From positions 55,712,258-55,776,257 of the forward strand of contig NC_092635.1 in NCBI RefSeq assembly GCF_039555335.1: a stretch of 64,000 bases of DNA, read 5' to 3'. Both the position numbers and the translations under genes were made by a program. Origin of the DNA: Amphiura filiformis. Taxonomy: Eukaryota; Echinodermata; Ophiuroidea; Amphilepidida; Amphiuridae. A model generated the notes under the pieces. That model saw only the letters and a list, made by a program, of their open reading frames with translations, made no database searches and was not told the DNA's origin. This document shows, one piece after another, positions 1-64,000 of this stretch (positions are counted from its first letter, which is position 1; each line of letters opens with the position of its first letter).

Positions 1-2735
1 TTAACTTAATGATCATGAAGAGATCTGGTCTTCGTTTGATAGATACAGGTAAGAAAAATATTTGCCTTAAATTTGTTAAATTTCCCAAAAGGTAAACATA
101 ATTCATCTTTTTTGTTTTATTATCTGAACCACGTCAATAATATATAAATAATAACGAAACATTTATGAAGCGCTAAAACAGATGTCGCTAAGCGCTTTAC
201 AAAGCATGCCCTAAATACAAAATTATACAACAAATTACAAGTACATCAAATATGATATAGCGATTTACAAAGCATAGGCCTTAAATACAAAATTATATAT
301 CAAATAACATAAACTATAGCAAGCATCAAACATGATTATGATATACACTCTAAATTACAAGGATTATATACATAAATGACAAGGCATCAAAAGGCAAGGC
401 ATCAATATTTGCGCACACTAACGTCTGATTTGATGAGTAATATTTCAATCCCATCTGATTTCTGCCATAACGCTTGTCACTATTTGTCCAACTAGCCAAA
501 GTCAAGTTGTCCGATGTGGAATGACCCTTGTTTGTACAAATATATCAAAGATAATTCATGCAATAACATATTTGGTTAGCTGCTACCGAGATAAAACTCG
601 CTAATTTCGACTACTTGCTTTCGGATCAGTTCCGCGCTTAATGTATGAACTTTTATTAATTGAATGATCCATTGATGACACCCAAGATTATTCTTTCATT
701 CCCTCCAACTGTATCCTTACTGTGCTTCCTGAATTGTTTAACCTGGATAGATTGCCAAAGAATTGTATAAGCTCCTTCCACTGATACCAAATATTAAAGT
801 GTTGACCTTTCCATCAAGCTGTGAACCGATATTCCTCTATTCCTCACTGCCTACCCATCCATAGACATGTTAGAATTCAGTTCCATAATTGCTGATGCTA
901 TTTTTACTCGCACGAATCACTGTATAATATGTTAATATTCGAGATGCAACACTACTCAATTTGAGGGAAACACTGTATTTTAATGAAGATGTAGATCCTT
1001 TGTCTCTTTGTCTGCACTAAATGCGTTAGCCGTTGTAGGCCCATAATTTTCCCCATATAGAAGTTCCCGCTCTTTCTTCTATCGTCCTTCCTTCTATCCC
1101 CCATCTCGTAGATCCATACGACCTGCAATTAAAAGACAGAAGAAAAGGGAAGCAAATTCTGTCTGCAACTTTAAAACCTAAACTAAATACTGTATGTCAT
1201 ATCCATGTCTGTATATTATGAGTCTCATAATATTCTACACTCCAACTCCTTCATTAATTTATTCTAGTTGATGCCAAAACGGAAACACGTATGGCTTCCA
1301 CAATTAAAAAAAAAAAAAAAATGATTGTGATAAAATGTTTGAAATTGACAATAAAATTCGCTCAAATTGCCATTAGACATATCCTCAGAGAGATTTTCCA
1401 ATTCCGAACAGAAATTTTGAGCATGATTTTTTTTTTCCAAAAATGTAAAATATCCCTGCTTGAGTTGAAATTTCATTTATGAAAACCAATATATATATAT
1501 CAATGGCCGCCAATCGCGTCCAATGCACAATTAAAATGGCTTTTTTCTTTGACGACAATATTGAAGTTATCATTATTACTGTTATTATTTTTATTTTGTT
1601 TGTTTGTTACGATTCGTTTCGTCAAAATGGCACACGGAACACTATCCAATTCGAGCATTACTTTCATTCCCTCATATGGCCATTTTATACCAAGAAGGAT
1701 TTTTCCAATTCAGAACCAACAACAACAACAATAACAACAACAACAACAACAACAAAATGAACCGAATTTTACTAATAAATGTCACTTTTAATCTATTTAA
1801 CCAGAACAGAAACAAGTTTCGTTCTTCCCGGTTTATGATGTGTTATCTTATAGAAATGGCCACCCGCATGATTCATCGATCTTTAGCATTCATGAGTACC
1901 AATAATTGTGATAACACATATTATAACTATAACAGTGATCACTGTTCATGCTCTATCAACTATGAGTTTATTACGTCTGAGCGTAAAGATTGGTTACGCA
2001 TTCATGATATTCTAATTTCTATTGTATTTGTATTACTTTCTGATGTGACATACACGCATCATACACTTCAATGAACATGGTGTATAGAAATGATGACCAT
2101 AGAGGTCGCGTCCCTGAAGTCATGAATAGATTACGTAGGCCTATTTGGATTGTTCTAAGAACATTAACCCAGGCTTTCTAACCGTGGCCCCTATCTGAAA
2201 TACAGCAAAATAACGTTAGATTGAAATGTAAACCTGTGTTTTAAAGTAGGTTTCTGGAGCTATTCTCCATGGCTAATTTCTAAAGATGGGCTAGAACCCA
2301 GTTATTCACTACTCATAAAAACTGATTAACGGCAAAATTTGACAAATTTGTTGAAAACAAATATCTCACCGATTTATCCCCTGTTCTGACCGTTGACGCC
2401 GAATACAGAAATTGCGTTAGCCATCGGTCGTTGCCATTATCATGTTCATGCATAAGAAGCCCCGGAATATCAGCACACACTCTTGATTATCGTCCTAGCG
2501 AATGCACTCGTAACGCCTGACTACCTCAGTATACTTGTATTATCGAGTAATTGAACTATGCAGACAACATCTTGATTTAATATCTGTTGCCGTCACAGTT
2601 TTTTCCATGTGAAGAAAGCTGTATTGTATAAGCTTGCTGATTTAATACGGCCTCTTCGTTGTACAAGAGACATGACACATAGAGAGAAAAAATTTTACGT
2701 CCGATTCTGAATGCTTGACTGATATAGAATGAAAG
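1..2735. other. No gene identified
   Basis: AT-rich sequence with a short duplicated CGCTTTACAAAGCAT phrase (about 193 and 259), an A-run near 1306 and the CAA microsatellite. A donor-like CAGGTAAG at about 47 could close an exon from the left, but no domain supports it. Confidence 0.6.
1718..1756. repeat. CAA microsatellite
   Basis: About twelve CAA units. Overlapping open frames with Asn/Gln/Thr runs are artefacts of it. Confidence 0.9.
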
Positions 2736-2780
2736 CCGGTACACATGTACCTAACGGCAACCCGGGTGAGAACTTGCCCG

Positions 2781-2880
2781 CGAAACTATCACGTGACTTC
2801 CTTACGGAAGGCGATTTCCGCCACCGGGAAAATAGTGAAACTATCACGTGACTTCACTACGGAAGGCCATTTCAGTCATA
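2781..2880. repeat. Short tandem duplication
   Basis: GAAACTATCACGTGACTTC plus about 20 further bases occurs at 2781 and 2836. Confidence 0.8.
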
Positions 2881-2935
2881 ATCTTAGGTTTCATTCGACA
2901 AGCGAATTAAACTGCATTATGTTGAAATATTTGAA

Positions 2936-3368
2936 CCCAGCAAACACAGAAATGTTCTTAAAATGTTTTTTTCAAAACCTTTTAATAACATTTAAATGTC
3001 GAGTTATATAAAGGTCATGAAAACGTTTTTAAAACGTTATTGAAAATATTTTGGGCAAACATTTTTCGCAAAATATTTTTTCAACCCAAAATAACATTCT
3101 GTTTAGAATGTTTTGTATCAAGTTTTCAAGAATGTTTTTGGAATGTTATTAAAACGTTTTTATACCATTTATATAACCCGACATTTAAACGTTTTCTGTA
3201 AAACATTTTTGTTTGCAGAGCAGTAGATTATCAAAAAATGTTTTTTAAGGTTATGAAAACGTTTTATACTCTTAATATACCCTTTATATAACCCGACATT
3301 TTAACGTTTTCTGACAACCTTTTATAACTTTTTGCGAATGCTGTCGAAAACGTTTTGTGTTTGCTGGG
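2936..3368. mobile_element. CCCAGCAAACAC-ended MITE
   Basis: A 433-bp AT-rich element with inverted ends CCCAGCAAACAC and GTGTTTGCTGGG, the inside full of AACGTTTT/AAAACGTT motifs in both directions. No clear target duplication. Another copy begins at 63970. Confidence 0.75.
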
Positions 3369-3489
3369 ATGTTATCTTGTCTACGATCGGGATAACCTTC
3401 ACTGATGACGTCATATGATGTTAGGATGTTAGGATGTTATGATGTAGTGCCGCCCCTCCTCCTTGGGCATCAGCAGGTTGTCCCAGATA

Positions 3490-3589
3490 CCATCATCATA
3501 CTGCTCTCCACATGGCTGCTCGCAATGATCACAGTGGTACATGTGAGATTCTGTTGAAATACAATGGCAATGTTAATGCTGTTGAAAAG
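3490..3589 (+). pseudogene. Dead ankyrin exon
   Basis: The stretch reads like the neighbouring ANK exons (LLKYNGNVNAVEK at the end) and is followed by the same intron start with TTTTATTCATGG. Both splice sites are lost: the acceptor and the first codons are missing, and the donor is GC-TTAGT where the others have GTTAGT. It is therefore probably not spliced into the mRNA. Confidence 0.7.
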
Positions 3590-3859
3590 CTTAGTTTTAT
3601 TCATGGATCTGAATGTTATATTACAACATCAAGTAGGATAACTGTGTCTTGTGAATCACAATTACATTTATTGAACCCATACCCTTTTACTTGTGTATCA
3701 GCTTTATTTGTCTTTATAAGTCATGTACCTCTGACCAATATCAATAACGTAAATTTACTTCCCCTGCTAAGAGTAATATAAGATGTTTATATTGTTAAGT
3801 GCAAAAGACATGGAAATTGCACACCCAGCCACTTTATTTTACAGCTATGTTGATTTTTA

Positions 3860-4050
3860 AAATAATGTCATAAGTTGGTAAAATCCTAAAGAAGACTTTG
3901 GAATTCCACATTTGTTTGGTTAAAATTAGCATGGCAAAACTTTCAGCACTGAGAATTCCCATTTTTTTGACGCATTTTGTTTTCAAACCGGAGATATTTT
4001 GGAATAAAATTATAGCTTGGGAATTCCCAATTTTTCATGATATAAATTGA
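3860..4050. repeat. Intronic repeat shared with 7900-8090
   Basis: AATTTGTTTGGTTAAAATTAG-like sequence, GGGAATTC phrases and TTTTTTSACGCAT are shared between these two ANK introns, showing intron homology or a common element. Confidence 0.6.
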
Positions 4051-4248
4051 CATATCTTCTCTTAGGTGCCATTAATTTCTAGAATACTTCAATGCCAATT
4101 TGAATGCAGTAGTTTTATTCATGAATCTTATTTTTACAACATACTTTTGTTCTTGTGTACTACCATTAGAATTGATAAACAAGATTATCGTCTTTTCAAT
4201 CATGAATTAATTACTAAGTGTAACGGTTTTCATCTCTCCCATCATCAG

Positions 4249-4347
4249 GATGGATGGACTGCTCTTCACATGGCGGCATGCAATGATCACAGTGATATAT
4301 GTGAGATTCTGTTGAAGTACAATGCCAATGTGGATGCAGTATCAAAG
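4249..4347 (+). CDS. Ankyrin repeat exon A1
   Basis: A 99-nt phase-0 exon between ATCATCAG and GTTAGT encodes one 33-residue ANK repeat beginning [16 protein letters not shown] and ending NANVDAVSK. It is the first intact ANK exon in the window and is isolated from the next by a foldback element carrying a LINE fragment. Confidence 0.8.
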
Positions 4348-7300
4348 GTTAGTTTTATTCATGGATCTTATTGGTACAAACTAGTATTAGTCTAGGAGCT
4401 AAATCTCATGCAGGCCTTAATTAAGGATTGAGTTCACCAACCACGTCTACCAATGTTTGATACCATTAGATGTTAGGATAGACCCTCTAGATCACTGCTT
4501 GGGGGTAGTGGACTCAAATTGCAATCGCTAGCGGTCACGAAAGGTCACACAGGGGTTAAAAATTGAAAAAGGCTTTAATCTTGTTGAAGGGTATATCAAA
4601 TTATTCGTCTGGTGACAAGGATTTAAAAAATGTATAGTTTGTGCTATCTACGACCTTTCGTTATTGAGTTATCCTACAAACCCTCATTCTTAGGCAAAAC
4701 GACATGTTTTGGTGCAAAAATACATTGTGATGATAAACCTTTTGATATAGATTGGCCAGCATATCCAATTAAAGCATTAGGTGTGTATTTCTCATATGAC
4801 GAGAGTGCTGCTGAGAATATAAATTTTACCTTAAAGATTAGACAGATCAAAACTCTTCTAAATACATGTATATGGAAGTCAAGAAGACTTACTTTGTCTG
4901 GTAAAATTCTTTTGATAAAACCTTTTGCTTTGTCTAAGTTTTTTAGCATCAGTGATTCATATTCCAGACTATGTTATTAATCAGATTGATAAAATCATTT
5001 GTAATTTTTCTTTGGAATGGTGGTAAATGTTTTATTAAGAAAACCGCTATTTTTGGCGACATTGATGAAGGAGAATTGAAGATGGTGAATTTTAAATCAA
5101 TTTATTCGTGTTCAAAAAATTAAGTGGGCTAATAAATATAACAATTCCTTATTTGATTGGAAGATTCTTTTTGATGATTTTATCTCTCCTTTTGGTGGAA
5201 ATTTGATTTTCTATTGTAATATTATTTCAAAGCAAAATCAAAGTTGGAAAAAATGCCCATCTTTTATAAAGACATGCTAAAATCATAATTTAACTTTATT
5301 AATCCAAATAATGTAAATCCCTTGCATCAATGTATTTGGAATAATCAGCACATCTGTATTAATAAAAGACCATGTTATTACACGCTTTTTTTTTCAAACA
5401 GTGGTTCAAAATTAGTTAGTGATTTATCTTATACCAATAAAAATATCATCCCTTTTGATATTTGATGTCAGAAATTTGGTTAATGCAGTTCCACTCCCTT
5501 GGAAACGAATTTAAAAACAGGGTTTTGAAAGAGAACTGTGTAATCCAAAAGGCTTTGTTTTAATAATGGTAATGAAACTCCTATGCACAACATGACATCT
5601 AAAATTAAATTATTTACCGTATTTTGATTCAAAGGATTCAGAAACCCCCAACATCTCAGAAAAGGTTTATAGATTAATTAGAATGTCAATGATGATGAGT
5701 GGAGAATGTTTCATTACAAAATCTGTACACATTGTAAAAATTTCCTGAGACATATAGGCACCTTTTTTGGGTTTGTAACCATGCTATGAAGATATGGTAT
5801 GGAGTAAATTTTCAAAACAATGTTGAAAATTTGGATTATAACAAAGTTCCTTTTGGTTTTGGTCTTAAAGAATCTGATACGCTGATTAATTTATGTCTTA
5901 TTTTGATGAAAAAGGTGATTTACGGCAGCAGATTCAGGAATCAAACTCCTTCTATAATCTCCATTGAGCGCTTGATAAAATTTCATTATAATTTAGAAAA
6001 GCAGATTGCTAGGAGTAAGAATAACAATATACAAGTGGGGTGTTTTAAAAGCTTTTGTACCAAATAGTGTATGTTATCATGTATACATGTATGAATGTAA
6101 ACATTGATATCATTTGTATTTCATCCAATGTATTTATTTGATCAATGTAATGTAAAATAATTTCGTGTGATGTATGGTTTTTTTTGTTATGTGCAATGAA
6201 AGTCAAAGATCAACAGTGGCCTATGGCCACCCAATGGCCTTTGGCCTTGTTTATACTCTATCTCAGTACGTGAACACAGTAGATAGACAAACTATTCTTT
6301 TTCTGATTCTAATCAGCTACACAAACAGTTTGCTACCCTTTTTGCCCAAATCGGAGTAGGTTGCAATTTTGATCCATGTACAATCAAAAACATGTCATTT
6401 AGCCTAAAAAGGAGGTTTTTGAAGCATAAATCAATAACGATAGATCGTAGATAGCACAAACTTTACTTTTTGTTAATCCTTGTCATCAGACGAGTAATTT
6501 GATATATCTTTCAGCAAGATCGAAGCATTTTCAGGTTTTTACCACTGTGTGACCTTTCGTGACCTTTAGCGAAAAACGTACCCTATAATTGGAGTCCACT
6601 ACCCCCTAGCAGTGATCTAGAGAGTCTATACTAACACCTTATGGTATCAAAGATTGGTTGACATGGGTGTTGAACTCATCCATTTTTCAAAACCCTTTGC
6701 TCCTAGACTATATAGATAACATAAACTTTGTTCTTGTGTACTACCATAATTATTTATATACAAGATTATGAATTGTCTTTTCAATCAGGAATGATTAACC
6801 AATTATTACTAAATGTAACGGTTCTCATCTCTCCCATTATCAGAATGGATGGACGGCTCTCCATTTGGCGGCTCGATACAATCACACGGGTATATGTGAG
6901 ATTCTATTGAAGTACAATGCCAATTTGAATGCAGTTACACAGGTTAGTTTTATTCATGGATCTTATTGTTATAAACTGACCGGTATAAATAACATAAACT
7001 TTGTTCTTGTGTAGGGTCTTAGCTAGAAATTGAGGGTTGCCTGTCATTTGAATAAAATTGCCTGTCCTTTATTTGGCCTTTAAAACATAACTGATATGGC
7101 CTTGTTCTATAAATCTGGTCTAGTAAAAAGGTCAATTAGCTTCTCAACACATACAATTTATAATATAGCATCTGTCATAGGCATTAATTTTGCCCGTCCC
7201 AGAAGCAAACTCCCCGTCTAAAATGACGGGCAGACGGGTGGTTAGCTAACACACTGTTATCTTGTGTACTACCATTAGAATTGATAAGCAAGCTTATGAA

Positions 7301-10300
7301 TTGTCTTTTCAATCAGCATTGGTTAACTAATTACTAAATGTAACGGTTCTCATCTCTCCTATCATCAGAATGGACGGGCTGCTCTTCACATGGCGGCTCG
7401 CAATGATTACAGCGATACATGTGAGATTCTATTGAAGAACAATGCCAATGTGAATGCTGTTGAAGAGGTTAGTTTTATGCATGGCTCTTATTGTTACAAA
7501 CTAATATAGATATATAAACTTTGTTCTTGTGAATTAACACTAGAATTTACATGCAAGATTATGAATCTTCTTTCCAATGATTAACTAATTACTAAATATT
7601 ATGGTTCTCATCTCTCCTATCATTAGAATGGATGGACTGCTCTTCACATGGCGGCTCGCAATGATCACAGTGGTACATGTAAAATTCTACTGAAGTACAA
7701 TGGCGATGTTAATGCAGTAACACATGTTAGTAATAGTTTTATTCATGGATCTTAATGTTACAACCTAGTAACTAGTATGGATAATCTAATTGTGTTCATG
7801 TCAATCACAAGTAGAATTAATATGAAAAATTATGAAGAATCTTTTCAAAAGTCACTCACATGGGGTGGATATGACATCCATTTGTATCAAGCCCTGGGAT
7901 CTCCTGCAAAAAACCTAAAGAAGACATGGGAAATTTCCCAATCAAATTTTTTACAGCTGTGGGAATTCAAAAAAGAAAAGTCTTCACTTCATGAAAATCA
8001 AGACTTGTGAATTCCAAATTTGTTTGGTTAAAATTAGTCTGGGAATCCGCACTGGATTTTCCAATTTTTTCACGCATATTTTTTTTTTCGGGCTTTTTTT
8101 TTAGGGGTGGGGGTGAAATTGTTGAACTAATTGTTCAAAATAGTATAGATAACATCAACCTTGTTCATGTATATTGCCATTAGAATTAATAAGCAAAATT
8201 TCCGATCAGTAATGAATAAATACTAAATGAAACAATTCTCTTCTCTCCTATCATTAGAATGGATGGACTGCTCTCCACATGGTAGCTCGATATGATCACA
8301 CTAGTACATGCGAGATTCTATTAAAGTACAATGCAATTTGTTCTGTAGTAAAGGTCAGTTTTAGGCACGGGCCTTTAACATTATAAACAAGCTATAGGCG
8401 TATTCATGAATCTGAAATTACAAGCCTGCATAGATAGCCTTAAGGCTACATGCTCTTTTTGGTTGAAATTTTTGGCGGGAAATAATCCCGCCAAAACATT
8501 AAAGTAATCTTTTCCCACAACTAAATATCATAGTCAGGAAATTAATGATGCATCTGGTAGCTTAGATCATAACTTTCATTGCACTTAGTTGCAATTATCC
8601 CAGAAAATTCTTGATTTGTTTTTACAGAGTCTTGAATTGTCGATGTTTTTCATCAAAAAACATCACTCGGTGTATTTTGAAACTCGAGGCATTAACTCTT
8701 CTCAAATTAGCCCCAAATCATAATTTATTATATGCATGTGTAGCAAACACCAATGGGAATAAATGGACGTTGTTTGCGGAGCCTAAATTTGGTTTGATTT
8801 TATTTCACAATAATTCTAAGGTGAGAAATTTGACCTGACATTTACTTTTTGGATTTCAAATTTAAATTTATTGATATACATATTTTGAATAAATAAAGAG
8901 TACGCTTACCTTTCTGCAACACTTCCCGGTATCATTAAGCATCTGCTGATAACCAACATTTTAGCTGAAAACAGTCCCTTCCTATCATTTTTGAACAAAA
9001 TATGGTTCAAAAGTCCGTACGCTGCGTGTATAAACTAGCACAGCGAGATAACGAACAGAGCTATTTACGGTGGGGTATCTATTGTAAGCTATTAGGGTAG
9101 GCCTATAGTATATCTTCCGCAAGTGACAAGATGTGTCAAGCAGGGCGGTATATTCAAACGCTATTGTCTGGATCATTGAGTATCGATTGAGCACGTATAC
9201 ATGCAGCCCGGGGGGGGGGGGGCACTCACATTTCCCAGCTATACGGGTATGTGCCGCGGCGACGACCCCCTTTTTCAGAGCCACTGGCCGTTCCTTAGAC
9301 CCTCTGAATTCATTGTTTGCCCGCTCTGAAGCCCCAAAATTTTTCTAGCCGTTCCATAGACCCTCATATCATCGATTTCCGCTCTCATCAGCATCTTGAG
9401 AGACGTGTTTTCTGTCCTACTATTTCAAGCCCAAAAGCAGACCCAAAAGCTACTTTTGCGAGCCCCAAAACTTCAAAGGGAATTTTCCATTAATTTCTTC
9501 CCCATTGAACACATTGTAAGGAATAAGGTGAACTTTGGGTGGGATTTTGGGCTCCTTTAGTAGTGGCAACACTGGTTGACTGATAATAAATAAACATTGC
9601 AGCAATGCCGATCGCGAGAGTCCAGCTGGTGAACATTTTAGCTAGAAATAAATGATTTTGAGATCTCTTTTTGGAATAAAATTGCCAAATATGAGGAAAA
9701 GTACCTTAATAATTATGTACACATCCTTGCAGCTCTCCATAAACAATGAATTAAAAGGTAATTTACGATCTACTGGTCTAGTAAAATTGGGAGTGGAATG
9801 GCTGTCAAATTCTGCACACTTCACTCAATCATCTCATGGTATAAGCATGACAGTTCAATGTAGTCTAAATGTTTTTCTATTCGGCACTGAAAAAAATAAT
9901 TCTTGTGAGTTTGTTTTTATGGTGGGCTTTTGTAATGCTGCTATAATTATCAGAATAGCATAGATTGTAGGTCTACAGGGTCTAGTAATTTTGATTTGAA
10001 TGCTGTTTTGCTTTGTTGAGGTTTCCATCGTAATGGGCCAAACCAGACCTATTTTGCATTAATGATTTTCCTGATTAATAATTGAACCCTGGTTTGGCCT
10101 GCGGGTTTAGTTTCCGAGATTTTTCAGATTTTGGCGGCCGATCAGTTCCCAAGACCCCCCTTTTGGCCAGTCAATCAGTTCCCAAGACCCCCTTTTGACC
10201 GGCCAATCAGTTCCCTAGACCCTCCTTTTGGCTGGCCGATCAGTTCCTTAGACCTCAAGTTCGAAACTGGCGGTGGCACACCCCTACCAAAAAAAAATTC

Positions 10301-13300
10301 GAGTGCCCCCCCCCGGCATGCAGCACGGATGTGTGTGGTCCTCCCCAGGTTTTGACATAAATTACAAATAACGTCGTGAATGACCCAGCGTTTTCATTTT
10401 ATTATTACTAAATTAATCGTCGTTTATCACGAGTGCTAAGAGTTGTACCAGTTCAATTCATCAAAATTAATTTGTATTAAATGAAAAACAAACAGACAAG
10501 TAGAGTCATATGTCTTTCTATGACCGTATTCCTACCAAAATCAAAATCAAAATGATTTTCAATACACAAGAAACGTGTTGATATGTATATCTTTGAAAAT
10601 CGCCGAATGTTAACCACATGCACAGTCACCGTGGCACAGCATAGGCATCTTTAGCATTCAGTGAAATTGGCAGTGGTTCGAACCCCGGTGAAAATTTTAG
10701 TATTTTGATTCTTTTTACTAATGCGCTGTGCCGTTTTACAAACACGCCCCTGAATGAAACTCATGGACATGTACCCTTAAGCTATGGTTGTGTCTTATGA
10801 ATGTTTTTTTTTCAATCAACAATGACAAATAAATTTAATGGAGTATTAACACAATTTAGTTTTATTCATGGATCTTGAAATTTCACACTTGCATAGAATC
10901 TTATTTCATTTATAACTTTACTTTTTAAGCACGTGCATAGATAACCGTAACTTATTATCAGAAATATGAACCGTCGTTTCAATCATTAATGACTAATTAA
11001 TTACTAAATGTAACGGTTTTCTTTTCCAATCATCAGGATGAATGGAATGCTCTCCATTTTGCAGCTTTCAACGGCAACGCTGGTACATGTGAGATTCTAT
11101 TGAAGAACAATCCCAATTTGAATGCAGTTATACAGGTTAGTTTTATTCATGTACCTTATTGTTATAAACTGACCGGAATTAATAACATAAACTTTGTTCT
11201 TGTGTACTACCATTAGAATTGATAAGCAAGCTTATGAATTGTCTGTTCAATCAAAATTTGAATGCAGTATTAACAACGGTTAATTTTATTGATGGATCTT
11301 AATGTTCCATACTTGCATTGAACCGTATTTTCTTTTTATGTAATATACGTTATAAGCAAGTGAGGATTATTTCTGAATCTTTAAATACAAACTGGCATAG
11401 ATAACTTTAACCTATTGTTTGGTATTATTACCAAAAATATGAATTTTCTTTCCAATCAGCAACAACTATTTAATTAATAAATGTCGGTTCTCTTCTCCTA
11501 TCATCAGAATGGTTCCACTGCTCTCCACTTGGCAGCTGAAAATGGTCACATTGGTACATGTGAGATTTTATTGAAGCATAATGCTGATGTAAATGCAGGC
11601 GACGAGGTTAGTTTTAGTCATGGATCTCAAAGCAATAATGTGTGATTTGCATAAAGAATAGATTTCCTATTCAAATGTTAGTTTTCACTGATAGCTACTG
11701 ATCACATTGTCCCGTTTTGATTTCGAACCAAACGAATGAGGTAAAACGAAGAAAATTGCTATTTCATTCCAACGCCTACAACATGTACAATGCGTGGTAT
11801 CAGCTCGCTGATCGTATTATTGTCATGAACATTGGCGTAGTTTTACACAGCTAGGACGAGCAAACAAGACGTAAGATGAATAGTGATATGTGCACAGATT
11901 ATACGTGAAGACGAACAGTGCTTACACGGGCGCTTACAATGTGTGTATAATCTCACCGATCGTATATTTATCATCATGATTATTGGCTGAGCTACGCGCC
12001 GCTGATATGATGTACAAACAAGAGGTAAGACGAATAGCGATATGCATACAGTTTATACGGTACGTCAATGATTTATCTAGCACTCGATCAGTGAGCTCAG
12101 AATAAAACCGGAGATCTCCTGTTTTATTGTAAATGTTACATTTTACTGTAATTAAAGCTCTTGTACACCAATGGCCACTACAATGGTGCAAAAAAACAGA
12201 AATTCGAAAAAAATTGAGGGTTTTGCTGTGGAGCAAATCTCACATTATGGCTTTAATGTTCCAAACGTGCATAGATAACCTTAACCTATTGTTGTGCCTT
12301 ATTATCAAAATATGAATCGTCTTTTCAATTAGCAATAACTGAGCAATTACTAAATGTAACGGTTCTCTCCTCCTATCATCAGAATGGTTGGACTGCTCTC
12401 CATTGGGCAGCTGGAAATGGTCACACTGGTACATGTGAGATTTTATTGAAGTACAATGGCGATGTTAATGCAGTAACATTATGTTAGTTTTATGCATGAA
12501 TCTTAATTAGCAATAACTGAGCAATTACTAAATGTAACGGTTCTCTTCTCCTATCATCAGGATGGTTTGACTGCTCTCCATTGGGCAACTGCAAATGGTC
12601 ACACTGATACATGTGAGATTTTATTGAAGTACATTGCCGATGTAAATGCATGTGGCAAGGTTAGTTTTAATCATGGATCTTGATGTTCGAAACGTTCACA
12701 CTGCTTTAATGTTCCAAACGTGCATAGATAACCTTAACCTATTGTTGTGCCTTATTATCAAAATATGAATCGTCTTTTCAATTAGCAATAACTGAGCAAT
12801 TACTAAATGTAACTGTTCTCTTCTCCTATCATCAGAATGGTTGGACTGCTCTCCACTTGGCAGCTGACGATGGTCACACTGGTACATGTGAGATTCTTTT
12901 GCAGAACAGTGCCGATATAAATGCAGTATTAACAGAAGTTAGTTCTCTGTTGTATATTACAATTAACAGGTATAAACAAAATCGTGAATGAACATTCAAA
13001 TAGCACTGACTTATTAATTACTGAAATGTAATGATTTTTGTCTCTCCTTTCACTAGGATGGATTTACTGCTCTGCATAGGGCAGCAGGCAATGGTCATAC
13101 TGGTACATGTGAAGTGATATTGAAGTACAATGCCAATGTGAATGATTATGGAACGGTTAGTGTTATTTAAGGATGTTTTATTGCATTTTCTTAGTCAGTG
13201 GGAGTGATCTAGTTCGTAGACACATAAAGGACAATCGCATGATTTTGGGTGCCGTCTATCAGGCCGTAGACGACCCCACGTCATCATGAGAGTTGATAAC

Positions 13301-16300
13301 GCGTAACACGCTTGTAGAGTTGCGAGTGTGTATCGCGTTGTATGCGTAGACTAGTGCGTAGACTAGCTATACTCGCAACAGAATACGTGATGTTGTCAAC
13401 AAGTTTCGTTAATTTATAATTACATGTTTTTATGACGGTAACTTTGTTTTTGCTTAAAAAGTAATTTACAGTTATTAAAATAATATTTAAGTGACTGCAC
13501 CGGTATCCAATACGATAAAAATATTGGACCTGCCTGTCGTCTATTACACGGTAGAGGATAGTAAAAACAAAAATTCCTATCGTTTATTCTCTAAATACAT
13601 CACCGCGTTCTATTCTTGTTACTTGTCTGCAAACATAAATTGTCTTTTCAGTCATTAACTTACACAGATAACCTAATTCAGTTTTTGTGTGTATTGAATT
13701 TGGGCAAAATTATGAATCATCTTTTCAAATCAAACAATGACCAATTTTAATGGTGCACTCTAGATTACAAGGATTTAAAAATAAATCCTTAAGACTGTAG
13801 TTAGGGACCAATCAATTTTAGGTTTAAAATTAATCTTATAGATTTGAATTTTAAATCTTAAAGATTTAATTTTAAATCTTAAAAATTTAATTTTAAATCT
13901 AGCACTTGATTGGTCCCTAATCACAGTCCCTTGGGATTTATCTTAAATCCTTGAAATTTAGAGTGTGTGTGTGTGTGTGTGTGTGACGGGGGTGGTAATT
14001 AAGTACTAAATGAAACGATTCTCTTCTCCTTTCATCCGGATGGACGCTCCATTTGGTAGCTGATAATGGTCACCTTGGTATTAATTATTAATCTTAATGT
14101 TCTTGCAACATTATTTGACTTTGTGTAGCATTTCTGATCTCTCCTATCATCAGGATGGACATACTGCCCTCCATTGGGCAGCTCGCAAAGGTCACACTGA
14201 TACATGTGAGATTCTTTTGAAATATAATGCCGATGTAAATGCAGTTGAAGGGGTTAGTTTTATTCATATATTTTTATTTTACATAATCAAAGTTTGTTTT
14301 TGTTTATTGTATTGATTAACATTTATTGTTTAACATTATGAATTTTTTTCAACCCGCAACAACTAAGGATATCCAGTAACAGAGGTTAGTTTTATTCACG
14401 GATCTGTGTATTGTAATTCAAAATTGATAATTCTCAAAATATAAAAATCAGGTTTCAATTTACCAATGACTAATTGTTGAAGGAGATGGCTGCGGCCAAA
14501 AATTACATTGCACTTCTCCTAAGATGTTGTAGTTCGTGAAACAGATATTCAAAATATTATATGGATGGTATATTTTATTTTGTAGCATCGTTAACATGCC
14601 CACTATAAATACTCCAAACAAACATGTGACGAAGTGAAAATTAAAAATCATGTACGTTTGAAGTATTCTTACATGATACAGTACTTGTTAGTAAGATAGA
14701 AATAGAAATTCCTGTATACATGATATTATGTTTAGAGGTACGCCCCTCGGTTCAAACACGAAGGCAAAATGTTTAGACTTTCACAATGCCCTCCAAATTA
14801 CCAATGCGCAATTTTTAACATCTATTGGGGTGCGTATATCATATAACGAGCAAGTTGATTGGGACGACATACTTTTAGTTTGATACGCGGAGGATATGAA
14901 TGTAACTTATTAATCTCGTTTGCGCTTATCTCTCAGTCTTGAAATGCTTTATACTTGGTTAAGGGGCAAATGAAAATAAGATCAGCAATAATGATGGATT
15001 GTGAAGAACATTAAAGGAAACGTGGTGCATAGTGTCACGTGTCCCAAAATCTCCTTATAATTTTGCACCGTCATTTCTTTGTAGGGAAATCAAAATGTAT
15101 AATTCATTATAAAACATGCACTCATTTACTTTTCTATTTGCCAGCATGGAGATACGGCACTTCACTTTGCAGCGAGACGTAGAGACGCCATTGATCTGTG
15201 CATCTACCTGATTGAAAATGGCGCTAATGTATCAGCACAGAATATGGTACATGTGTAAAAAATAATAATAAATTTTTTGACAGGGTAACAAACAATTACC
15301 CACATTCACAGGCGGGCTACGAGCGACATTTTTTTATATATTTCATACTTACGATTGTTAGGTCCAAACAACATAAAAGAGCAAAAGGAGTATTATATCC
15401 CCACTAAGGCATTGTAAGATGACTTCAATCTACGCGCCTCTTTTGCCGCAATTTGCCCATATCAGATATTGGAGCACTTTGATATTTTTGATCCCCAGAG
15501 AGCCAAAAATGTGACACTTGACCTTTTCAGTAATAACATTATACACATCTACATTTTTCTAAATCATCATACATTGGTATGGTTTTAAGGGGCTGTGCAA
15601 TAATTATGAGCCGGGGGTAAAATTTCCAAACGGCTCGCCCTCTCGCCCACCAAAAATCTTGCCCCCCCCCCCTTGCACATGCCAATTTTTTGGGATCCCA
15701 ATTTGCAAACCTTTAATGGTCTCCGCGAGCAGAAAAATTTACATATTTTCCTGCGCCTTTTTAGAGCGTTTTATTTAAAAGGCGCCCCAAGAATATGTGC
15801 CAAAAATCACTTGCCCCTCTCGGCTTGCCAAAAATTGCTCCCCTCCCCCCTCGGCTCGCCAAAAATATCTTGCCCCAGGGCTCATAATTATTGCACAGCC
15901 CCTAAATACAAGAACACAATTGTGAAATTAATTTTGTGCAGCCCATAACGTTGTATCTCTAACCACCACCCCCCGGGCTCACCCACTATACAAAAAAAAA
16001 CGGAATACGAGGAGCCCGGGATGAGAAGCACATGTCAAAATTCAAAGAGAGTCATCAATGGTCAAACAGTATCGCTATCATGCTGCTGGTGCTCTCACAG
16101 CTACAGGTGCTTCCCCCGGGGTGCTCCAGTTAAACTTAGAGGAAATATTCTATTTTAAGTTTCGTAATCATACTCTTATTGGAAATTGGTTTTGGACAAA
16201 TTCGGGATTGTCAAACTCTGCGGGCACATAGTGTCATTTATTTATTTTCTGTAATGTACATATTATGCTTCATGCTTCCCATAATTCAGAATGGCGAAAA

Positions 16301-19300
16301 CCCGATGTTCACACTTCCGAATTCTGGCAATGTCTTTCATTCAGTTTACACAGCCATACAGGAAGACACTTTTCACAAAGCTATACAGGTAATTCAATAA
16401 TTTTATTTCTATACCACTGTCAAACAGCAAATTGAATGGACAGAGTTGCGTGTAAACCCAGGTAGGTAAGGAAAACGCAACTTTTGAATAAAGACCAGGT
16501 GTACACTTATTTAACATTAAGAATAACCTTTCTGTTGTAGTTTATATGAAACCAGTATACGTGTAAATTGGAAAATTACCTTCAGATTCTCATAATGTAT
16601 TAATTTGTCAAAACGTGGTCTAATTTGACATATAAAAAAAATAGATTTTCAATTTATGCAAATGAACAAAGAATCAGTCAATTTGTGATGCTGAATATTA
16701 ATTTGCAATGCTATTATTATTGCTCCGGATTTCTGACTTACAAATTATGTTCTTGATTGATATATTTTCCATTTTGTAATGACGATTTGTTTTTATAACT
16801 TTTACAAGTTTTGTGAATATTAATTTGTCAATTTTTTTTTTGTCATTCGTCAAAAATAATAACTTGTTCTGCAGAAATTTCATTTGAAATGCTGCGATGG
16901 TTATATCAGCATTACAAATAAATAATCAGTATTACAAAATGTCAAATTACACCACGTTTGTGACGACTTTTCAGTATTAAAATATTTAAATTGCGCGTAT
17001 TAAAATATAAAAATGCATATCTATATTGCAAGAGAAAAGAGCCGATGAAACTTGGACATGTGTAAATGTTAATGATGTTTTAGTTATTATGCTCCCACCC
17101 TCATGCGGTGGGTAGGGTGAAGTGGTCCTGATTCAGGTTTAATGAAGATTGATCATTTATATAATCTTTGTGTTAAAAATATTGTCACATTTTTATCATG
17201 ACGTAAAATCGAGTACCATTCAGTGGCAGAGATACATTTGTTACTTTGCCGAAAAAGACTTATAAAGTATATTTCTGTTTTATTTTGTTACTCTCTTTGC
17301 AGAGAGCGAAGTACAAAGACCTGATGCAAACCGGTTCCACTCCCGTCCAGATCGTCAAATTGTTCATTTGTGGAGCACCTACTGCTGGAAAGACAACTTT
17401 AAAGAACTCCCTCACAAAAGTATACCCTCATAAATGTTTTGTTATCTATACAGGATCCATTATTAATGATTGTGTATCATGTTGACCACCACACGCCACA
17501 ACAGCTCATGGCGGATAATAATATAATGTCTCATATTGACTGATGTTCTGTACGGTGTACCATCTCCGCCAATTTCCTTTTTAATTCCCCCTTTTTTTTA
17601 ATTTCCCTTTTTTTAATTTCCCCTTTTTATTTAATTTCCTTTTTTAATTTCCCCTTTTTTTAATTTCCCCTTTTTTTAATTTCCCCTTTTTTTAATTTCC
17701 CTTTTTTTTTCCCCCTTTTTTTTTTTATTTCTCTTTTTTTTATTTTTTTTTTTCCCCCTCTTTTTTTTTTTTAATTCCCCCTTTTAATTTCTCACAAAGC
17801 AGAATCTTGGCCGAGGCACATACTCAGTACTCAGTGGTTGTCCAAGAATTTGCTCGCTTCCCGCTGCGTATGCTGGTCTTTACGCACTGTAGTCTTTACG
17901 TGTGACAGACCATGGATATAGTATATGGAGAGACCCACTGTGTAGATGTCAGTGGTCAGACCACGTGTATCCACTGATATAGCCTGTGCCGGAGCCTGTG
18001 TGCTAGGGCCGTAGACTTATTTCAAGTCACGGGAAAACCGTAAGAATACTAGTATATAAATCGCAGTGGTTATCCCGGCCCGTGAGGGGGGGGGTGTAAT
18101 TTTCCCAAGGCGTGCCAAAAAATGGCTTGCTTCCCTTCTGGGCCTGCAAAAAAAAATCTTCGCCCCCCCCCTTCTTTGCACATGCCAAATGTTTTAAAAT
18201 TGCCATTAAAATTGCCATGTAAAGGGACGGCATATTCGTACTATTTAATAGAGCTATTTTATGACTATTAGGCCTATGTGACTATTTTTGCATTTTTCTC
18301 ACAAACTAATAACACACTGGTAAGGAACTGCATTGGTTTCCTGTGTTCCAATGAATTGTTGTTTAACTTATGTTGATTGTATATAAATGTAATAATGATA
18401 GGCCTATTGCTCCGTCATATTTATCTGAACTTCTTTCAAATTATGTTCCCACTCCCCGGGTCCCACTCGTACTCTTCGATCTGGAAACATGCAACTTCTA
18501 CAAAATAAGAGCACATGAGTCATTTGAAATTGCAGCTCCACGTCTATGGAATGAACTGTCTATATATTTTAGAACTGCTAAAAATGTAACTATGTTTAAA
18601 AAGATGTTAAAAACTCATGTTATGTCGGGGTTTGCTCAGGGAAATTTGAAAATGCCACCAAATAGTGAAAAACTGTATAAAATGTCTAACTTTTGTGTTG
18701 ATTTGCAAAATAAAACATAGAAAAGTGATTATTTAGCAGTAATCAACCATTAAACAATCAATTCTAGCATTAATTTTAGGCCTGCGATCCAAGATTCTGG
18801 CCATAGGAGCTCATAGGCCTAGTGCTTTACAGTGGACACGGAAAATCACGGAATCGTCCAATTAATTTGCAACACGGATTTTAGATTTTGTAACACCATG
18901 AACACGGAGAAATCGTGGCTTTAGCTATAGGCCGAATAAAGACTTATACAGTGGGAGGGTCTAAATATTTAATATATTATTAACAATTATTATTCTAATC
19001 TAATTCAAATTAGGCCTTAGCCTCGTGATCACTCTATTGGATTCGGATTGTTTTACTAGGTTTGGATTTAATTTTTGTCTTCACTATAATAGGCCAAGAT
19101 ATAAACAAAAATAGAAAGCTATGCGAGCGCTATCCATGTTGGACAGCTGTGTTCAAATATAAAGTACGGACGAAGCCTTGACTAAGGCTAATGCTCCCCG
19201 CGGTATACTAACATGAATACACTAGCTGCAACATTATACGAACATCAAAAAAAATATCGGGGAAATTAAAAAAAAAAGGGGAAAAAAAAAAGGGGAAATT

Positions 19301-22300
19301 AAAAAAAAGGGGAAATTAAAAGAAAAAAACTTTGTCCGATCGGGCCCAAATTTGGTGGGTGGCATCCTTGATACAAGGGGGAATATAATGCGCGAAATAA
19401 AATCTAAGTCAACCAAGGTCAAAGGTCATAACGGAGGGGTCAAATTTTAAACTTTGTCCGATCGAGCTCAAATTTGGTGGGTGGAATTCTTGATACGAGG
19501 GGAATATATGCCCGAAATAAAATTGAGGTCAAGCGAGGTCAAAGGTCATTACGGAGGGGGTCAAATTTCAAACTTTGTCCGATCGGGCTCAAACTTGGTG
19601 GGTGGAATCCTTGATATGAGGGGAACATGTAAAACTTAAAGTAAATTATTTAAAAAAATTAATATCAATTTAAGCAAAATCGTATGGGTGTTTCAAGCAA
19701 ATCCCGCGAGCAATACCCGCCTCTGTCAAATTTGATTTTACTTGGGAAATTAAAAAAGGGAAAAAAAAAAAAAAAAAAAGGGAAATTCAAAAAAAAAAGG
19801 TGAAATTAAAAAAAAAAAGGGGAAAAAAAAAAAAAAAAAAGGAAAAAGGAAATTAAAAAAAAAAGGGAAAATTAAAAAAAAAAAAAGGAAAAAAAAAAAA
19901 AAAAGGGGAAAAAAAAAAAAAAAGGGGAAATTAAAAAAAAAAGGGGAAATTAAAAAAAAAAGGGGAAATTCAAAAAAAGGGAAATTAAAAAAAAAGTGAA
20001 ATTCAAAAAAAAGGGAAATTAAAAAAGGAAATTAAAAAAAGGGAAATTAAAAAAGGAAATTGGCGGAGATGGTACACCGTAGTTCTGCCAGGACACAGCA
20101 GATAGGCCGCCCTCTCTATTTATAATTAATTTACATTGGCCGTGAGACATTTACGAGAGAATAAAATCATTACTTGTTCAATGTGCCGGCAGATCTGCCA
20201 TGAGCTGTTGTGGCGTGTGGTGGTGAGCTGAACGACATGTAATCGTTAGTGCACGCTGGTTCGAATCCGATAGGTTCTGATTTTTTTTCTCCTTTATTAT
20301 AATGCCAGTTTGTCTGAGCTCCATTTCTTTATTTAGAAATAAAATTGATAACATTTGATATAAAATTGTAAGCAGTGTGACAATTTTTGATGTCAGTACG
20401 TGTGTGGCGAAGGGTCTTTATCTATAGATCTATGCTTTTATACATTATCAATGTACAATACATGCCGCATTCTTATAACATTATTTACTGTCTATGTTTA
20501 TCTGAACATGTGATAAAAGTGTACATTCTTTTTAGGACCTCCAAGAAACCGAATTAGAATCAGGCAATCATCTCCAAGAGCTTCCATACAACCCAACCGC
20601 AGGCATTGATATCAGTAAAAGCACAATCAAGGGTGTTGGCACCTTTAGAATTTGGGATCTTGCTGGCCACGTGGAATACCATATATCACACGCTATGTTT
20701 CTTGGCGCAGAAAATTCCATATTTATCGTCATGTATAATCTCATCAAGAAACTACATATGCAAGACGTAAGTCCGTTAATGTAAACTATAAATGCTTTGA
20801 GTTTTGAAAATCCTGAAACTGATGTTTCAACAAATGTATCTAAAGGTACATGTAATATCAAAATTTAAAAAAAATTTAATCTAAAAGTAACGAATAATTA
20901 TGTAAATCTTATAATGTTCTTTACATGATTAAATAAAGATTATATTATATGTAAACTTTTTAAAATCCAATATGTGATGTGTCACCCTCGTTTGACTTAT
21001 CAAGCTCCATTATTGGCTGTGCTTTTTGAAATCTGGACATTCGACAACTCAACCAACCAAACCAAAGGTTATCATAGTTGCTTCTCATATGGACCAGGTT
21101 GAAGACAAGAAAACGGGTAGGTTAAGAGCTTTAATCGACAAATGCTATAATATCGACGCAAATATGGTTATTTTGTGGCCATAGTAAAAAGGCTTTTGTC
21201 CTTTTGTTTGCTTCGTGCGCAGATATCGTGAAAATGACGTTAGATGCCAATTAGAGTGGGTAGGCCAAAATAAAGGTTCATTTACACTTCAGTGGCTAAT
21301 AAGGACTACCCAGAACCCATTTTCCCACCCAAAGCATACAGTCACGATACTGTCATCCAACTTCTAGTAACAATTTTTGTATGAAAACAACAATAAGGTA
21401 TCGTAATCGAATTCACCACAAAATAAAAGAAAATGTAAATTATCCCCGGTGAGTGTGATTTTAAGCGGAGGGCAAGTTAATTAAAGCCGCATACACTTGT
21501 CTAATATTGCCAACTTAGAATAATGTTCTACGTAATGATTATTTTCCAGGATACCGGGTAGCCCAACTGAACCAAACCAAAATGAGACGACTATTTCAGG
21601 AATCTCTTGACATTGTTGACTCTGTGATCACTGTCAATGCTTGCAATGCTACTGAACAAGGTTATGAAATACTAAAGGACATTCTCAAGCAGATGGCAGT
21701 TGATATCTTGGTAGGTTTACGATTTATTACTGTACATGTTGTTCTGATTTGTTTTAAACCCAAAACTACCTAACAATATTAAATAAACAGATTTGTCAAG
21801 AGAGCTGAGGAAGGCACCCGAACCTGATATAATACGGTTAAACACCCATTCTTTCCTTCCTTACGCTGGAATATTTTGTATAATATCACGACAATTGTCC
21901 TCGCCCACAGGGAACCCGAATGCTACCACTGATCTGCCAAAACATATTGGATCAAAGCCGTCGTTGGTACATGCCTAGTTATCCTGTTCTACCGTGGTCG
22001 TTTTTCTTTGAGAGAGTAAAGGAGATCGCAGGAAAACAAGTCCGAGATATTGAAAGTCTGATTGAAGAAAACACCGTACGAACTGCTGCTGCATACCTTC
22101 ATGATATGGGAGAGGTAAACCACATTAACCACATTTTCTTTGGCTTTATTTTGCTTTAGGTCTCTTTCTTTAGTCTGTTAATAGTATAACTTGCTTTAGG
22201 TTACTTAGTATAACATATTTATCATCCCTCATACATAAAAAAAAAGAGTGACAAGAAACTAATCAGAGCTTTTAGTACTCAGGGGTGGTTGCCACATTAT

Positions 22301-25300
22301 GTTGAATTAGCAAACGAACGTACGGTATACGCCTCGTTTAATGAACACATTACATGATCAGAAGTCTGATATGGGAGAGGTAAACCACATTAACCACATT
22401 TTTGGCTATTTTGCTGTTAGTATAACTTGCTTTAGGTTACTTAGTATAACATATTTATTCCCTCTTACATAAAAATAAAAGAGTGACAAGAAACTAATCA
22501 GAGCTTCTAGAACTCAGGAGTGGTTGCCACATGTTGAATTAGCAAACGAACGTACGGTATACGCCTCGTTTAATGAACACATTACATGATCAGAAGTCTT
22601 GGTAGTTGTGTATCGCTGATGAAAGCAAACTTACTTCCACACAGATTTACGTAGCAAACGATGAGAGTGATGATGCTTGCGAGGCTATGATCATTATGAA
22701 CACCCAATGGCTTTGCTCCAACGTCATCGCTAAAGTGTTAGCGGGTGATGAGTTTCCAGCACAGTTCCAGAAACTACCAGACAAACCGCTGTACAGCGAA
22801 GACGAATTACGGGAATTCCTGGTAACTGGCGAAGGGCTTGACTTTGAGCTTACTGTGTTGCTTCTGGAACACCTCAAGATTCTCTTTACCACCAATAATG
22901 GGAGCTTTTTAATTCCATCCAAACTACCACCATCTTTGCCACTTATCCTGATAGAGAAGAGCGACAACGTGCAGCTTTATGGTATTCGCGTCGAGTGCGT
23001 TGATGAGACAGACATGTTCTCACCAGATTTCTTCCCGCACATCCATCTTCATATGCTAGAGTGTTATCCTGAAGCGCAAGGGAAAGCCAACTACTCAAAT
23101 TCCGCCGTCAAGTTCATTTCTACAGTTGAAGGAATGGTTCAGAAGACGGACATGGGGAGAGCCATAAATGTTGCAGTTATATGCAAGAATCGGCAGGAGA
23201 GACCTGAAGCTCATTCTCAGCTACAATCGTATGTAACAAATGTTGCTTACATCAAAAATATAAATCCCGATTTAAAAAATATCTTAATAGCTCATAATAA
23301 AGGCACATATTTACTCACGTGTGAACAATAAGATTCAAAATACGAATTACGTAAAGAGGTAATCGATTTCAAAAAGTAACATTTAGGATCCTTATCTCAG
23401 GTTGCAGCGATCCATAAAGCTGTATCTTCGTCAGTGTTCACCAGGAACAGTTGTCGCGTGGAAGTTCCTTAGCCCCAAGTCATTGAAAACTGAGGGCAAT
23501 CTAGAGAATGTTCTGTACTATGAGCCAGATGATTTGCACAAGGCTGAAGAAGGAAACGGTACGGTGTATCATTCACGACAGACTCATGCTGACAACATGG
23601 TCGATGTCATTTGCCAAGTAAGTTGAATAATGTTATCATGTTTGTTCTTTGTTGAGCGAAATAATCTGTTTTCTTGACTCGAACTATATCATTCGTTTTT
23701 AAATCAAAGTTTGAATTTGTCTATTGCTTTCCAAACACAATCGATTTTACACTTACGCTTGTTTAATTTTAAGGGTGTCGATATGATGTTTATCACTGAA
23801 CTCGGCGGACTTAGTGGCTGGGAGTGGTTACCACTCGAGCTCCAACAACAGATATGTGCAGTACTTGATAAGACCCATCCATTAGGAAACGATCACCGGA
23901 TGCTCGCACAAATATTTGGCATTCCTGAAGACAAGTTTCTTCGTCTTGTTCGATTTTGTTCAACGACTAAGGATCGATCGATTACTGACGAAATACTTAG
24001 AGTGAGTACTTCTAACTAATTGGTATAAACACGGTGTTATGAAATTAAATACTTGATCAGGTGAATATATAATAAAACCATGTGGCTCCTAAGGCTTGTG
24101 GATTTGTTTCTGTGTCGTAATGACAATCTTCTGTGTATTTTAGGAGGTATGTGCTACTCGTAGACGTAATGGACACAAGCTGGCAATTCAAGAGGTGATG
24201 ACGGTACTAAAACATCCAGGCATCATTGGCAACGATGATTTAGCAAAGAGAATCGAGTCGGTGCTGATTGATAAAGGACATCAAGTAGGTATTTCCTGAT
24301 TTGGGCTATGAATTTAACTCTGTGACACCATATTGATGCACAACCAACTTTATTCACTGACAACTTAAATCCACGAACCCCCAGTTTGTATGAGAAGTTT
24401 ATAACTTGAGATACGGTGACACGTGACTATATGATAATAATAATCAAACTCAATTTTTGAGACATTCAGTATGTAAAAGCTCACCTTTGAAATAAAATGA
24501 TATGTATTTCTTTTTTCTGCAGGTGACACATCATGACCCATCATATGATTTTGGTAAGGAATGTCCACATAACATAACACAAACACAGCAAGACAGCTTT
24601 TATATAGTGTTGTTTCCACGTATGAGAAGGACCATTACACTTTAAAATATAGCAGGAACCTTACAACTGGTGTAAAACAAAGAATAAACCATGGAAAATC
24701 AAAGAGCAGCAGAAAACATGAAGGGATTAAAAAACAAAGTTTGGCTGACGGAAAGAAATTCTGAAGTTCAATGAGCTAAGTGGGCGATTTTAGACGCAAT
24801 TCACAGTTTGTGTATTCATATTTTACGGTTTATGGTGTATCAGATATGAATTGTTTTCCCGCCTATAAATGTTTACAACGGAACTGAGACACGTGAATCA
24901 GTTCTGGATCTTCAGGCGATTTTGGCTATATTTTGCACTTAACTTTAGACATAACAATACTACTAATCTATAAAGGAAAACTAAAAGCAATTTGTAAATT
25001 TATTATTAACATTCATTCTTTAGGTGTTCCTGATTTGACCCTTCTCTGGCGTGCAGTTTTGAAACGCACCCACCAAGACCTAAAGCGCACTATCAAAGCA
25101 AGTCAACTGCTTCTATACTTGGTGGGTGAAGAGTCTCAGTTATCTGAGGATGATGAAGACGAAATCGAGACTAAAGAGAAACTTGAAGGGCGACGGAAAG
25201 CTGTAGATCTGCTCTTGTTTAAGCTCATGCAGTTAAAGAAACCAGACTGGTGTAAGGGGTTTCTAGCTGGACTCCAACAAGAAGCGCCCTCATTGGTACC

Positions 25301-27611
25301 GATGGTTACCGATGCACGGGACAAACTCCTGCAAGAGAAATGGTTTGCGTCCATTCCGGCTCAGAACGCATCAGAACAACAGAGTGCGACCGGTAGGTAT
25401 CAAAGTAAGGATAAAATCGTCTTTTCTCAATTAATGTGTAAATTGTTCAGATCATAGATTTTTTTTTTCAAATGGATTTGATGTAGGAAAAAATGTTATC
25501 GATATAATGTTATAATATTCATATATGTATTGATTTTTCTTTATCCATTAGATCTAATTACGTCAAGGGCACTCATTCCATCGCATACTGTCTATACAAA
25601 ACAAGATCGTGGAATTGTACAAAGGAAACAGGAAGTAGTAAAGTTCAAGACAGAAGAACTCATGCCTTACAACATGCCTGTAAAACGTTAGTATAGTATA
25701 TTGTTATAAATATGTAAATTTAACAGGGTTTAATAATAATATACCTGTATATTGCAAAAAATATGTTGCAAAATGTTCTTTGCTGTTTTGTTTTTTTCTT
25801 TTTAGTCTTCTTATATGCTTTTTATGTAAATCTATAGAGAAATTCCAGATGCTTGCCAGTTTCAAGGCGATACTGAGTGTTCCGAAAGTGAGAGAAACAC
25901 TGATCAACATCATCACCGAAGACACCCTCGATCACTTTTTGGATATCTCAAGACTCGATAAGGATCAAATACGTCAACAGTTCATCAACCACGGCCAGCA
26001 TGCTGGGGCCGAATACTTTCTTGATAGACTCGGTCTTATGGGTACCTTTTGGCCTCAGCATCTAATGCAAGCTCTTCAGGCACAGAAGCATTATGACTAT
26101 ATGCAGTACTTGTATGAAGAATACCAAGATTATTTAAAACTACAAGAGGACCAACCAGCGACTGAGGAAATAGGTACTTTTTAATATATTAATAATATAT
26201 ATTAATGTTATATAGTAAGTGAACTAAAAGCGGCAACACGTTTCTCCATAAATTTTTTAAGACGGTTAGTATTTTTTTTTATATACACGGGTTGTTTTCT
26301 GACAAATCAATTGTACCTGATGAAGTTTATAGTATTTACTGAAGTATTTTATACTATATGTATTCTTTCTCTCAGTCCAACAACCGAAAGTTCCTCAAAA
26401 GCCTCAGAAATCGGCAGATGAAATTGCAGGTAGGTCAAAGCTTCAGCATTCCATTTCTTTACTAAAATTCCCAGTATTTAAATAATGGCAAAATACTCTT
26501 CCTAAAACGATAGACCGAGAATACGAATTATGTGATCGAAGCACTCGCTTCATCATGTTCAACAGAAACATATTTTACACATTGGACAAAACTTTCATTA
26601 GTTATCTTTATTTTCATTTCATTCGCTAGTTTAATTTTCGTTAAATACTATTAAGCTACCTACTTTTAAAAAAGTTCAAAATATTCAAACATGTTCGTTG
26701 GCTTGAATGCCGGAAATTTAAAGTACTTGAATATGGTATTGTGTATACACATATATTTTAATTGTAAGGCGCTTTTTCAAAAGAATCAAGGCGCAATACA
26801 AAATACTGCCCCAGAAAAATACATACAATACATAAGCAAAAGAAAATGAACACTCATTTGGAAACAGGTGTGGTTTTAATTATTTGGTTTTCAAAGTGGC
26901 AAGAGAACGAGCGTAACTGATGGGAAGGAGGGTGTTCCAAAGCCTTAAAAAAGACATATCACAGAAAAATTCCTATCACCCATGGAACGATTTGAGGTGC
27001 CCTGATCGATCCATAACTGCAAATTAATGATTTATAGAATCTACTGAAAATCATTCAGGTGAACTTTGGTGGTGTCATGAAATGGCAATCTGCCAACCAC
27101 TTTGGCTAAGTTTCATTGGCTTTGATCCACAGTCGATCTTCAGCACATGTACATCTGGGAAAAGGTTGTTGATCTGAAGATGGTAATGCTTCGTGAGATA
27201 GCCTCTGAAGCAATCATCCGAACCTTATCCACCCATATGCCAGACTTCCTCCAGATGTACAAACGTGAATTCACTGCCAGGAAATCATCTGATGGAGAGA
27301 CAAGGGCAGTGAGATGGATCATGGATCGACTACAAAAGTGTAAAGATGGCAGATGGCCTGGAGCACTTATTGACATCTTACAATGTAATGATGCATTACT
27401 TGACGAGATTCGAAGAGAATTCTGGAGAATTCACGACAAAGGTAAATCAAATTCACTCTTTTCAGTTATTATAGTGATTATAATGTAAAGTGGTGTTAAT
27501 AACTATAAACGTTATTTTTTAGCATGATATAGTAACCTTTCATTTCTGTTAATTTTATCAGGTTGTTCATGCGAGGAGGCATCTTCACAGTGTCCTGATG
27601 ATGTAAACTAA
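4249..27611 (+). CDS. ANK array-Roc-COR-Death-CARDx3 protein (spliced gene, 5' end not found)
   Basis: A multi-exon gene predicted from splice signals, phase continuity and domains. Fourteen ANK or ANK-like exons lie between 4249 and 16388, then 16 exons: 17303-17419, 20536-20766, 21005-21116, 21550-21710, 21911-22114, 22645-23228, 23401-23617, 23774-24001, 24144-24284, 24523-24553, 25024-25392, 25552-25686, 25838-26173, 26376-26429, 27133-27441, 27562-27611. These 16 sum to 3279 nt, all phases match, and no internal stop occurs. The domain order resembles DAPK1 without its kinase, with CARD-like domains of RIG-I/MAVS type added. By family, Roc-COR is a dimerising GTPase, and Death and CARD domains assemble by like-with-like contacts. 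A role as a cytosolic signalling scaffold or immune sensor is inference. The first exon may lie left of the window. One ANK exon (12383-12482) has a length that breaks frame and is probably skipped. No poly(A) signal was assigned. Confidence 0.85.
4429..6679. mobile_element. Foldback element with ~285-bp inverted arms
   Basis: The left arm (about 4429-4715) and right arm (about 6375-6679) are imperfect inverted copies; for example, ATCAAATTAYTCGTCTGRTG reads outward from both. The arms are noticeably diverged, so the element is old. It lies in the intron between ANK exons A1 and A2, and its centre holds a LINE fragment. Confidence 0.75.
4716..6130 (+). mobile_element. LINE fragment (L1/Tx1-like reverse transcriptase C-terminus)
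   Basis: 4716-4950 reads [14 protein letters not shown] and then [16 protein letters not shown], the pattern that follows the RT domain in L1/Tx1-type LINEs. 5786-6064 reads [17 protein letters not shown] and then RSKNNNI, the C-terminal region of the same class. Frames shift and stops occur between, so it is a 5'-truncated dead copy. It sits inside the foldback element. Confidence 0.65.
6844..6942 (+). CDS. Ankyrin repeat exon A2
   Basis: A 99-nt phase-0 exon after CATTATCAG and before GTTAGT. It encodes one repeat starting [16 protein letters not shown] and ending NANLNAVTQ. Flanking intron sequence (TTACTAAATGTAACGG before, TTTTATTCATGG after) is shared with other exons of the array, so exon and introns were duplicated together. 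Confidence 0.8.
7369..7467 (+). CDS. Ankyrin repeat exon A3
   Basis: A 99-nt phase-0 exon with acceptor ATCATCAG and donor GTTAGT. The repeat starts [16 protein letters not shown] and ends NANVNAVEE. The usual tryptophan after NG is arginine here. Confidence 0.8.
7627..7725 (+). CDS. Ankyrin repeat exon A4
   Basis: A 99-nt phase-0 exon after ATCATTAG. The repeat starts [16 protein letters not shown] and ends NGDVNAVTH. It is only about 160 nt from exon A3, the tightest spacing in the array. Confidence 0.8.
8258..8353 (+). CDS. Ankyrin repeat exon A5 (96 nt)
   Basis: A 96-nt exon, one codon shorter than its neighbours and still phase 0, with donor GTCAGT. It starts [16 protein letters not shown]. 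The end is divergent (NAICSVVK), having lost the normal NxxVNAV turn, so it may be a weak or degenerating repeat. Confidence 0.7.
9207..10316. mobile_element. GC-ended element with 7-bp target duplication
   Basis: It starts with CCC and a long G-run leading into GCACTCACA and ends GAGTGC followed by a C-run and GG. The 7-bp CATGCAG flanks both ends (9200-9206 and 10317-10323). Both ends carry repeated short phrases (CCGTTCCWTAGACCC on the left, CAGTTCCCAAGACCCCC on the right). The middle has an open frame (9652-9963) that I do not recognise. Confidence 0.7.
10620..10695 (+). repeat. tRNA-like (SINE head) fragment
   Basis: GTGGCACAGCATAGG resembles a Pol III A box and GGTTCGAACCCCG a B box about 40 nt later. 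No tRNA fold or terminator is clear, so this would be a decayed SINE or tRNA-like piece. Confidence 0.3.
10831..10875 (+). pseudogene. Ankyrin exon-end remnant
   Basis: A short stretch resembles the last codons of an ANK exon followed by the family's intron start TTTTATTCATGGATCTT, with a degenerate donor. No exon body remains upstream. Confidence 0.5.
11037..11135 (+). CDS. Ankyrin repeat exon A6
   Basis: A 99-nt phase-0 exon with acceptor ATCATCAG and donor GTTAGT. The repeat starts [16 protein letters not shown] and ends NPNLNAVIQ. It is more divergent than most members of the array. Confidence 0.78.
11255..11278 (+). pseudogene. Ankyrin exon-end remnant
   Basis: AATTTGAATGCAGTATTAAC matches the NLNAVL end of ANK exons and is followed by GTTAAT and an intron start like that of the array, without the exon body. 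It is a deletion product within the array. Confidence 0.55.
11508..11606 (+). CDS. Ankyrin repeat exon A7
   Basis: A 99-nt phase-0 exon encoding a repeat that starts [16 protein letters not shown] and ends NADVNAGDE, bounded by ATCATCAG and GTTAGT. Confidence 0.8.
12383..12482 (+). pseudogene. Ankyrin exon A8 with a frame-breaking length
   Basis: Normal acceptor and a repeat starting [16 protein letters not shown]. The only GTTAGT donor gives 100 nt instead of 99, so inclusion would shift frame into the next exon. Skipping it leaves the rest of the gene in phase because all ANK exons are phase 0. It is probably a recently disabled exon, unless the extra base is an assembly error. Confidence 0.6.
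12561..12659 (+). CDS. Ankyrin repeat exon A9
   Basis: A 99-nt phase-0 exon. The repeat starts [16 protein letters not shown] and ends IADVNACGK. Exons A8, A9 and A10 and their introns are near copies of each other, a local triplication of about 150-250 nt per unit. Confidence 0.8.
12836..12937 (+). CDS. Ankyrin repeat exon A10 (102 nt)
   Basis: A 102-nt phase-0 exon. The repeat starts [16 protein letters not shown] and ends [10 protein letters not shown], with donor GTTAGT. The extra codon sits at the exon end, the same place as in the 102-nt exons of the second ANK gene. Confidence 0.8.
13057..13155 (+). CDS. Ankyrin repeat exon A11
   Basis: A 99-nt phase-0 exon. The repeat starts [16 protein letters not shown] and ends NANVNDYGT. 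The acceptor is CACTAG, the donor GTTAGT. Confidence 0.8.
13756..13965. mobile_element. Palindromic MITE, ~60-bp arms
   Basis: The left arm (CACTCTAGATTACAAGGATT and onward to GGGACCAATCA) is the inverted copy of the right arm (TGATTGGTCCC to GAGTG). The centre is made of AT-rich repeats. A GT microsatellite follows directly. Confidence 0.75.
13963..13986. repeat. GT microsatellite
   Basis: About twelve GT units directly after the MITE end. Confidence 0.85.
14034..14085 (+). pseudogene. Ankyrin exon-start remnant
   Basis: After a mutated acceptor (TTTCATCCG), about 45 nt resemble an exon start ([11 protein letters not shown]-like) and then stop at ATTAATTATTAATC. The exon is truncated by about half. 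Confidence 0.6.
14154..14252 (+). CDS. Ankyrin repeat exon A12
   Basis: A 99-nt phase-0 exon. The repeat starts [16 protein letters not shown] and ends NADVNAVEG, bounded by ATCATCAG and GTTAGT. Remnants of dead ANK exons lie on both sides (14034-14085 and 14370-14402). Confidence 0.8.
14370..14402 (+). pseudogene. Ankyrin exon-end remnant
   Basis: A piece reading CCAGTAACAGAG followed by GTTAGTTTTATTCACGGATC, the exon/intron junction of the array without its exon body. Confidence 0.5.
15145..15246 (+). CDS. Ankyrin repeat exon A13 (divergent)
   Basis: A 102-nt phase-0 exon after TTTGCCAG. The repeat starts [15 protein letters not shown] and ends [10 protein letters not shown]. It lacks the array-specific TCEILLKYN block, so it is not part of the recent amplification and is probably an ancestral repeat next to the GTPase. 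Confidence 0.8.
15599..15902. mobile_element. Harbinger-like MITE, TAA target duplication
   Basis: Inverted ends GGGGCTGTGCAATAATTATG and CATAATTATTGCACAGCCCC, flanked by TAA at 15596-15598 and 15903-15905. A 3-bp TWA duplication is the PIF/Harbinger habit. The inside has C-runs and GCCAAAAAT repeats. Confidence 0.8.
16290..16388 (+). CDS. ANK-to-Roc linker exon A14
   Basis: A 99-nt phase-0 exon with acceptor AATTCAG and donor GTAATT, starting [14 protein letters not shown] and ending DTFHKAIQ. Length and phase fit the array. Only the start resembles an ANK repeat, so it may be a capping repeat before the GTPase. Confidence 0.65.
17303..17419 (+). CDS. Roc GTPase exon with the Walker A motif
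   Basis: A 117-nt phase-0 exon after CTTTGCAG, encoding 39 residues. The P-loop GAPTAGKT occupies residues 24-31 of the exon, preceded by a hydrophobic strand (VKLFIC) as in Roco and DAPK1 GTPases. The donor is GTATAC. Confidence 0.85.
17575..17790. repeat. Low-complexity AATTTCCCCTTTTT tract
   Basis: Irregular repetition of AATTTCCCC plus T-runs. It is the inverted counterpart of the A/GGGGAAATT tract at 19742-20053. Confidence 0.9.
18080..18190. repeat. Fragment related to the GGGG-ended MITEs
   Basis: A G-run, GCCAAAAAATGGCTTGC, a C-run and GCACATGCCAA match the inside of the element at 15599-15902, without terminal repeats. Confidence 0.5.
18318..18720 (+). mobile_element. LINE 3' fragment (CR1/L2/Jockey-like RT end)
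   Basis: A start like CATTGGTTTCCTGTG (HWFPV), then [29 protein letters not shown] and [10 protein letters not shown] follow the known C-terminal pattern of CR1/L2-type LINE polyproteins (LHWLPV, PxYL, AP-x-LWN-x-LP, FK-x-x-LKTHL). It is 5'-truncated with at least one break near its start. Confidence 0.7.
19329..19627. repeat. 121-122-bp tandem repeat, ~2.5 copies
   Basis: ACTTTGTCCGATCGRGC starts at 19329, 19451 and 19572. Each unit runs through TTTGGTGGGTGGMAT and AGGTCAAAGGTCATWACGG. Confidence 0.9.
19742..20053. repeat. Low-complexity GGGGAAATTAAAAAA tract
   Basis: A-runs broken by GGGG and GGGAAATT units; the complement of the 17575 tract, at the other end of the same element. A smaller patch lies at 19258-19326. 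Confidence 0.9.
20211..20290 (+). repeat. tRNA-like segment at the element edge
   Basis: TGGCGTGTGGTGG is A-box-like and GGTTCGAATCC is a good B box about 50 nt later, followed by a T-run that could end Pol III transcription. It overlaps the outer arm of the inverted-repeat element, so the element end may derive from a tRNA or SINE. Confidence 0.35.
20536..20766 (+). CDS. Roc GTPase exon with switch I and DxxG
   Basis: A 231-nt phase-0 exon (77 codons). PTAGIDISK fits the G2/switch I threonine of Roc domains. RIWDLAGH gives the G3 DxxG motif, followed by [11 protein letters not shown] as in DAPK1-type Roc (histidine or glutamine after DxxG). The following strand is SIFIVMYNL. The intron before it holds a 2.7-kb inverted-repeat element. 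Confidence 0.88.
21005..21116 (+). CDS. Roc GTPase exon with the G4 motif
   Basis: A 112-nt exon, phase 0 in and phase 1 out, starting [24 protein letters not shown] supplies the G4 base-recognition motif as SHxD, the usual Roco replacement for NKxD. The acceptor is TATCAAG, the donor GTAGGT. Confidence 0.83.
21550..21710 (+). CDS. Roc C-terminal part
   Basis: A 161-nt exon, phase 1 to phase 0, continuing the frame with [15 protein letters not shown] and including [10 protein letters not shown], which probably corresponds to the G5 region. It ends [10 protein letters not shown] before GTAGGT. Confidence 0.83.
21911..22114 (+). CDS. COR domain, first exon
   Basis: A 204-nt phase-0 exon. [15 protein letters not shown], then [15 protein letters not shown], and the end [11 protein letters not shown] match the start of COR domains, where LHxxGE precedes the conserved beta strand. 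Its last bases were duplicated with the intron (see the tandem duplication). Confidence 0.85.
22105..22600 (+). repeat. Tandem duplication of exon end plus intron
   Basis: Two copies of about 230-260 nt lie head to tail, joined near 22364-22369. Each begins with GATATGGGAGAGGTAAACC (the last codons of the COR exon plus its donor) and ends with ATGATCAGAAGTCT. The second copy has a donor but no acceptor, so it should stay intronic. The copies differ by small deletions and substitutions. Confidence 0.85.
22645..23228 (+). CDS. COR domain, main exon
   Basis: A 584-nt exon, phase 0 to phase 2, open throughout. [19 protein letters not shown] matches the COR signature of DAPK/Roco proteins (NPQWL-type strand), followed by a winged-helix-like stretch ([19 protein letters not shown]) and [12 protein letters not shown]. 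The donor is GTATGT. Confidence 0.87.
23401..23617 (+). CDS. Post-COR exon
   Basis: A 217-nt exon, phase 2 to phase 0. It contains [13 protein letters not shown] and [12 protein letters not shown]. It links COR to the Death domain. I do not assign a named domain. The exon is open and splices in phase on both sides. Confidence 0.78.
23774..24001 (+). CDS. Death domain, first exon
   Basis: A 228-nt phase-0 exon. [16 protein letters not shown], then [18 protein letters not shown], fits the first helices of a Death domain of DAPK type. The tryptophan often seen before the MLA helix is histidine-arginine here. Confidence 0.82.
24144..24284 (+). CDS. Death domain, second exon
   Basis: A 141-nt phase-0 exon. 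[14 protein letters not shown] and [16 protein letters not shown] complete the Death fold (last helices, including the L-E/D-x-L-x-x-I/V pattern). The donor is GTAGGT. Confidence 0.8.
24523..24553 (+). CDS. Short linker exon
   Basis: A 31-nt exon, phase 0 to phase 1, between TTTCTGCAG and GTAAGG, encoding [10 protein letters not shown]. It is needed to move from phase 0 to the phase-1 exons that follow, which supports it as real. Confidence 0.65.
25024..25392 (+). CDS. CARD-like domain 1
   Basis: A 369-nt exon, phase 1 on both sides, holding a whole domain. Helical pattern: [16 protein letters not shown], then [12 protein letters not shown], an acidic stretch [12 protein letters not shown], then [19 protein letters not shown] and [16 protein letters not shown]. 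The A-x-x-LL-x-x-L...W-x-x-F-L-x-A/G-L signature is that of RIG-I/MDA5/MAVS CARDs. The symmetric exon can be duplicated or skipped without breaking frame. Confidence 0.75.
25552..25686 (+). CDS. Linker exon between CARDs 1 and 2
   Basis: A 135-nt exon, phase 1 on both sides, with charged low-complexity sequence ([16 protein letters not shown]). No domain recognised. It probably acts as a flexible spacer. Confidence 0.7.
25838..26173 (+). CDS. CARD-like domain 2
   Basis: A 336-nt exon, phase 1 on both sides. [46 protein letters not shown] and [19 protein letters not shown] give a CARD helix pattern like RIG-I CARD (A-x-x-FL-x-x-L...W-F-x-x-F/L-x-x-AL). It ends in an acidic tail EDQPATEE. Confidence 0.75.
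26376..26429 (+). CDS. Proline/lysine linker exon
   Basis: A 54-nt exon, phase 1 on both sides, encoding [17 protein letters not shown] decayed copy is present at 48906-48959, which confirms the exon boundaries by homology. Confidence 0.72.
27133..27441 (+). CDS. CARD-like domain 3
   Basis: A 309-nt exon, phase 1 on both sides. [20 protein letters not shown], then [31 protein letters not shown] and [10 protein letters not shown] follow the same CARD pattern as domains 1 and 2. A broken copy lies at 49677-50775. Confidence 0.73.
27562..27611 (+). CDS. Terminal exon and stop
   Basis: A 50-nt exon from phase 1, encoding a cysteine-containing tail ([15 protein letters not shown]) and TAA at 27609-27611. 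Acceptor TTTTATCAG. Confidence 0.72.
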
Positions 27612-27997
27612 AGACAGCAAACCACAATAGCTTATGTGTTCAGTGAATTGACAGAATGATCATACATTGCTGCAGCCTGAGTGATACTACCACAGTACAA
27701 GATGATAGAACACGCGATGTGGCAAAACCGACTCTTTATGTAATATAATATAGCTTATAAATACACGTGAAGACCGAACGCGAACATTGGGGACCTATCT
27801 GCATTTTCATTATATGCAGGAGAGACATATCAGATATTTGTGTTTCAAATGGTGTTTTTTTGAACGGTAGAAATGTTAATTAATTTAAAGAAAAATTCAA
27901 ATTGTGCAAGATGAAAGTGCTAATTTTACATCCACTATAAATTGTACTGATATTCTTAAAACAAAATAATTAAGGAGAAATTAATACATTTAGTTCA

Positions 27998-28574
27998 TTT
28001 AGGGGTCGTATCTCCATATCTTATCTAATTTCCCACTAAATGGAAGACACTCGTATGCGCAGATACGACCTTTTTGCATTCTACACTTTCGTGATTGCAA
28101 GAAAGTCGTATCTGTATCCTTTGTATATTACGTATAATCTTGAAAAACATTATTTAGGCGAATACAAAACGTTTAAAACAAATATCTATATTATTACAGA
28201 AAGCAAATGGCGTATCTGCATATTATCAGCCTACTACGCTAATTGCCTACGTCATTTTTTGTAATTTTGAGAACAAAGTACAAAATATGCTACAAGCATG
28301 CAGTAATTCACCAATCTTTGCACAAGAACAAATGGTAATGATATAAATTAGTGTGATTGCGTAACTGATGCATGGTTGAACCACGTTTTGTACTTTGTTC
28401 TCAAAATTACAACAACAAGAAATGACTTTAAAACGTAGTCATTAGGCAATTTATCGTATTAGGGTGACGATATCTGATTTCCTGTTAAATGCAAGAGAGT
28501 CGTATGCGGCAGAATACGACTTTCTTGGATCCATTAAAAGGTCAGTTTCTCGTGCAAGAAAATCGTATCTGCAC
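27998..28574. repeat. Diverged direct repeat with internal hairpin
   Basis: About 120 bp with GTCGTATCTGCA-like phrases at 27998-28120 recurs at 28456-28574. Between them is an exact inverted pair (TTTTGTACTTTGTTCTCAAA at 28387, its complement ending 28285). Probably one old element. Confidence 0.55.
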
Positions 28575-28636
28575 CTAATTAATTATCTTAATTACTCCGG
28601 AATGAATTAACTTCCTACATATCTCAATATGCCTTA

Positions 28637-29108
28637 GGGGTGGTGCAATAATTATGTGTACCCCGGGGGGTGAATTATAGGGGGGCAAAGATTTTTTGGC
28701 AAGCCAAAAGGGGGGCAAGCATTTTTTGGCAGGTCGAAAGGGGGGTCAAGCGATTTTGGCAGGTCACGAGGGGGGGGCAAGCAATTTTGGCACAGATATT
28801 TTGGGCACCGTTTCTATATTACGCCCTAAAAGGCGTAGGAAAATGTTACGAACACGTTCAAATATGCAAAATTTCCTGCTCGCTGCGCTCGCATTATATG
28901 TTAAGACAATTTAAGGTTTTAAATTCGGGTTCCCCAAAATCTCGCATGTGTAAGGGGGGGGTTTGGCACATCAAAAGGGGGGCAAAGGTTTTTGGCACGT
29001 CGAAAGGGGGGGCAAATATTTTTGGCACGGCCAAAGGGGGGGCAAGCGATTTTGGCAGACCATTTTGAGAATTCACCCCCCGGGTACACATAATTATTGC
29101 ACCACCCC
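28637..29108. mobile_element. Harbinger-like MITE, TTA target duplication
   Basis: Inverted ends of about 40 bp (GGGGTGGTGCAATAATTATG start) with TTA at 28634-28636 and 29109-29111. Ends and internal GGCAAGCATTTT-type repeats relate it to the element at 15599. Open frames inside are repeat artefacts. Confidence 0.8.
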
Positions 29109-29405
29109 TTATGAATTACATCTCCATAATTACTGAATTGTGTCACGATAGTTTTGTGTTCGCTAATGTATTTTTTTTTTCATCCCTTTGTGTGGCAATT
29201 TAATTATTAGACCCATTTTGTAAAGTCTACGATCCAAAAGAATGTTGTGAACAATGGTTTGGAAAACAACTGAAATTTATCAATCTTGCGGTTTGTGAGT
29301 GTATGTAGGGGTGAGGGGACGTGTGTGACAGGTTGTGGCGCCTGGGGCCAAGGATACAGTATGACACTCTCTCTCAATTCAACAATTGCGTGGGGACCGC
29401 GCTAA

Positions 29406-29518
29406 AATGATTTAATATCAGAAGGACATTCTTCGTATTCAATATGCAATTTGGTGTGCCTGATGTGCTCTCCGGTCCCACAAAAAATACTGTGAAACGT
29501 TGTGTTCCTATCATTAAA
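29406..29518. mobile_element. Fragment of the TTAA palindromic family
   Basis: It matches the right arm of 42631-43297 (GATATCAGAAKGAC through CTGATGTGCTCT to the end) with many changes. Confidence 0.65.
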
Positions 29519-30867
29519 GCCATATTGTAACATTTGCCGAGGAGGACGCCCTCCATATTTTTCAAAATTCTGGGGTTTTTTTACGCGATTGTAATGTACT
29601 TTATTAAATTAACATACCCTTCAAACAAGACTTTAGAATAGATGCTGTAGTTTTGTCAAAATCTGAGATTTTGAATAAAGTGCAGGAACCGTCGTTTAAT
29701 TATTACGATGGAAATATTAGTCGATCGCGTACACGATGTTCATAATACAGTACGTACAATCGTACATGGCGTGTGGACACACTTACACATTTCAAAGGGC
29801 CGTGTCGTAGCACGACCGACGGAGTGAAACGCATTGGCGACATCGGCGCTGGTAGTAAATTTGAGTTTTCTTTGCTTTACCACAGTTGTTAGGCTCAAAA
29901 TTAAAAAGAGACATATCTGACAGTAAAAGCTAACATTTTATGGAAATTCAAATACTAATCTATTTTTATGGAAATGTTACAATATGGCTTTAATTGTATC
30001 TCGTGCGCTAGTCTGTAAATCGTTTGAATGTTTCTATGTTACGATTCAGCGCATTCCATTTGACCTTTAAAATACAGCTTCCTTCTCTAAACAATAACGT
30101 CAGAGCTTGTTTACAAAATAAGCTACGAAAATGTAAAGCATTAATATTCCGACCCCTAGTTTCGTGATATTTACGACATTGTTAAATAAATGGAAAAACT
30201 AAAAAAAATCCTCTTTAGCAGTTGAGATTGGATTAAGAAATTTCATGTCCTTTATCCCGAGGCCGCAATGTTGTACTGATGAAATAATTCTAGGCGATTA
30301 CGCGGCATTCGCGATTCGTAAAAGCATCAAGGCCTTGGGTTTTATGGTAGATTATACATATGTGATGAAGTCTTTACATGTTGTGACCACCTAAATATCT
30401 GTGTCTGCACATAATGCGGCATTATGAATGCATTACTAGGTATTCTTTACTGCGGAAAAAGACATCTGTTAGTCAATATCCAGAATAGCATGTATATTTT
30501 TATCAGTTACTGATTTTATGACCTTGATGACAGTATCGTCACCTGTGATTTTATGTTTGTCATTCACTTTACAAAGATTTATCTCTCTAACTCACGCGAG
30601 TAGTTATGTGAAATCAGTTTGCCGCGTAGATCGACGCGACCAGCTTTTTGATTTTTTTAGGTGTCACAAAAAAGTCCACAAATCACGTGAACAATCATTT
30701 TAATGTTAATAACACCGAGCGCAGAGCTGAAAATGCAAAAAGCCGCCAAAATGCGCAAAAAAATAGAAGCAAGTCAACCACTTTGTGGCTACATAGGGCC
30801 CCGTGCTACAATTTTGGACAAAGGTGACAGCCGGGTTAGAATTAATCGTTAGAGTCTCCTCCATCTG

Positions 30868-31709
30868 TTTAACCAGGCTGTCAATTCTGAAATGTGACGT
30901 GAACTAAGATTTGCAAAATATGTGACTTTTTTTCCCAATATTTACCCAAACATGTCGGAAAGTAGTCATACCTTCAAAAGAAAAAAAATGACTGCAATCT
31001 CAGTTTTTGCTCTGAATGATAGAATGCATATGAATATTTTATATCTGTGAACAAAAATATTCCATCATACCATATTGAAGCGAAATTTGAGTTAAAACGT
31101 GTTGTTGTTTTTTTCATGATTTTTTAATATTTTTTTTCCATTTTTACGCTTTGTTTTTTGGTGTTTTTTTAAGAGAAGAGTTGGATGTTTGAATTAAAGT
31201 AAAGTTAAAGGCTTATAATGTACGATTTCCTTCAAATTTTAAATTTGTCATTATATACTCAAAATGCTGAAATAATACTAGTAATAATGATCAGGAATGG
31301 TTTCTGTCCATTTTGAGCTGAAATAACGAGGTAACGTGAAAGAAACACTGCTTGTTATTTTGGCCGTTTAACACGCAGTTCTATGGGCGGACATAAAGTC
31401 ATAATTTCTTGAATTATGACTTTATGTCGAACTTTGCTCTGTTTACCTACAAACACAACAAATTTGGCTGATTCCATTTAGGTGCAAGTTGTGACATGTG
31501 TAAACATTACAAATATGCCAACAAATCAGGTTTGAAAAAAATTAACCAAATTCATATTATAAGATCATCGTACATTATGACTTTAACTATGACCCATAGT
31601 TTTTGACCTATGACCTCCAGAAAACCATAGACCATTTCAGCATGAACTGCATTTTTCAACCCAAATATCTCAGCTCACGTCACTTTTCAGAAATGACAGC
31701 CGGGTAAAA
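30868..31709. mobile_element. Foldback element
   Basis: The arms begin CCAGGCTGTCAATTCTGAAA (about 30873) and end in its inverted match (TTTCAGAAATGACAGCCGGG, about 31685-31704). A perfect 17-bp-arm palindrome (GACATAAAGTCATAATT) is near the centre at 31390-31428. Confidence 0.55.
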
Positions 31710-31982
31710 TTAAAAGATCAGAGTGTGTAGATGCATTTTAACACCATAAGAAGTTTTGTCCAAATTCTTTGCACAAAACTGAATCTTAAATAAAGCAGAA
31801 AGACCGACATGGCCTCTCTACTATCAATGAGGAATAGGCTCTATGTAATGCATCAATGAAAATAGACATAATTATAGCATCTGTGATTATACTAACGGCA
31901 TGGGCAGTGATCAAGGTCATTCAATGAAGCTAGAATCAGGCGATAGGCATTATTATAATATTCACGACATTATGGCCAAATG

Positions 31983-32371
31983 GGCCAAAAAATAATTGTT
32001 TGTTTGTCCTCCACAGCTTTGAAAGAGGAGGTGTGAGCGGGCAGATTTTTTTATTCCCTCCGGCCTTCATGGGTACCGGGTGGAGGTTTAGCCGTATCGG
32101 AGACAAAGATCTCTCAACATGCTCAATGTGAACACGGTTTCCTTTGGGTCAATGTCTGTTCATGTCTCATCATGGAAAATGAATACAAATCCAATTTATT
32201 TGAAATTTTATATTTTTTGTTTGTTTTTTGAATAGGAGGGGGTTTCAGTCAACCAAGAATGATCCTAGCATTTAGCGCCAGGTGCATGGCCTAGGATACT
32301 CCAAATCGAAAATAATAAGATTATTAAGAATTTTTTTTTTTTTTTTAAGACAAACAAAAATTGTTTTGGCC
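31983..32371. mobile_element. MITE with GGCCAAAA ends
   Basis: Inverted ends GGCCAAAAAATAATTGTTTG and CAAAAATTGTTTTGGCC. A 38-bp direct repeat (TCAAGGTCATTCAATGAAGC) occurs outside both ends at 31908 and 32394. Confidence 0.55.
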
Positions 32372-33649
32372 TGATCATTCAAAGCAAAGGTCTTGTTCAA
32401 GGTCATTCAATGAAGCTAGAATTAGGCGATTCAGGCAAAAGCCAATAGCCAATAAAAGTCGAATTTATCAAGCTTCCTCAAAACAACGTATGTTTCTACC
32501 ATGGGTTTCTATATTGTACTAGAGTATAATAAATATAATTAAAAAGAGAAACCAAAGCTAACTGGATATAACCAGATCAGCTACCAGTGTATACTTTATC
32601 CACAGGTAATGTGGTCAGCGGAAGCATCGAAATAAATGGACACAGACCATGCAGACACAGCTAATGACATATATAGATTTATTATTTATAAGACAATTAA
32701 GCTACGTACGTTCCATGGTCAAGGTAGGACTTGGTGCCGTAAGCAATAAGAGACTGATCGAAATGAGAAAATATATAATTCCCACAAAAGGAACATATCA
32801 GCAGACCTTCTATTAAGGTACATGCGGTAGGGCACATTTAAAAGATATTATAGGGTAAGGGTCTACATACCAAACTGTTGTCAAATATTGGGTTGCTTAT
32901 ATACATATTTTATTTATTTAAAGGCCTATTCAGTGATTTGCTCATCCGGGGGGGGCCGTAAAAATTATCAAAATTTGGATTTTTGGCACCTTTGTTCACA
33001 GGATCTGTCAGGGGGATCTGTGGTGTCATATTAAAATATGCTAACATAAGCTGAAAGAGCTGTATTAAAGACGAATCTGTAATTTCTTTAATTAAGTAGA
33101 GAAATTAGGTACACGTATTTGAATGGAGCTTCAGTTTTGTCAATACAGCTGGATTCAAAAATACCTAATGACATTTTTTTTAATTGAAAAATTGAAATTA
33201 TTGAAATAAGATCTCACATTATGTACTTGCTCACTTTACAATTTGTGGACAATGTGCAACTATTTTTATTCGATATGTTTAAAACAACACGCGAAAAGCT
33301 CACTTTACCACTGTCAACTACTTTCGTTAAATGTTAATGTTTGGCTTTTACTTTACCAAATTTAAAGCTCAAAAAGTCAGTATGGCTTTTAAACCCCTAG
33401 CCTAGCGAGAGGGCTAGATGTTATCCATCCCCTTCCAGATTGTTTTCTGTTGCCGTAAAACGCTCATGCAAACCGGCAAACGACTCCATGTAATTGTCGG
33501 ATCATCCTTTGTGCTCTGCATCCATGGCGTTGTCTTTTTAAAGACATTTCTTGTTTACCCTACCATCCTACCAGAGGGTAGGGTAGACCGTCCAACTTCG
33601 AGGGTAGAGGAGGGGGATGTTGTTTAAAACTTAGTTTTATAAATTGAAA

Positions 33650-33912
33650 ACTTACTTTATCAGTTGAAAATTAGGTTGATCAAAACATGCAAGAAAACTA
33701 AGTTCATCTGTGATATAAAAATCTACTTTTTCAGTCAGAGTTTATTAGTGTAAGACACGAGGTTTTTGATAAAGCTAAATTTAATTTTTGAAAAACTAAG
33801 TTAATGTTTGAAAAACTATATTTATTTTTGAAAAACTATTAACGTTTATGTTTTAAAAACTAAGGTTATGTTTGAAAACTAAGTTTACGTTTGAGAACTA
33901 AGTTTTTCGAAT
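33650..33912. repeat. GAAAAACTAAGTTTA-type degenerate repeat
   Basis: A loose tandem array of a 20-30-nt unit containing TTTGAAAAACTAAGTT. No coding potential. Confidence 0.6.
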
Positions 33913-35113
33913 TACCGAATACTTGGCTGCTCATAAGAGGGGTGGCTGGGTGTACTCGACCTGACATGGAGGTAAATAAGGTTAATTTCCTGGATGGGCA
34001 ATTTAATATTTCATATGAAAAGGTTTGACTACAAAAACGATTCTATTATAAACCATCGATGCACAGTTTCCACCTCGATACACCTGAGTACACAATTTCG
34101 TCCAAGCTAGCAGTCTTTCATTACACTGCACGGTTGAGTGCATAGCATCATAAGAGCTGTGTAAGCTTCTAGATGTTAAATAGACCTCTGTGATTGGTTT
34201 TTCTCAAAACCTCAAGTGTTCCCTTCATCCAATCAGGAAATTTTTATATCGAACGAAAGCTATAAACACTTCCCTCTAAAAACACGTTTCCCCATTATAG
34301 GTCAACAGATAACGCAATCCAATGTTTATAGCAAGGCGAATGTGGTAAATCTGTTGAAAACTACCTATCCAAGCACATATTTTGACCAAAATGTAGGTTT
34401 AAAAGTCAAAATCTCAAGGGTTCCTTATAAATTTTTTTTTCTTCAAATTTTATGTCATTAAATGAAAGAGCACACTTATATTGTGCATTTTTTATACTAG
34501 CCTCAAAAGTTACTATTTTCGCCTGTTTTGTCATACGGTTGTAAATTCAATGAACTATTTGACTTTGCTAAAGAGCGCTTACAAATTGATATGTTACCCT
34601 CAAATGAATTTACTGGGTGAGCATGTCTAATTTATGGCAGTGTTTGGATTTTCGAAATTTAGACCTGTTTTGCGAAAAATCGACTTCGATGTAAAAAGTG
34701 GACTTTACCCCCAACACCCCGCCCAAAATGGACCTTTGGTGGCTCTTTTTATATCCTCAAGGTATGATAGACCTTTTGTAATTTTCCCTAAATTTTGACC
34801 TTTTTTCAGGTAGTTTTTCCTTACAATTAAGTAATTGTTCATGTAATTAGTTTTGAATCATATACTTTTAGCCCTATATCGTGATTAACTTGAAGTCGTA
34901 TGCTTCAAGCACTCATACTCGCAATATGTTATGAAATTTTTTCATCTGCCAACATTCGAGAATATTAAGGCCATTCGCTCAATCGAGGAAGGACCTACGA
35001 CGCAGCGCACTTTTAGTGTCGGCGATACATTCAAAATTGTATTTATCTGTCGCTATGGTAATTTACTACATCACTACTCCTGTTACATCACTACTTCTAC
35101 GGCGAATGTCGCT

Positions 35114-35600
35114 GTTGGAATGCAACATTGCATAAATTGACAGAGCAGCTGTTCATTGCATCGACAATGAATCATTAAAAAATACATCATGGAATCATTT
35201 AGTAGTCTGTGTTTTAATATTTAATATTGTTTCCTTAGTGATGAATAGTTATAGTGTTTGTGACATCTTCTCTTAATATCACGGTTGGAGTGCAACATTG
35301 CATAAATTGGCATAGCAGCTGTTTATGGCATCGACAATGAATCATTAAAAAATGCATCATAATTATGCTAAGTAAAATGGAATCATTTACTTTGGCATCT
35401 CTCTGCAATAGTAGCCTGTGTTTTGATATGCAATATTGTTGGTCACAAAACGATTAATAGTTATAGTGTTTGTGACATCTTCTCTTAATATCACTATTGG
35501 ACTGCAACATTGCATAAATTGACAGAACAGCTGTACATTGCATCGACAATGGATCATCAAAAAAAAATATGCTAAGTAAAATGGAATCATTTACTTTGAT
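35114..35600. repeat. Tandem repeat, ~3 copies of 165-225 bp
   Basis: GCAACATTGCATAAATTG followed by CAGCTGT and GCATCGACAATG recurs at about 35120, 35290 and 35502. The units vary by insertions. Confidence 0.8.
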
Positions 35601-35761
35601 AGATTATCAGATGACCTTTTTTGTGGTCTCCAATGAAATATTAATTTGCATGCATGCTTAATATGCAGTACCTAAAATTTGTGAAGTCTATACAGGATTA
35701 TCATCCAACATGAAAGCTACAGAGGTTTTTGTCATTGAAACAAATTTTGATAACATGGTCA

Positions 35762-36123
35762 TTAAGGGATGGGGTATGAACGTTTGGACAGTATTTATTG
35801 TGGTACATAAGAGCACATCAGACATATCGAATTGCACTCTGAATATGAGGACTGTCCTTCTGATATCAAATAATTTTTATTTTTTGAAATTCGCGATATA
35901 ATACAAATTTTATGACAAATTATTAAAATTTGATATTTTTTTATTTTTGATATTTAACAGTCCTCGAAGTAAACTTTATCAATCTAATGATATGGTCTTA
36001 AAGTGTATGCAGCTGGGACGATAATCCGACGATCAATTGAAATTTTTGACCTTTCATATTGAAGATATTCATTTTTAATTTTGTAAAAAAAAAAAAAAAA
36101 AAATCCATCTCTTCATTACGAAG
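35762..36123. mobile_element. Half copy of the TTAA palindromic family
   Basis: It starts TTAAGGGATGGGGTATGAAC and follows the left arm of 42631-43297, then turns into the opposite arm after an A-run and stops at about 36123. Confidence 0.75.
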
Positions 36124-36769
36124 ATTCTACCATGCACAGTAAAAATTATGTTTTGCGTTATTAGAAAATTGGGAACAAAGCCATATTTCTAAAATATAAA
36201 GTATTGACAAACCAGTATTTGATCATCATTACTACTATATGTTTATGATTACAAATATTTTCCAGTATTCCTTCTTTAATAAAGTCCGCACTAGTATTTA
36301 TCTTCAGCCCATGTCGGGTATATGTATCCCAAATTTACGCGCTTTTAAAGGTTTTTGACAACGTTTCTGGTTTTGAGTGGTATTTGTAAGTGGCATCTTT
36401 ACCTTATTATGTTGTATTTTTCGGTAAGCCGGTGAATGACTTTACTATATGGCTAACCCTGAACAATGTTGACGTATTTTCAACTATAATTAAAATATTC
36501 ATTCTTATATTAATATTTAATTTAAAAAATATATCCCAATATTCCACAAATACTGTGCCACAATATTCCCAGTTAGAATCAAAGTAAAACAAAAGGTGTA
36601 CAAAGTAATAAACAAAATAACAATAACAGACAATGTTCAACATTTAAAGTGTAGATTGATAATAATAATAATTTGTTTCCATCCTCAAAGACTTATATAC
36701 GGATAAAGAATTAAATAATATTTCAAATCTATTAAACAATACACCATTGTGTAATGTGTGATATCTATT

Positions 36770-37026
36770 ATTCTTAAACACTTGAGAACGTTCCTGCAAT
36801 CCTATTGGTTCTTACCCAGCTTTACCCGTGTGATATGACACGATATCACACGGGTCAGCGCGTGTGCGTCGACGCGATACGCGTACTCGCTATATGGACC
36901 AATCGGAGGCGCACAGCAACAACAGGACTGATCGATTTTAAGCCCTAGGTAATTCCTTGCAAAATGTAGGATTTAATTTGATTAAAACTTGTATAATATT
37001 TTTATTTGAATTGAAGTGTTTAAGAA
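36770..37026. mobile_element. MITE with 13-bp ATTCTTAAACACT ends
   Basis: The exact inverted ends are at 36770-36782 and 37014-37026. Inside is a 13-bp-arm hairpin ACCCGTGTGATAT at 36824-36857. Confidence 0.55.
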
Positions 37027-37028
37027 TG

Positions 37029-37216
37029 AGAATAAAGGTATTGTTTTTAGCCGCTGTCGTGCATCTATCGTCTCATATAACACGGGCGACATCATTATTT
37101 TTGGCGTAAAACAACTCGGCTTCGCCTCGTTGTTTTACTTAAAATAATGATGTCGCCCGTGTTATATGAGACGATAGATGCACTCAGGGCTAAAAACAAT
37201 ACCTTTATTCTCTAAT
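37029..37216. mobile_element. Near-perfect palindrome, ~75-bp arms
   Basis: GAGAATAAAGGTATTGTTTT reads inward from both ends; arms include TCTCATATAACACGGGCGAC. The near identity of the arms suggests a young element or conversion between the arms. It directly abuts the previous element. Confidence 0.75.
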
Positions 37217-37480
37217 TATTTATTTATTATTAAGTTGTAACTAAATAACACTACTTCAAAAAGCAAGTTGATTTAGAGATACACCATACTACTAGTTATA
37301 TGGTAATTTTTATAATGGTGCCCACTGTTTTGTAGGTAAAATACTACTGGGTGGGCAATGGACAATTTACTCGGTGGGCAAAATAATTAACTGGGTGGGC
37401 AAGTGTATTTATAACATCGTAATTGCACATGGATTATTCCTTAAAACTGCGTATCACACAGGTATACACTAATTGTCTTG

Positions 37481-37692
37481 TCACACCTGTGTTTCTTTTG
37501 AGATATTTCCAAGTCTAGAATATAGGCCTATGTAATCCTTGGTTGAAGACTTCCTCTTCTTGTTGTTTTCTAGCCTCAATTGCCATTGATGCAGTAATGG
37601 GTCTGCCAATACAATACTACCTATGCATAATGAACAGACTCCGCAGAGGACAAGTGGTAATCGGTAACTGCCCATACGATCATACAACCAGG
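37481..37692 (-). CDS. MCT-like exon 4 (TM11-12, stop)
   Basis: A 212-nt exon starting WLYDRMGSYRLPLVLCG and ending in a basic tail (RLENNKKRKSSTKDY), with TGA at 37483-37481. Acceptor TTCTTGCAG. Confidence 0.83.
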
Positions 37693-40600
37693 CTGCAAGA
37701 AGTTAAAATATAATCTAACTTTAGTATTAAAACAAATACTTCATACAATCGCAATAAGCGACATCTGACTGAGAGGAAAATGATAGCTTCAGATGAAAAT
37801 TTAAGAACCGATATTGGAAATTTAAAAGATAAAATAAAAAGGAGTATGTAGCACATAAGGAGAAGAAGAGGAAAAGTTGACATTCTTGCTAGCCTTCGTT
37901 TCCTCCTTGGCCAGGGAGATGCCACCATATTTATGAAAATGGCATTTATTATGAAAATTCATTTATTTCGGCATTTTTGAGATTTGATATATATATATAT
38001 ACATATTTGAATTTACCAGTTCCATTGATACACAAGAATCCTCCAAACCCCATCTGCTGAAGCATCCATGCCTGAGCACCAGGGGCCTTTTCCTTTGAGC
38101 CACCAGAATGCGCCACAATAACCATGAGTAAAGAACCTCCAACCCCCCACGTTAGTCCAAACACTACAGCAAGCAATATAAGAAATGGAAGAGTTTTCAC
38201 GAAGGGAATGAGAATTGTGGTAAGACCAAGCAGTAGCAATGCCATTCCAGTCACCGTTGATGCCGATATAAACCTCTTGTCTACTAAAAATCCAATGGGT
38301 GAGAGTCTCGCAATTACATTACACATCCCCACTGTAGACATTATGAAAGATGCATTAAGATCAGAAATACCAACGTTAGTGGAATAAGGAACGAGATATA
38401 TGATGGCTGCAAGTATTCCACCGTATAAAAGGCCATTTATTATACTTTGAAAGATGAATCGCACGTTTGTGAAAAGCGACAAGTCAAAATCTTGTGCAGC
38501 ATCTTTCAAGATGCTACAACGAGTTGTGTCTTCACTGTTATTAACTTTACTCAATTTGAGTTTTTTTTCTTTGTAACTTTTCAAATTTAGATGTGCGTAA
38601 TAGAAACCCACAGACACAAATATTGGCCATTATGGCAGCTAAAATTTGTGACGCTCCTTGCCAGCCGAATACACTATTTAGAAATTCCAACAAAGGCGGG
38701 AAAATGAAGACACTCAAGCCACTGGCAGCATTGTTCAGTCCATTTGCAAAAGCGTAACGCTTGTCGAAGTAGTAAACAAAGAATGTAGTAGCTGGTTGAT
38801 ATGCCAGGCCTACTGCAATTCCTGAAGAACAAAGAGATAAAACGCATTTACAGAAGTTTTAACACATGATACAGCAATATTAGTTACGGCATACCCATTA
38901 ATCTAATTCATTATTAATTTATTAAATTTATTTATTTATTTATTTTAAATAAATTTATTTATTTATTGTAATAAATTTATTTATTTATTCATTCATTTTT
39001 TTTAATTCAAAGAACAGACCTTCCAGAATAGGTAGCCGTACTCTGAGTTTCATGCCTAAAAAGGCAATCATCAGAGGACACGATGAAATGCTTTGTAGGA
39101 AGTAGCATCTCTTGGGAATGTGAATGAATATACATTCCATGATGTCAACACAACCAAAGTCTATCCCAGAGTCAGTCCGTTTTGCAGTTGAGCACTTTCT
39201 GACTATTTCTGATAGACAGACTCTGGAATAGCGGGAGCTAATGTGATACCTCTGCATTGCATCAAGTTGTGAAAGTGAGGTGGGACAATGTGGGAGGTGC
39301 ACCAATCCATGAAGATCTTGCATATTCCATTTTGGAGCAAACCATGGACCTGAGTATGACCAGGGCTGGTATGACCGTCCTTCGAGTTGGTTCGAACCAT
39401 GCTGGTGGCGACAAGTGCCCATACAAGTCTTTGCTGCTATTAGGACGTCAGCACTGTTGGCCTCTTCTATCGTTGTTTCAAAGAAGAGCATTGTTTGGGT
39501 GGCTAATATGGGCATCTCTCCGATTTGAGATTGTGGTCGCTTCTGGGATCTTTTGTCTTTTGTTCTATTGCAATTTCTATACTATTCTATGGTTTACTTG
39601 GTATCCCCCTGTTTGTCCCTCACATCAAGTTTCTATACCTGGTTCAAAACTTCTTAGCTCAAATCCAGGGCTATAACTTTATTATTAAATCTAATCGAGG
39701 TTCATTTGCATGTTTTAAAGTCTAAAAGTAAAGTCTATTGGTACGTTTCACCGCTTTAAAAACGATAAAAAGAAAACTCACCTAATATTGGCATTATTGC
39801 ATAAATTTGCCACAAAGATCTTATTAAACCTAACGCAAACAGACAACTGAAGATCACGATTCCAGCAAATATGGTAACTACTCTGTACGTAAACCGATGG
39901 GCTAATGCTGAAGATATTGGTGCTGTGATGAAGAGAAGAAAGACATAAGAATAGACTTGATATACATGTATGAATGTCTTTTTTCATTAGAGAATCAGTC
40001 AGCTACCTGCACAACCAATTCTTTTGTTCTGCAAGGCTCACTCAGTCATTTAATGAGGCAATACAAACGATCGAAATTGGTGTTGAAATGAGCAAAATTT
40101 TGAGTTACACCTTTTCAGTGTAAAATTTTTTTCTCAGCCAAATGAAAAGCAATAATTTTCATTTTTCAGTAAATGGCTGGAAAAACTATAATGCTTGATA
40201 CTGATTTTTTTTAAAAAATCCTGGTGTTAAACTTAGGCCTGAAATTCAGTCATTTAGTGTAAGATATTCGATTTTTATAGGCTTCAGCTCGGCCCGCGAG
40301 CTTTTTCTTGGATCAACCTTTTAGCTTTTCAAAGTAATATAGTTCGCTAATGAAGGATTTTCCCCAACTTTCTAAAGCACATCACCGTGAGCTATATATC
40401 ATAGTTTTGTCAGAATTTCCGTTTTGATTTCACCATCTTTCACTGTCGGCTGAAAAAATTTCTAAATCAACACGTGAAATCTAAAGGCTAGTACTAGCAT
40501 TGTGGATCGATATCCCTGGGTTTAATAGGAATACCGGCATGGCTATAGTGTTGCCAGAACTTCAATATAGCAAAGAAATTCCCAGACCTATAGCGCTCCT

Positions 40601-43600
40601 ACTGATCATGTTTAACCAGAACACCCAATTGGGGATTTAATCGCTGGTCGGGCAATTTGCTTTCAATGAAAAATTGACCTGGATAACAACAAAGGAAATA
40701 TCGACTATTTCAGCTGGTTGCTCTCGAGATAAAAGTACTCACTATTGCCTACTTTTACTTAGTTTGACATTTTCGGACCATGAATGGAAAAAGGGTAAAA
40801 CAAAACGGAAATTCTGACAAAACTATAACATATAGACCCACACGATGTGCTTTACAGAGGTGGGAAATATCTTTCTTTAGCAAACTATGTTAGTTTGAGA
40901 CGCTAAAACATGAATTCCGTAAAAAGCTCGCAGGCGAATTCAAGGCCTATAAAAATCAAAAATATCACACTAAAAGACACAATTTGATGCTTAATTTTAA
41001 CACCAGGATTTAAAAAAATGTATATTCAAGCACCAAGTTTTTAACTGACATTACTGAAGAAAAAAAAATATTGCTTTATATTTGACCGAGAAAATTAATT
41101 TCATAGCAAAAAGGTGTATCTCTGAATTGTGCTGATTTTTACATGTATCGATCGACTTTTAGCGCGACTAAGCATTTCTAAAGAATTTGTTGTCCAGGCG
41201 GCAGACTGGAATGAATTTGGAGAAAACCTTCTGATAATTACAAACACTCGCTGAGCAGCAATACCTTCCCTCTAAGCTTTTAATCCGATAAGCTGATTAT
41301 CTATTTGTTTTCATGAATTGGAAGACATTATTTGATGTATTACTGAGTTCAATCATCTGAAATTACTGAAGCGTGAGCCACCCAGGCTGGTGGCTCAGCA
41401 TAGTATTTTATTAACAGAAGGTTTTCTCCAAATTCGTTTCCTAATGAAATTATGATAATTTCAAATGTAGATGGCTTCTCTTCACATATTTATTTTCTGA
41501 CTGCTCTGGAAATTTTCTAATGACGTATATATTATAGTGTGCCCCTTTATATACACATTAAATATTGTGACCAACACAAAATATCGGCGAATATCAAACT
41601 GAGTTTTAAAAAAAACATTTCAATTTTGTGTCTATGAAATTTTGGATTTAAATACATTTCATTTTTATCAGGAATTGCTGTCTTTATAATGTATAAGCTA
41701 AATTAACTTGAGCAGAAACTGGTCCAGAAAGCCTTCAGAATAGGTACATTTATGTCGCTAATTTCCTCCTTCGATTAGTTATTCTCCAACTATCAATTTA
41801 ATAATGCTTCAAACCTTGCAGTCTCATGCAACAATCAGAGCAATATATCCCCATTCATTACGTTTCACTACCTGGAGAGAATTGATCAAAAATTGAATTC
41901 CTCCTGAGGTTGGTACATGTCAATGAGTTGACCAGATCACAAGGATATCATATAGCTATTGGCAGTATATATAACACAAATGGTCAATGAGTTACATAAA
42001 AATGACCTTGTGTGGTATTTAGTTCCCAGGAAGTGAGTTTTGCCTGAGGCAATTTGTGGTTAAATCTTGATCCCTCACTACAAGAGTTATTACCGTCGAT
42101 TTGGTTGAAAAAGGAGGTGAGAAATGATCAAACCTCTCCAGGTAACAAAACGTAATGTTCATGAGGTGGCAAAAATAGGACACTACGATATAATAATGGC
42201 CTCATTGCTGTGTTTGTCCGACAGAGGAAAATGAACTTAAGAGCGAAACATGTGTTGACATGGTTGACGTGATCTTTTGAGTCTACGTCTGTCCTGGAGA
42301 CGACTCCCAATTTGAATAATAAAAGAGTCTACCCACTTGACTTCTTCAAGAGTCCAATATAGGGAACTCTCTTTTGGAGTCGTCTCGTGGACAATATCCT
42401 GACACATAAGAAACCAATACATGACTCCTTATTAGATTCCACTTATCTGACGTTTTGAGGGGTCCACCATCCAAGAGTCTTTGTGAGAGCCGTCTCCAGA
42501 ACAAATTCTTGACATTTAATGAGTCATTTAAATGACTCCTTATTAGAGTACTCCTTACCGAGTCACATCTAAGCCGTACTCTTTGCACGAATCACAGGGA
42601 GTGCTCTGAGAGAGACACGTTGACCATGATTTAAGGGATCTAAAATGAGCGTTTATTGTGTTTCGACAGTATTTTTTGTGGGACATGAGAGCACCTCAGA
42701 CCTATCGAATTGCATTCTGAATACGAAGCATGTCTTTCTGATATCAAATAATTTTCATTTTTGAAAATCACAATATGATACAAATTTTATGACAAATTAT
42801 AAAAAATTGATATTTTTCAAATTTTTGATATATAACAGTCCTCGAAGTAAATTATATAAATCTAATGATATATTCTTAAAGTGTATGTAGCAGGGAGGAA
42901 ATGCCGACGGTCAATTGAAAATTTGACCTTTCATATTGAAGATATGGATTTTTTTCCCAAAAAGACCTAATTTATTTTGGTGTTTTAGGAGAAAAAAATC
43001 CATATCTTCAATACGAAAGGTCAAAATTTTCAATTGATCGTCGGCTTTTCATCCCACCTACATACACATTAAGTATAAATCATCAGATTTATAAAGTTTA
43101 CTTCAAGTACTGTTAAATATCAAAAATATCAATTTTTAATGATTTGCCATAAAATGTGTATTAAATTGCGAATTTCAAAACAAAATTATTTGATATCAGA
43201 ATGACTTTCTTCGTATTCAGAATGCAATTCGATATGTCTGATGTGCTCTAATGTCCCAAAATAAATACTGTCCAAACGTTCATACCCCAGCCCTTAATAC
43301 TTGCATATCTTTAAGAGATAAAGTGAGTCAGTTAGACTCTCCTTCGTATTGACCCCTTTTGTTATCAGCATAACAAAAGTCACTCTGACCCTCCAAAATA
43401 GTTATCTGGACTCTCTCAGATACATACTTGACACTTTCATATACTCAAATAGCTGGAGAAGATACCTCGAGTCAATTCGACACCTTTATTTTTCTGTGTG
43501 TACTGTGAACGTGATCTTCCTTAGTGGAATTCTCCGGTGAATTGCATGTCCTGCCTGTGACGCGTGACGCGCTGTTTTAAGATGAATGTAACTTACTTAA

Positions 43601-45336
43601 TGTTCGAATGTAAGTTCATACGTGCTGGTAATAAACAATTTCCAAAAGTTTAAACTGACTTTCAGCACAAAAATTCACTAACCTTGAATTTTCGATGTGT
43701 GACATACATCTTCATCAGAAGAAGTCCTAAGATGTTGTGATGGACTTGCCCTTTTGTTGATCATTGGCAACTTTTGGTCGAATGAGTGGGAGGCCATCCA
43801 GATCAAGAAGAAATCGCCAGAACTAAATCGCGATCAAGGACTGGAATTGCCAACCTTATACAACGCCCTCATTCGACCAAAAGTTGCCAATGATCAACAA
43901 AAGAGCAAGTCCATCACAACATCTTAGGACTTCTTCTGATGAAGATGTGTGTCACACATCGAAAATTCAAGGTTAGTGAATTTTTGTGCTGAAAGTCAGT
44001 TTAAACTTTTGGAAATTGCTTAATGTTGTAAAGTTAAAGATGGTGATCAAGTTGCAAGTTTACTTTTCATAATCAGGCAATGGTACATGATGTCCTTGAA
44101 ATAAGTGTACCGTCAGAAATGTTTGGTAATAGTTGAACTTATTTGCAGAATAGAGCTGATGAATTAAATGAGATAAAACCACAAATAAAAACAAATTTAA
44201 TAGCCTACCGTATGGTTTAACAGGATTTATGCACCAATAAAATTTAATACTTCGTAGATAGTTGTAAAAAATACAAAAGTAAATTAACATTTTTAAACAT
44301 GCATTGAAACAACAACTGATAATGTAAAGAGATTTACCCAATCATATTTGAGTTAAAGGGGCATTCCGTGATCCACAGGCTTATCCCTCCCAAAAACAAG
44401 TTGCGATTTTTTATACCATTGGAAATGTCTGTCTACATAATGTTTATGTTCAAAACATATCTTGCGGATTAATTCGTTTAGCAAAAATATCGTCAAATTA
44501 AATTACAACACAGTGTTTTGTGGAGGAGTGTAATACACATAATCCTGCATAACTCGCAAACGCAAAATCGGAATCAACTGAAAATTTGCGAATAAGCTTT
44601 TTTTGTGGTGGATATCTACTGACAAAATCATAAGAAGAGGATGCTATCACGAAATATTGCTTTAAAGCATCCTAATAAACATTATGTTGTGTGCAACTAA
44701 TATTTCATCATAAAATAATTCCAGAGGTATTAAAAAGGGAGAAAGATGTAGTATAGGCCTATGTGTATTATACCATGCACACCTGATGGTATGAATATGC
44801 AGTTGAGAACCAGTTGATACCAGCTGAGAACTATATAGCATTATACCATACATGTAGTGAAATAAAATTCCTTTTCATGCTTTATATACCAACAAATGCA
44901 CGTGTGTTGTGTGTATTATTTCCATGAGTACCAATGGTTTAACTAACCCACGTAATATGATATCAACAAGACATCACAATTGTCATCAAGAACACAACTG
45001 AATGATATTTCATCATATCTGTAACCGTCTGTAATCAGATCAAGATAAACAGAAAGGCTTATATAGTACGACCATGTTTTTCAACAAAATAAAATAATGC
45101 CAATCAAAGTCGCTTACTCTTCCATACTTACTTGTAAAAAATATCAGTAAGAAATATGATGACCCTATCCATGCAGTTGTCGACGAGCTGACGTTGAAAT
45201 GTGTCTGCCATTGCAACATCATAATACCTAATGTTGCCCAGAGACCATCGACAAACAATCGCATCAGGATACATGCTCCAAGTACAACCCACGCGTAACC
45301 ATGATCAAACTGTGTTCTTGAAGAGGCGCACATCAT
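37481..45336 (-). CDS. Monocarboxylate-transporter-like (SLC16/MFS) protein, spliced
   Basis: Four exons on the minus strand, written high to low: 45336-45132, 39922-39782, 38821-38017, 37692-37481. All internal junctions are phase 1 with GT-AG ends. Removing one base from exon 3 gives about 453 residues, normal for MCTs. N-terminal DHGYAWVVLGA is the MCT signature before TM1. PISSALAHRFTYRVV fits TM2-3, YDRMGSYRLPLVL fits TM11-12. By family it would carry monocarboxylates or related small molecules with protons at a membrane; the substrate cannot be told. Exon 3 changes frame at an eight-T run (plus strand 38561-38568): with seven, the frame is open and the phases agree. This is either a real disabling mutation or an assembly error. 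The gene is convergent with the Roco gene. Confidence 0.85.
38017..38821 (-). CDS. MCT-like exon 3 (TM4-10), frame interrupted
   Basis: An 805-nt exon. It begins GIAVGLAYQPATTFFVYYFD and runs through NGLNNAASGLSVFIFPPLL to VCGFLLRTSKFEKL. It then changes frame at the A-run (T8 on plus, 38561-38568) and continues FDLSLFTNVRFIFQ through the second half to GAQAWMLQQMGFGG. The cytosolic loop between TM6 and TM7 is where the break falls. An exon of 804 nt would restore phase 1 on both sides. Confidence 0.82.
38905..39000. repeat. TTTA microsatellite
   Basis: Repeated TTTATTTA and AAATAAATTTATT in intron 2 of the transporter. Confidence 0.85.
39782..39922 (-). CDS. MCT-like exon 2 (TM2-3)
   Basis: A 141-nt exon, phase 1 on both sides, acceptor TTCATCACAG, donor GTGAGT. 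It encodes PISSALAHRFTYRVVTIF followed by a hydrophobic stretch AGIVIFSCLFALGL. Other open frames across it are spurious. Confidence 0.82.
40104..41125. mobile_element. Foldback element, ~330-bp arms
   Basis: The left arm (to about 40440) and the right arm (from about 40795) are inverted copies; GTTTTGTCAGAATTTCCGTT is exact in both. Arms are diverged elsewhere. Located in intron 1 of the transporter. Confidence 0.7.
41211..41440. mobile_element. Short inverted-repeat element
   Basis: AATTTGGAGAAAACCTTCTG at the left and its exact complement at the right, with a small perfect hairpin TGAGCCACC-CAGGCT-GGTGGCTCA at about 41375-41398. Confidence 0.6.
42631..43297. mobile_element. TTAA-flanked palindromic MITE, ~300-bp arms
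   Basis: Both ends read TTAAGGG inward. The two arms are inverted copies over about 300 bp each with a short spacer (43% of the length or more is in each arm). TTAA at both ends suggests a piggyBac-type target preference. No open frame. Lies in intron 1 of the transporter. Confidence 0.8.
43636..44018. mobile_element. Penelope-like element terminal hairpin
   Basis: Two 151-bp inverted arms (43636-43786 and 43868-44018) enclose about 80 bp. The centre reads KKKSPELNRDQGLELP on the plus strand, like the extreme C-terminus of Penelope-like polyproteins. Inverted terminal repeats are known for that class. Each arm holds CTGATGA, a short self-complementary stretch and GAAA. Only the terminal part is present. 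Confidence 0.55.
45132..45336 (-). CDS. MCT-like exon 1 (start, TM1)
   Basis: It begins MMCASSRTQFDHGYAW and ends SSYFLLIFFT before donor GTAAGT. The two tandem ATGs follow TTTTCAGCTA; either could start. Phase 1 out. Confidence 0.8.
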
Positions 45337-45836
45337 TAGCTGAAAAATGTCACATGATTGTTCCCGAAATGTTTTTTCTCTTCAGCACATAGTATGTATG
45401 TTATCTTCGATCACTTCCCATTAATATACGTACCATGATTACTAAAAATGTAAAGCAGAGGGAAAGGCCTTTTGCTCATCAGTATCTGACAGTCTATATT
45501 AACGCGTTTGTATATCATATAGCCACAGCAGCAATTATGTAGCGGCTAAAAGCAGCGCCGTTTGAAAATTAAACTCAATTTAGGTAAAACCATATCATGA
45601 TATAGTGCAGCGGTTTCATCTTCCAGAATCACTATCTTGGATTTTTGTGAAAATATCGAAAGATGAATGTTCAAAGTGCTCTGTCCTGGTTTTGACAAGG
45701 TTTTGCATGAATAAATTTTAGAACAATGGGGTAATTAACATTACTTTAGACATAAAATCGCTATTGCAGAAAAACAAAATGATGAATAGAATCGCAACTG
45801 TTACTCACCTGGCATCAATACTTTTGAAATTACGAG

Positions 45837-46628
45837 GCATACTGCAGTTACTGTCCGTTTTCCTATACACAATACACAGTGCTCTTTCCCATTGACGCGT
45901 GACCCTACAAATAGCCCTACGTTAACAGTATGGGGATATGACTAGTTAACGTCGCTGTGTGAAAAATAACCGGCCAATATAAAAAGTACTCTTCTAAAGT
46001 TCTAGAAAATATAGTTTTTTAACATGTCTTAAATTTTTAGCTAATTTAGATGTTTGGAAATATTCGTACTTTGGTGTTTTAGTTAATGTTATAGGTAATA
46101 GTACATTGCCTAGTTAACGTCGCTGTGTGAAAAATAACCGGCCAATATTAAAAGTACTCTTCTAAAATTCTAGACAATATAGTTTTGTAACATGTCCTAA
46201 ATTTTAGCTAATTTAGGTGTTTGAGAGGGTCGTACTTTTGTGTTTTAGGAAGGACATGTAAACGACAGATAACACCAAAAATATGAAGAAATTATTTCCA
46301 AACCGTGTTAAGTCAAAAATCATTATGTTGCTCAGTTTCAAGAATGCTGGTGTACAAAAAGCACGCCATTGTCTGATTTCGTGAACAAAGCCACACATAA
46401 CATTGTTTCCTTTCGTTTCCTTTATAATCGGTTACCCAACTGAAGCTATGAATACCAGCTTTATTGCGATATCGCACATGAAAACAGTCACTTGTGCACA
46501 ACCAGAGAAGATCCGATTTAATCAATTGAGCTGTTTCAATGAGTGTTATCTTGGTTTAATAGCTTTTAATGGGGTTAAGTCCTGCAAAGGTCGAGATGAA
46601 TTCTACTGTAGACATGACTGCATCATGG
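45837..46628. repeat. Segmental duplication, copy 1 (upstream of the transporter)
   Basis: About 790 bp sharing GCAGTTACTGTCCGTTTTCC at its start and GACATGACTGCATCATG at its end with 55796-56662. It contains two internal copies of GTGTGAAAAATAACCGGCCA. I see no convincing gene in it. Confidence 0.85.
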
Positions 46629-46732
46629 GTTTTTTAAGTGAATAAGCAAAAACAGTTAATTGAATCTGACACTGCCTACAAAGCGCGACTACAACAATTA
46701 TGGGGCTCAGCCAGCCGTGCAGTATTGACATT

Positions 46733-48206
46733 AATATTAGAGAGCTTGCGGAATGAAGTTACTGGAACTTTAACGGCAACTTCAAAAATATCGATTCGAT
46801 TTCTTGCTCAACTTCACTTCAACGCGAACGTCAGATTGGTTTCTGTAACAACAGCGTCTTGTTGTTTAAACTAGGGGAAGTGTATCAATGGGTGATCAAC
46901 AGAAGGGTATGTAAAAGCGACTGCATCAAATTTCTCCCTTTTGTTTGCTGAAGTGGTTTGTTGGTAACACTTATTACAATAGGCGCTTAGTTTGAATAAA
47001 CATGGATTACATCTCTTGGCGATGACCAATGCAATGGGAATTAGGCCTATGTTATGAGCTATACGCTAATATTATACTTCTAAACATGTTTCAATTAAAT
47101 ATTCTTGTGATATGCCTATATTATTGTCCCGGATTATTATAATAAAAGCTCAATTATTATTCCAGTAAACGTCAGTTTTGTCAATTTTATATTTCCATCA
47201 GGACACAAGCCCATTTTATCTGTTTGCTCTCCCTAGCCCCCCCCCCCACCACCACCATTACCACCTCTCCATATCATCCGCTCCCTCCATCTATTCATCT
47301 ATCCTCACTTTCCCACTCCCCAGTGGCGTTGCCAGGAGTTTTCTTTTAGGAGGGCAAGGACTCCTCTTTGCATTCTGATCGAATTAAATATATCTCCCCG
47401 AATGATCCTCATTTTGTTCTTTAAAAACTCCCAGAATTTTGATTTTCAACCAACATATTTCTGGATGCTCCTTTTCTGACATTCTTATTTTTTGTGACAA
47501 ATAGGCCTCCTCTTTTAATAATGAATAATTTGGTTGACATACAATACCCATAGGCCTATAATATGCGTATAATAGCGTGGCACATGTTAGACCAGCTGAA
47601 TTTGGGTACATAATGTAGGCCTAAATGAATAAAATACCTGAACAGTACAAACATATTTGGTTATATAGAGGTGTAATTATAAGACACGCAACGTTGTAAA
47701 AAATGTTCACAGTAGCTGCAATTCGCAGAAGTTCACTACACTGCTGGGTCCCGTAAAATCAGTCAATTTTACTGGAACTTAATCCCCTTGGCGTTGAAGT
47801 CAAGCCAAAAACTTGGTTCCGCAAGCTGATTTGGTGTACGTCATGAGCACACACAAATGTATATATCAAGTGTGACGTTTGGAACAAAATTTATTTTGAT
47901 CTAATTCAATCAGTAATTTTAGCATCATGTGGCATGTTTTTTACCCAAACCAAATTAGATTTCCAATAATTGGTCTATTAACTAGACAATACATAAGTGG
48001 TAATTATGTAGTCTATGAGGAAATATGCAAACCATTGTTTTAATTATGACGTATTTTCATCATAATTTACGGCACACTATAGATTCTGGCGTTAACTTTA
48101 ACTTCAAGCGGCTTTAATGGCAGAGTGGTTTTGAATACATAATCCTCTATAATCCTCTAGACGTTAAAGTTAAAGTAACTCCATTTCGCAAGCTCTCTAT
48201 TATAGA
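46733..48206. mobile_element. Putative 1.5-kb inverted-repeat element
   Basis: AGAGAGCTTGCGGAATGAAG at about 46738 has its inverted match CTCCATTTCGCAAGCTCTCT at about 48180-48200, with homology extending about 37 bp. No transposase frame recognised. Confidence 0.5.
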
Positions 48207-49744
48207 TTTTTGCTACCCTGTTTAGTGTGGGTTCCTTTATATCGATGCAATGTGTTATGAGTCGCTTAATGACTCAAGGCCAAAAACGCTTTTTTCCCAA
48301 ATTCACTTCAGAATGCACAACAAAACAGACTGTTTGATTAAGTTAACAATATCTAAGTCTTGTAATCAAAAGTAAAGCATGATAATAATCTTGTGAGTGA
48401 ACATAAATATATACAATCAGTCAGAATTAATTATACACTATGTTTAATGATTTTACTTAGCCAGCAGCCTTCTTCGTGTTGTTGATTTAAAGTTCCGATG
48501 TATGTCCTGATTCACTTGAGATCACTGTTCAGCGAAGTTCACCGAATACTGTTATATCCTTTGCATCTCCAAAACAGGCCTGCATTGATCAGTTGTCCCC
48601 CTGTTTTCACTTACATTGGCAGATGTGTTGTTTAAACCAGACTTCAGCAAGTCGACAGAAGAATATATTCTTTTCTTGGAAGAGGTACACACTTTGACGT
48701 TTTCACATTACATCTCTGACTATATAGTAGTACATTGACTACATAAAATATTTCTGGTTCGCAATTTCCTTTCTTTGAAGTAAATGGACTGTAAGCACAC
48801 TATTACTAGCCCACAACAACACTCTAAACTGTGTTGAATTGTTTGACCATTTTCTTATATACCAAAAAAATATTAATTTTATATTATTTATATTCATTCC
48901 TTCAGTCCAACAACCGTAAGTTCCCCAAAAGCCTCAGAAGTCGGCAGATAAAATTGCAGGTAAATCAATGCTCCAGCATTCCATTTCTCTACTAAAATTT
49001 CCCAAAATTCCCTAATATTAAGGGGGCAAAATACTCTTGCTGAAACGATAGACCGAGAATATGAATTATGTATTCGAAGCACTCAATGCTCGTTTAGAAA
49101 TATCTTTTACACATTATTTTTATTGTTTTCATTTCGTTCGCTAGTTCACTTTCTTTATAGCTTTACTTTGTAATAGTACTTGGCCACCTATACTTCATAA
49201 GGTTAAGTTATATTCAAACATGTTGGTTAGCTCCCAAAACCAGAATCTGAAGTGCTTGAATATTGTCTGTACATACGTACGTTAATGCGCTTTTTCAGAA
49301 GAATCAAAGCGCAATAAAAACTACCGTCCTAAGGCAGGAAAATGCATACAAGACATAATAAGAAGTAAAATAACACTTATATGGAAACAAGTGTTTTTAG
49401 CAATTTTGTTTAGAAAATGGCACGAGAACGAGTCTCTCTGGTGGGAAGAAAGAGGGTATTCCAAAGCTTTAAAAACAACATATCACAGAAAAAGTCCTAC
49501 TATAATTATAATAGAGCGATTTGAAGTGGCCCGATCCATACCAGTTCTGTGAAACCAAGAACAAAATGATTCGTAAAATCTATTGATAATCACCCACATC
49601 AGGTGGACTTTGGTGGTGTCATGAAATGCCAATCTGTCAACCACTTTGACTAAATGTCATTGGCTTTGATCCACAGTCGATCTTCAGCACATGTACATCT
49701 GGGAAAAGGTTGTTGATCTGAAGATGGTAATGCTTCGTGAGATT

Positions 49745-49977
49745 CAGGCCCGTACGCAGGATTTTTTTTGGGGGGTGCTGATTTTGAAAAAGTGGACTTT
49801 TTCCCAAGGGGGGGGCGATTTTGTGAAAAGTGGACTTTCTTCCCCAAATTTGGACCTTTTTGACCAAAATGCGTAAAAACCTGATTTTTGGCTCGCTGCG
49901 CTCGCAAATTCTCAAAATTTGGGACTTTTTGTATACTTTTGCAAATTTGGGGAGGTGCGGTTCTGCGTACGGGCCTG
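49745..49977. mobile_element. hAT-like MITE in the CARD-3 pseudo-exon
   Basis: A 233-bp insertion with inverted ends CAGGCCCGTACGCAG and CTGCGTACGGGCCTG, flanked by the 8-bp direct repeat GTGAGATT (49737-49744 and 49978-49985). The functional gene has a single GTGAGAT at this place, so the insertion site is certain. An 8-bp duplication and CAG-start ends are typical of hAT elements. No transposase is encoded. Confidence 0.85.
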
Positions 49978-50102
49978 GTGAGATTGCATCGGAAGTAATC
50001 ATCCGAACCTTGTCCACCCATATATCAGACTTCCTTCATATGTACAAAGTGACTACAAACGTAAATTCACTGCCAGGAAATCATCAGATGGAGAGACGAG
50101 GC

Positions 50103-50660
50103 ACACCGACACCGCCCGGCTAATAATTATTTGGTGCAGCAGGGACATTAAAATGAATACACGGGATCGATACACGTGAATTGCTATGCACGATTTTGAT
50201 ATCAGACGAAAATCTTCGGATACTGGGTTAGAAAATGATGAATATCTCCCGCCATGATTTTTTTCTCAAGACACCAGATTTGGTCTCATACACTTGAAAA
50301 TACGTGTTGAACAGATATGATAGTCGCTAGAATGCGCTTTGAAAATTGGCCGTGCGCTTTGAACTCAAAATTTGACCATTTTATATTGCGTTGGTCCTAC
50401 AGCGTGCAGCGTGTAGTACAGCTGCACTCACTGTAGGCAGTATAAAGTCGATGACCATTGAACTCAATGGGGTATACAAGCTTATTCACGCACAACCAAG
50501 ATCGATTACCCGGCTATTGTGAGTAGCCTTAGTTATGTCCCTCAATTAATTATTAGTTTTAAAGAGCTTTAAAGGTTTGAACCAAATGGCTAATCGTGGC
50601 TGTGGATTTAACCTACCATGGCGATTCCTGTTATGAAGATATAGGGTCGATGACACTGTG
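50103..50660. mobile_element. Second insertion in the CARD-3 pseudo-exon
   Basis: About 558 bp without a match to the functional exon separates two parts that are contiguous there. CGAGG occurs at both junctions and the ends begin CACA and end TGTG. This suggests an insertion with a 5-bp duplication, family unknown. Confidence 0.5.
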
Positions 50661-50860
50661 CGAGGGCAGTGAGATGGATCATGGATCGACTACAAAAGTG
50701 TAAAGATGGCAGATGGCCTGGAGCACTTATTGACATCTTACAATGTAATGATGCATTACTTGACAAGACAATAATTATGTTATTACTGTATAAATTTATA
50801 TTATAGTAACCTTTCTTAACTGTAAATTGTACCAACAGATTGGCTATGCGAGGAGGTCAG

Positions 50861-52002
50861 CCACAAATATACTACCATATTATTTTTGTTTATAAAGGTA
50901 CACTCAACAAACAAAACGATCACAATGAAAAGTGTGACACCACCACCTTTTTGGATGTTAATGCATGGCCTTATAGGGGAGAAAGAAAAACCTTGTTTTT
51001 GCCAAATGTAACACATATTTGTCACACATTATAAGTAAACGAAAACCTTTCCAGCCCGACAAAGATGGTTATATGAGCTGAAAGTTTGTGGTCTACTACT
51101 AGGCCTATTCCAAAAAGCAGTACTCTCCATACTTTAATTCCCGAGATCTAAAATATACTACAATACCTCATTTCAGTCTCTTATTTCCCTTAAAAAACGA
51201 CTCATTTTCAGCCAGTGACTGAAGCCCATTGATTTCATGCTAATGCTGTTACGTAATCAGGTATAATTTTGTGTTGTTTGAAAGACAAAGGTACAGTGTT
51301 TATGTGATAATAGAGAAATGCCATGAAAATTATCCATATCAACTCTCATTAATTACTGACCAGTGACCGCCCCTCGTAAGTCACTGAAAGTTGCAGCAAA
51401 AATACTTTTGAAAAATTTACGAAAGTTCTCTTTATAGCAGTACTAAAGAATACAGATTATACTACAACTCGGGCTACACGTTTACGAGAACGATATTGAT
51501 AGCACCCTCTATCTGGCTTTCATTACAAGTCATTTGGTCAAAGTCCATAGAGGTCATTTTACCTGTTCAAGTAGCAGGTTCAAGTTTCAATATTTCAATA
51601 TTTCATGAGAATGCGTTTCTTCACGGTTGTTTTGCTGCGATAGTTGCGGTGTTTTGCTCATTTCTTTCATGAGGAGAGTTTTAATACGGATCGGAAGATT
51701 CTTGAACACATTGATAGTGTTGCCACGGGCAGAGTTTATTCACTCACATTCTCTGAGCTTAAAACGCGGGTTCAAACGTAATAGTATTTTGCCTGTATCA
51801 AATGCGGAAATACATGTAGATGTAGGGACTACATTTCATTGCTAGGAAAGAAGGAACTGCCCTTCTATTCTGTTCCTTTCTTTTCTCTTCATAGACCAGC
51901 ATACTTATATAAACTTTTTAGCCTGGCTTGAGCATTTTGCTTGCGCCTGGTTCCATCAGGACCCATGTGTGTCTTCTGTGTCTTCGCACGGAGGGACCGT
52001 TT
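50861..52002. other. Upstream region of the second ANK gene
   Basis: No recognisable exon. This holds the likely promoter of the gene starting at 52139. No confident TATA or other motif was assigned. Confidence 0.45.
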
Positions 52003-52122
52003 AACAAACCAACCAACCAACCAACCAACCAACCAACTAACCAACCAACCAACCAACCAACCAACCAACCAACCAACCAACGCAACCAACCAACCAACGC
52101 AACCAACCAACCAATCAACCAA
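52003..52122. repeat. CCAA/AACC microsatellite
   Basis: About 120 bp of mostly perfect CCAA units with a few CGCA variants. It ends 17 bases before the start codon of the second ANK gene, so it probably lies in the 5' UTR or promoter. Confidence 0.9.
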
Positions 52123-52138
52123 ACATCGCTAAATCAAA

Positions 52139-52228
52139 ATGGAGTTATTGAAAGCAGCAACAGCAGGCCTTAGGAATGAATGTGAACACCTACTAATTGC
52201 TGGTGCAAACCCTAATTTTAAAGACCAT
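52139..52228 (+). CDS. Start exon of the second ANK gene
   Basis: Thirty codons from ATG, starting [19 protein letters not shown] and ending [10 protein letters not shown], then donor GTAAGT. This is the second half of an ANK repeat, so the array would begin right at the N-terminus. Confidence 0.75.
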
Positions 52229-55200
52229 GTAAGTAAAGTTCGTTTTATTTTAAATAATGTACTCATACTATACCCGGATACTATATACTAGCCAACTTCA
52301 TAAACACGAAATGTTGTTGATTTCATTTCTCTCATACATTGCAGCACGTACTCAACTGCAAGACGTACAGGGTGGCTCAAAATATCAGTACCCGAGCATA
52401 CGACAGTTTCTATAGTATATTTGGAGGTTTTACTTAACGCATGATTAAGATGACAATTTAAGGTTATCAATTTTAGTGGTATTTGAGGCATTTTCTAGAT
52501 ATAAGAAAATGCTCTGAGCATTGATCAATATACCTTTTGTTTGGAGCAAATCGGACATACGGTTTCTATAATACATCAATTTATATTTTCTTTGTATACT
52601 ATTGTTTTTATCAATAATCAAAGTAGTAATATAGCCTGTAGAGACGTTGCCACTTCCGGTTTAGGGGTCAAAGGTCAACCCAGGTCAAAGGTCACTTCCG
52701 GGTCATGGGTCATGAGGTCAATCGGAAGTGGTGAAAAGTCAACCGGAAATGCCGCCATTTTGAAAGGTCAACCGGAAATACCGCCATTTTCAAAATTTTA
52801 AAAAAAATATAAAAATTTTAAAAAATTATTAAAAAATTTTTCCAGAAAAAAATTACAAAAAATGTTTTCAAAAAAATAAAAAATTACAAAAAAAATAAAA
52901 ATTTTCAAAAAAAAAAAAATTTCAAAAAAAATTTCCGGGTCAAAAGTGAACTTTGACCCGGAAGTGAACTTTGACCCAAAATGATCCTCAGGGGGTGTTT
53001 TTTTTCTAGAAACATTGAATTTTTTAAATAAGAATTTTTTTTCCCTAATTTAAAACGTATCGACCGTTCTATGGAACGTGTCGGCGTCAAATTCGGTATA
53101 CAGGGTGAGGGTCGAATTACAAACTACCCGCGGGGGTCGAGAAGTCAAAAGGTCGATGCGCTTAAAAAATTATTTTGTCTGAGGAAATATCATATTTTTC
53201 ATTCTATACCCCGTATCGAAATGCGTCAAAGCGTAACGAATTGCGTCCAAAATGCGTCGTTGTGTCGTAATTTGCGTCAAAGCGTAACTAATTGCGTCGA
53301 TTAATGCGTAAATTGCGCAACAAAATGCGTAACGCAAAAGCTTATATAAACCGGTTAGCTTAAACCTCTCGGTCATTTCGATTCGAGCCTTCAAAGAGTC
53401 AACATGAATACCTTTAAATCTTACCCTTGCTCCCTGTGCGGCAGGACGTTCTCGCGCAAGTACGATCTCGAGAGACACGAGCGACACGTACACTCCAAGG
53501 AAAGAGAGGAAGAAGAAGAGGAGGATATAGATTCCGACGATAAAGAGTCGGAGGTCGAAGAGCGCGAAGTGTCGGACGAAGACAACGATGAACTGGAAGA
53601 CAACGAGGCTTATCGGGAATGGTACGATGGAGCTAAAGAAACTACGGAAGACATGAGGAGGGAAAAATACGAAAAGTACATCAAAGACGGCATGGACCCG
53701 GAGATGGCTAGGGAAAAGGCCTACCTGAAAACCGTCACGCGCGTCTCAAAGACGAAGACGTTTATACGGAGATCACGGACGATCTCGAGGAGAAAATGGA
53801 GAAAGGTGTCGAGGTAGACAAAGCCGTGAAGAGAACGATGGCCAAACATCGGTCTAAATTTGACGGGCTGTTCCAGTACGACGAAGATGATGACGTTGAT
53901 GAGTCTGCCACGGACGAAGATTAACCCGCGATGATTAACCCGCAAACAATTGCGTACTTTTAAAGCTAATAAAGTAGAGAAACAAAATACAATTGGCTCT
54001 TTTACTCGTTATTACCCAAATTTTAAACCTCTAACCTCCCTTTTGCGTAACGCATTTCGTTGCGCAATCGACGCAATTTACGCATTTTGACGCAATCTAT
54101 AACGCTTTGACGCATTTCGTTGCGTAATCGACGCAATTAGTTACGCTTTGACGCATTTTGTGACGCATTGACGCATTTTTGACGCGATTCGTTACGCTTT
54201 GACGCATTTCAAGACGCATTGACGCATTTTTGACGCGATTCGTTACGCTTTGACGCATTTTGTTACGCAATCGACGCATTTTGCCGCATTTGTGCATTTT
54301 GTTGTATATTTGGTGGTGATGGGAGGGGAGAGGAGAACTGGTTCTAACCGGTTTTATCCAGTTCTATATATAGCATTACTCCGCTTATTTCACAGCTCAT
54401 TGGCTCATTTCCCTGATCATTTACTCATTTACATGCTCATTGACATGCTCATTGATTCATTTCACGCATCATTGACTCATTTTACCGCTCATTTGCTCAT
54501 TTCACCGCTCATTTGCTCATTTCACCGCTCATTTGCTCATTTCACCGCTCATTTACTCATTTCACTGCTCATTTACTCATTTTACATGCTCATTGGCTCA
54601 TTTTGTATTTTTTTGAAAAATATTTTGTAATGTTTTTTTTGGAAATTTTTGTGATTTTTTTTTTTGGGAAATTTTTTGTGAAATTTTTTTTTGAATTTTT
54701 TTTTCAATTTTCAAAATGGCGGTATTTCCGGTTGACCTTTCAAAATGGAGGCATTTCCGGTTGACCTTTGACCCCTTCCGATTGACCTCATGACCCATGA
54801 CCCGGAAGTGACCTTTGACCTGGGTTGACCTTTGACCCCTAAACCGGAAGTGGCAACGTCTCTACAGGCTTAATAAGCTATAAGCAGTCAAAAGCCTCAT
54901 TAATATGTCATTTTTGCGAATATTTTGCTAAAAATCAATACATAAATGTTCATGGTACGTACAAGGTGTCCCATAAAAAGGTTACACGTAGAAAATGAAG
55001 CGCATTTCGTCATGGTACAACAAAATAATGTAATTTTTCAGATATTATTTATGTATCCTTCTTGTAACTGTTTGCTGAGTTTCAATTCTGTATCTTAAAA
55101 GCAACTTAACTTATGAGCGAAAGATGACAGGGGTGTCAAGAGTAGTCTCGGTCCCAGCCGATTTGTGCTCCTTCGTCACTAAACAAACCGTCTGGCGACA

Positions 55201-58200
55201 ACCTCATAGTACGTCTTTCCTGATTGGCTGAATTAACTCAGTAAAATATTGGGTTGCCAAATAAGGCAAGTTGGTGGACAGCCATGCGGTGATATAAATC
55301 CCCGTATTAATCAACACAATGTATGTGAGTACGCGTTGCGAGTCGCTGACATGAAAGGCGATATCAGACGATTGGCGCCTCAGTGGCGGCAAGTTAGCGT
55401 ACATTTTGCGTTTGTGGTATCTACAAAGTACGATGTTTGTGTCACTTACACGAGTCACGCCCTAATTCATCAGCCATAGCCAATTGAAAACCTTTTTATT
55501 TGGAAATTCATTAACCGACCCTGAACCAATCAGCAATCATCATTTCGGGGTTGTCGCCAGACGGTTTGTTTAGTGACGGAGGAACACAAACCGGCTGGGA
55601 CCGAGACAATGTCAAGAGTGGCTAACCATCAAAATATCGCACAACGAAAGTTGAACAAAAGCGCTTGTTTTCAGATCTTTTCTTCATTACTTTTTATGTT
55701 TCTCTTATTTTTCATTTTATTATATTGAAAAATTAAATATTGTACACTGAAAATAAATCAGTTTTAGACCTTCTTGACTCTTGGTGGTAACATACATACT
55801 GCAGTTACTGTCCGTTTTCCTATACACAATACACAGTGCTCTCACCATTGACGCGCGATCTTTACAAATAGTGTATGTTAGAAGTATATTGCATTTGCCT
55901 AGTTAACATCACTGTGTAAAAAATAACCGGCCAATATTTAAACTATTCTCCAAACTTCTAGCAAATATATTTCTCTAACATGACCTAAAATTACAGCTAG
56001 GTTAGATGTTCAGAAATAGTCGCACTTTCGTAGAATATGAGTGAGAGCAAAGCATAGCTAGCTCATAGCTACCCAACTCGCCGTGTTAATTGAATGGAGA
56101 TTTGACCGAAAATATTGAGCTATATTGGTAACGGACCGCTCCGTTCTGAAGGATGCCACAAAAAAACGGTACAAGCTACATTTAAACTATTCTATGAAAT
56201 TCTAGAAAATATAGTTTTGTAACATGTCCTAAATTTTTAGCTAATTTAGGTGTTTGGAAATAGTCGCACTTTTGTGTTTTAGGAAGGATATGTAAACGAC
56301 AGATAACACCAAAATATGAAGAAATTATTTCCAAACCGTGTTAAGTCAACAATCATTATGTTGCTCATTTTCAAGAATGCTGGTTAACAAAAAGCAGGCC
56401 ATTGTCTCATTTCGTGAACAAAGGTCCACATACCATTGTTTCCTTGCGTTTCCTTTATAATCAGTTACCCAACTGAAGCTGTATTATAGCACCTCATAGC
56501 AATACCGCACATATAAAACAGACACATGTGCACAACCAGAGAAGATCCGATTTAATCAGTTGAGCTGTTTCAATGAGTTTTATCTTGGTTTAATAGCTTT
56601 TAATGGGGTTTAAGTCCTGCAAAGGTCGAGATGAATTATACTGTAGACATGACTGCATCATGAGTAAAGGAACATAGTCATTAGAGAAGCACACTGTATC
56701 TCCTGTCATCAACATAGTGAAATTAATAACAATCTTTTGCATTTAGGCAGGGCCGGATTTACCATAGGGCCAGATGGGCCGGGCCCAGGGCCCCAAATTT
56801 TTGGGTCCCCAAAATTGCCCTGTGCAGTGTGCATCTTCCATTTTAGCCGAAAAACACCATGTTTTAGGCCAAAATAGGGTACCTTTATATAGCAAAATTA
56901 AGCTTCAATTGGGGCTTAAAAAGTCTAAAATTGACATTTTTCTCGCGCTTCGCGCGCATATGTCCTAGTTAAATCTAAGAACTTGTCCACTTGCGTGCAC
57001 AAGCCTTCTTCACAGTGCGTTTGGGGCTAGTTTTGGCATGGCCCAGGGCCCCCAAAAAGGTAAATCCGGCCCTGCATTTAGGCCTTGCTTGGATTTTGTT
57101 GACATGAAATCGCTGCTGTTTGTTTTTACATTTCTGACAGAACTCTTGAAATAAAAATGAACAAGATTTATTCCTTGTTTATCAAAATAAAATACTGCAT
57201 CTGCCATGCACGGTGGCTGTGACGGTGATATAATCAACCTCGTGTTGCATTATGTCTCGTAAATAGCTTGGTCAGGAATGCCTGGAATGCGGGCTAAGTA
57301 CGTAGGTTGTGAACTTCAGGAACTTGACATTCACAGGGGTACTAGTACACAATGTAGAGGGTACGTAGATTATGTCATGAGAAGGATATTTATATTTGTT
57401 AACATTAACTTAGATTCTTGTCAAAAATTTACATGTAACCTTTTTTGGGGAGACCCGGTACTTTAATGTTCATGATCTTTTGCCTTGAAACTTGGTCAAA
57501 GTGTTTCTAATATGTTATAGTGTATTATATAGTCTAGCCGCCCTCTAATTTGCATATTTGCATAATTAATGAGCTATTTGTATAAATGCTAATTAATTAT
57601 GCAAATTAGGGCAGCTGGCTAATTAATTATGCATAAATTATCTGGAAGCCATCAGGAACACTTTAACCAAGTTTGAAACCAATATTCTATTAAATAAAAA
57701 TGTTATGAACATTCATCAGTGCATTGTTTTTGTGTCAGTTCCTGCAGAACTGACACCTTCTACTACAGGTTTGACGATCACGTGACAAATCGAATCTGTG
57801 ACGTCAATATTAATATCGATATCAATTTAAGGCTGTTCTAGTTAAATTACATACCCATTGGCATTTTGGCTGTTCCATTTAATTTACATACTCTGAAATA
57901 ATGGCCCCAAAATAGCTGTTCCATTTAATTTACATACTCCCTCTGAAAAAAATGGCTGTTCCATCCGCTGAGAAATCAACATTTCCCTGTGCACTTAGTC
58001 CATGAATTGATCCTGATATGCATTGTCGTATAGAGTTATTTTTTGTACACAACAGGGATGTTACTATTGTTTAACTAAATGAAGCATACTTTTGCTTTTA
58101 TCTTTCTTTGTCCTTTATTAATTATAAATTAGGTGATTTAATTAATATAATTCTTTGTTTCAGCGACCCTGGGGTAAACAGACAAACAAAAACATGCGTC

Positions 58201-61200
58201 AAAATCCTTCAACTTCTGTGAAAATTGAACAAAAAGTACCCAAATCCCTATATTTTATATCTCCCTGTGTTATAGACAAATTTTATACGTCACATTTAAA
58301 ATCATTTAAAATGACTTATAAATTGCCTTATGCTATAACGGGGTCTTTATACATTTGTATTGTGTGAACTTTGTTTTTAAATGCCTTTGGCTTCCAGGTT
58401 AGTTTCTCGGAGCTCGTGAGATGTATTGGGGTGTAACTTGGTAGGGTGGTGGTAAGTGGCTGCCCTAAGACTTGATGCAATTTTTGGCGCAAAATATACA
58501 TATTAGGTAGCTAATTTGCATATTTACCTTTTTTTTGGCCATTTCGAAGAACCGGTGAGGCGTATAGGGATGTAACTTGATGAGGTTGTGGTAAGCGGCA
58601 GTTTCTCGGAGCTGGTGAGGTGTATTAGGGTGTAACTTGGTAGGGTGGTGGTAAGTGGCTGCCCTAAGACTTGATGCAATTTTAGGTAGCTAATTTGCAC
58701 ATTTAACTTTAAAATTGTTTTTTGGGTGTTGTTTTTTTGCCATTTCGAAGAACTGGTGAGGCGTATAGGGATGTAACTTGATTGTTACATTGTGGTAAGC
58801 GGCAGTCGTAAGATCCGATGCAATTTTTGTCGCAAGATATGCAAATTAGTCACCACATTTGCCTATTTTTTTATTTGTCGAAATGCTTTTGGCCATTTTT
58901 CGGAACTAGTGAGGCAAATGTAATTTGGTGGGGTGATGGTTAAGAGCAGTCTTAAGATCAAATGCTATTTTTGTCACAAAATATGCAAATCAACCACCTC
59001 ATTACCTTTTTTTCTAACGCTTGTTGCCATTTTTCGGAACTGGTAGGGGGTATATAGATGTAACTTGGTAGGGTGGTGGTAAAGGGACAGTCTTAAGATC
59101 CCACGTGATTTTTGTCGCAAAATATTCAAATTAGCCACCTCATTTGCATATTTGTTTATTTAAAAAAGGCTTTTTGCCATTTTTGGAACTGGTGAGGCGT
59201 ATAGAGATTTAACTTGGTGGGATGGTGGTAAGGGGCAGTCTTAAGATCCCATGTGATTTTTGTCGCAAAATATGCAAATTAGCTACCTCATTTGCATATT
59301 TTTGATTTTTAGAAACGTTTTTAGCGGAAGGCTGACGCTGCGCCAAAACACGTATATAAGTGTATAATTATTTAATGATAAATGAACTACCACTAAATGT
59401 TCCTGTTAGTGCTGCAGTGCAAAACTTCTCATGCAATTCCATCTTTAACATTACATTCAAATAATAATTACATTGTAAATTGGAACTGACACCAATTTTT
59501 TTCAGGAATATCCTGTTTGCCAAAATATTGGCAAAATTGCATATTAATGAGCACGTTTAAGTCATATTAGCTATTGATAAAAACAATACAATACAAAGAA
59601 ATTGTGTGTATTATAAAAACCGTATGTCCGATTAGCTCCAAACAAAAGGCGTAATGATCAGTGTATTTGCCCTACTAAATCAATCTGTTTAAAACATGCA
59701 TAGAGCACTTCCAAAATGCTTCAAATACTCTACTAATATCTTTTTATTAAATTTGAGACTGCATAATAAAACCATCTTTGACTGCATTTTGTACTCAGCG
59801 TCCAAAAAGGGTGGTCACGTCACACTTTTCATTATGATTCCTTTGTTTTTAGTGTACCTTTGCAAGTAAAAAATTATGGTAGTTTATTTGATATCAAAAT
59901 GAAAGCTCAGATACTAATTATTACTTATAGAGTAAAAATACGGGCCATTGGGCGAGAACATGAGCCTTTTTAAAATTGTGTCTTTGTCTGAGAGCCTAAA
60001 CAGTCCCAAAGAAACTCGAACATTGAATTTTCTGATTGAAGCAAAAAAATCTTTTTGAGATTGAGGCGTTTTTTAAATTTATGGAATTTTTTTTTTGTGG
60101 GACGTATTTTTGAGAATGGAGGTGTAGGTGACTTTAACAATATGAAACATCTGAGACAACTAAAAACAACACCAACTTAAACAACAGCAACATACTAAGG
60201 GAGTGTTCAGAAATCCTTTAGTGGAGTGTGAAAAAATTGGAATTAACAACATGAACGAACTTAGACAACCAAAAACAACAACAACGTACTTAAACAACAG
60301 CAACATGCTATTAAGGGAGTGTTCAGAATCCTTCAGTAGGGTGTGAATAAGTAGAATTAACAACATAGAACTATTGAGACAACTAAAGTAAAAACAACAG
60401 ACGTGTAATGAGCAACATACTAAGGGAGTGTTCATAATCCTTTGGCGGGTGTGTGAAAAATAGAATTAACAACATGAAATAACTGAGACAACTAAAAACA
60501 ACAACAACAACATGGGAATGTTCAGAAATATTTTGATGGAGTCTGAAAAATATTTTATATCTAAAATGGTATTACCAGATTCGTCACATTTCCTAATCTG
60601 CCAATTTGCCCGCACTGTTATAAGGAAAATATGAATCGTCTTTTTAACAAGCAATGACTATTAAATTATTTAAAAATGTAACGTTTCTCATTTTTATTAT
60701 AATCAGGATGGGCTGACTGCTCTCCATGGGGCAGCTAACAATGGTCACACTGATACATGTGAGATTCTATTGAAGTACAATGCCGATGTTAATGGCAATA
60801 AGGGAAAGGTTCGTTTCATTATTATGAACTCGCATAACTTAATATGTGTATTTAAATTTATAAACAAAATTATGAATCGTCATTTCAATCAGCAAAGACT
60901 TAATTATTTTAATAATTTTAACACTTAAATAATTTTAACACTTAAAAGTGTTAAATGTATCTGTTCTCATATCATCAGGATGGGTTGACGGCTCTCCTTG
61001 CAGCAGCTATTAATGATCACACTGGCACATGTGAGATTCTATTGAAATACAATGCCAATGTAAATGCAGTAACAATAAAGGTTAGTTTTATAAATGGATA
61101 TAAATGTTTCTTTATAGATAACCTTCGTTGTGTGTACTTTTATAAGTAGAAATAAAAATCATTTTTTCACCCCGCAATGAAAATTTTAATTACTAAATAT

Positions 61201-63875
61201 AATGGTTCTCATCTCTTATCACAGGATGGGTTAACTGCTCTTCATTCGGCAGCTTGCAATGGTCGAAATGGTACATGTGAGATTCTATTGAAGTACAATG
61301 CCGATGTAAATGCAGTATCAACAATGGTAAGTTTTATCAGGAAAATTGAGAAATCAACTATCCTGGTTTTATACATGAATCTTGCTGTAGTGGTGCCAGA
61401 GGGTATAGTGTGTCGGTACTAATCTTAGGTATATCACCTCAAAAATAAGGGCAGCAGAAACACGTTATTTAATGTTTCTACATGAATGACCTTTATTAAA
61501 GCATCAAAATCAAAAACCGAATTGAAATCGGTCAATGCATTGTGACGTAGTGTCAATTTTAAGATGCTCATAAATGGAATGCAAATCTGCCACAAATTGA
61601 TGTAATGACAAAATTGGCACATTTCGAGATTTTGAAGGTTTATTTGGACACTTGGTTGAAAAAGCAACGTTAATTTAAGTATCACAGGTTAATTGCCTAT
61701 CTTTTTAACTTCGTCAAAGAAAACAAAATTAAAAATCTATCATTGAATAATTGTAATAAATTAACCAAATATACTATTCTAGCAATTCCGGCCAATCTGC
61801 AGACAAATAAAAGTTGAAAAAATGACTAAGTTCAGCTAATTAATATGCAAAATTGATGCCAAAAGAAAACCGTACATGATATCAGGGTGCGGTTTTTTCA
61901 CAAACATATGTATACAAAGTTCTTTCAATTGATAACAAAAAATACACAAAAAGTAATCAATTATGCAAATTAGCTTATTACAGCTAATTATGTATTCATG
62001 ATATTATTATGTAAATTAGGCATGAGTAATTTTTTTTCCAATATTTAATGAAAGTCTTTTCATTCATCATGAATTTGTCAAGTATGAACCTGTTATGATG
62101 TTGAGTAAAGAATCTGTAGTTAATTACTTTAATATAATACAAAAAATACAAACTTTGACATTTTGACGGTGTCTGGAATAGAATTTTCATTTTTCTGTAA
62201 ATATGGTATGTGTCACCATTGCTCAAAGCCAAATCCGAAAAGTAAAATAAAAATTCATTTGCAATGAGACTTTAAATAAACATTTTGTTATCTGGATTAA
62301 CATGGGAAGAGAAACGGTAAAAGGAAAAGCCCTCTATTATACCGCGTATACAAAAATGGTGTGGTTTGGACACACACAATGGCTTAGAGCTATTGTGGTT
62401 TGGAATATTACTCCCTTTAAACTCACTTAAAAATGTTTTGTTTCAAATCGTTTTCCTCAAGTGTGCCATTCGTTGTCGACGGAAATAATTTACATGCTTA
62501 GAAAGATTAGTATTTCAGCTAAATGGTGGTAGATCTTGATTTTTCAAAAGGCCTATGTTTATTGATTTATGAGGGATCTTCAACAATCCATAAAAACATG
62601 TAGTAGCTCTTAAACGAAGCAATATTTATTTTTAAAAACCCGATGGTAGTCACAGAAAGGTTTCACACACCATATATCAAAAATTCAAACAATTGTGATA
62701 AATAGCACATATGAGGAAATTAATTTTTCGGCATGGATGTTTGCCAAAATTGAACAACTTTCATGCGCGCGCTTTTCAATTTACTGTTATGCTTGCATGC
62801 ACAGTGTGGCAGAAGTATTGTGCAGCCACTGTGACATGCCTATTATGAACTCGAATAACGTATTTTGTGTATTTAAATTTATAAGCAAAGACTTAATTAT
62901 TAAGTATTAAATGTACCTGTTCTCATATCATCAGGATGGGTTGACGGCTCTCCTTGCAGCAGCTGTCAATGATCACACTGGCACATGTGAGATTCTATTG
63001 AAATACAATGCCAATGTAAATGCAGTAACAATAAAGGTTAGTTTTATAAATAGATATAAATGTTTCTTTATAGATAACCTTTTTGGTTGTGTGTACTTTT
63101 ATAAGTAGAAATAATATCAATTATCTTTTCACCCTACAATGAAAATTTTAATTACTAAATATAACGGTTCTCATCTCTTATCACAGGGTGGGTTAACTGC
63201 TCTTCATTCGGCAGCTTGCAATGGTCGAACTGGTACATGTGAAATTTTATTGAAGTACAATGCCGATGTAAATGCATTATCAACAATGGTAAGTTTTATC
63301 AGGAAAATTGAGAAATCAACTATCCTGGTTTTATACATGAATCTTGCTGTAGTGGTGCCAGAGGGTATAGTGTGTCGGTACTATACATCACAGTTGGTCG
63401 GTACCGACGGAAATTGGACTGTCTGTAACGACACTCCATAATAAAGTTTATTGCGCATTTGTCCCAATAAGCGCAGTGGAATTTGAACCGTTACGCCACT
63501 GAAAGCTATAAATCATGGGGGTGTCACTTATGTGACATACTGGACAAGAACATTGTCGGTGAAATCATAGGGTTTTTTGAGTCGGCACATTCACTCTCAT
63601 ATTTTCCGAAAACCTGGTTAAGCCACTGTCAGTTTTACTGTTTCAAAGTTGCATCGATAACATTTCATGTTGTTTGTGTGTACTATAGCTTACTATAATT
63701 TATAAGCAATAATATAAATCGTCTTTTCAACCAGCAATGACTAAATATAATGGGTTTGATCTCCTATCATCAGGATGGATGGACTGCTCTCCATTTGGCA
63801 GCTGGCAATGGTCACACTGGTACATGTGAGAATCTATTGAAGTACAATGCCAATGTGAATGCAGTCTCAACAAAG
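52139..63875 (+). CDS. Second ankyrin-array gene (5' part; continues past the right edge)
   Basis: Exons predicted: 52139-52228, 60707-60808, 60979-61080, 61225-61326, 62935-63036, 63187-63288, 63774-63875. All are phase 0, all have GT-AG ends, all are open. The first encodes a half ANK repeat from a start methionine, the others one repeat each, very close to those of the first gene. A downstream Roc-COR-Death-CARD part, if present, lies beyond the window. The first exon shows no kinase before the ANK array, unlike DAPK1. Intron 1 is about 8.5 kb and packed with repeats. That the first exon splices to 60707 is inference from phase and order. Confidence 0.7.
53215..53335. repeat. Left GACGCA/TGCGTC motif array
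   Basis: Repeats of AATGCGTCAAAGCGTAACG with variants. It is in inverted orientation relative to the right array. Confidence 0.8.
53343..53350 (+). promoter_or_regulatory. TATA-like box of the element gene
   Basis: TATATAAA about 54 bases before the ATG, just after the left GCGT-rich array. Confidence 0.5.
53404..53817 (+). CDS. C2H2 zinc-finger/acidic protein of the inverted-repeat element
   Basis: The frame starts [20 protein letters not shown] and has one classic C2H2 finger (CxxC at residues 9-12, HxxxH about residues 25-30), followed by a long Glu/Asp-rich segment and a helical charged part ([19 protein letters not shown]). A nucleic-acid-binding role is likely for the finger; the rest is unknown. 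A TATA-like TATATAAA lies at 53343 and AATAAA at 53968, a very compact, intronless unit. The gene appears to carry about one break. No transposase motif is present. Confidence 0.65.
   Translation: MNTFKSYPCSLCGRTFSRKYDLERHERHVHSKEREEEEEEDIDSDDKESEVEEREVSDEDNDELEDNEAYREWYDGAKETTEDMRREKYEKYIKDGMDPEMAREKAYLKTVTRVSKTKTFIRRSRTISRRKWRKVSR
53968..53973 (+). terminator. Poly(A) signal of the element gene
   Basis: AATAAA shortly after the acidic coding region and before the right array. Confidence 0.5.
54043..54300. repeat. Right GACGCA motif array
   Basis: More than ten units such as TTACGCTTTGACGCATTT. Together with the left array it forms inverted subterminal arrays that could be protein-binding sites. 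Confidence 0.8.
54380..54604. repeat. CTCATTTCACCG tandem array
   Basis: Repeated CTCATTTRCTCATTTCACCG units, giving spurious open frames. Confidence 0.85.
55146..55606. mobile_element. MITE with TCTCGGTCCCAGCCG ends
   Basis: Inverted ends of about 57 bp (TCTCGGTCCCAGCCGATTTG start). A 12-bp near repeat TGTCAAGAGTRG flanks it (55134-55145 and 55610-55621), next to the left end and three bases off the right end. Confidence 0.7.
55796..56662. repeat. Segmental duplication, copy 2 (intron 1 of the second ANK gene)
   Basis: Direct copy of 45837-46628 about 10 kb away, with small insertions and deletions. Confidence 0.85.
56748..57074. mobile_element. hAT-like MITE with 8-bp target duplication
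   Basis: Inverted ends CAGGGCCGGATTTACC and GGTAAATCCGGCCCTG, flanked by CATTTAGG at 56740-56747 and 57075-57082. It lies just past the segmental duplication. Confidence 0.88.
57483..57682. mobile_element. Short inverted-repeat element
   Basis: GAAACTTGGTCAAAGTGTTT on the left has an imperfect inverted match AACACTTTAACCAAGTTTG on the right. The inside is TTTGCATA/TTAATTATGC rich. Confidence 0.55.
58410..59330. repeat. Satellite-like tandem repeat, ~7 units of 130-155 bp
   Basis: AACTGGTGAGGCGTATAGGG-type starts occur at about 58421, 58550, 58612, 58750, 58906, 59038 and 59186. Each unit has GTAACTTGGTRGGGTGGTGG and GCAAATTAGC. Confidence 0.85.
60135..60560. repeat. Tandem repeat, ~4 units of 105-118 bp
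   Basis: AAGGGAGTGTTCAGAA recurs at about 60196, 60314, 60421 and, degenerate, 60516. Units also share GAATTAACAACATGAA and AACAACAACAAC. Confidence 0.85.
60707..60808 (+). CDS. Ankyrin repeat exon B1
   Basis: A 102-nt phase-0 exon after AATCAG. The repeat starts [16 protein letters not shown] and ends [10 protein letters not shown]. The donor is GTTCGT. Confidence 0.8.
60979..61080 (+). CDS. Ankyrin repeat exon B2
   Basis: A 102-nt phase-0 exon. The repeat starts [16 protein letters not shown] and ends [15 protein letters not shown] replaces the usual LHxAA. It differs from exon B4 by one residue (I/V). Confidence 0.82.
61225..61326 (+). CDS. Ankyrin repeat exon B3
   Basis: A 102-nt phase-0 exon with donor GTAAGT. 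The repeat starts [16 protein letters not shown] and ends [10 protein letters not shown]. Its near twin is exon B5. Confidence 0.82.
61440..62830. other. Intron between exons B3 and B4
   Basis: AT-rich sequence with TTATGCAAATTAGC-type phrases like those in 57483-59330. No exon seen. Confidence 0.55.
62935..63036 (+). CDS. Ankyrin repeat exon B4
   Basis: A 102-nt phase-0 exon. The repeat starts [16 protein letters not shown] and ends [10 protein letters not shown]. It lies in the second copy of a two-exon duplication. Confidence 0.82.
63187..63288 (+). CDS. Ankyrin repeat exon B5
   Basis: A 102-nt phase-0 exon after TTATCACAG. The repeat starts [16 protein letters not shown] and ends [10 protein letters not shown]. 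The first residue is glycine where B3 has aspartate. Confidence 0.82.
63774..63875 (+). CDS. Ankyrin repeat exon B6
   Basis: A 102-nt phase-0 exon. The repeat starts [16 protein letters not shown] and ends [10 protein letters not shown], with GTTAGT donor. It is the last exon seen before the right edge. Confidence 0.82.
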
Positions 63876-63969
63876 GTTAGTTTTATTAATCTTATCATAC
63901 AAACTAGCAAATATAACCTAACTTTGTTCTAGTGTATTACCATTGGAAGTGATAAGCAAGATTAGGAAC

Positions 63970-64000
63970 CCAGCAAACACAAAAACGTTTTAAAAACGTT
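63970..64000. mobile_element. Start of a second CCCAGCAAACAC MITE
   Basis: CCCAGCAAACACAAAAACG, then TTTTAAAAACGTT, matches the left end of the element at 2936 and is cut by the window edge. Confidence 0.7.

Follow-up and report, generated by a model that had tools for sequence, protein, structure and literature searches.

Gene Structure and Domain Layout

The window analyzed here is a stretch of 64,000 nucleotides from contig NC_092635.1 of the brittle star Amphiura filiformis. Its plus strand carries a predicted multi-exon gene of the Roco family, in which three CARD-like exons come after ankyrin repeats, a Roc GTPase domain, a probable COR region and a probable Death domain. Joining 19 exons, namely 14097–14252, 15145–15246, 16290–16388 and sixteen exons within 17303–27611, yields a protein 100% identical (1211 of 1211 residues) to an NCBI-predicted A. 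filiformis protein of 1211 aa, here called P0001. Exon limits were placed by AG/GT borders and phase, and both our joins and the NCBI model are predictions. The features are as follows:

4249..13155, plus strand: ten in-frame single-repeat ankyrin exons of 96–102 bp, phase 0-0, with AG/GT borders; absent from the NCBI model
14097..14252, plus strand: first exon of the NCBI model, ATG at 14097, one ankyrin repeat (repeat alone 14154–14252)
15145..15246, plus strand: ankyrin repeat exon, phase 0-0 (Pfam Ank E 4e-6; exon borders)
16290..16388, plus strand: linker exon from ankyrin repeats to Roc, phase 0-0 (exon borders, P0001 identity)
17303..17419, plus strand: Roc exon with the P-loop GAPTAGKT (Pfam Roc E 1.7e-9 on the joined protein)
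20536..20766, plus strand: Roc exon with PTAGID (switch I) and DLAGH (G3) (Pfam Roc; motifs in the models)
21005..21116, plus strand: Roc exon with SHMD (G4) (exon borders; motif in the models)
21550..21710, plus strand: end of Roc (exon borders, P0001 identity)
21911..23617, plus strand: probable COR and following region, exons 21911–22114, 22645–23228 and 23401–23617 (weak COR-A match)
23774..24284, plus strand: probable Death domain, exons 23774–24001 and 24144–24284 (Pfam Death below cut-off)
24523..24553, plus strand: 31-nt micro-exon, phase 0 to 1 (exon borders, P0001 identity)
25024..25392, plus strand: CARD1, phase 1-1 exon (CARD_2 E 3.8e-12; weak RIG-I CARD1 match; fold in the P0006 model)
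25552..25686, plus strand: linker exon, phase 1-1 (P0001 identity)
25838..26173, plus strand: CARD2, phase 1-1 exon (CARD_2 E 1.6e-8; RIG-I CARD2 E 2.4e-4; fold in the P0006 model)
26376..26429, plus strand: linker exon, phase 1-1 (P0001 identity)
27133..27441, plus strand: putative CARD3, phase 1-1 exon (CARD_2 E 8.1e-6)
27562..27611, plus strand: last exon, tail with GCxC and stop TAA (exon borders, paralogue comparison)
60707..63875, plus strand: second ankyrin array, six in-frame exons starting at 60707, 60979, 61225, 62935, 63187 and 63774

The sixteen exons from 17303 to 27611 all show AG/GT borders and join in phase, the final one closing with TAA; the original prediction that they splice without a stop is thus borne out letter for letter within P0001. 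By a crude control, in which random window segments were matched in length and frame to 17 of the 19 exons, the log10 probability of all of them being open is about -24. The gene had also been proposed to begin at 4249: the ankyrin exons at 4249–13155 are indeed in frame with AG/GT borders, whereas the NCBI model begins at 14097 and omits them. Every exon in 25024–27441 is of phase 1-1, the micro-exon having shifted the phase from 0 to 1. With phase 0-0 ankyrin exons at one end and phase 1-1 exons in the CARD region at the other, the frame would survive the addition or loss of units at either end of the gene.

The introns hold two duplicated stretches. In an 85% tandem duplicate (22102–22367 and 22367–22599), the end of exon 21911–22114 recurs together with its donor site in the intron that follows. 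The intron separating the first and second Roc exons contains inverted repeats of 83% identity (17551–17779 and 19848–20081) that look like the termini of an inserted element, although their sequence is simple.

Ankyrin Exon Arrays

Across its two arrays the window contains 17 in-frame single-repeat ankyrin exons of phase 0-0 and 96–102 bp, including 63187–63288; only those at the 3' end fall in the NCBI model. The exons of the first array start at 4249, 6844, 7369, 7627, 8258, 11037, 11508, 12561, 12836 and 13057, with an out-of-phase ankyrin unit at 12383–12482 among them. The second array is perhaps the start of another paralogue that continues beyond the window.

We compared substitutions and entropy over 15 ankyrin exons, leaving out those at 8258 (96 bp), 63187 (missed by the pattern) and 12383 (100 bp, out of phase), the broken units at 3487 and 14039, and the terminal repeat at 15145. 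Overall dN/dS for these 15 exons was 0.44, and entropy was highest at exon positions 11, 32, 8, 33 and 3. Exon positions 1, 3, 11, 12, 31 and 33, which from designed ankyrin work we take to be the ligand contacts, had a mean entropy of 1.87 versus 0.75 elsewhere (permutation p 0.004, or 0.002 once 63187 is added). At these presumed contact sites dN over dS was 1.09, with a 5–95% range of 0.87–1.28 that does not demonstrate positive selection. The variability supports the use of the ankyrin exons as protein and does not speak for an immune role, since every ankyrin array is variable at its surface.

The Roc–COR–Death Core

The GTPase domain predicted at the outset is recovered by Pfam Roc on the joined protein (E 1.7e-9, 38.4 bits against a cut-off of 27). 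Its P-loop and its PTAGID, DLAGH and SHMD motifs are each present in all five models that cover them, and a profile of four paralogues matched the LRRK2 Roc among PDB sequences (E 1.3e-7). The ankyrin repeats are likewise above cut-off (Pfam Ank E 4e-6 on the joined protein and 1.7e-17 on P0001).

The COR and Death assignments of the original prediction are weak matches. COR-A on the joined protein gave E 4.8e-4 (20.5 bits, below the cut-off of 35.3); the region follows Roc and COR-A matches five of the six scanned models (best E 5.8e-5), with a Foldseek match to the COR of 3dpt (E 1.7e-3) falling where the P0006 structure model is of low confidence. Similarly, Pfam Death scored below cut-off both on the joined protein (E 0.021) and on exon 23774–24001 alone (E 0.0026, 18.3 bits versus 22.6); the match stands in the right place after COR and recurs in five of six scanned models (best E 4.9e-4), the P0006 model being of low confidence there. 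The nearest PDB sequences to this region by the four-paralogue profile are of UNC5, at weak scores (E 0.076 and 0.57). The proposed order of ANK–Roc–COR–Death followed by three RLR-type CARD-like exons is supported and is kept in the paralogues.

Three C-Terminal CARD-Like Exons

Pfam CARD_2, the family of RIG-I/MDA5/MAVS-type CARDs (cut-off 28.2 bits), matched three stretches of the joined protein (E 2.7e-26, 91.8 bits). Scanned as single exons, CARD1 (46.5 bits, E 3.8e-12) and CARD2 (34.8 bits, E 1.6e-8) lie above the cut-off and CARD3 (26.2 bits, E 8.1e-6) below it. CARD1 matched RIG-I CARD1 weakly and CARD2 matched RIG-I CARD2 (E 2.4e-4), so that the order is the same; RIG-I CARDs are also among the PDB matches of the four-paralogue profile. 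The P0006 structure model gives six-helix CARD folds for CARD1 and CARD2, and these two are RLR-type CARDs, backed by sequence and by predicted fold. For the third, a search of PDB sequences gave no match and the structure model is undecided; all four paralogue versions match CARD_2, and CARD3 is a putative CARD by sequence. The original claim of three RLR-type CARDs therefore holds by both HMM and fold for 25024–25392 and 25838–26173, and for 27133–27441 by a sub-cut-off CARD_2 match.

Directly after CARD3 a GCxC motif is kept in four of four paralogues, while the remaining tail varies; lipid attachment or metal binding would be a guess at its role. The tail behind CARD3 is short and polar, as judged by eye. 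MAVS has a single N-terminal CARD and a C-terminal transmembrane anchor, a layout different from the three C-terminal CARD_2 stretches found here.

Neither a DExD/H helicase nor a RIG-I C-terminal RNA-binding domain matched P0001 by Pfam up to E 1, and neither is among the 24 families listed for six models. A kinase was likewise absent from the Pfam results of the six of seven models scanned. Upstream, no kinase family was found up to E 0.5 in 65 plus-strand ORFs at positions 1–17300 (best non-ankyrin family E 0.037), in a scan that covered in-window ORFs of at least 45 aa. Apart from the GTPase, Pfam found no catalytic output domain in the joined protein or the six models, which, together with the likeness of CARD1 and CARD2 to the RIG-I pair, would suit a decoy or brake: the CARDs would engage polyubiquitin, RLR CARDs or MAVS-like CARDs and so dampen antiviral signaling, with Roc–COR setting their availability. 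Three CARDs and a Death domain exceed what a decoy needs, and we consider this explanation improbable.

A Family of Amphiura Paralogues

Protein searches of limited reach recovered seven predicted Amphiura models (P0001 and six paralogues, P0002 to P0007) and none outside Amphiura. The longest contigs of the models are of three sizes: 70993361 (P0001, P0002, P0007), 64335885 (P0003, P0004, P0006) and 67122163 (P0005). CARD1 is present in all seven models, CARD2 in five and CARD3 in four. P0006 ends after CARD2, P0005 and P0007 continue past CARD1 and then stop, P0005 carries an insert before CARD1, and P0007 lacks 27 residues of Death. Runs of at least 30 residues identical to P0001 occur in P0002 (33, 76, 42 and 32), P0005 (54) and P0007 (63 and 53), and in none of P0003, P0004 and P0006; those in P0007, whose overall identity is 84%, may reflect gene conversion or recent duplication. 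Over the whole CARD1–CARD2 linker, identity to P0001 is 80% in P0002, 36% in P0003 and 48% in P0004. Conservation of the CARDs clearly exceeds that of this linker in P0003 and P0004, where the smallest margin is that of P0004 CARD2 (56% versus 48%), and the difference in P0002 is small.

These comparisons bear on whether prediction has fused a Roco gene to a separate CARD gene downstream. Our joins and the NCBI models are all predicted, the latter not independently of one another; ATTAAA/AATAAA-like words occur at 24683 and 24726 in the intron before CARD1, against one (28533) in 27612–29000; and P0005 and P0007 stop a short way past CARD1, with the insert in P0005 lying before it. Against this, the reading frame runs through the join uninterrupted and unshifted, the 31-nt micro-exon leads from phase 0 to phase 1, and CARD1 follows the Death region in all seven models, on contigs of three sizes. 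We regard such a fusion artefact as very improbable. Insofar as predictions go, the conserved gene architecture is real and the combination is new within the Roco family.

Several other sequences in the window deserve record. Past CARD1 the frame runs into the intron (25393–25457) and is open to 25454, giving a CARD1-only ending that resembles the ends of P0005 and P0007 and is a possible short form. The gene's 3' end recurs in interrupted form at 48876–50856, and the interruption makes this copy probably a pseudogene fragment; it copies 26346–27199 at 75%, 27193–27305 at 81%, 27303–27408 at 99% and 27528–27579 at 76%, the 99% stretch being a hint of gene conversion or of recent copying. ORFs in 4627–6064 and 18367–18717 resemble pieces of reverse-transcriptase elements by eye, with no Pfam match for the three of them scanned, and the P0005 insert is somewhat like these stretches. 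Downstream there is a transporter gene on the minus strand (37949–38858, ORFs matching the Major Facilitator Superfamily at E 8e-8 and 2.5e-11), and a plus-strand ORF at 53359–53814 has a C2H2 zinc finger (E 5.1e-6).

Relationship to Known Systems

DAPK1 has an N-terminal CaM-dependent kinase and the domain order ANK–Roc–COR–Death. The brittle-star protein shares this order, with probable COR and Death domains, and differs in having three CARDs behind Death and no kinase found in the scanned ORFs and models. With the tandem CARDs of RIG-I and MDA5 and the CARD of MAVS it shares the CARD_2 type, the RIG-I CARD1–CARD2 order and, for CARD1 and CARD2 as modeled, the fold; it differs from them in lacking a detected helicase or RIG-I C-terminal domain, in the C-terminal placement of three CARDs and in a 45-residue linker exon.

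Precedents for the combination come from other Roco proteins. Trichoplax adhaerens has a lineage-expanded set of at least 17 putative ROCO genes, with proteins that carry CARD and death domains (PMC4104024); like the brittle-star protein, they unite Roc–COR with death-fold domains, while the excerpts of that source leave CARD type and number unstated and describe no ankyrin repeats with three RLR-type CARDs. Excerpts on Aplysia describe TLR and MyD88 proteins bearing ROCO domains (PMC9334734), again a Roco GTPase with innate-immune parts in one invertebrate protein, TIR-based there and CARD-based here. Bacterial AP-GTPase–COR proteins, homologues of DAP kinase, bear at least 24 kinds of C-terminal domain (PMC8195603, in part), and CARD and other domains have been grafted in invertebrate RLRs, with RIG-I-like genes in sea urchins (PMC8998645, PMC2686710, in part).

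The ankyrin exons recall the ROCO genes of brown algae. In Ectocarpus there is one LRR per exon (as summarized in PMC4104024), and excerpts on four brown-algal species describe 72-bp exons that hold a single LRR each, together with alternative splicing and sites under positive selection (PMC11378527). Both groups encode their recognition repeats in tandem exons that carry one repeat apiece and share a phase, the algal LRRs being of 72 bp and phase 2 and the brittle-star ankyrins of 99–102 bp and phase 0. Alternative splicing and diversifying selection are demonstrated for the algal genes only (PMC11378527).

The original prediction had called the arrangement one not known. Among the full-text literature matches listed, a scope mostly outside subscription papers, there is no report of ANK–Roc–COR–Death with RLR-type CARDs, three or otherwise; excerpts of PMC7159879, PMC2575513 and PMC2246300 contain nothing on it, and the main text of the A. 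filiformis genome paper (PMC11310086) has zero occurrences of "death domain", "CARD" and "DAPK". The claim stands to that extent, and the Trichoplax (PMC4104024) and Aplysia (PMC9334734) proteins make the arrangement less unprecedented than proposed.

Proposed Function

We favor, with a probability of about one half, the reading that the gene encodes a lineage-expanded intracellular signaling protein with a DAPK-like ANK–Roc–COR–Death core, no detected kinase and the three-CARD tail as its output. The ankyrin repeats would bind a ligand or partner, and Roc–COR, with its intact G1, G3 and G4 motifs and by analogy to its family, would act as a GTP-controlled dimer switch. Dimerization or release might then uncover the Death domain together with the CARD tail, whose RLR-type CARDs could seed an assembly like that of RIG-I and MAVS. 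The type of the CARDs, the expansion of the family and the array of ankyrin exons suggest a role in antimicrobial or cell-death signaling, making this an unusual candidate innate-immune or cell-death protein in which GTP-gated CARD assembly may serve immunity.

The DAPK-like core would also fit a cytosolic housekeeping scaffold acting in autophagy, the cytoskeleton or wound healing, its CARDs merely binding partners with no immune role; in C. elegans, DAPK1 is tied to autophagy and to the closing of wounds (PMC4104024, in part). In our judgement, RLR-type tandem CARDs in RIG-I order and lineage expansion over contigs of three sizes fit signaling or defense better, and we hold the scaffold to be rather unlikely.

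Beyond the signaling role favored above, we tentatively entertain a more specific and doubtful proposal: that these brittle-star genes form a family of CARD receptors switched by a GTPase, in parallel to the NLRs, with Roc–COR replacing NACHT and a MAVS-like CARD output. Interchangeable single-repeat ankyrin exons would supply varied recognition, the tandem CARD pair would probably have been captured as a block from an RLR-like gene, with a third CARD in addition, and the exon phases, 1-1 for the CARDs and 0-0 for the ankyrin repeats, would permit reshuffling at both ends with the frame intact. If the proposed function is right, RLR/MAVS-type signaling would stand under a Roco GTPase rather than an RNA helicase, and whether Roc–COR dimerization seeds CARD filaments could be tested directly. 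It would also extend the one-repeat-per-exon idea of the brown-algal ROCO genes to an animal and help place LRRK2 and DAPK1 within an older theme of GTPase switches in defense.
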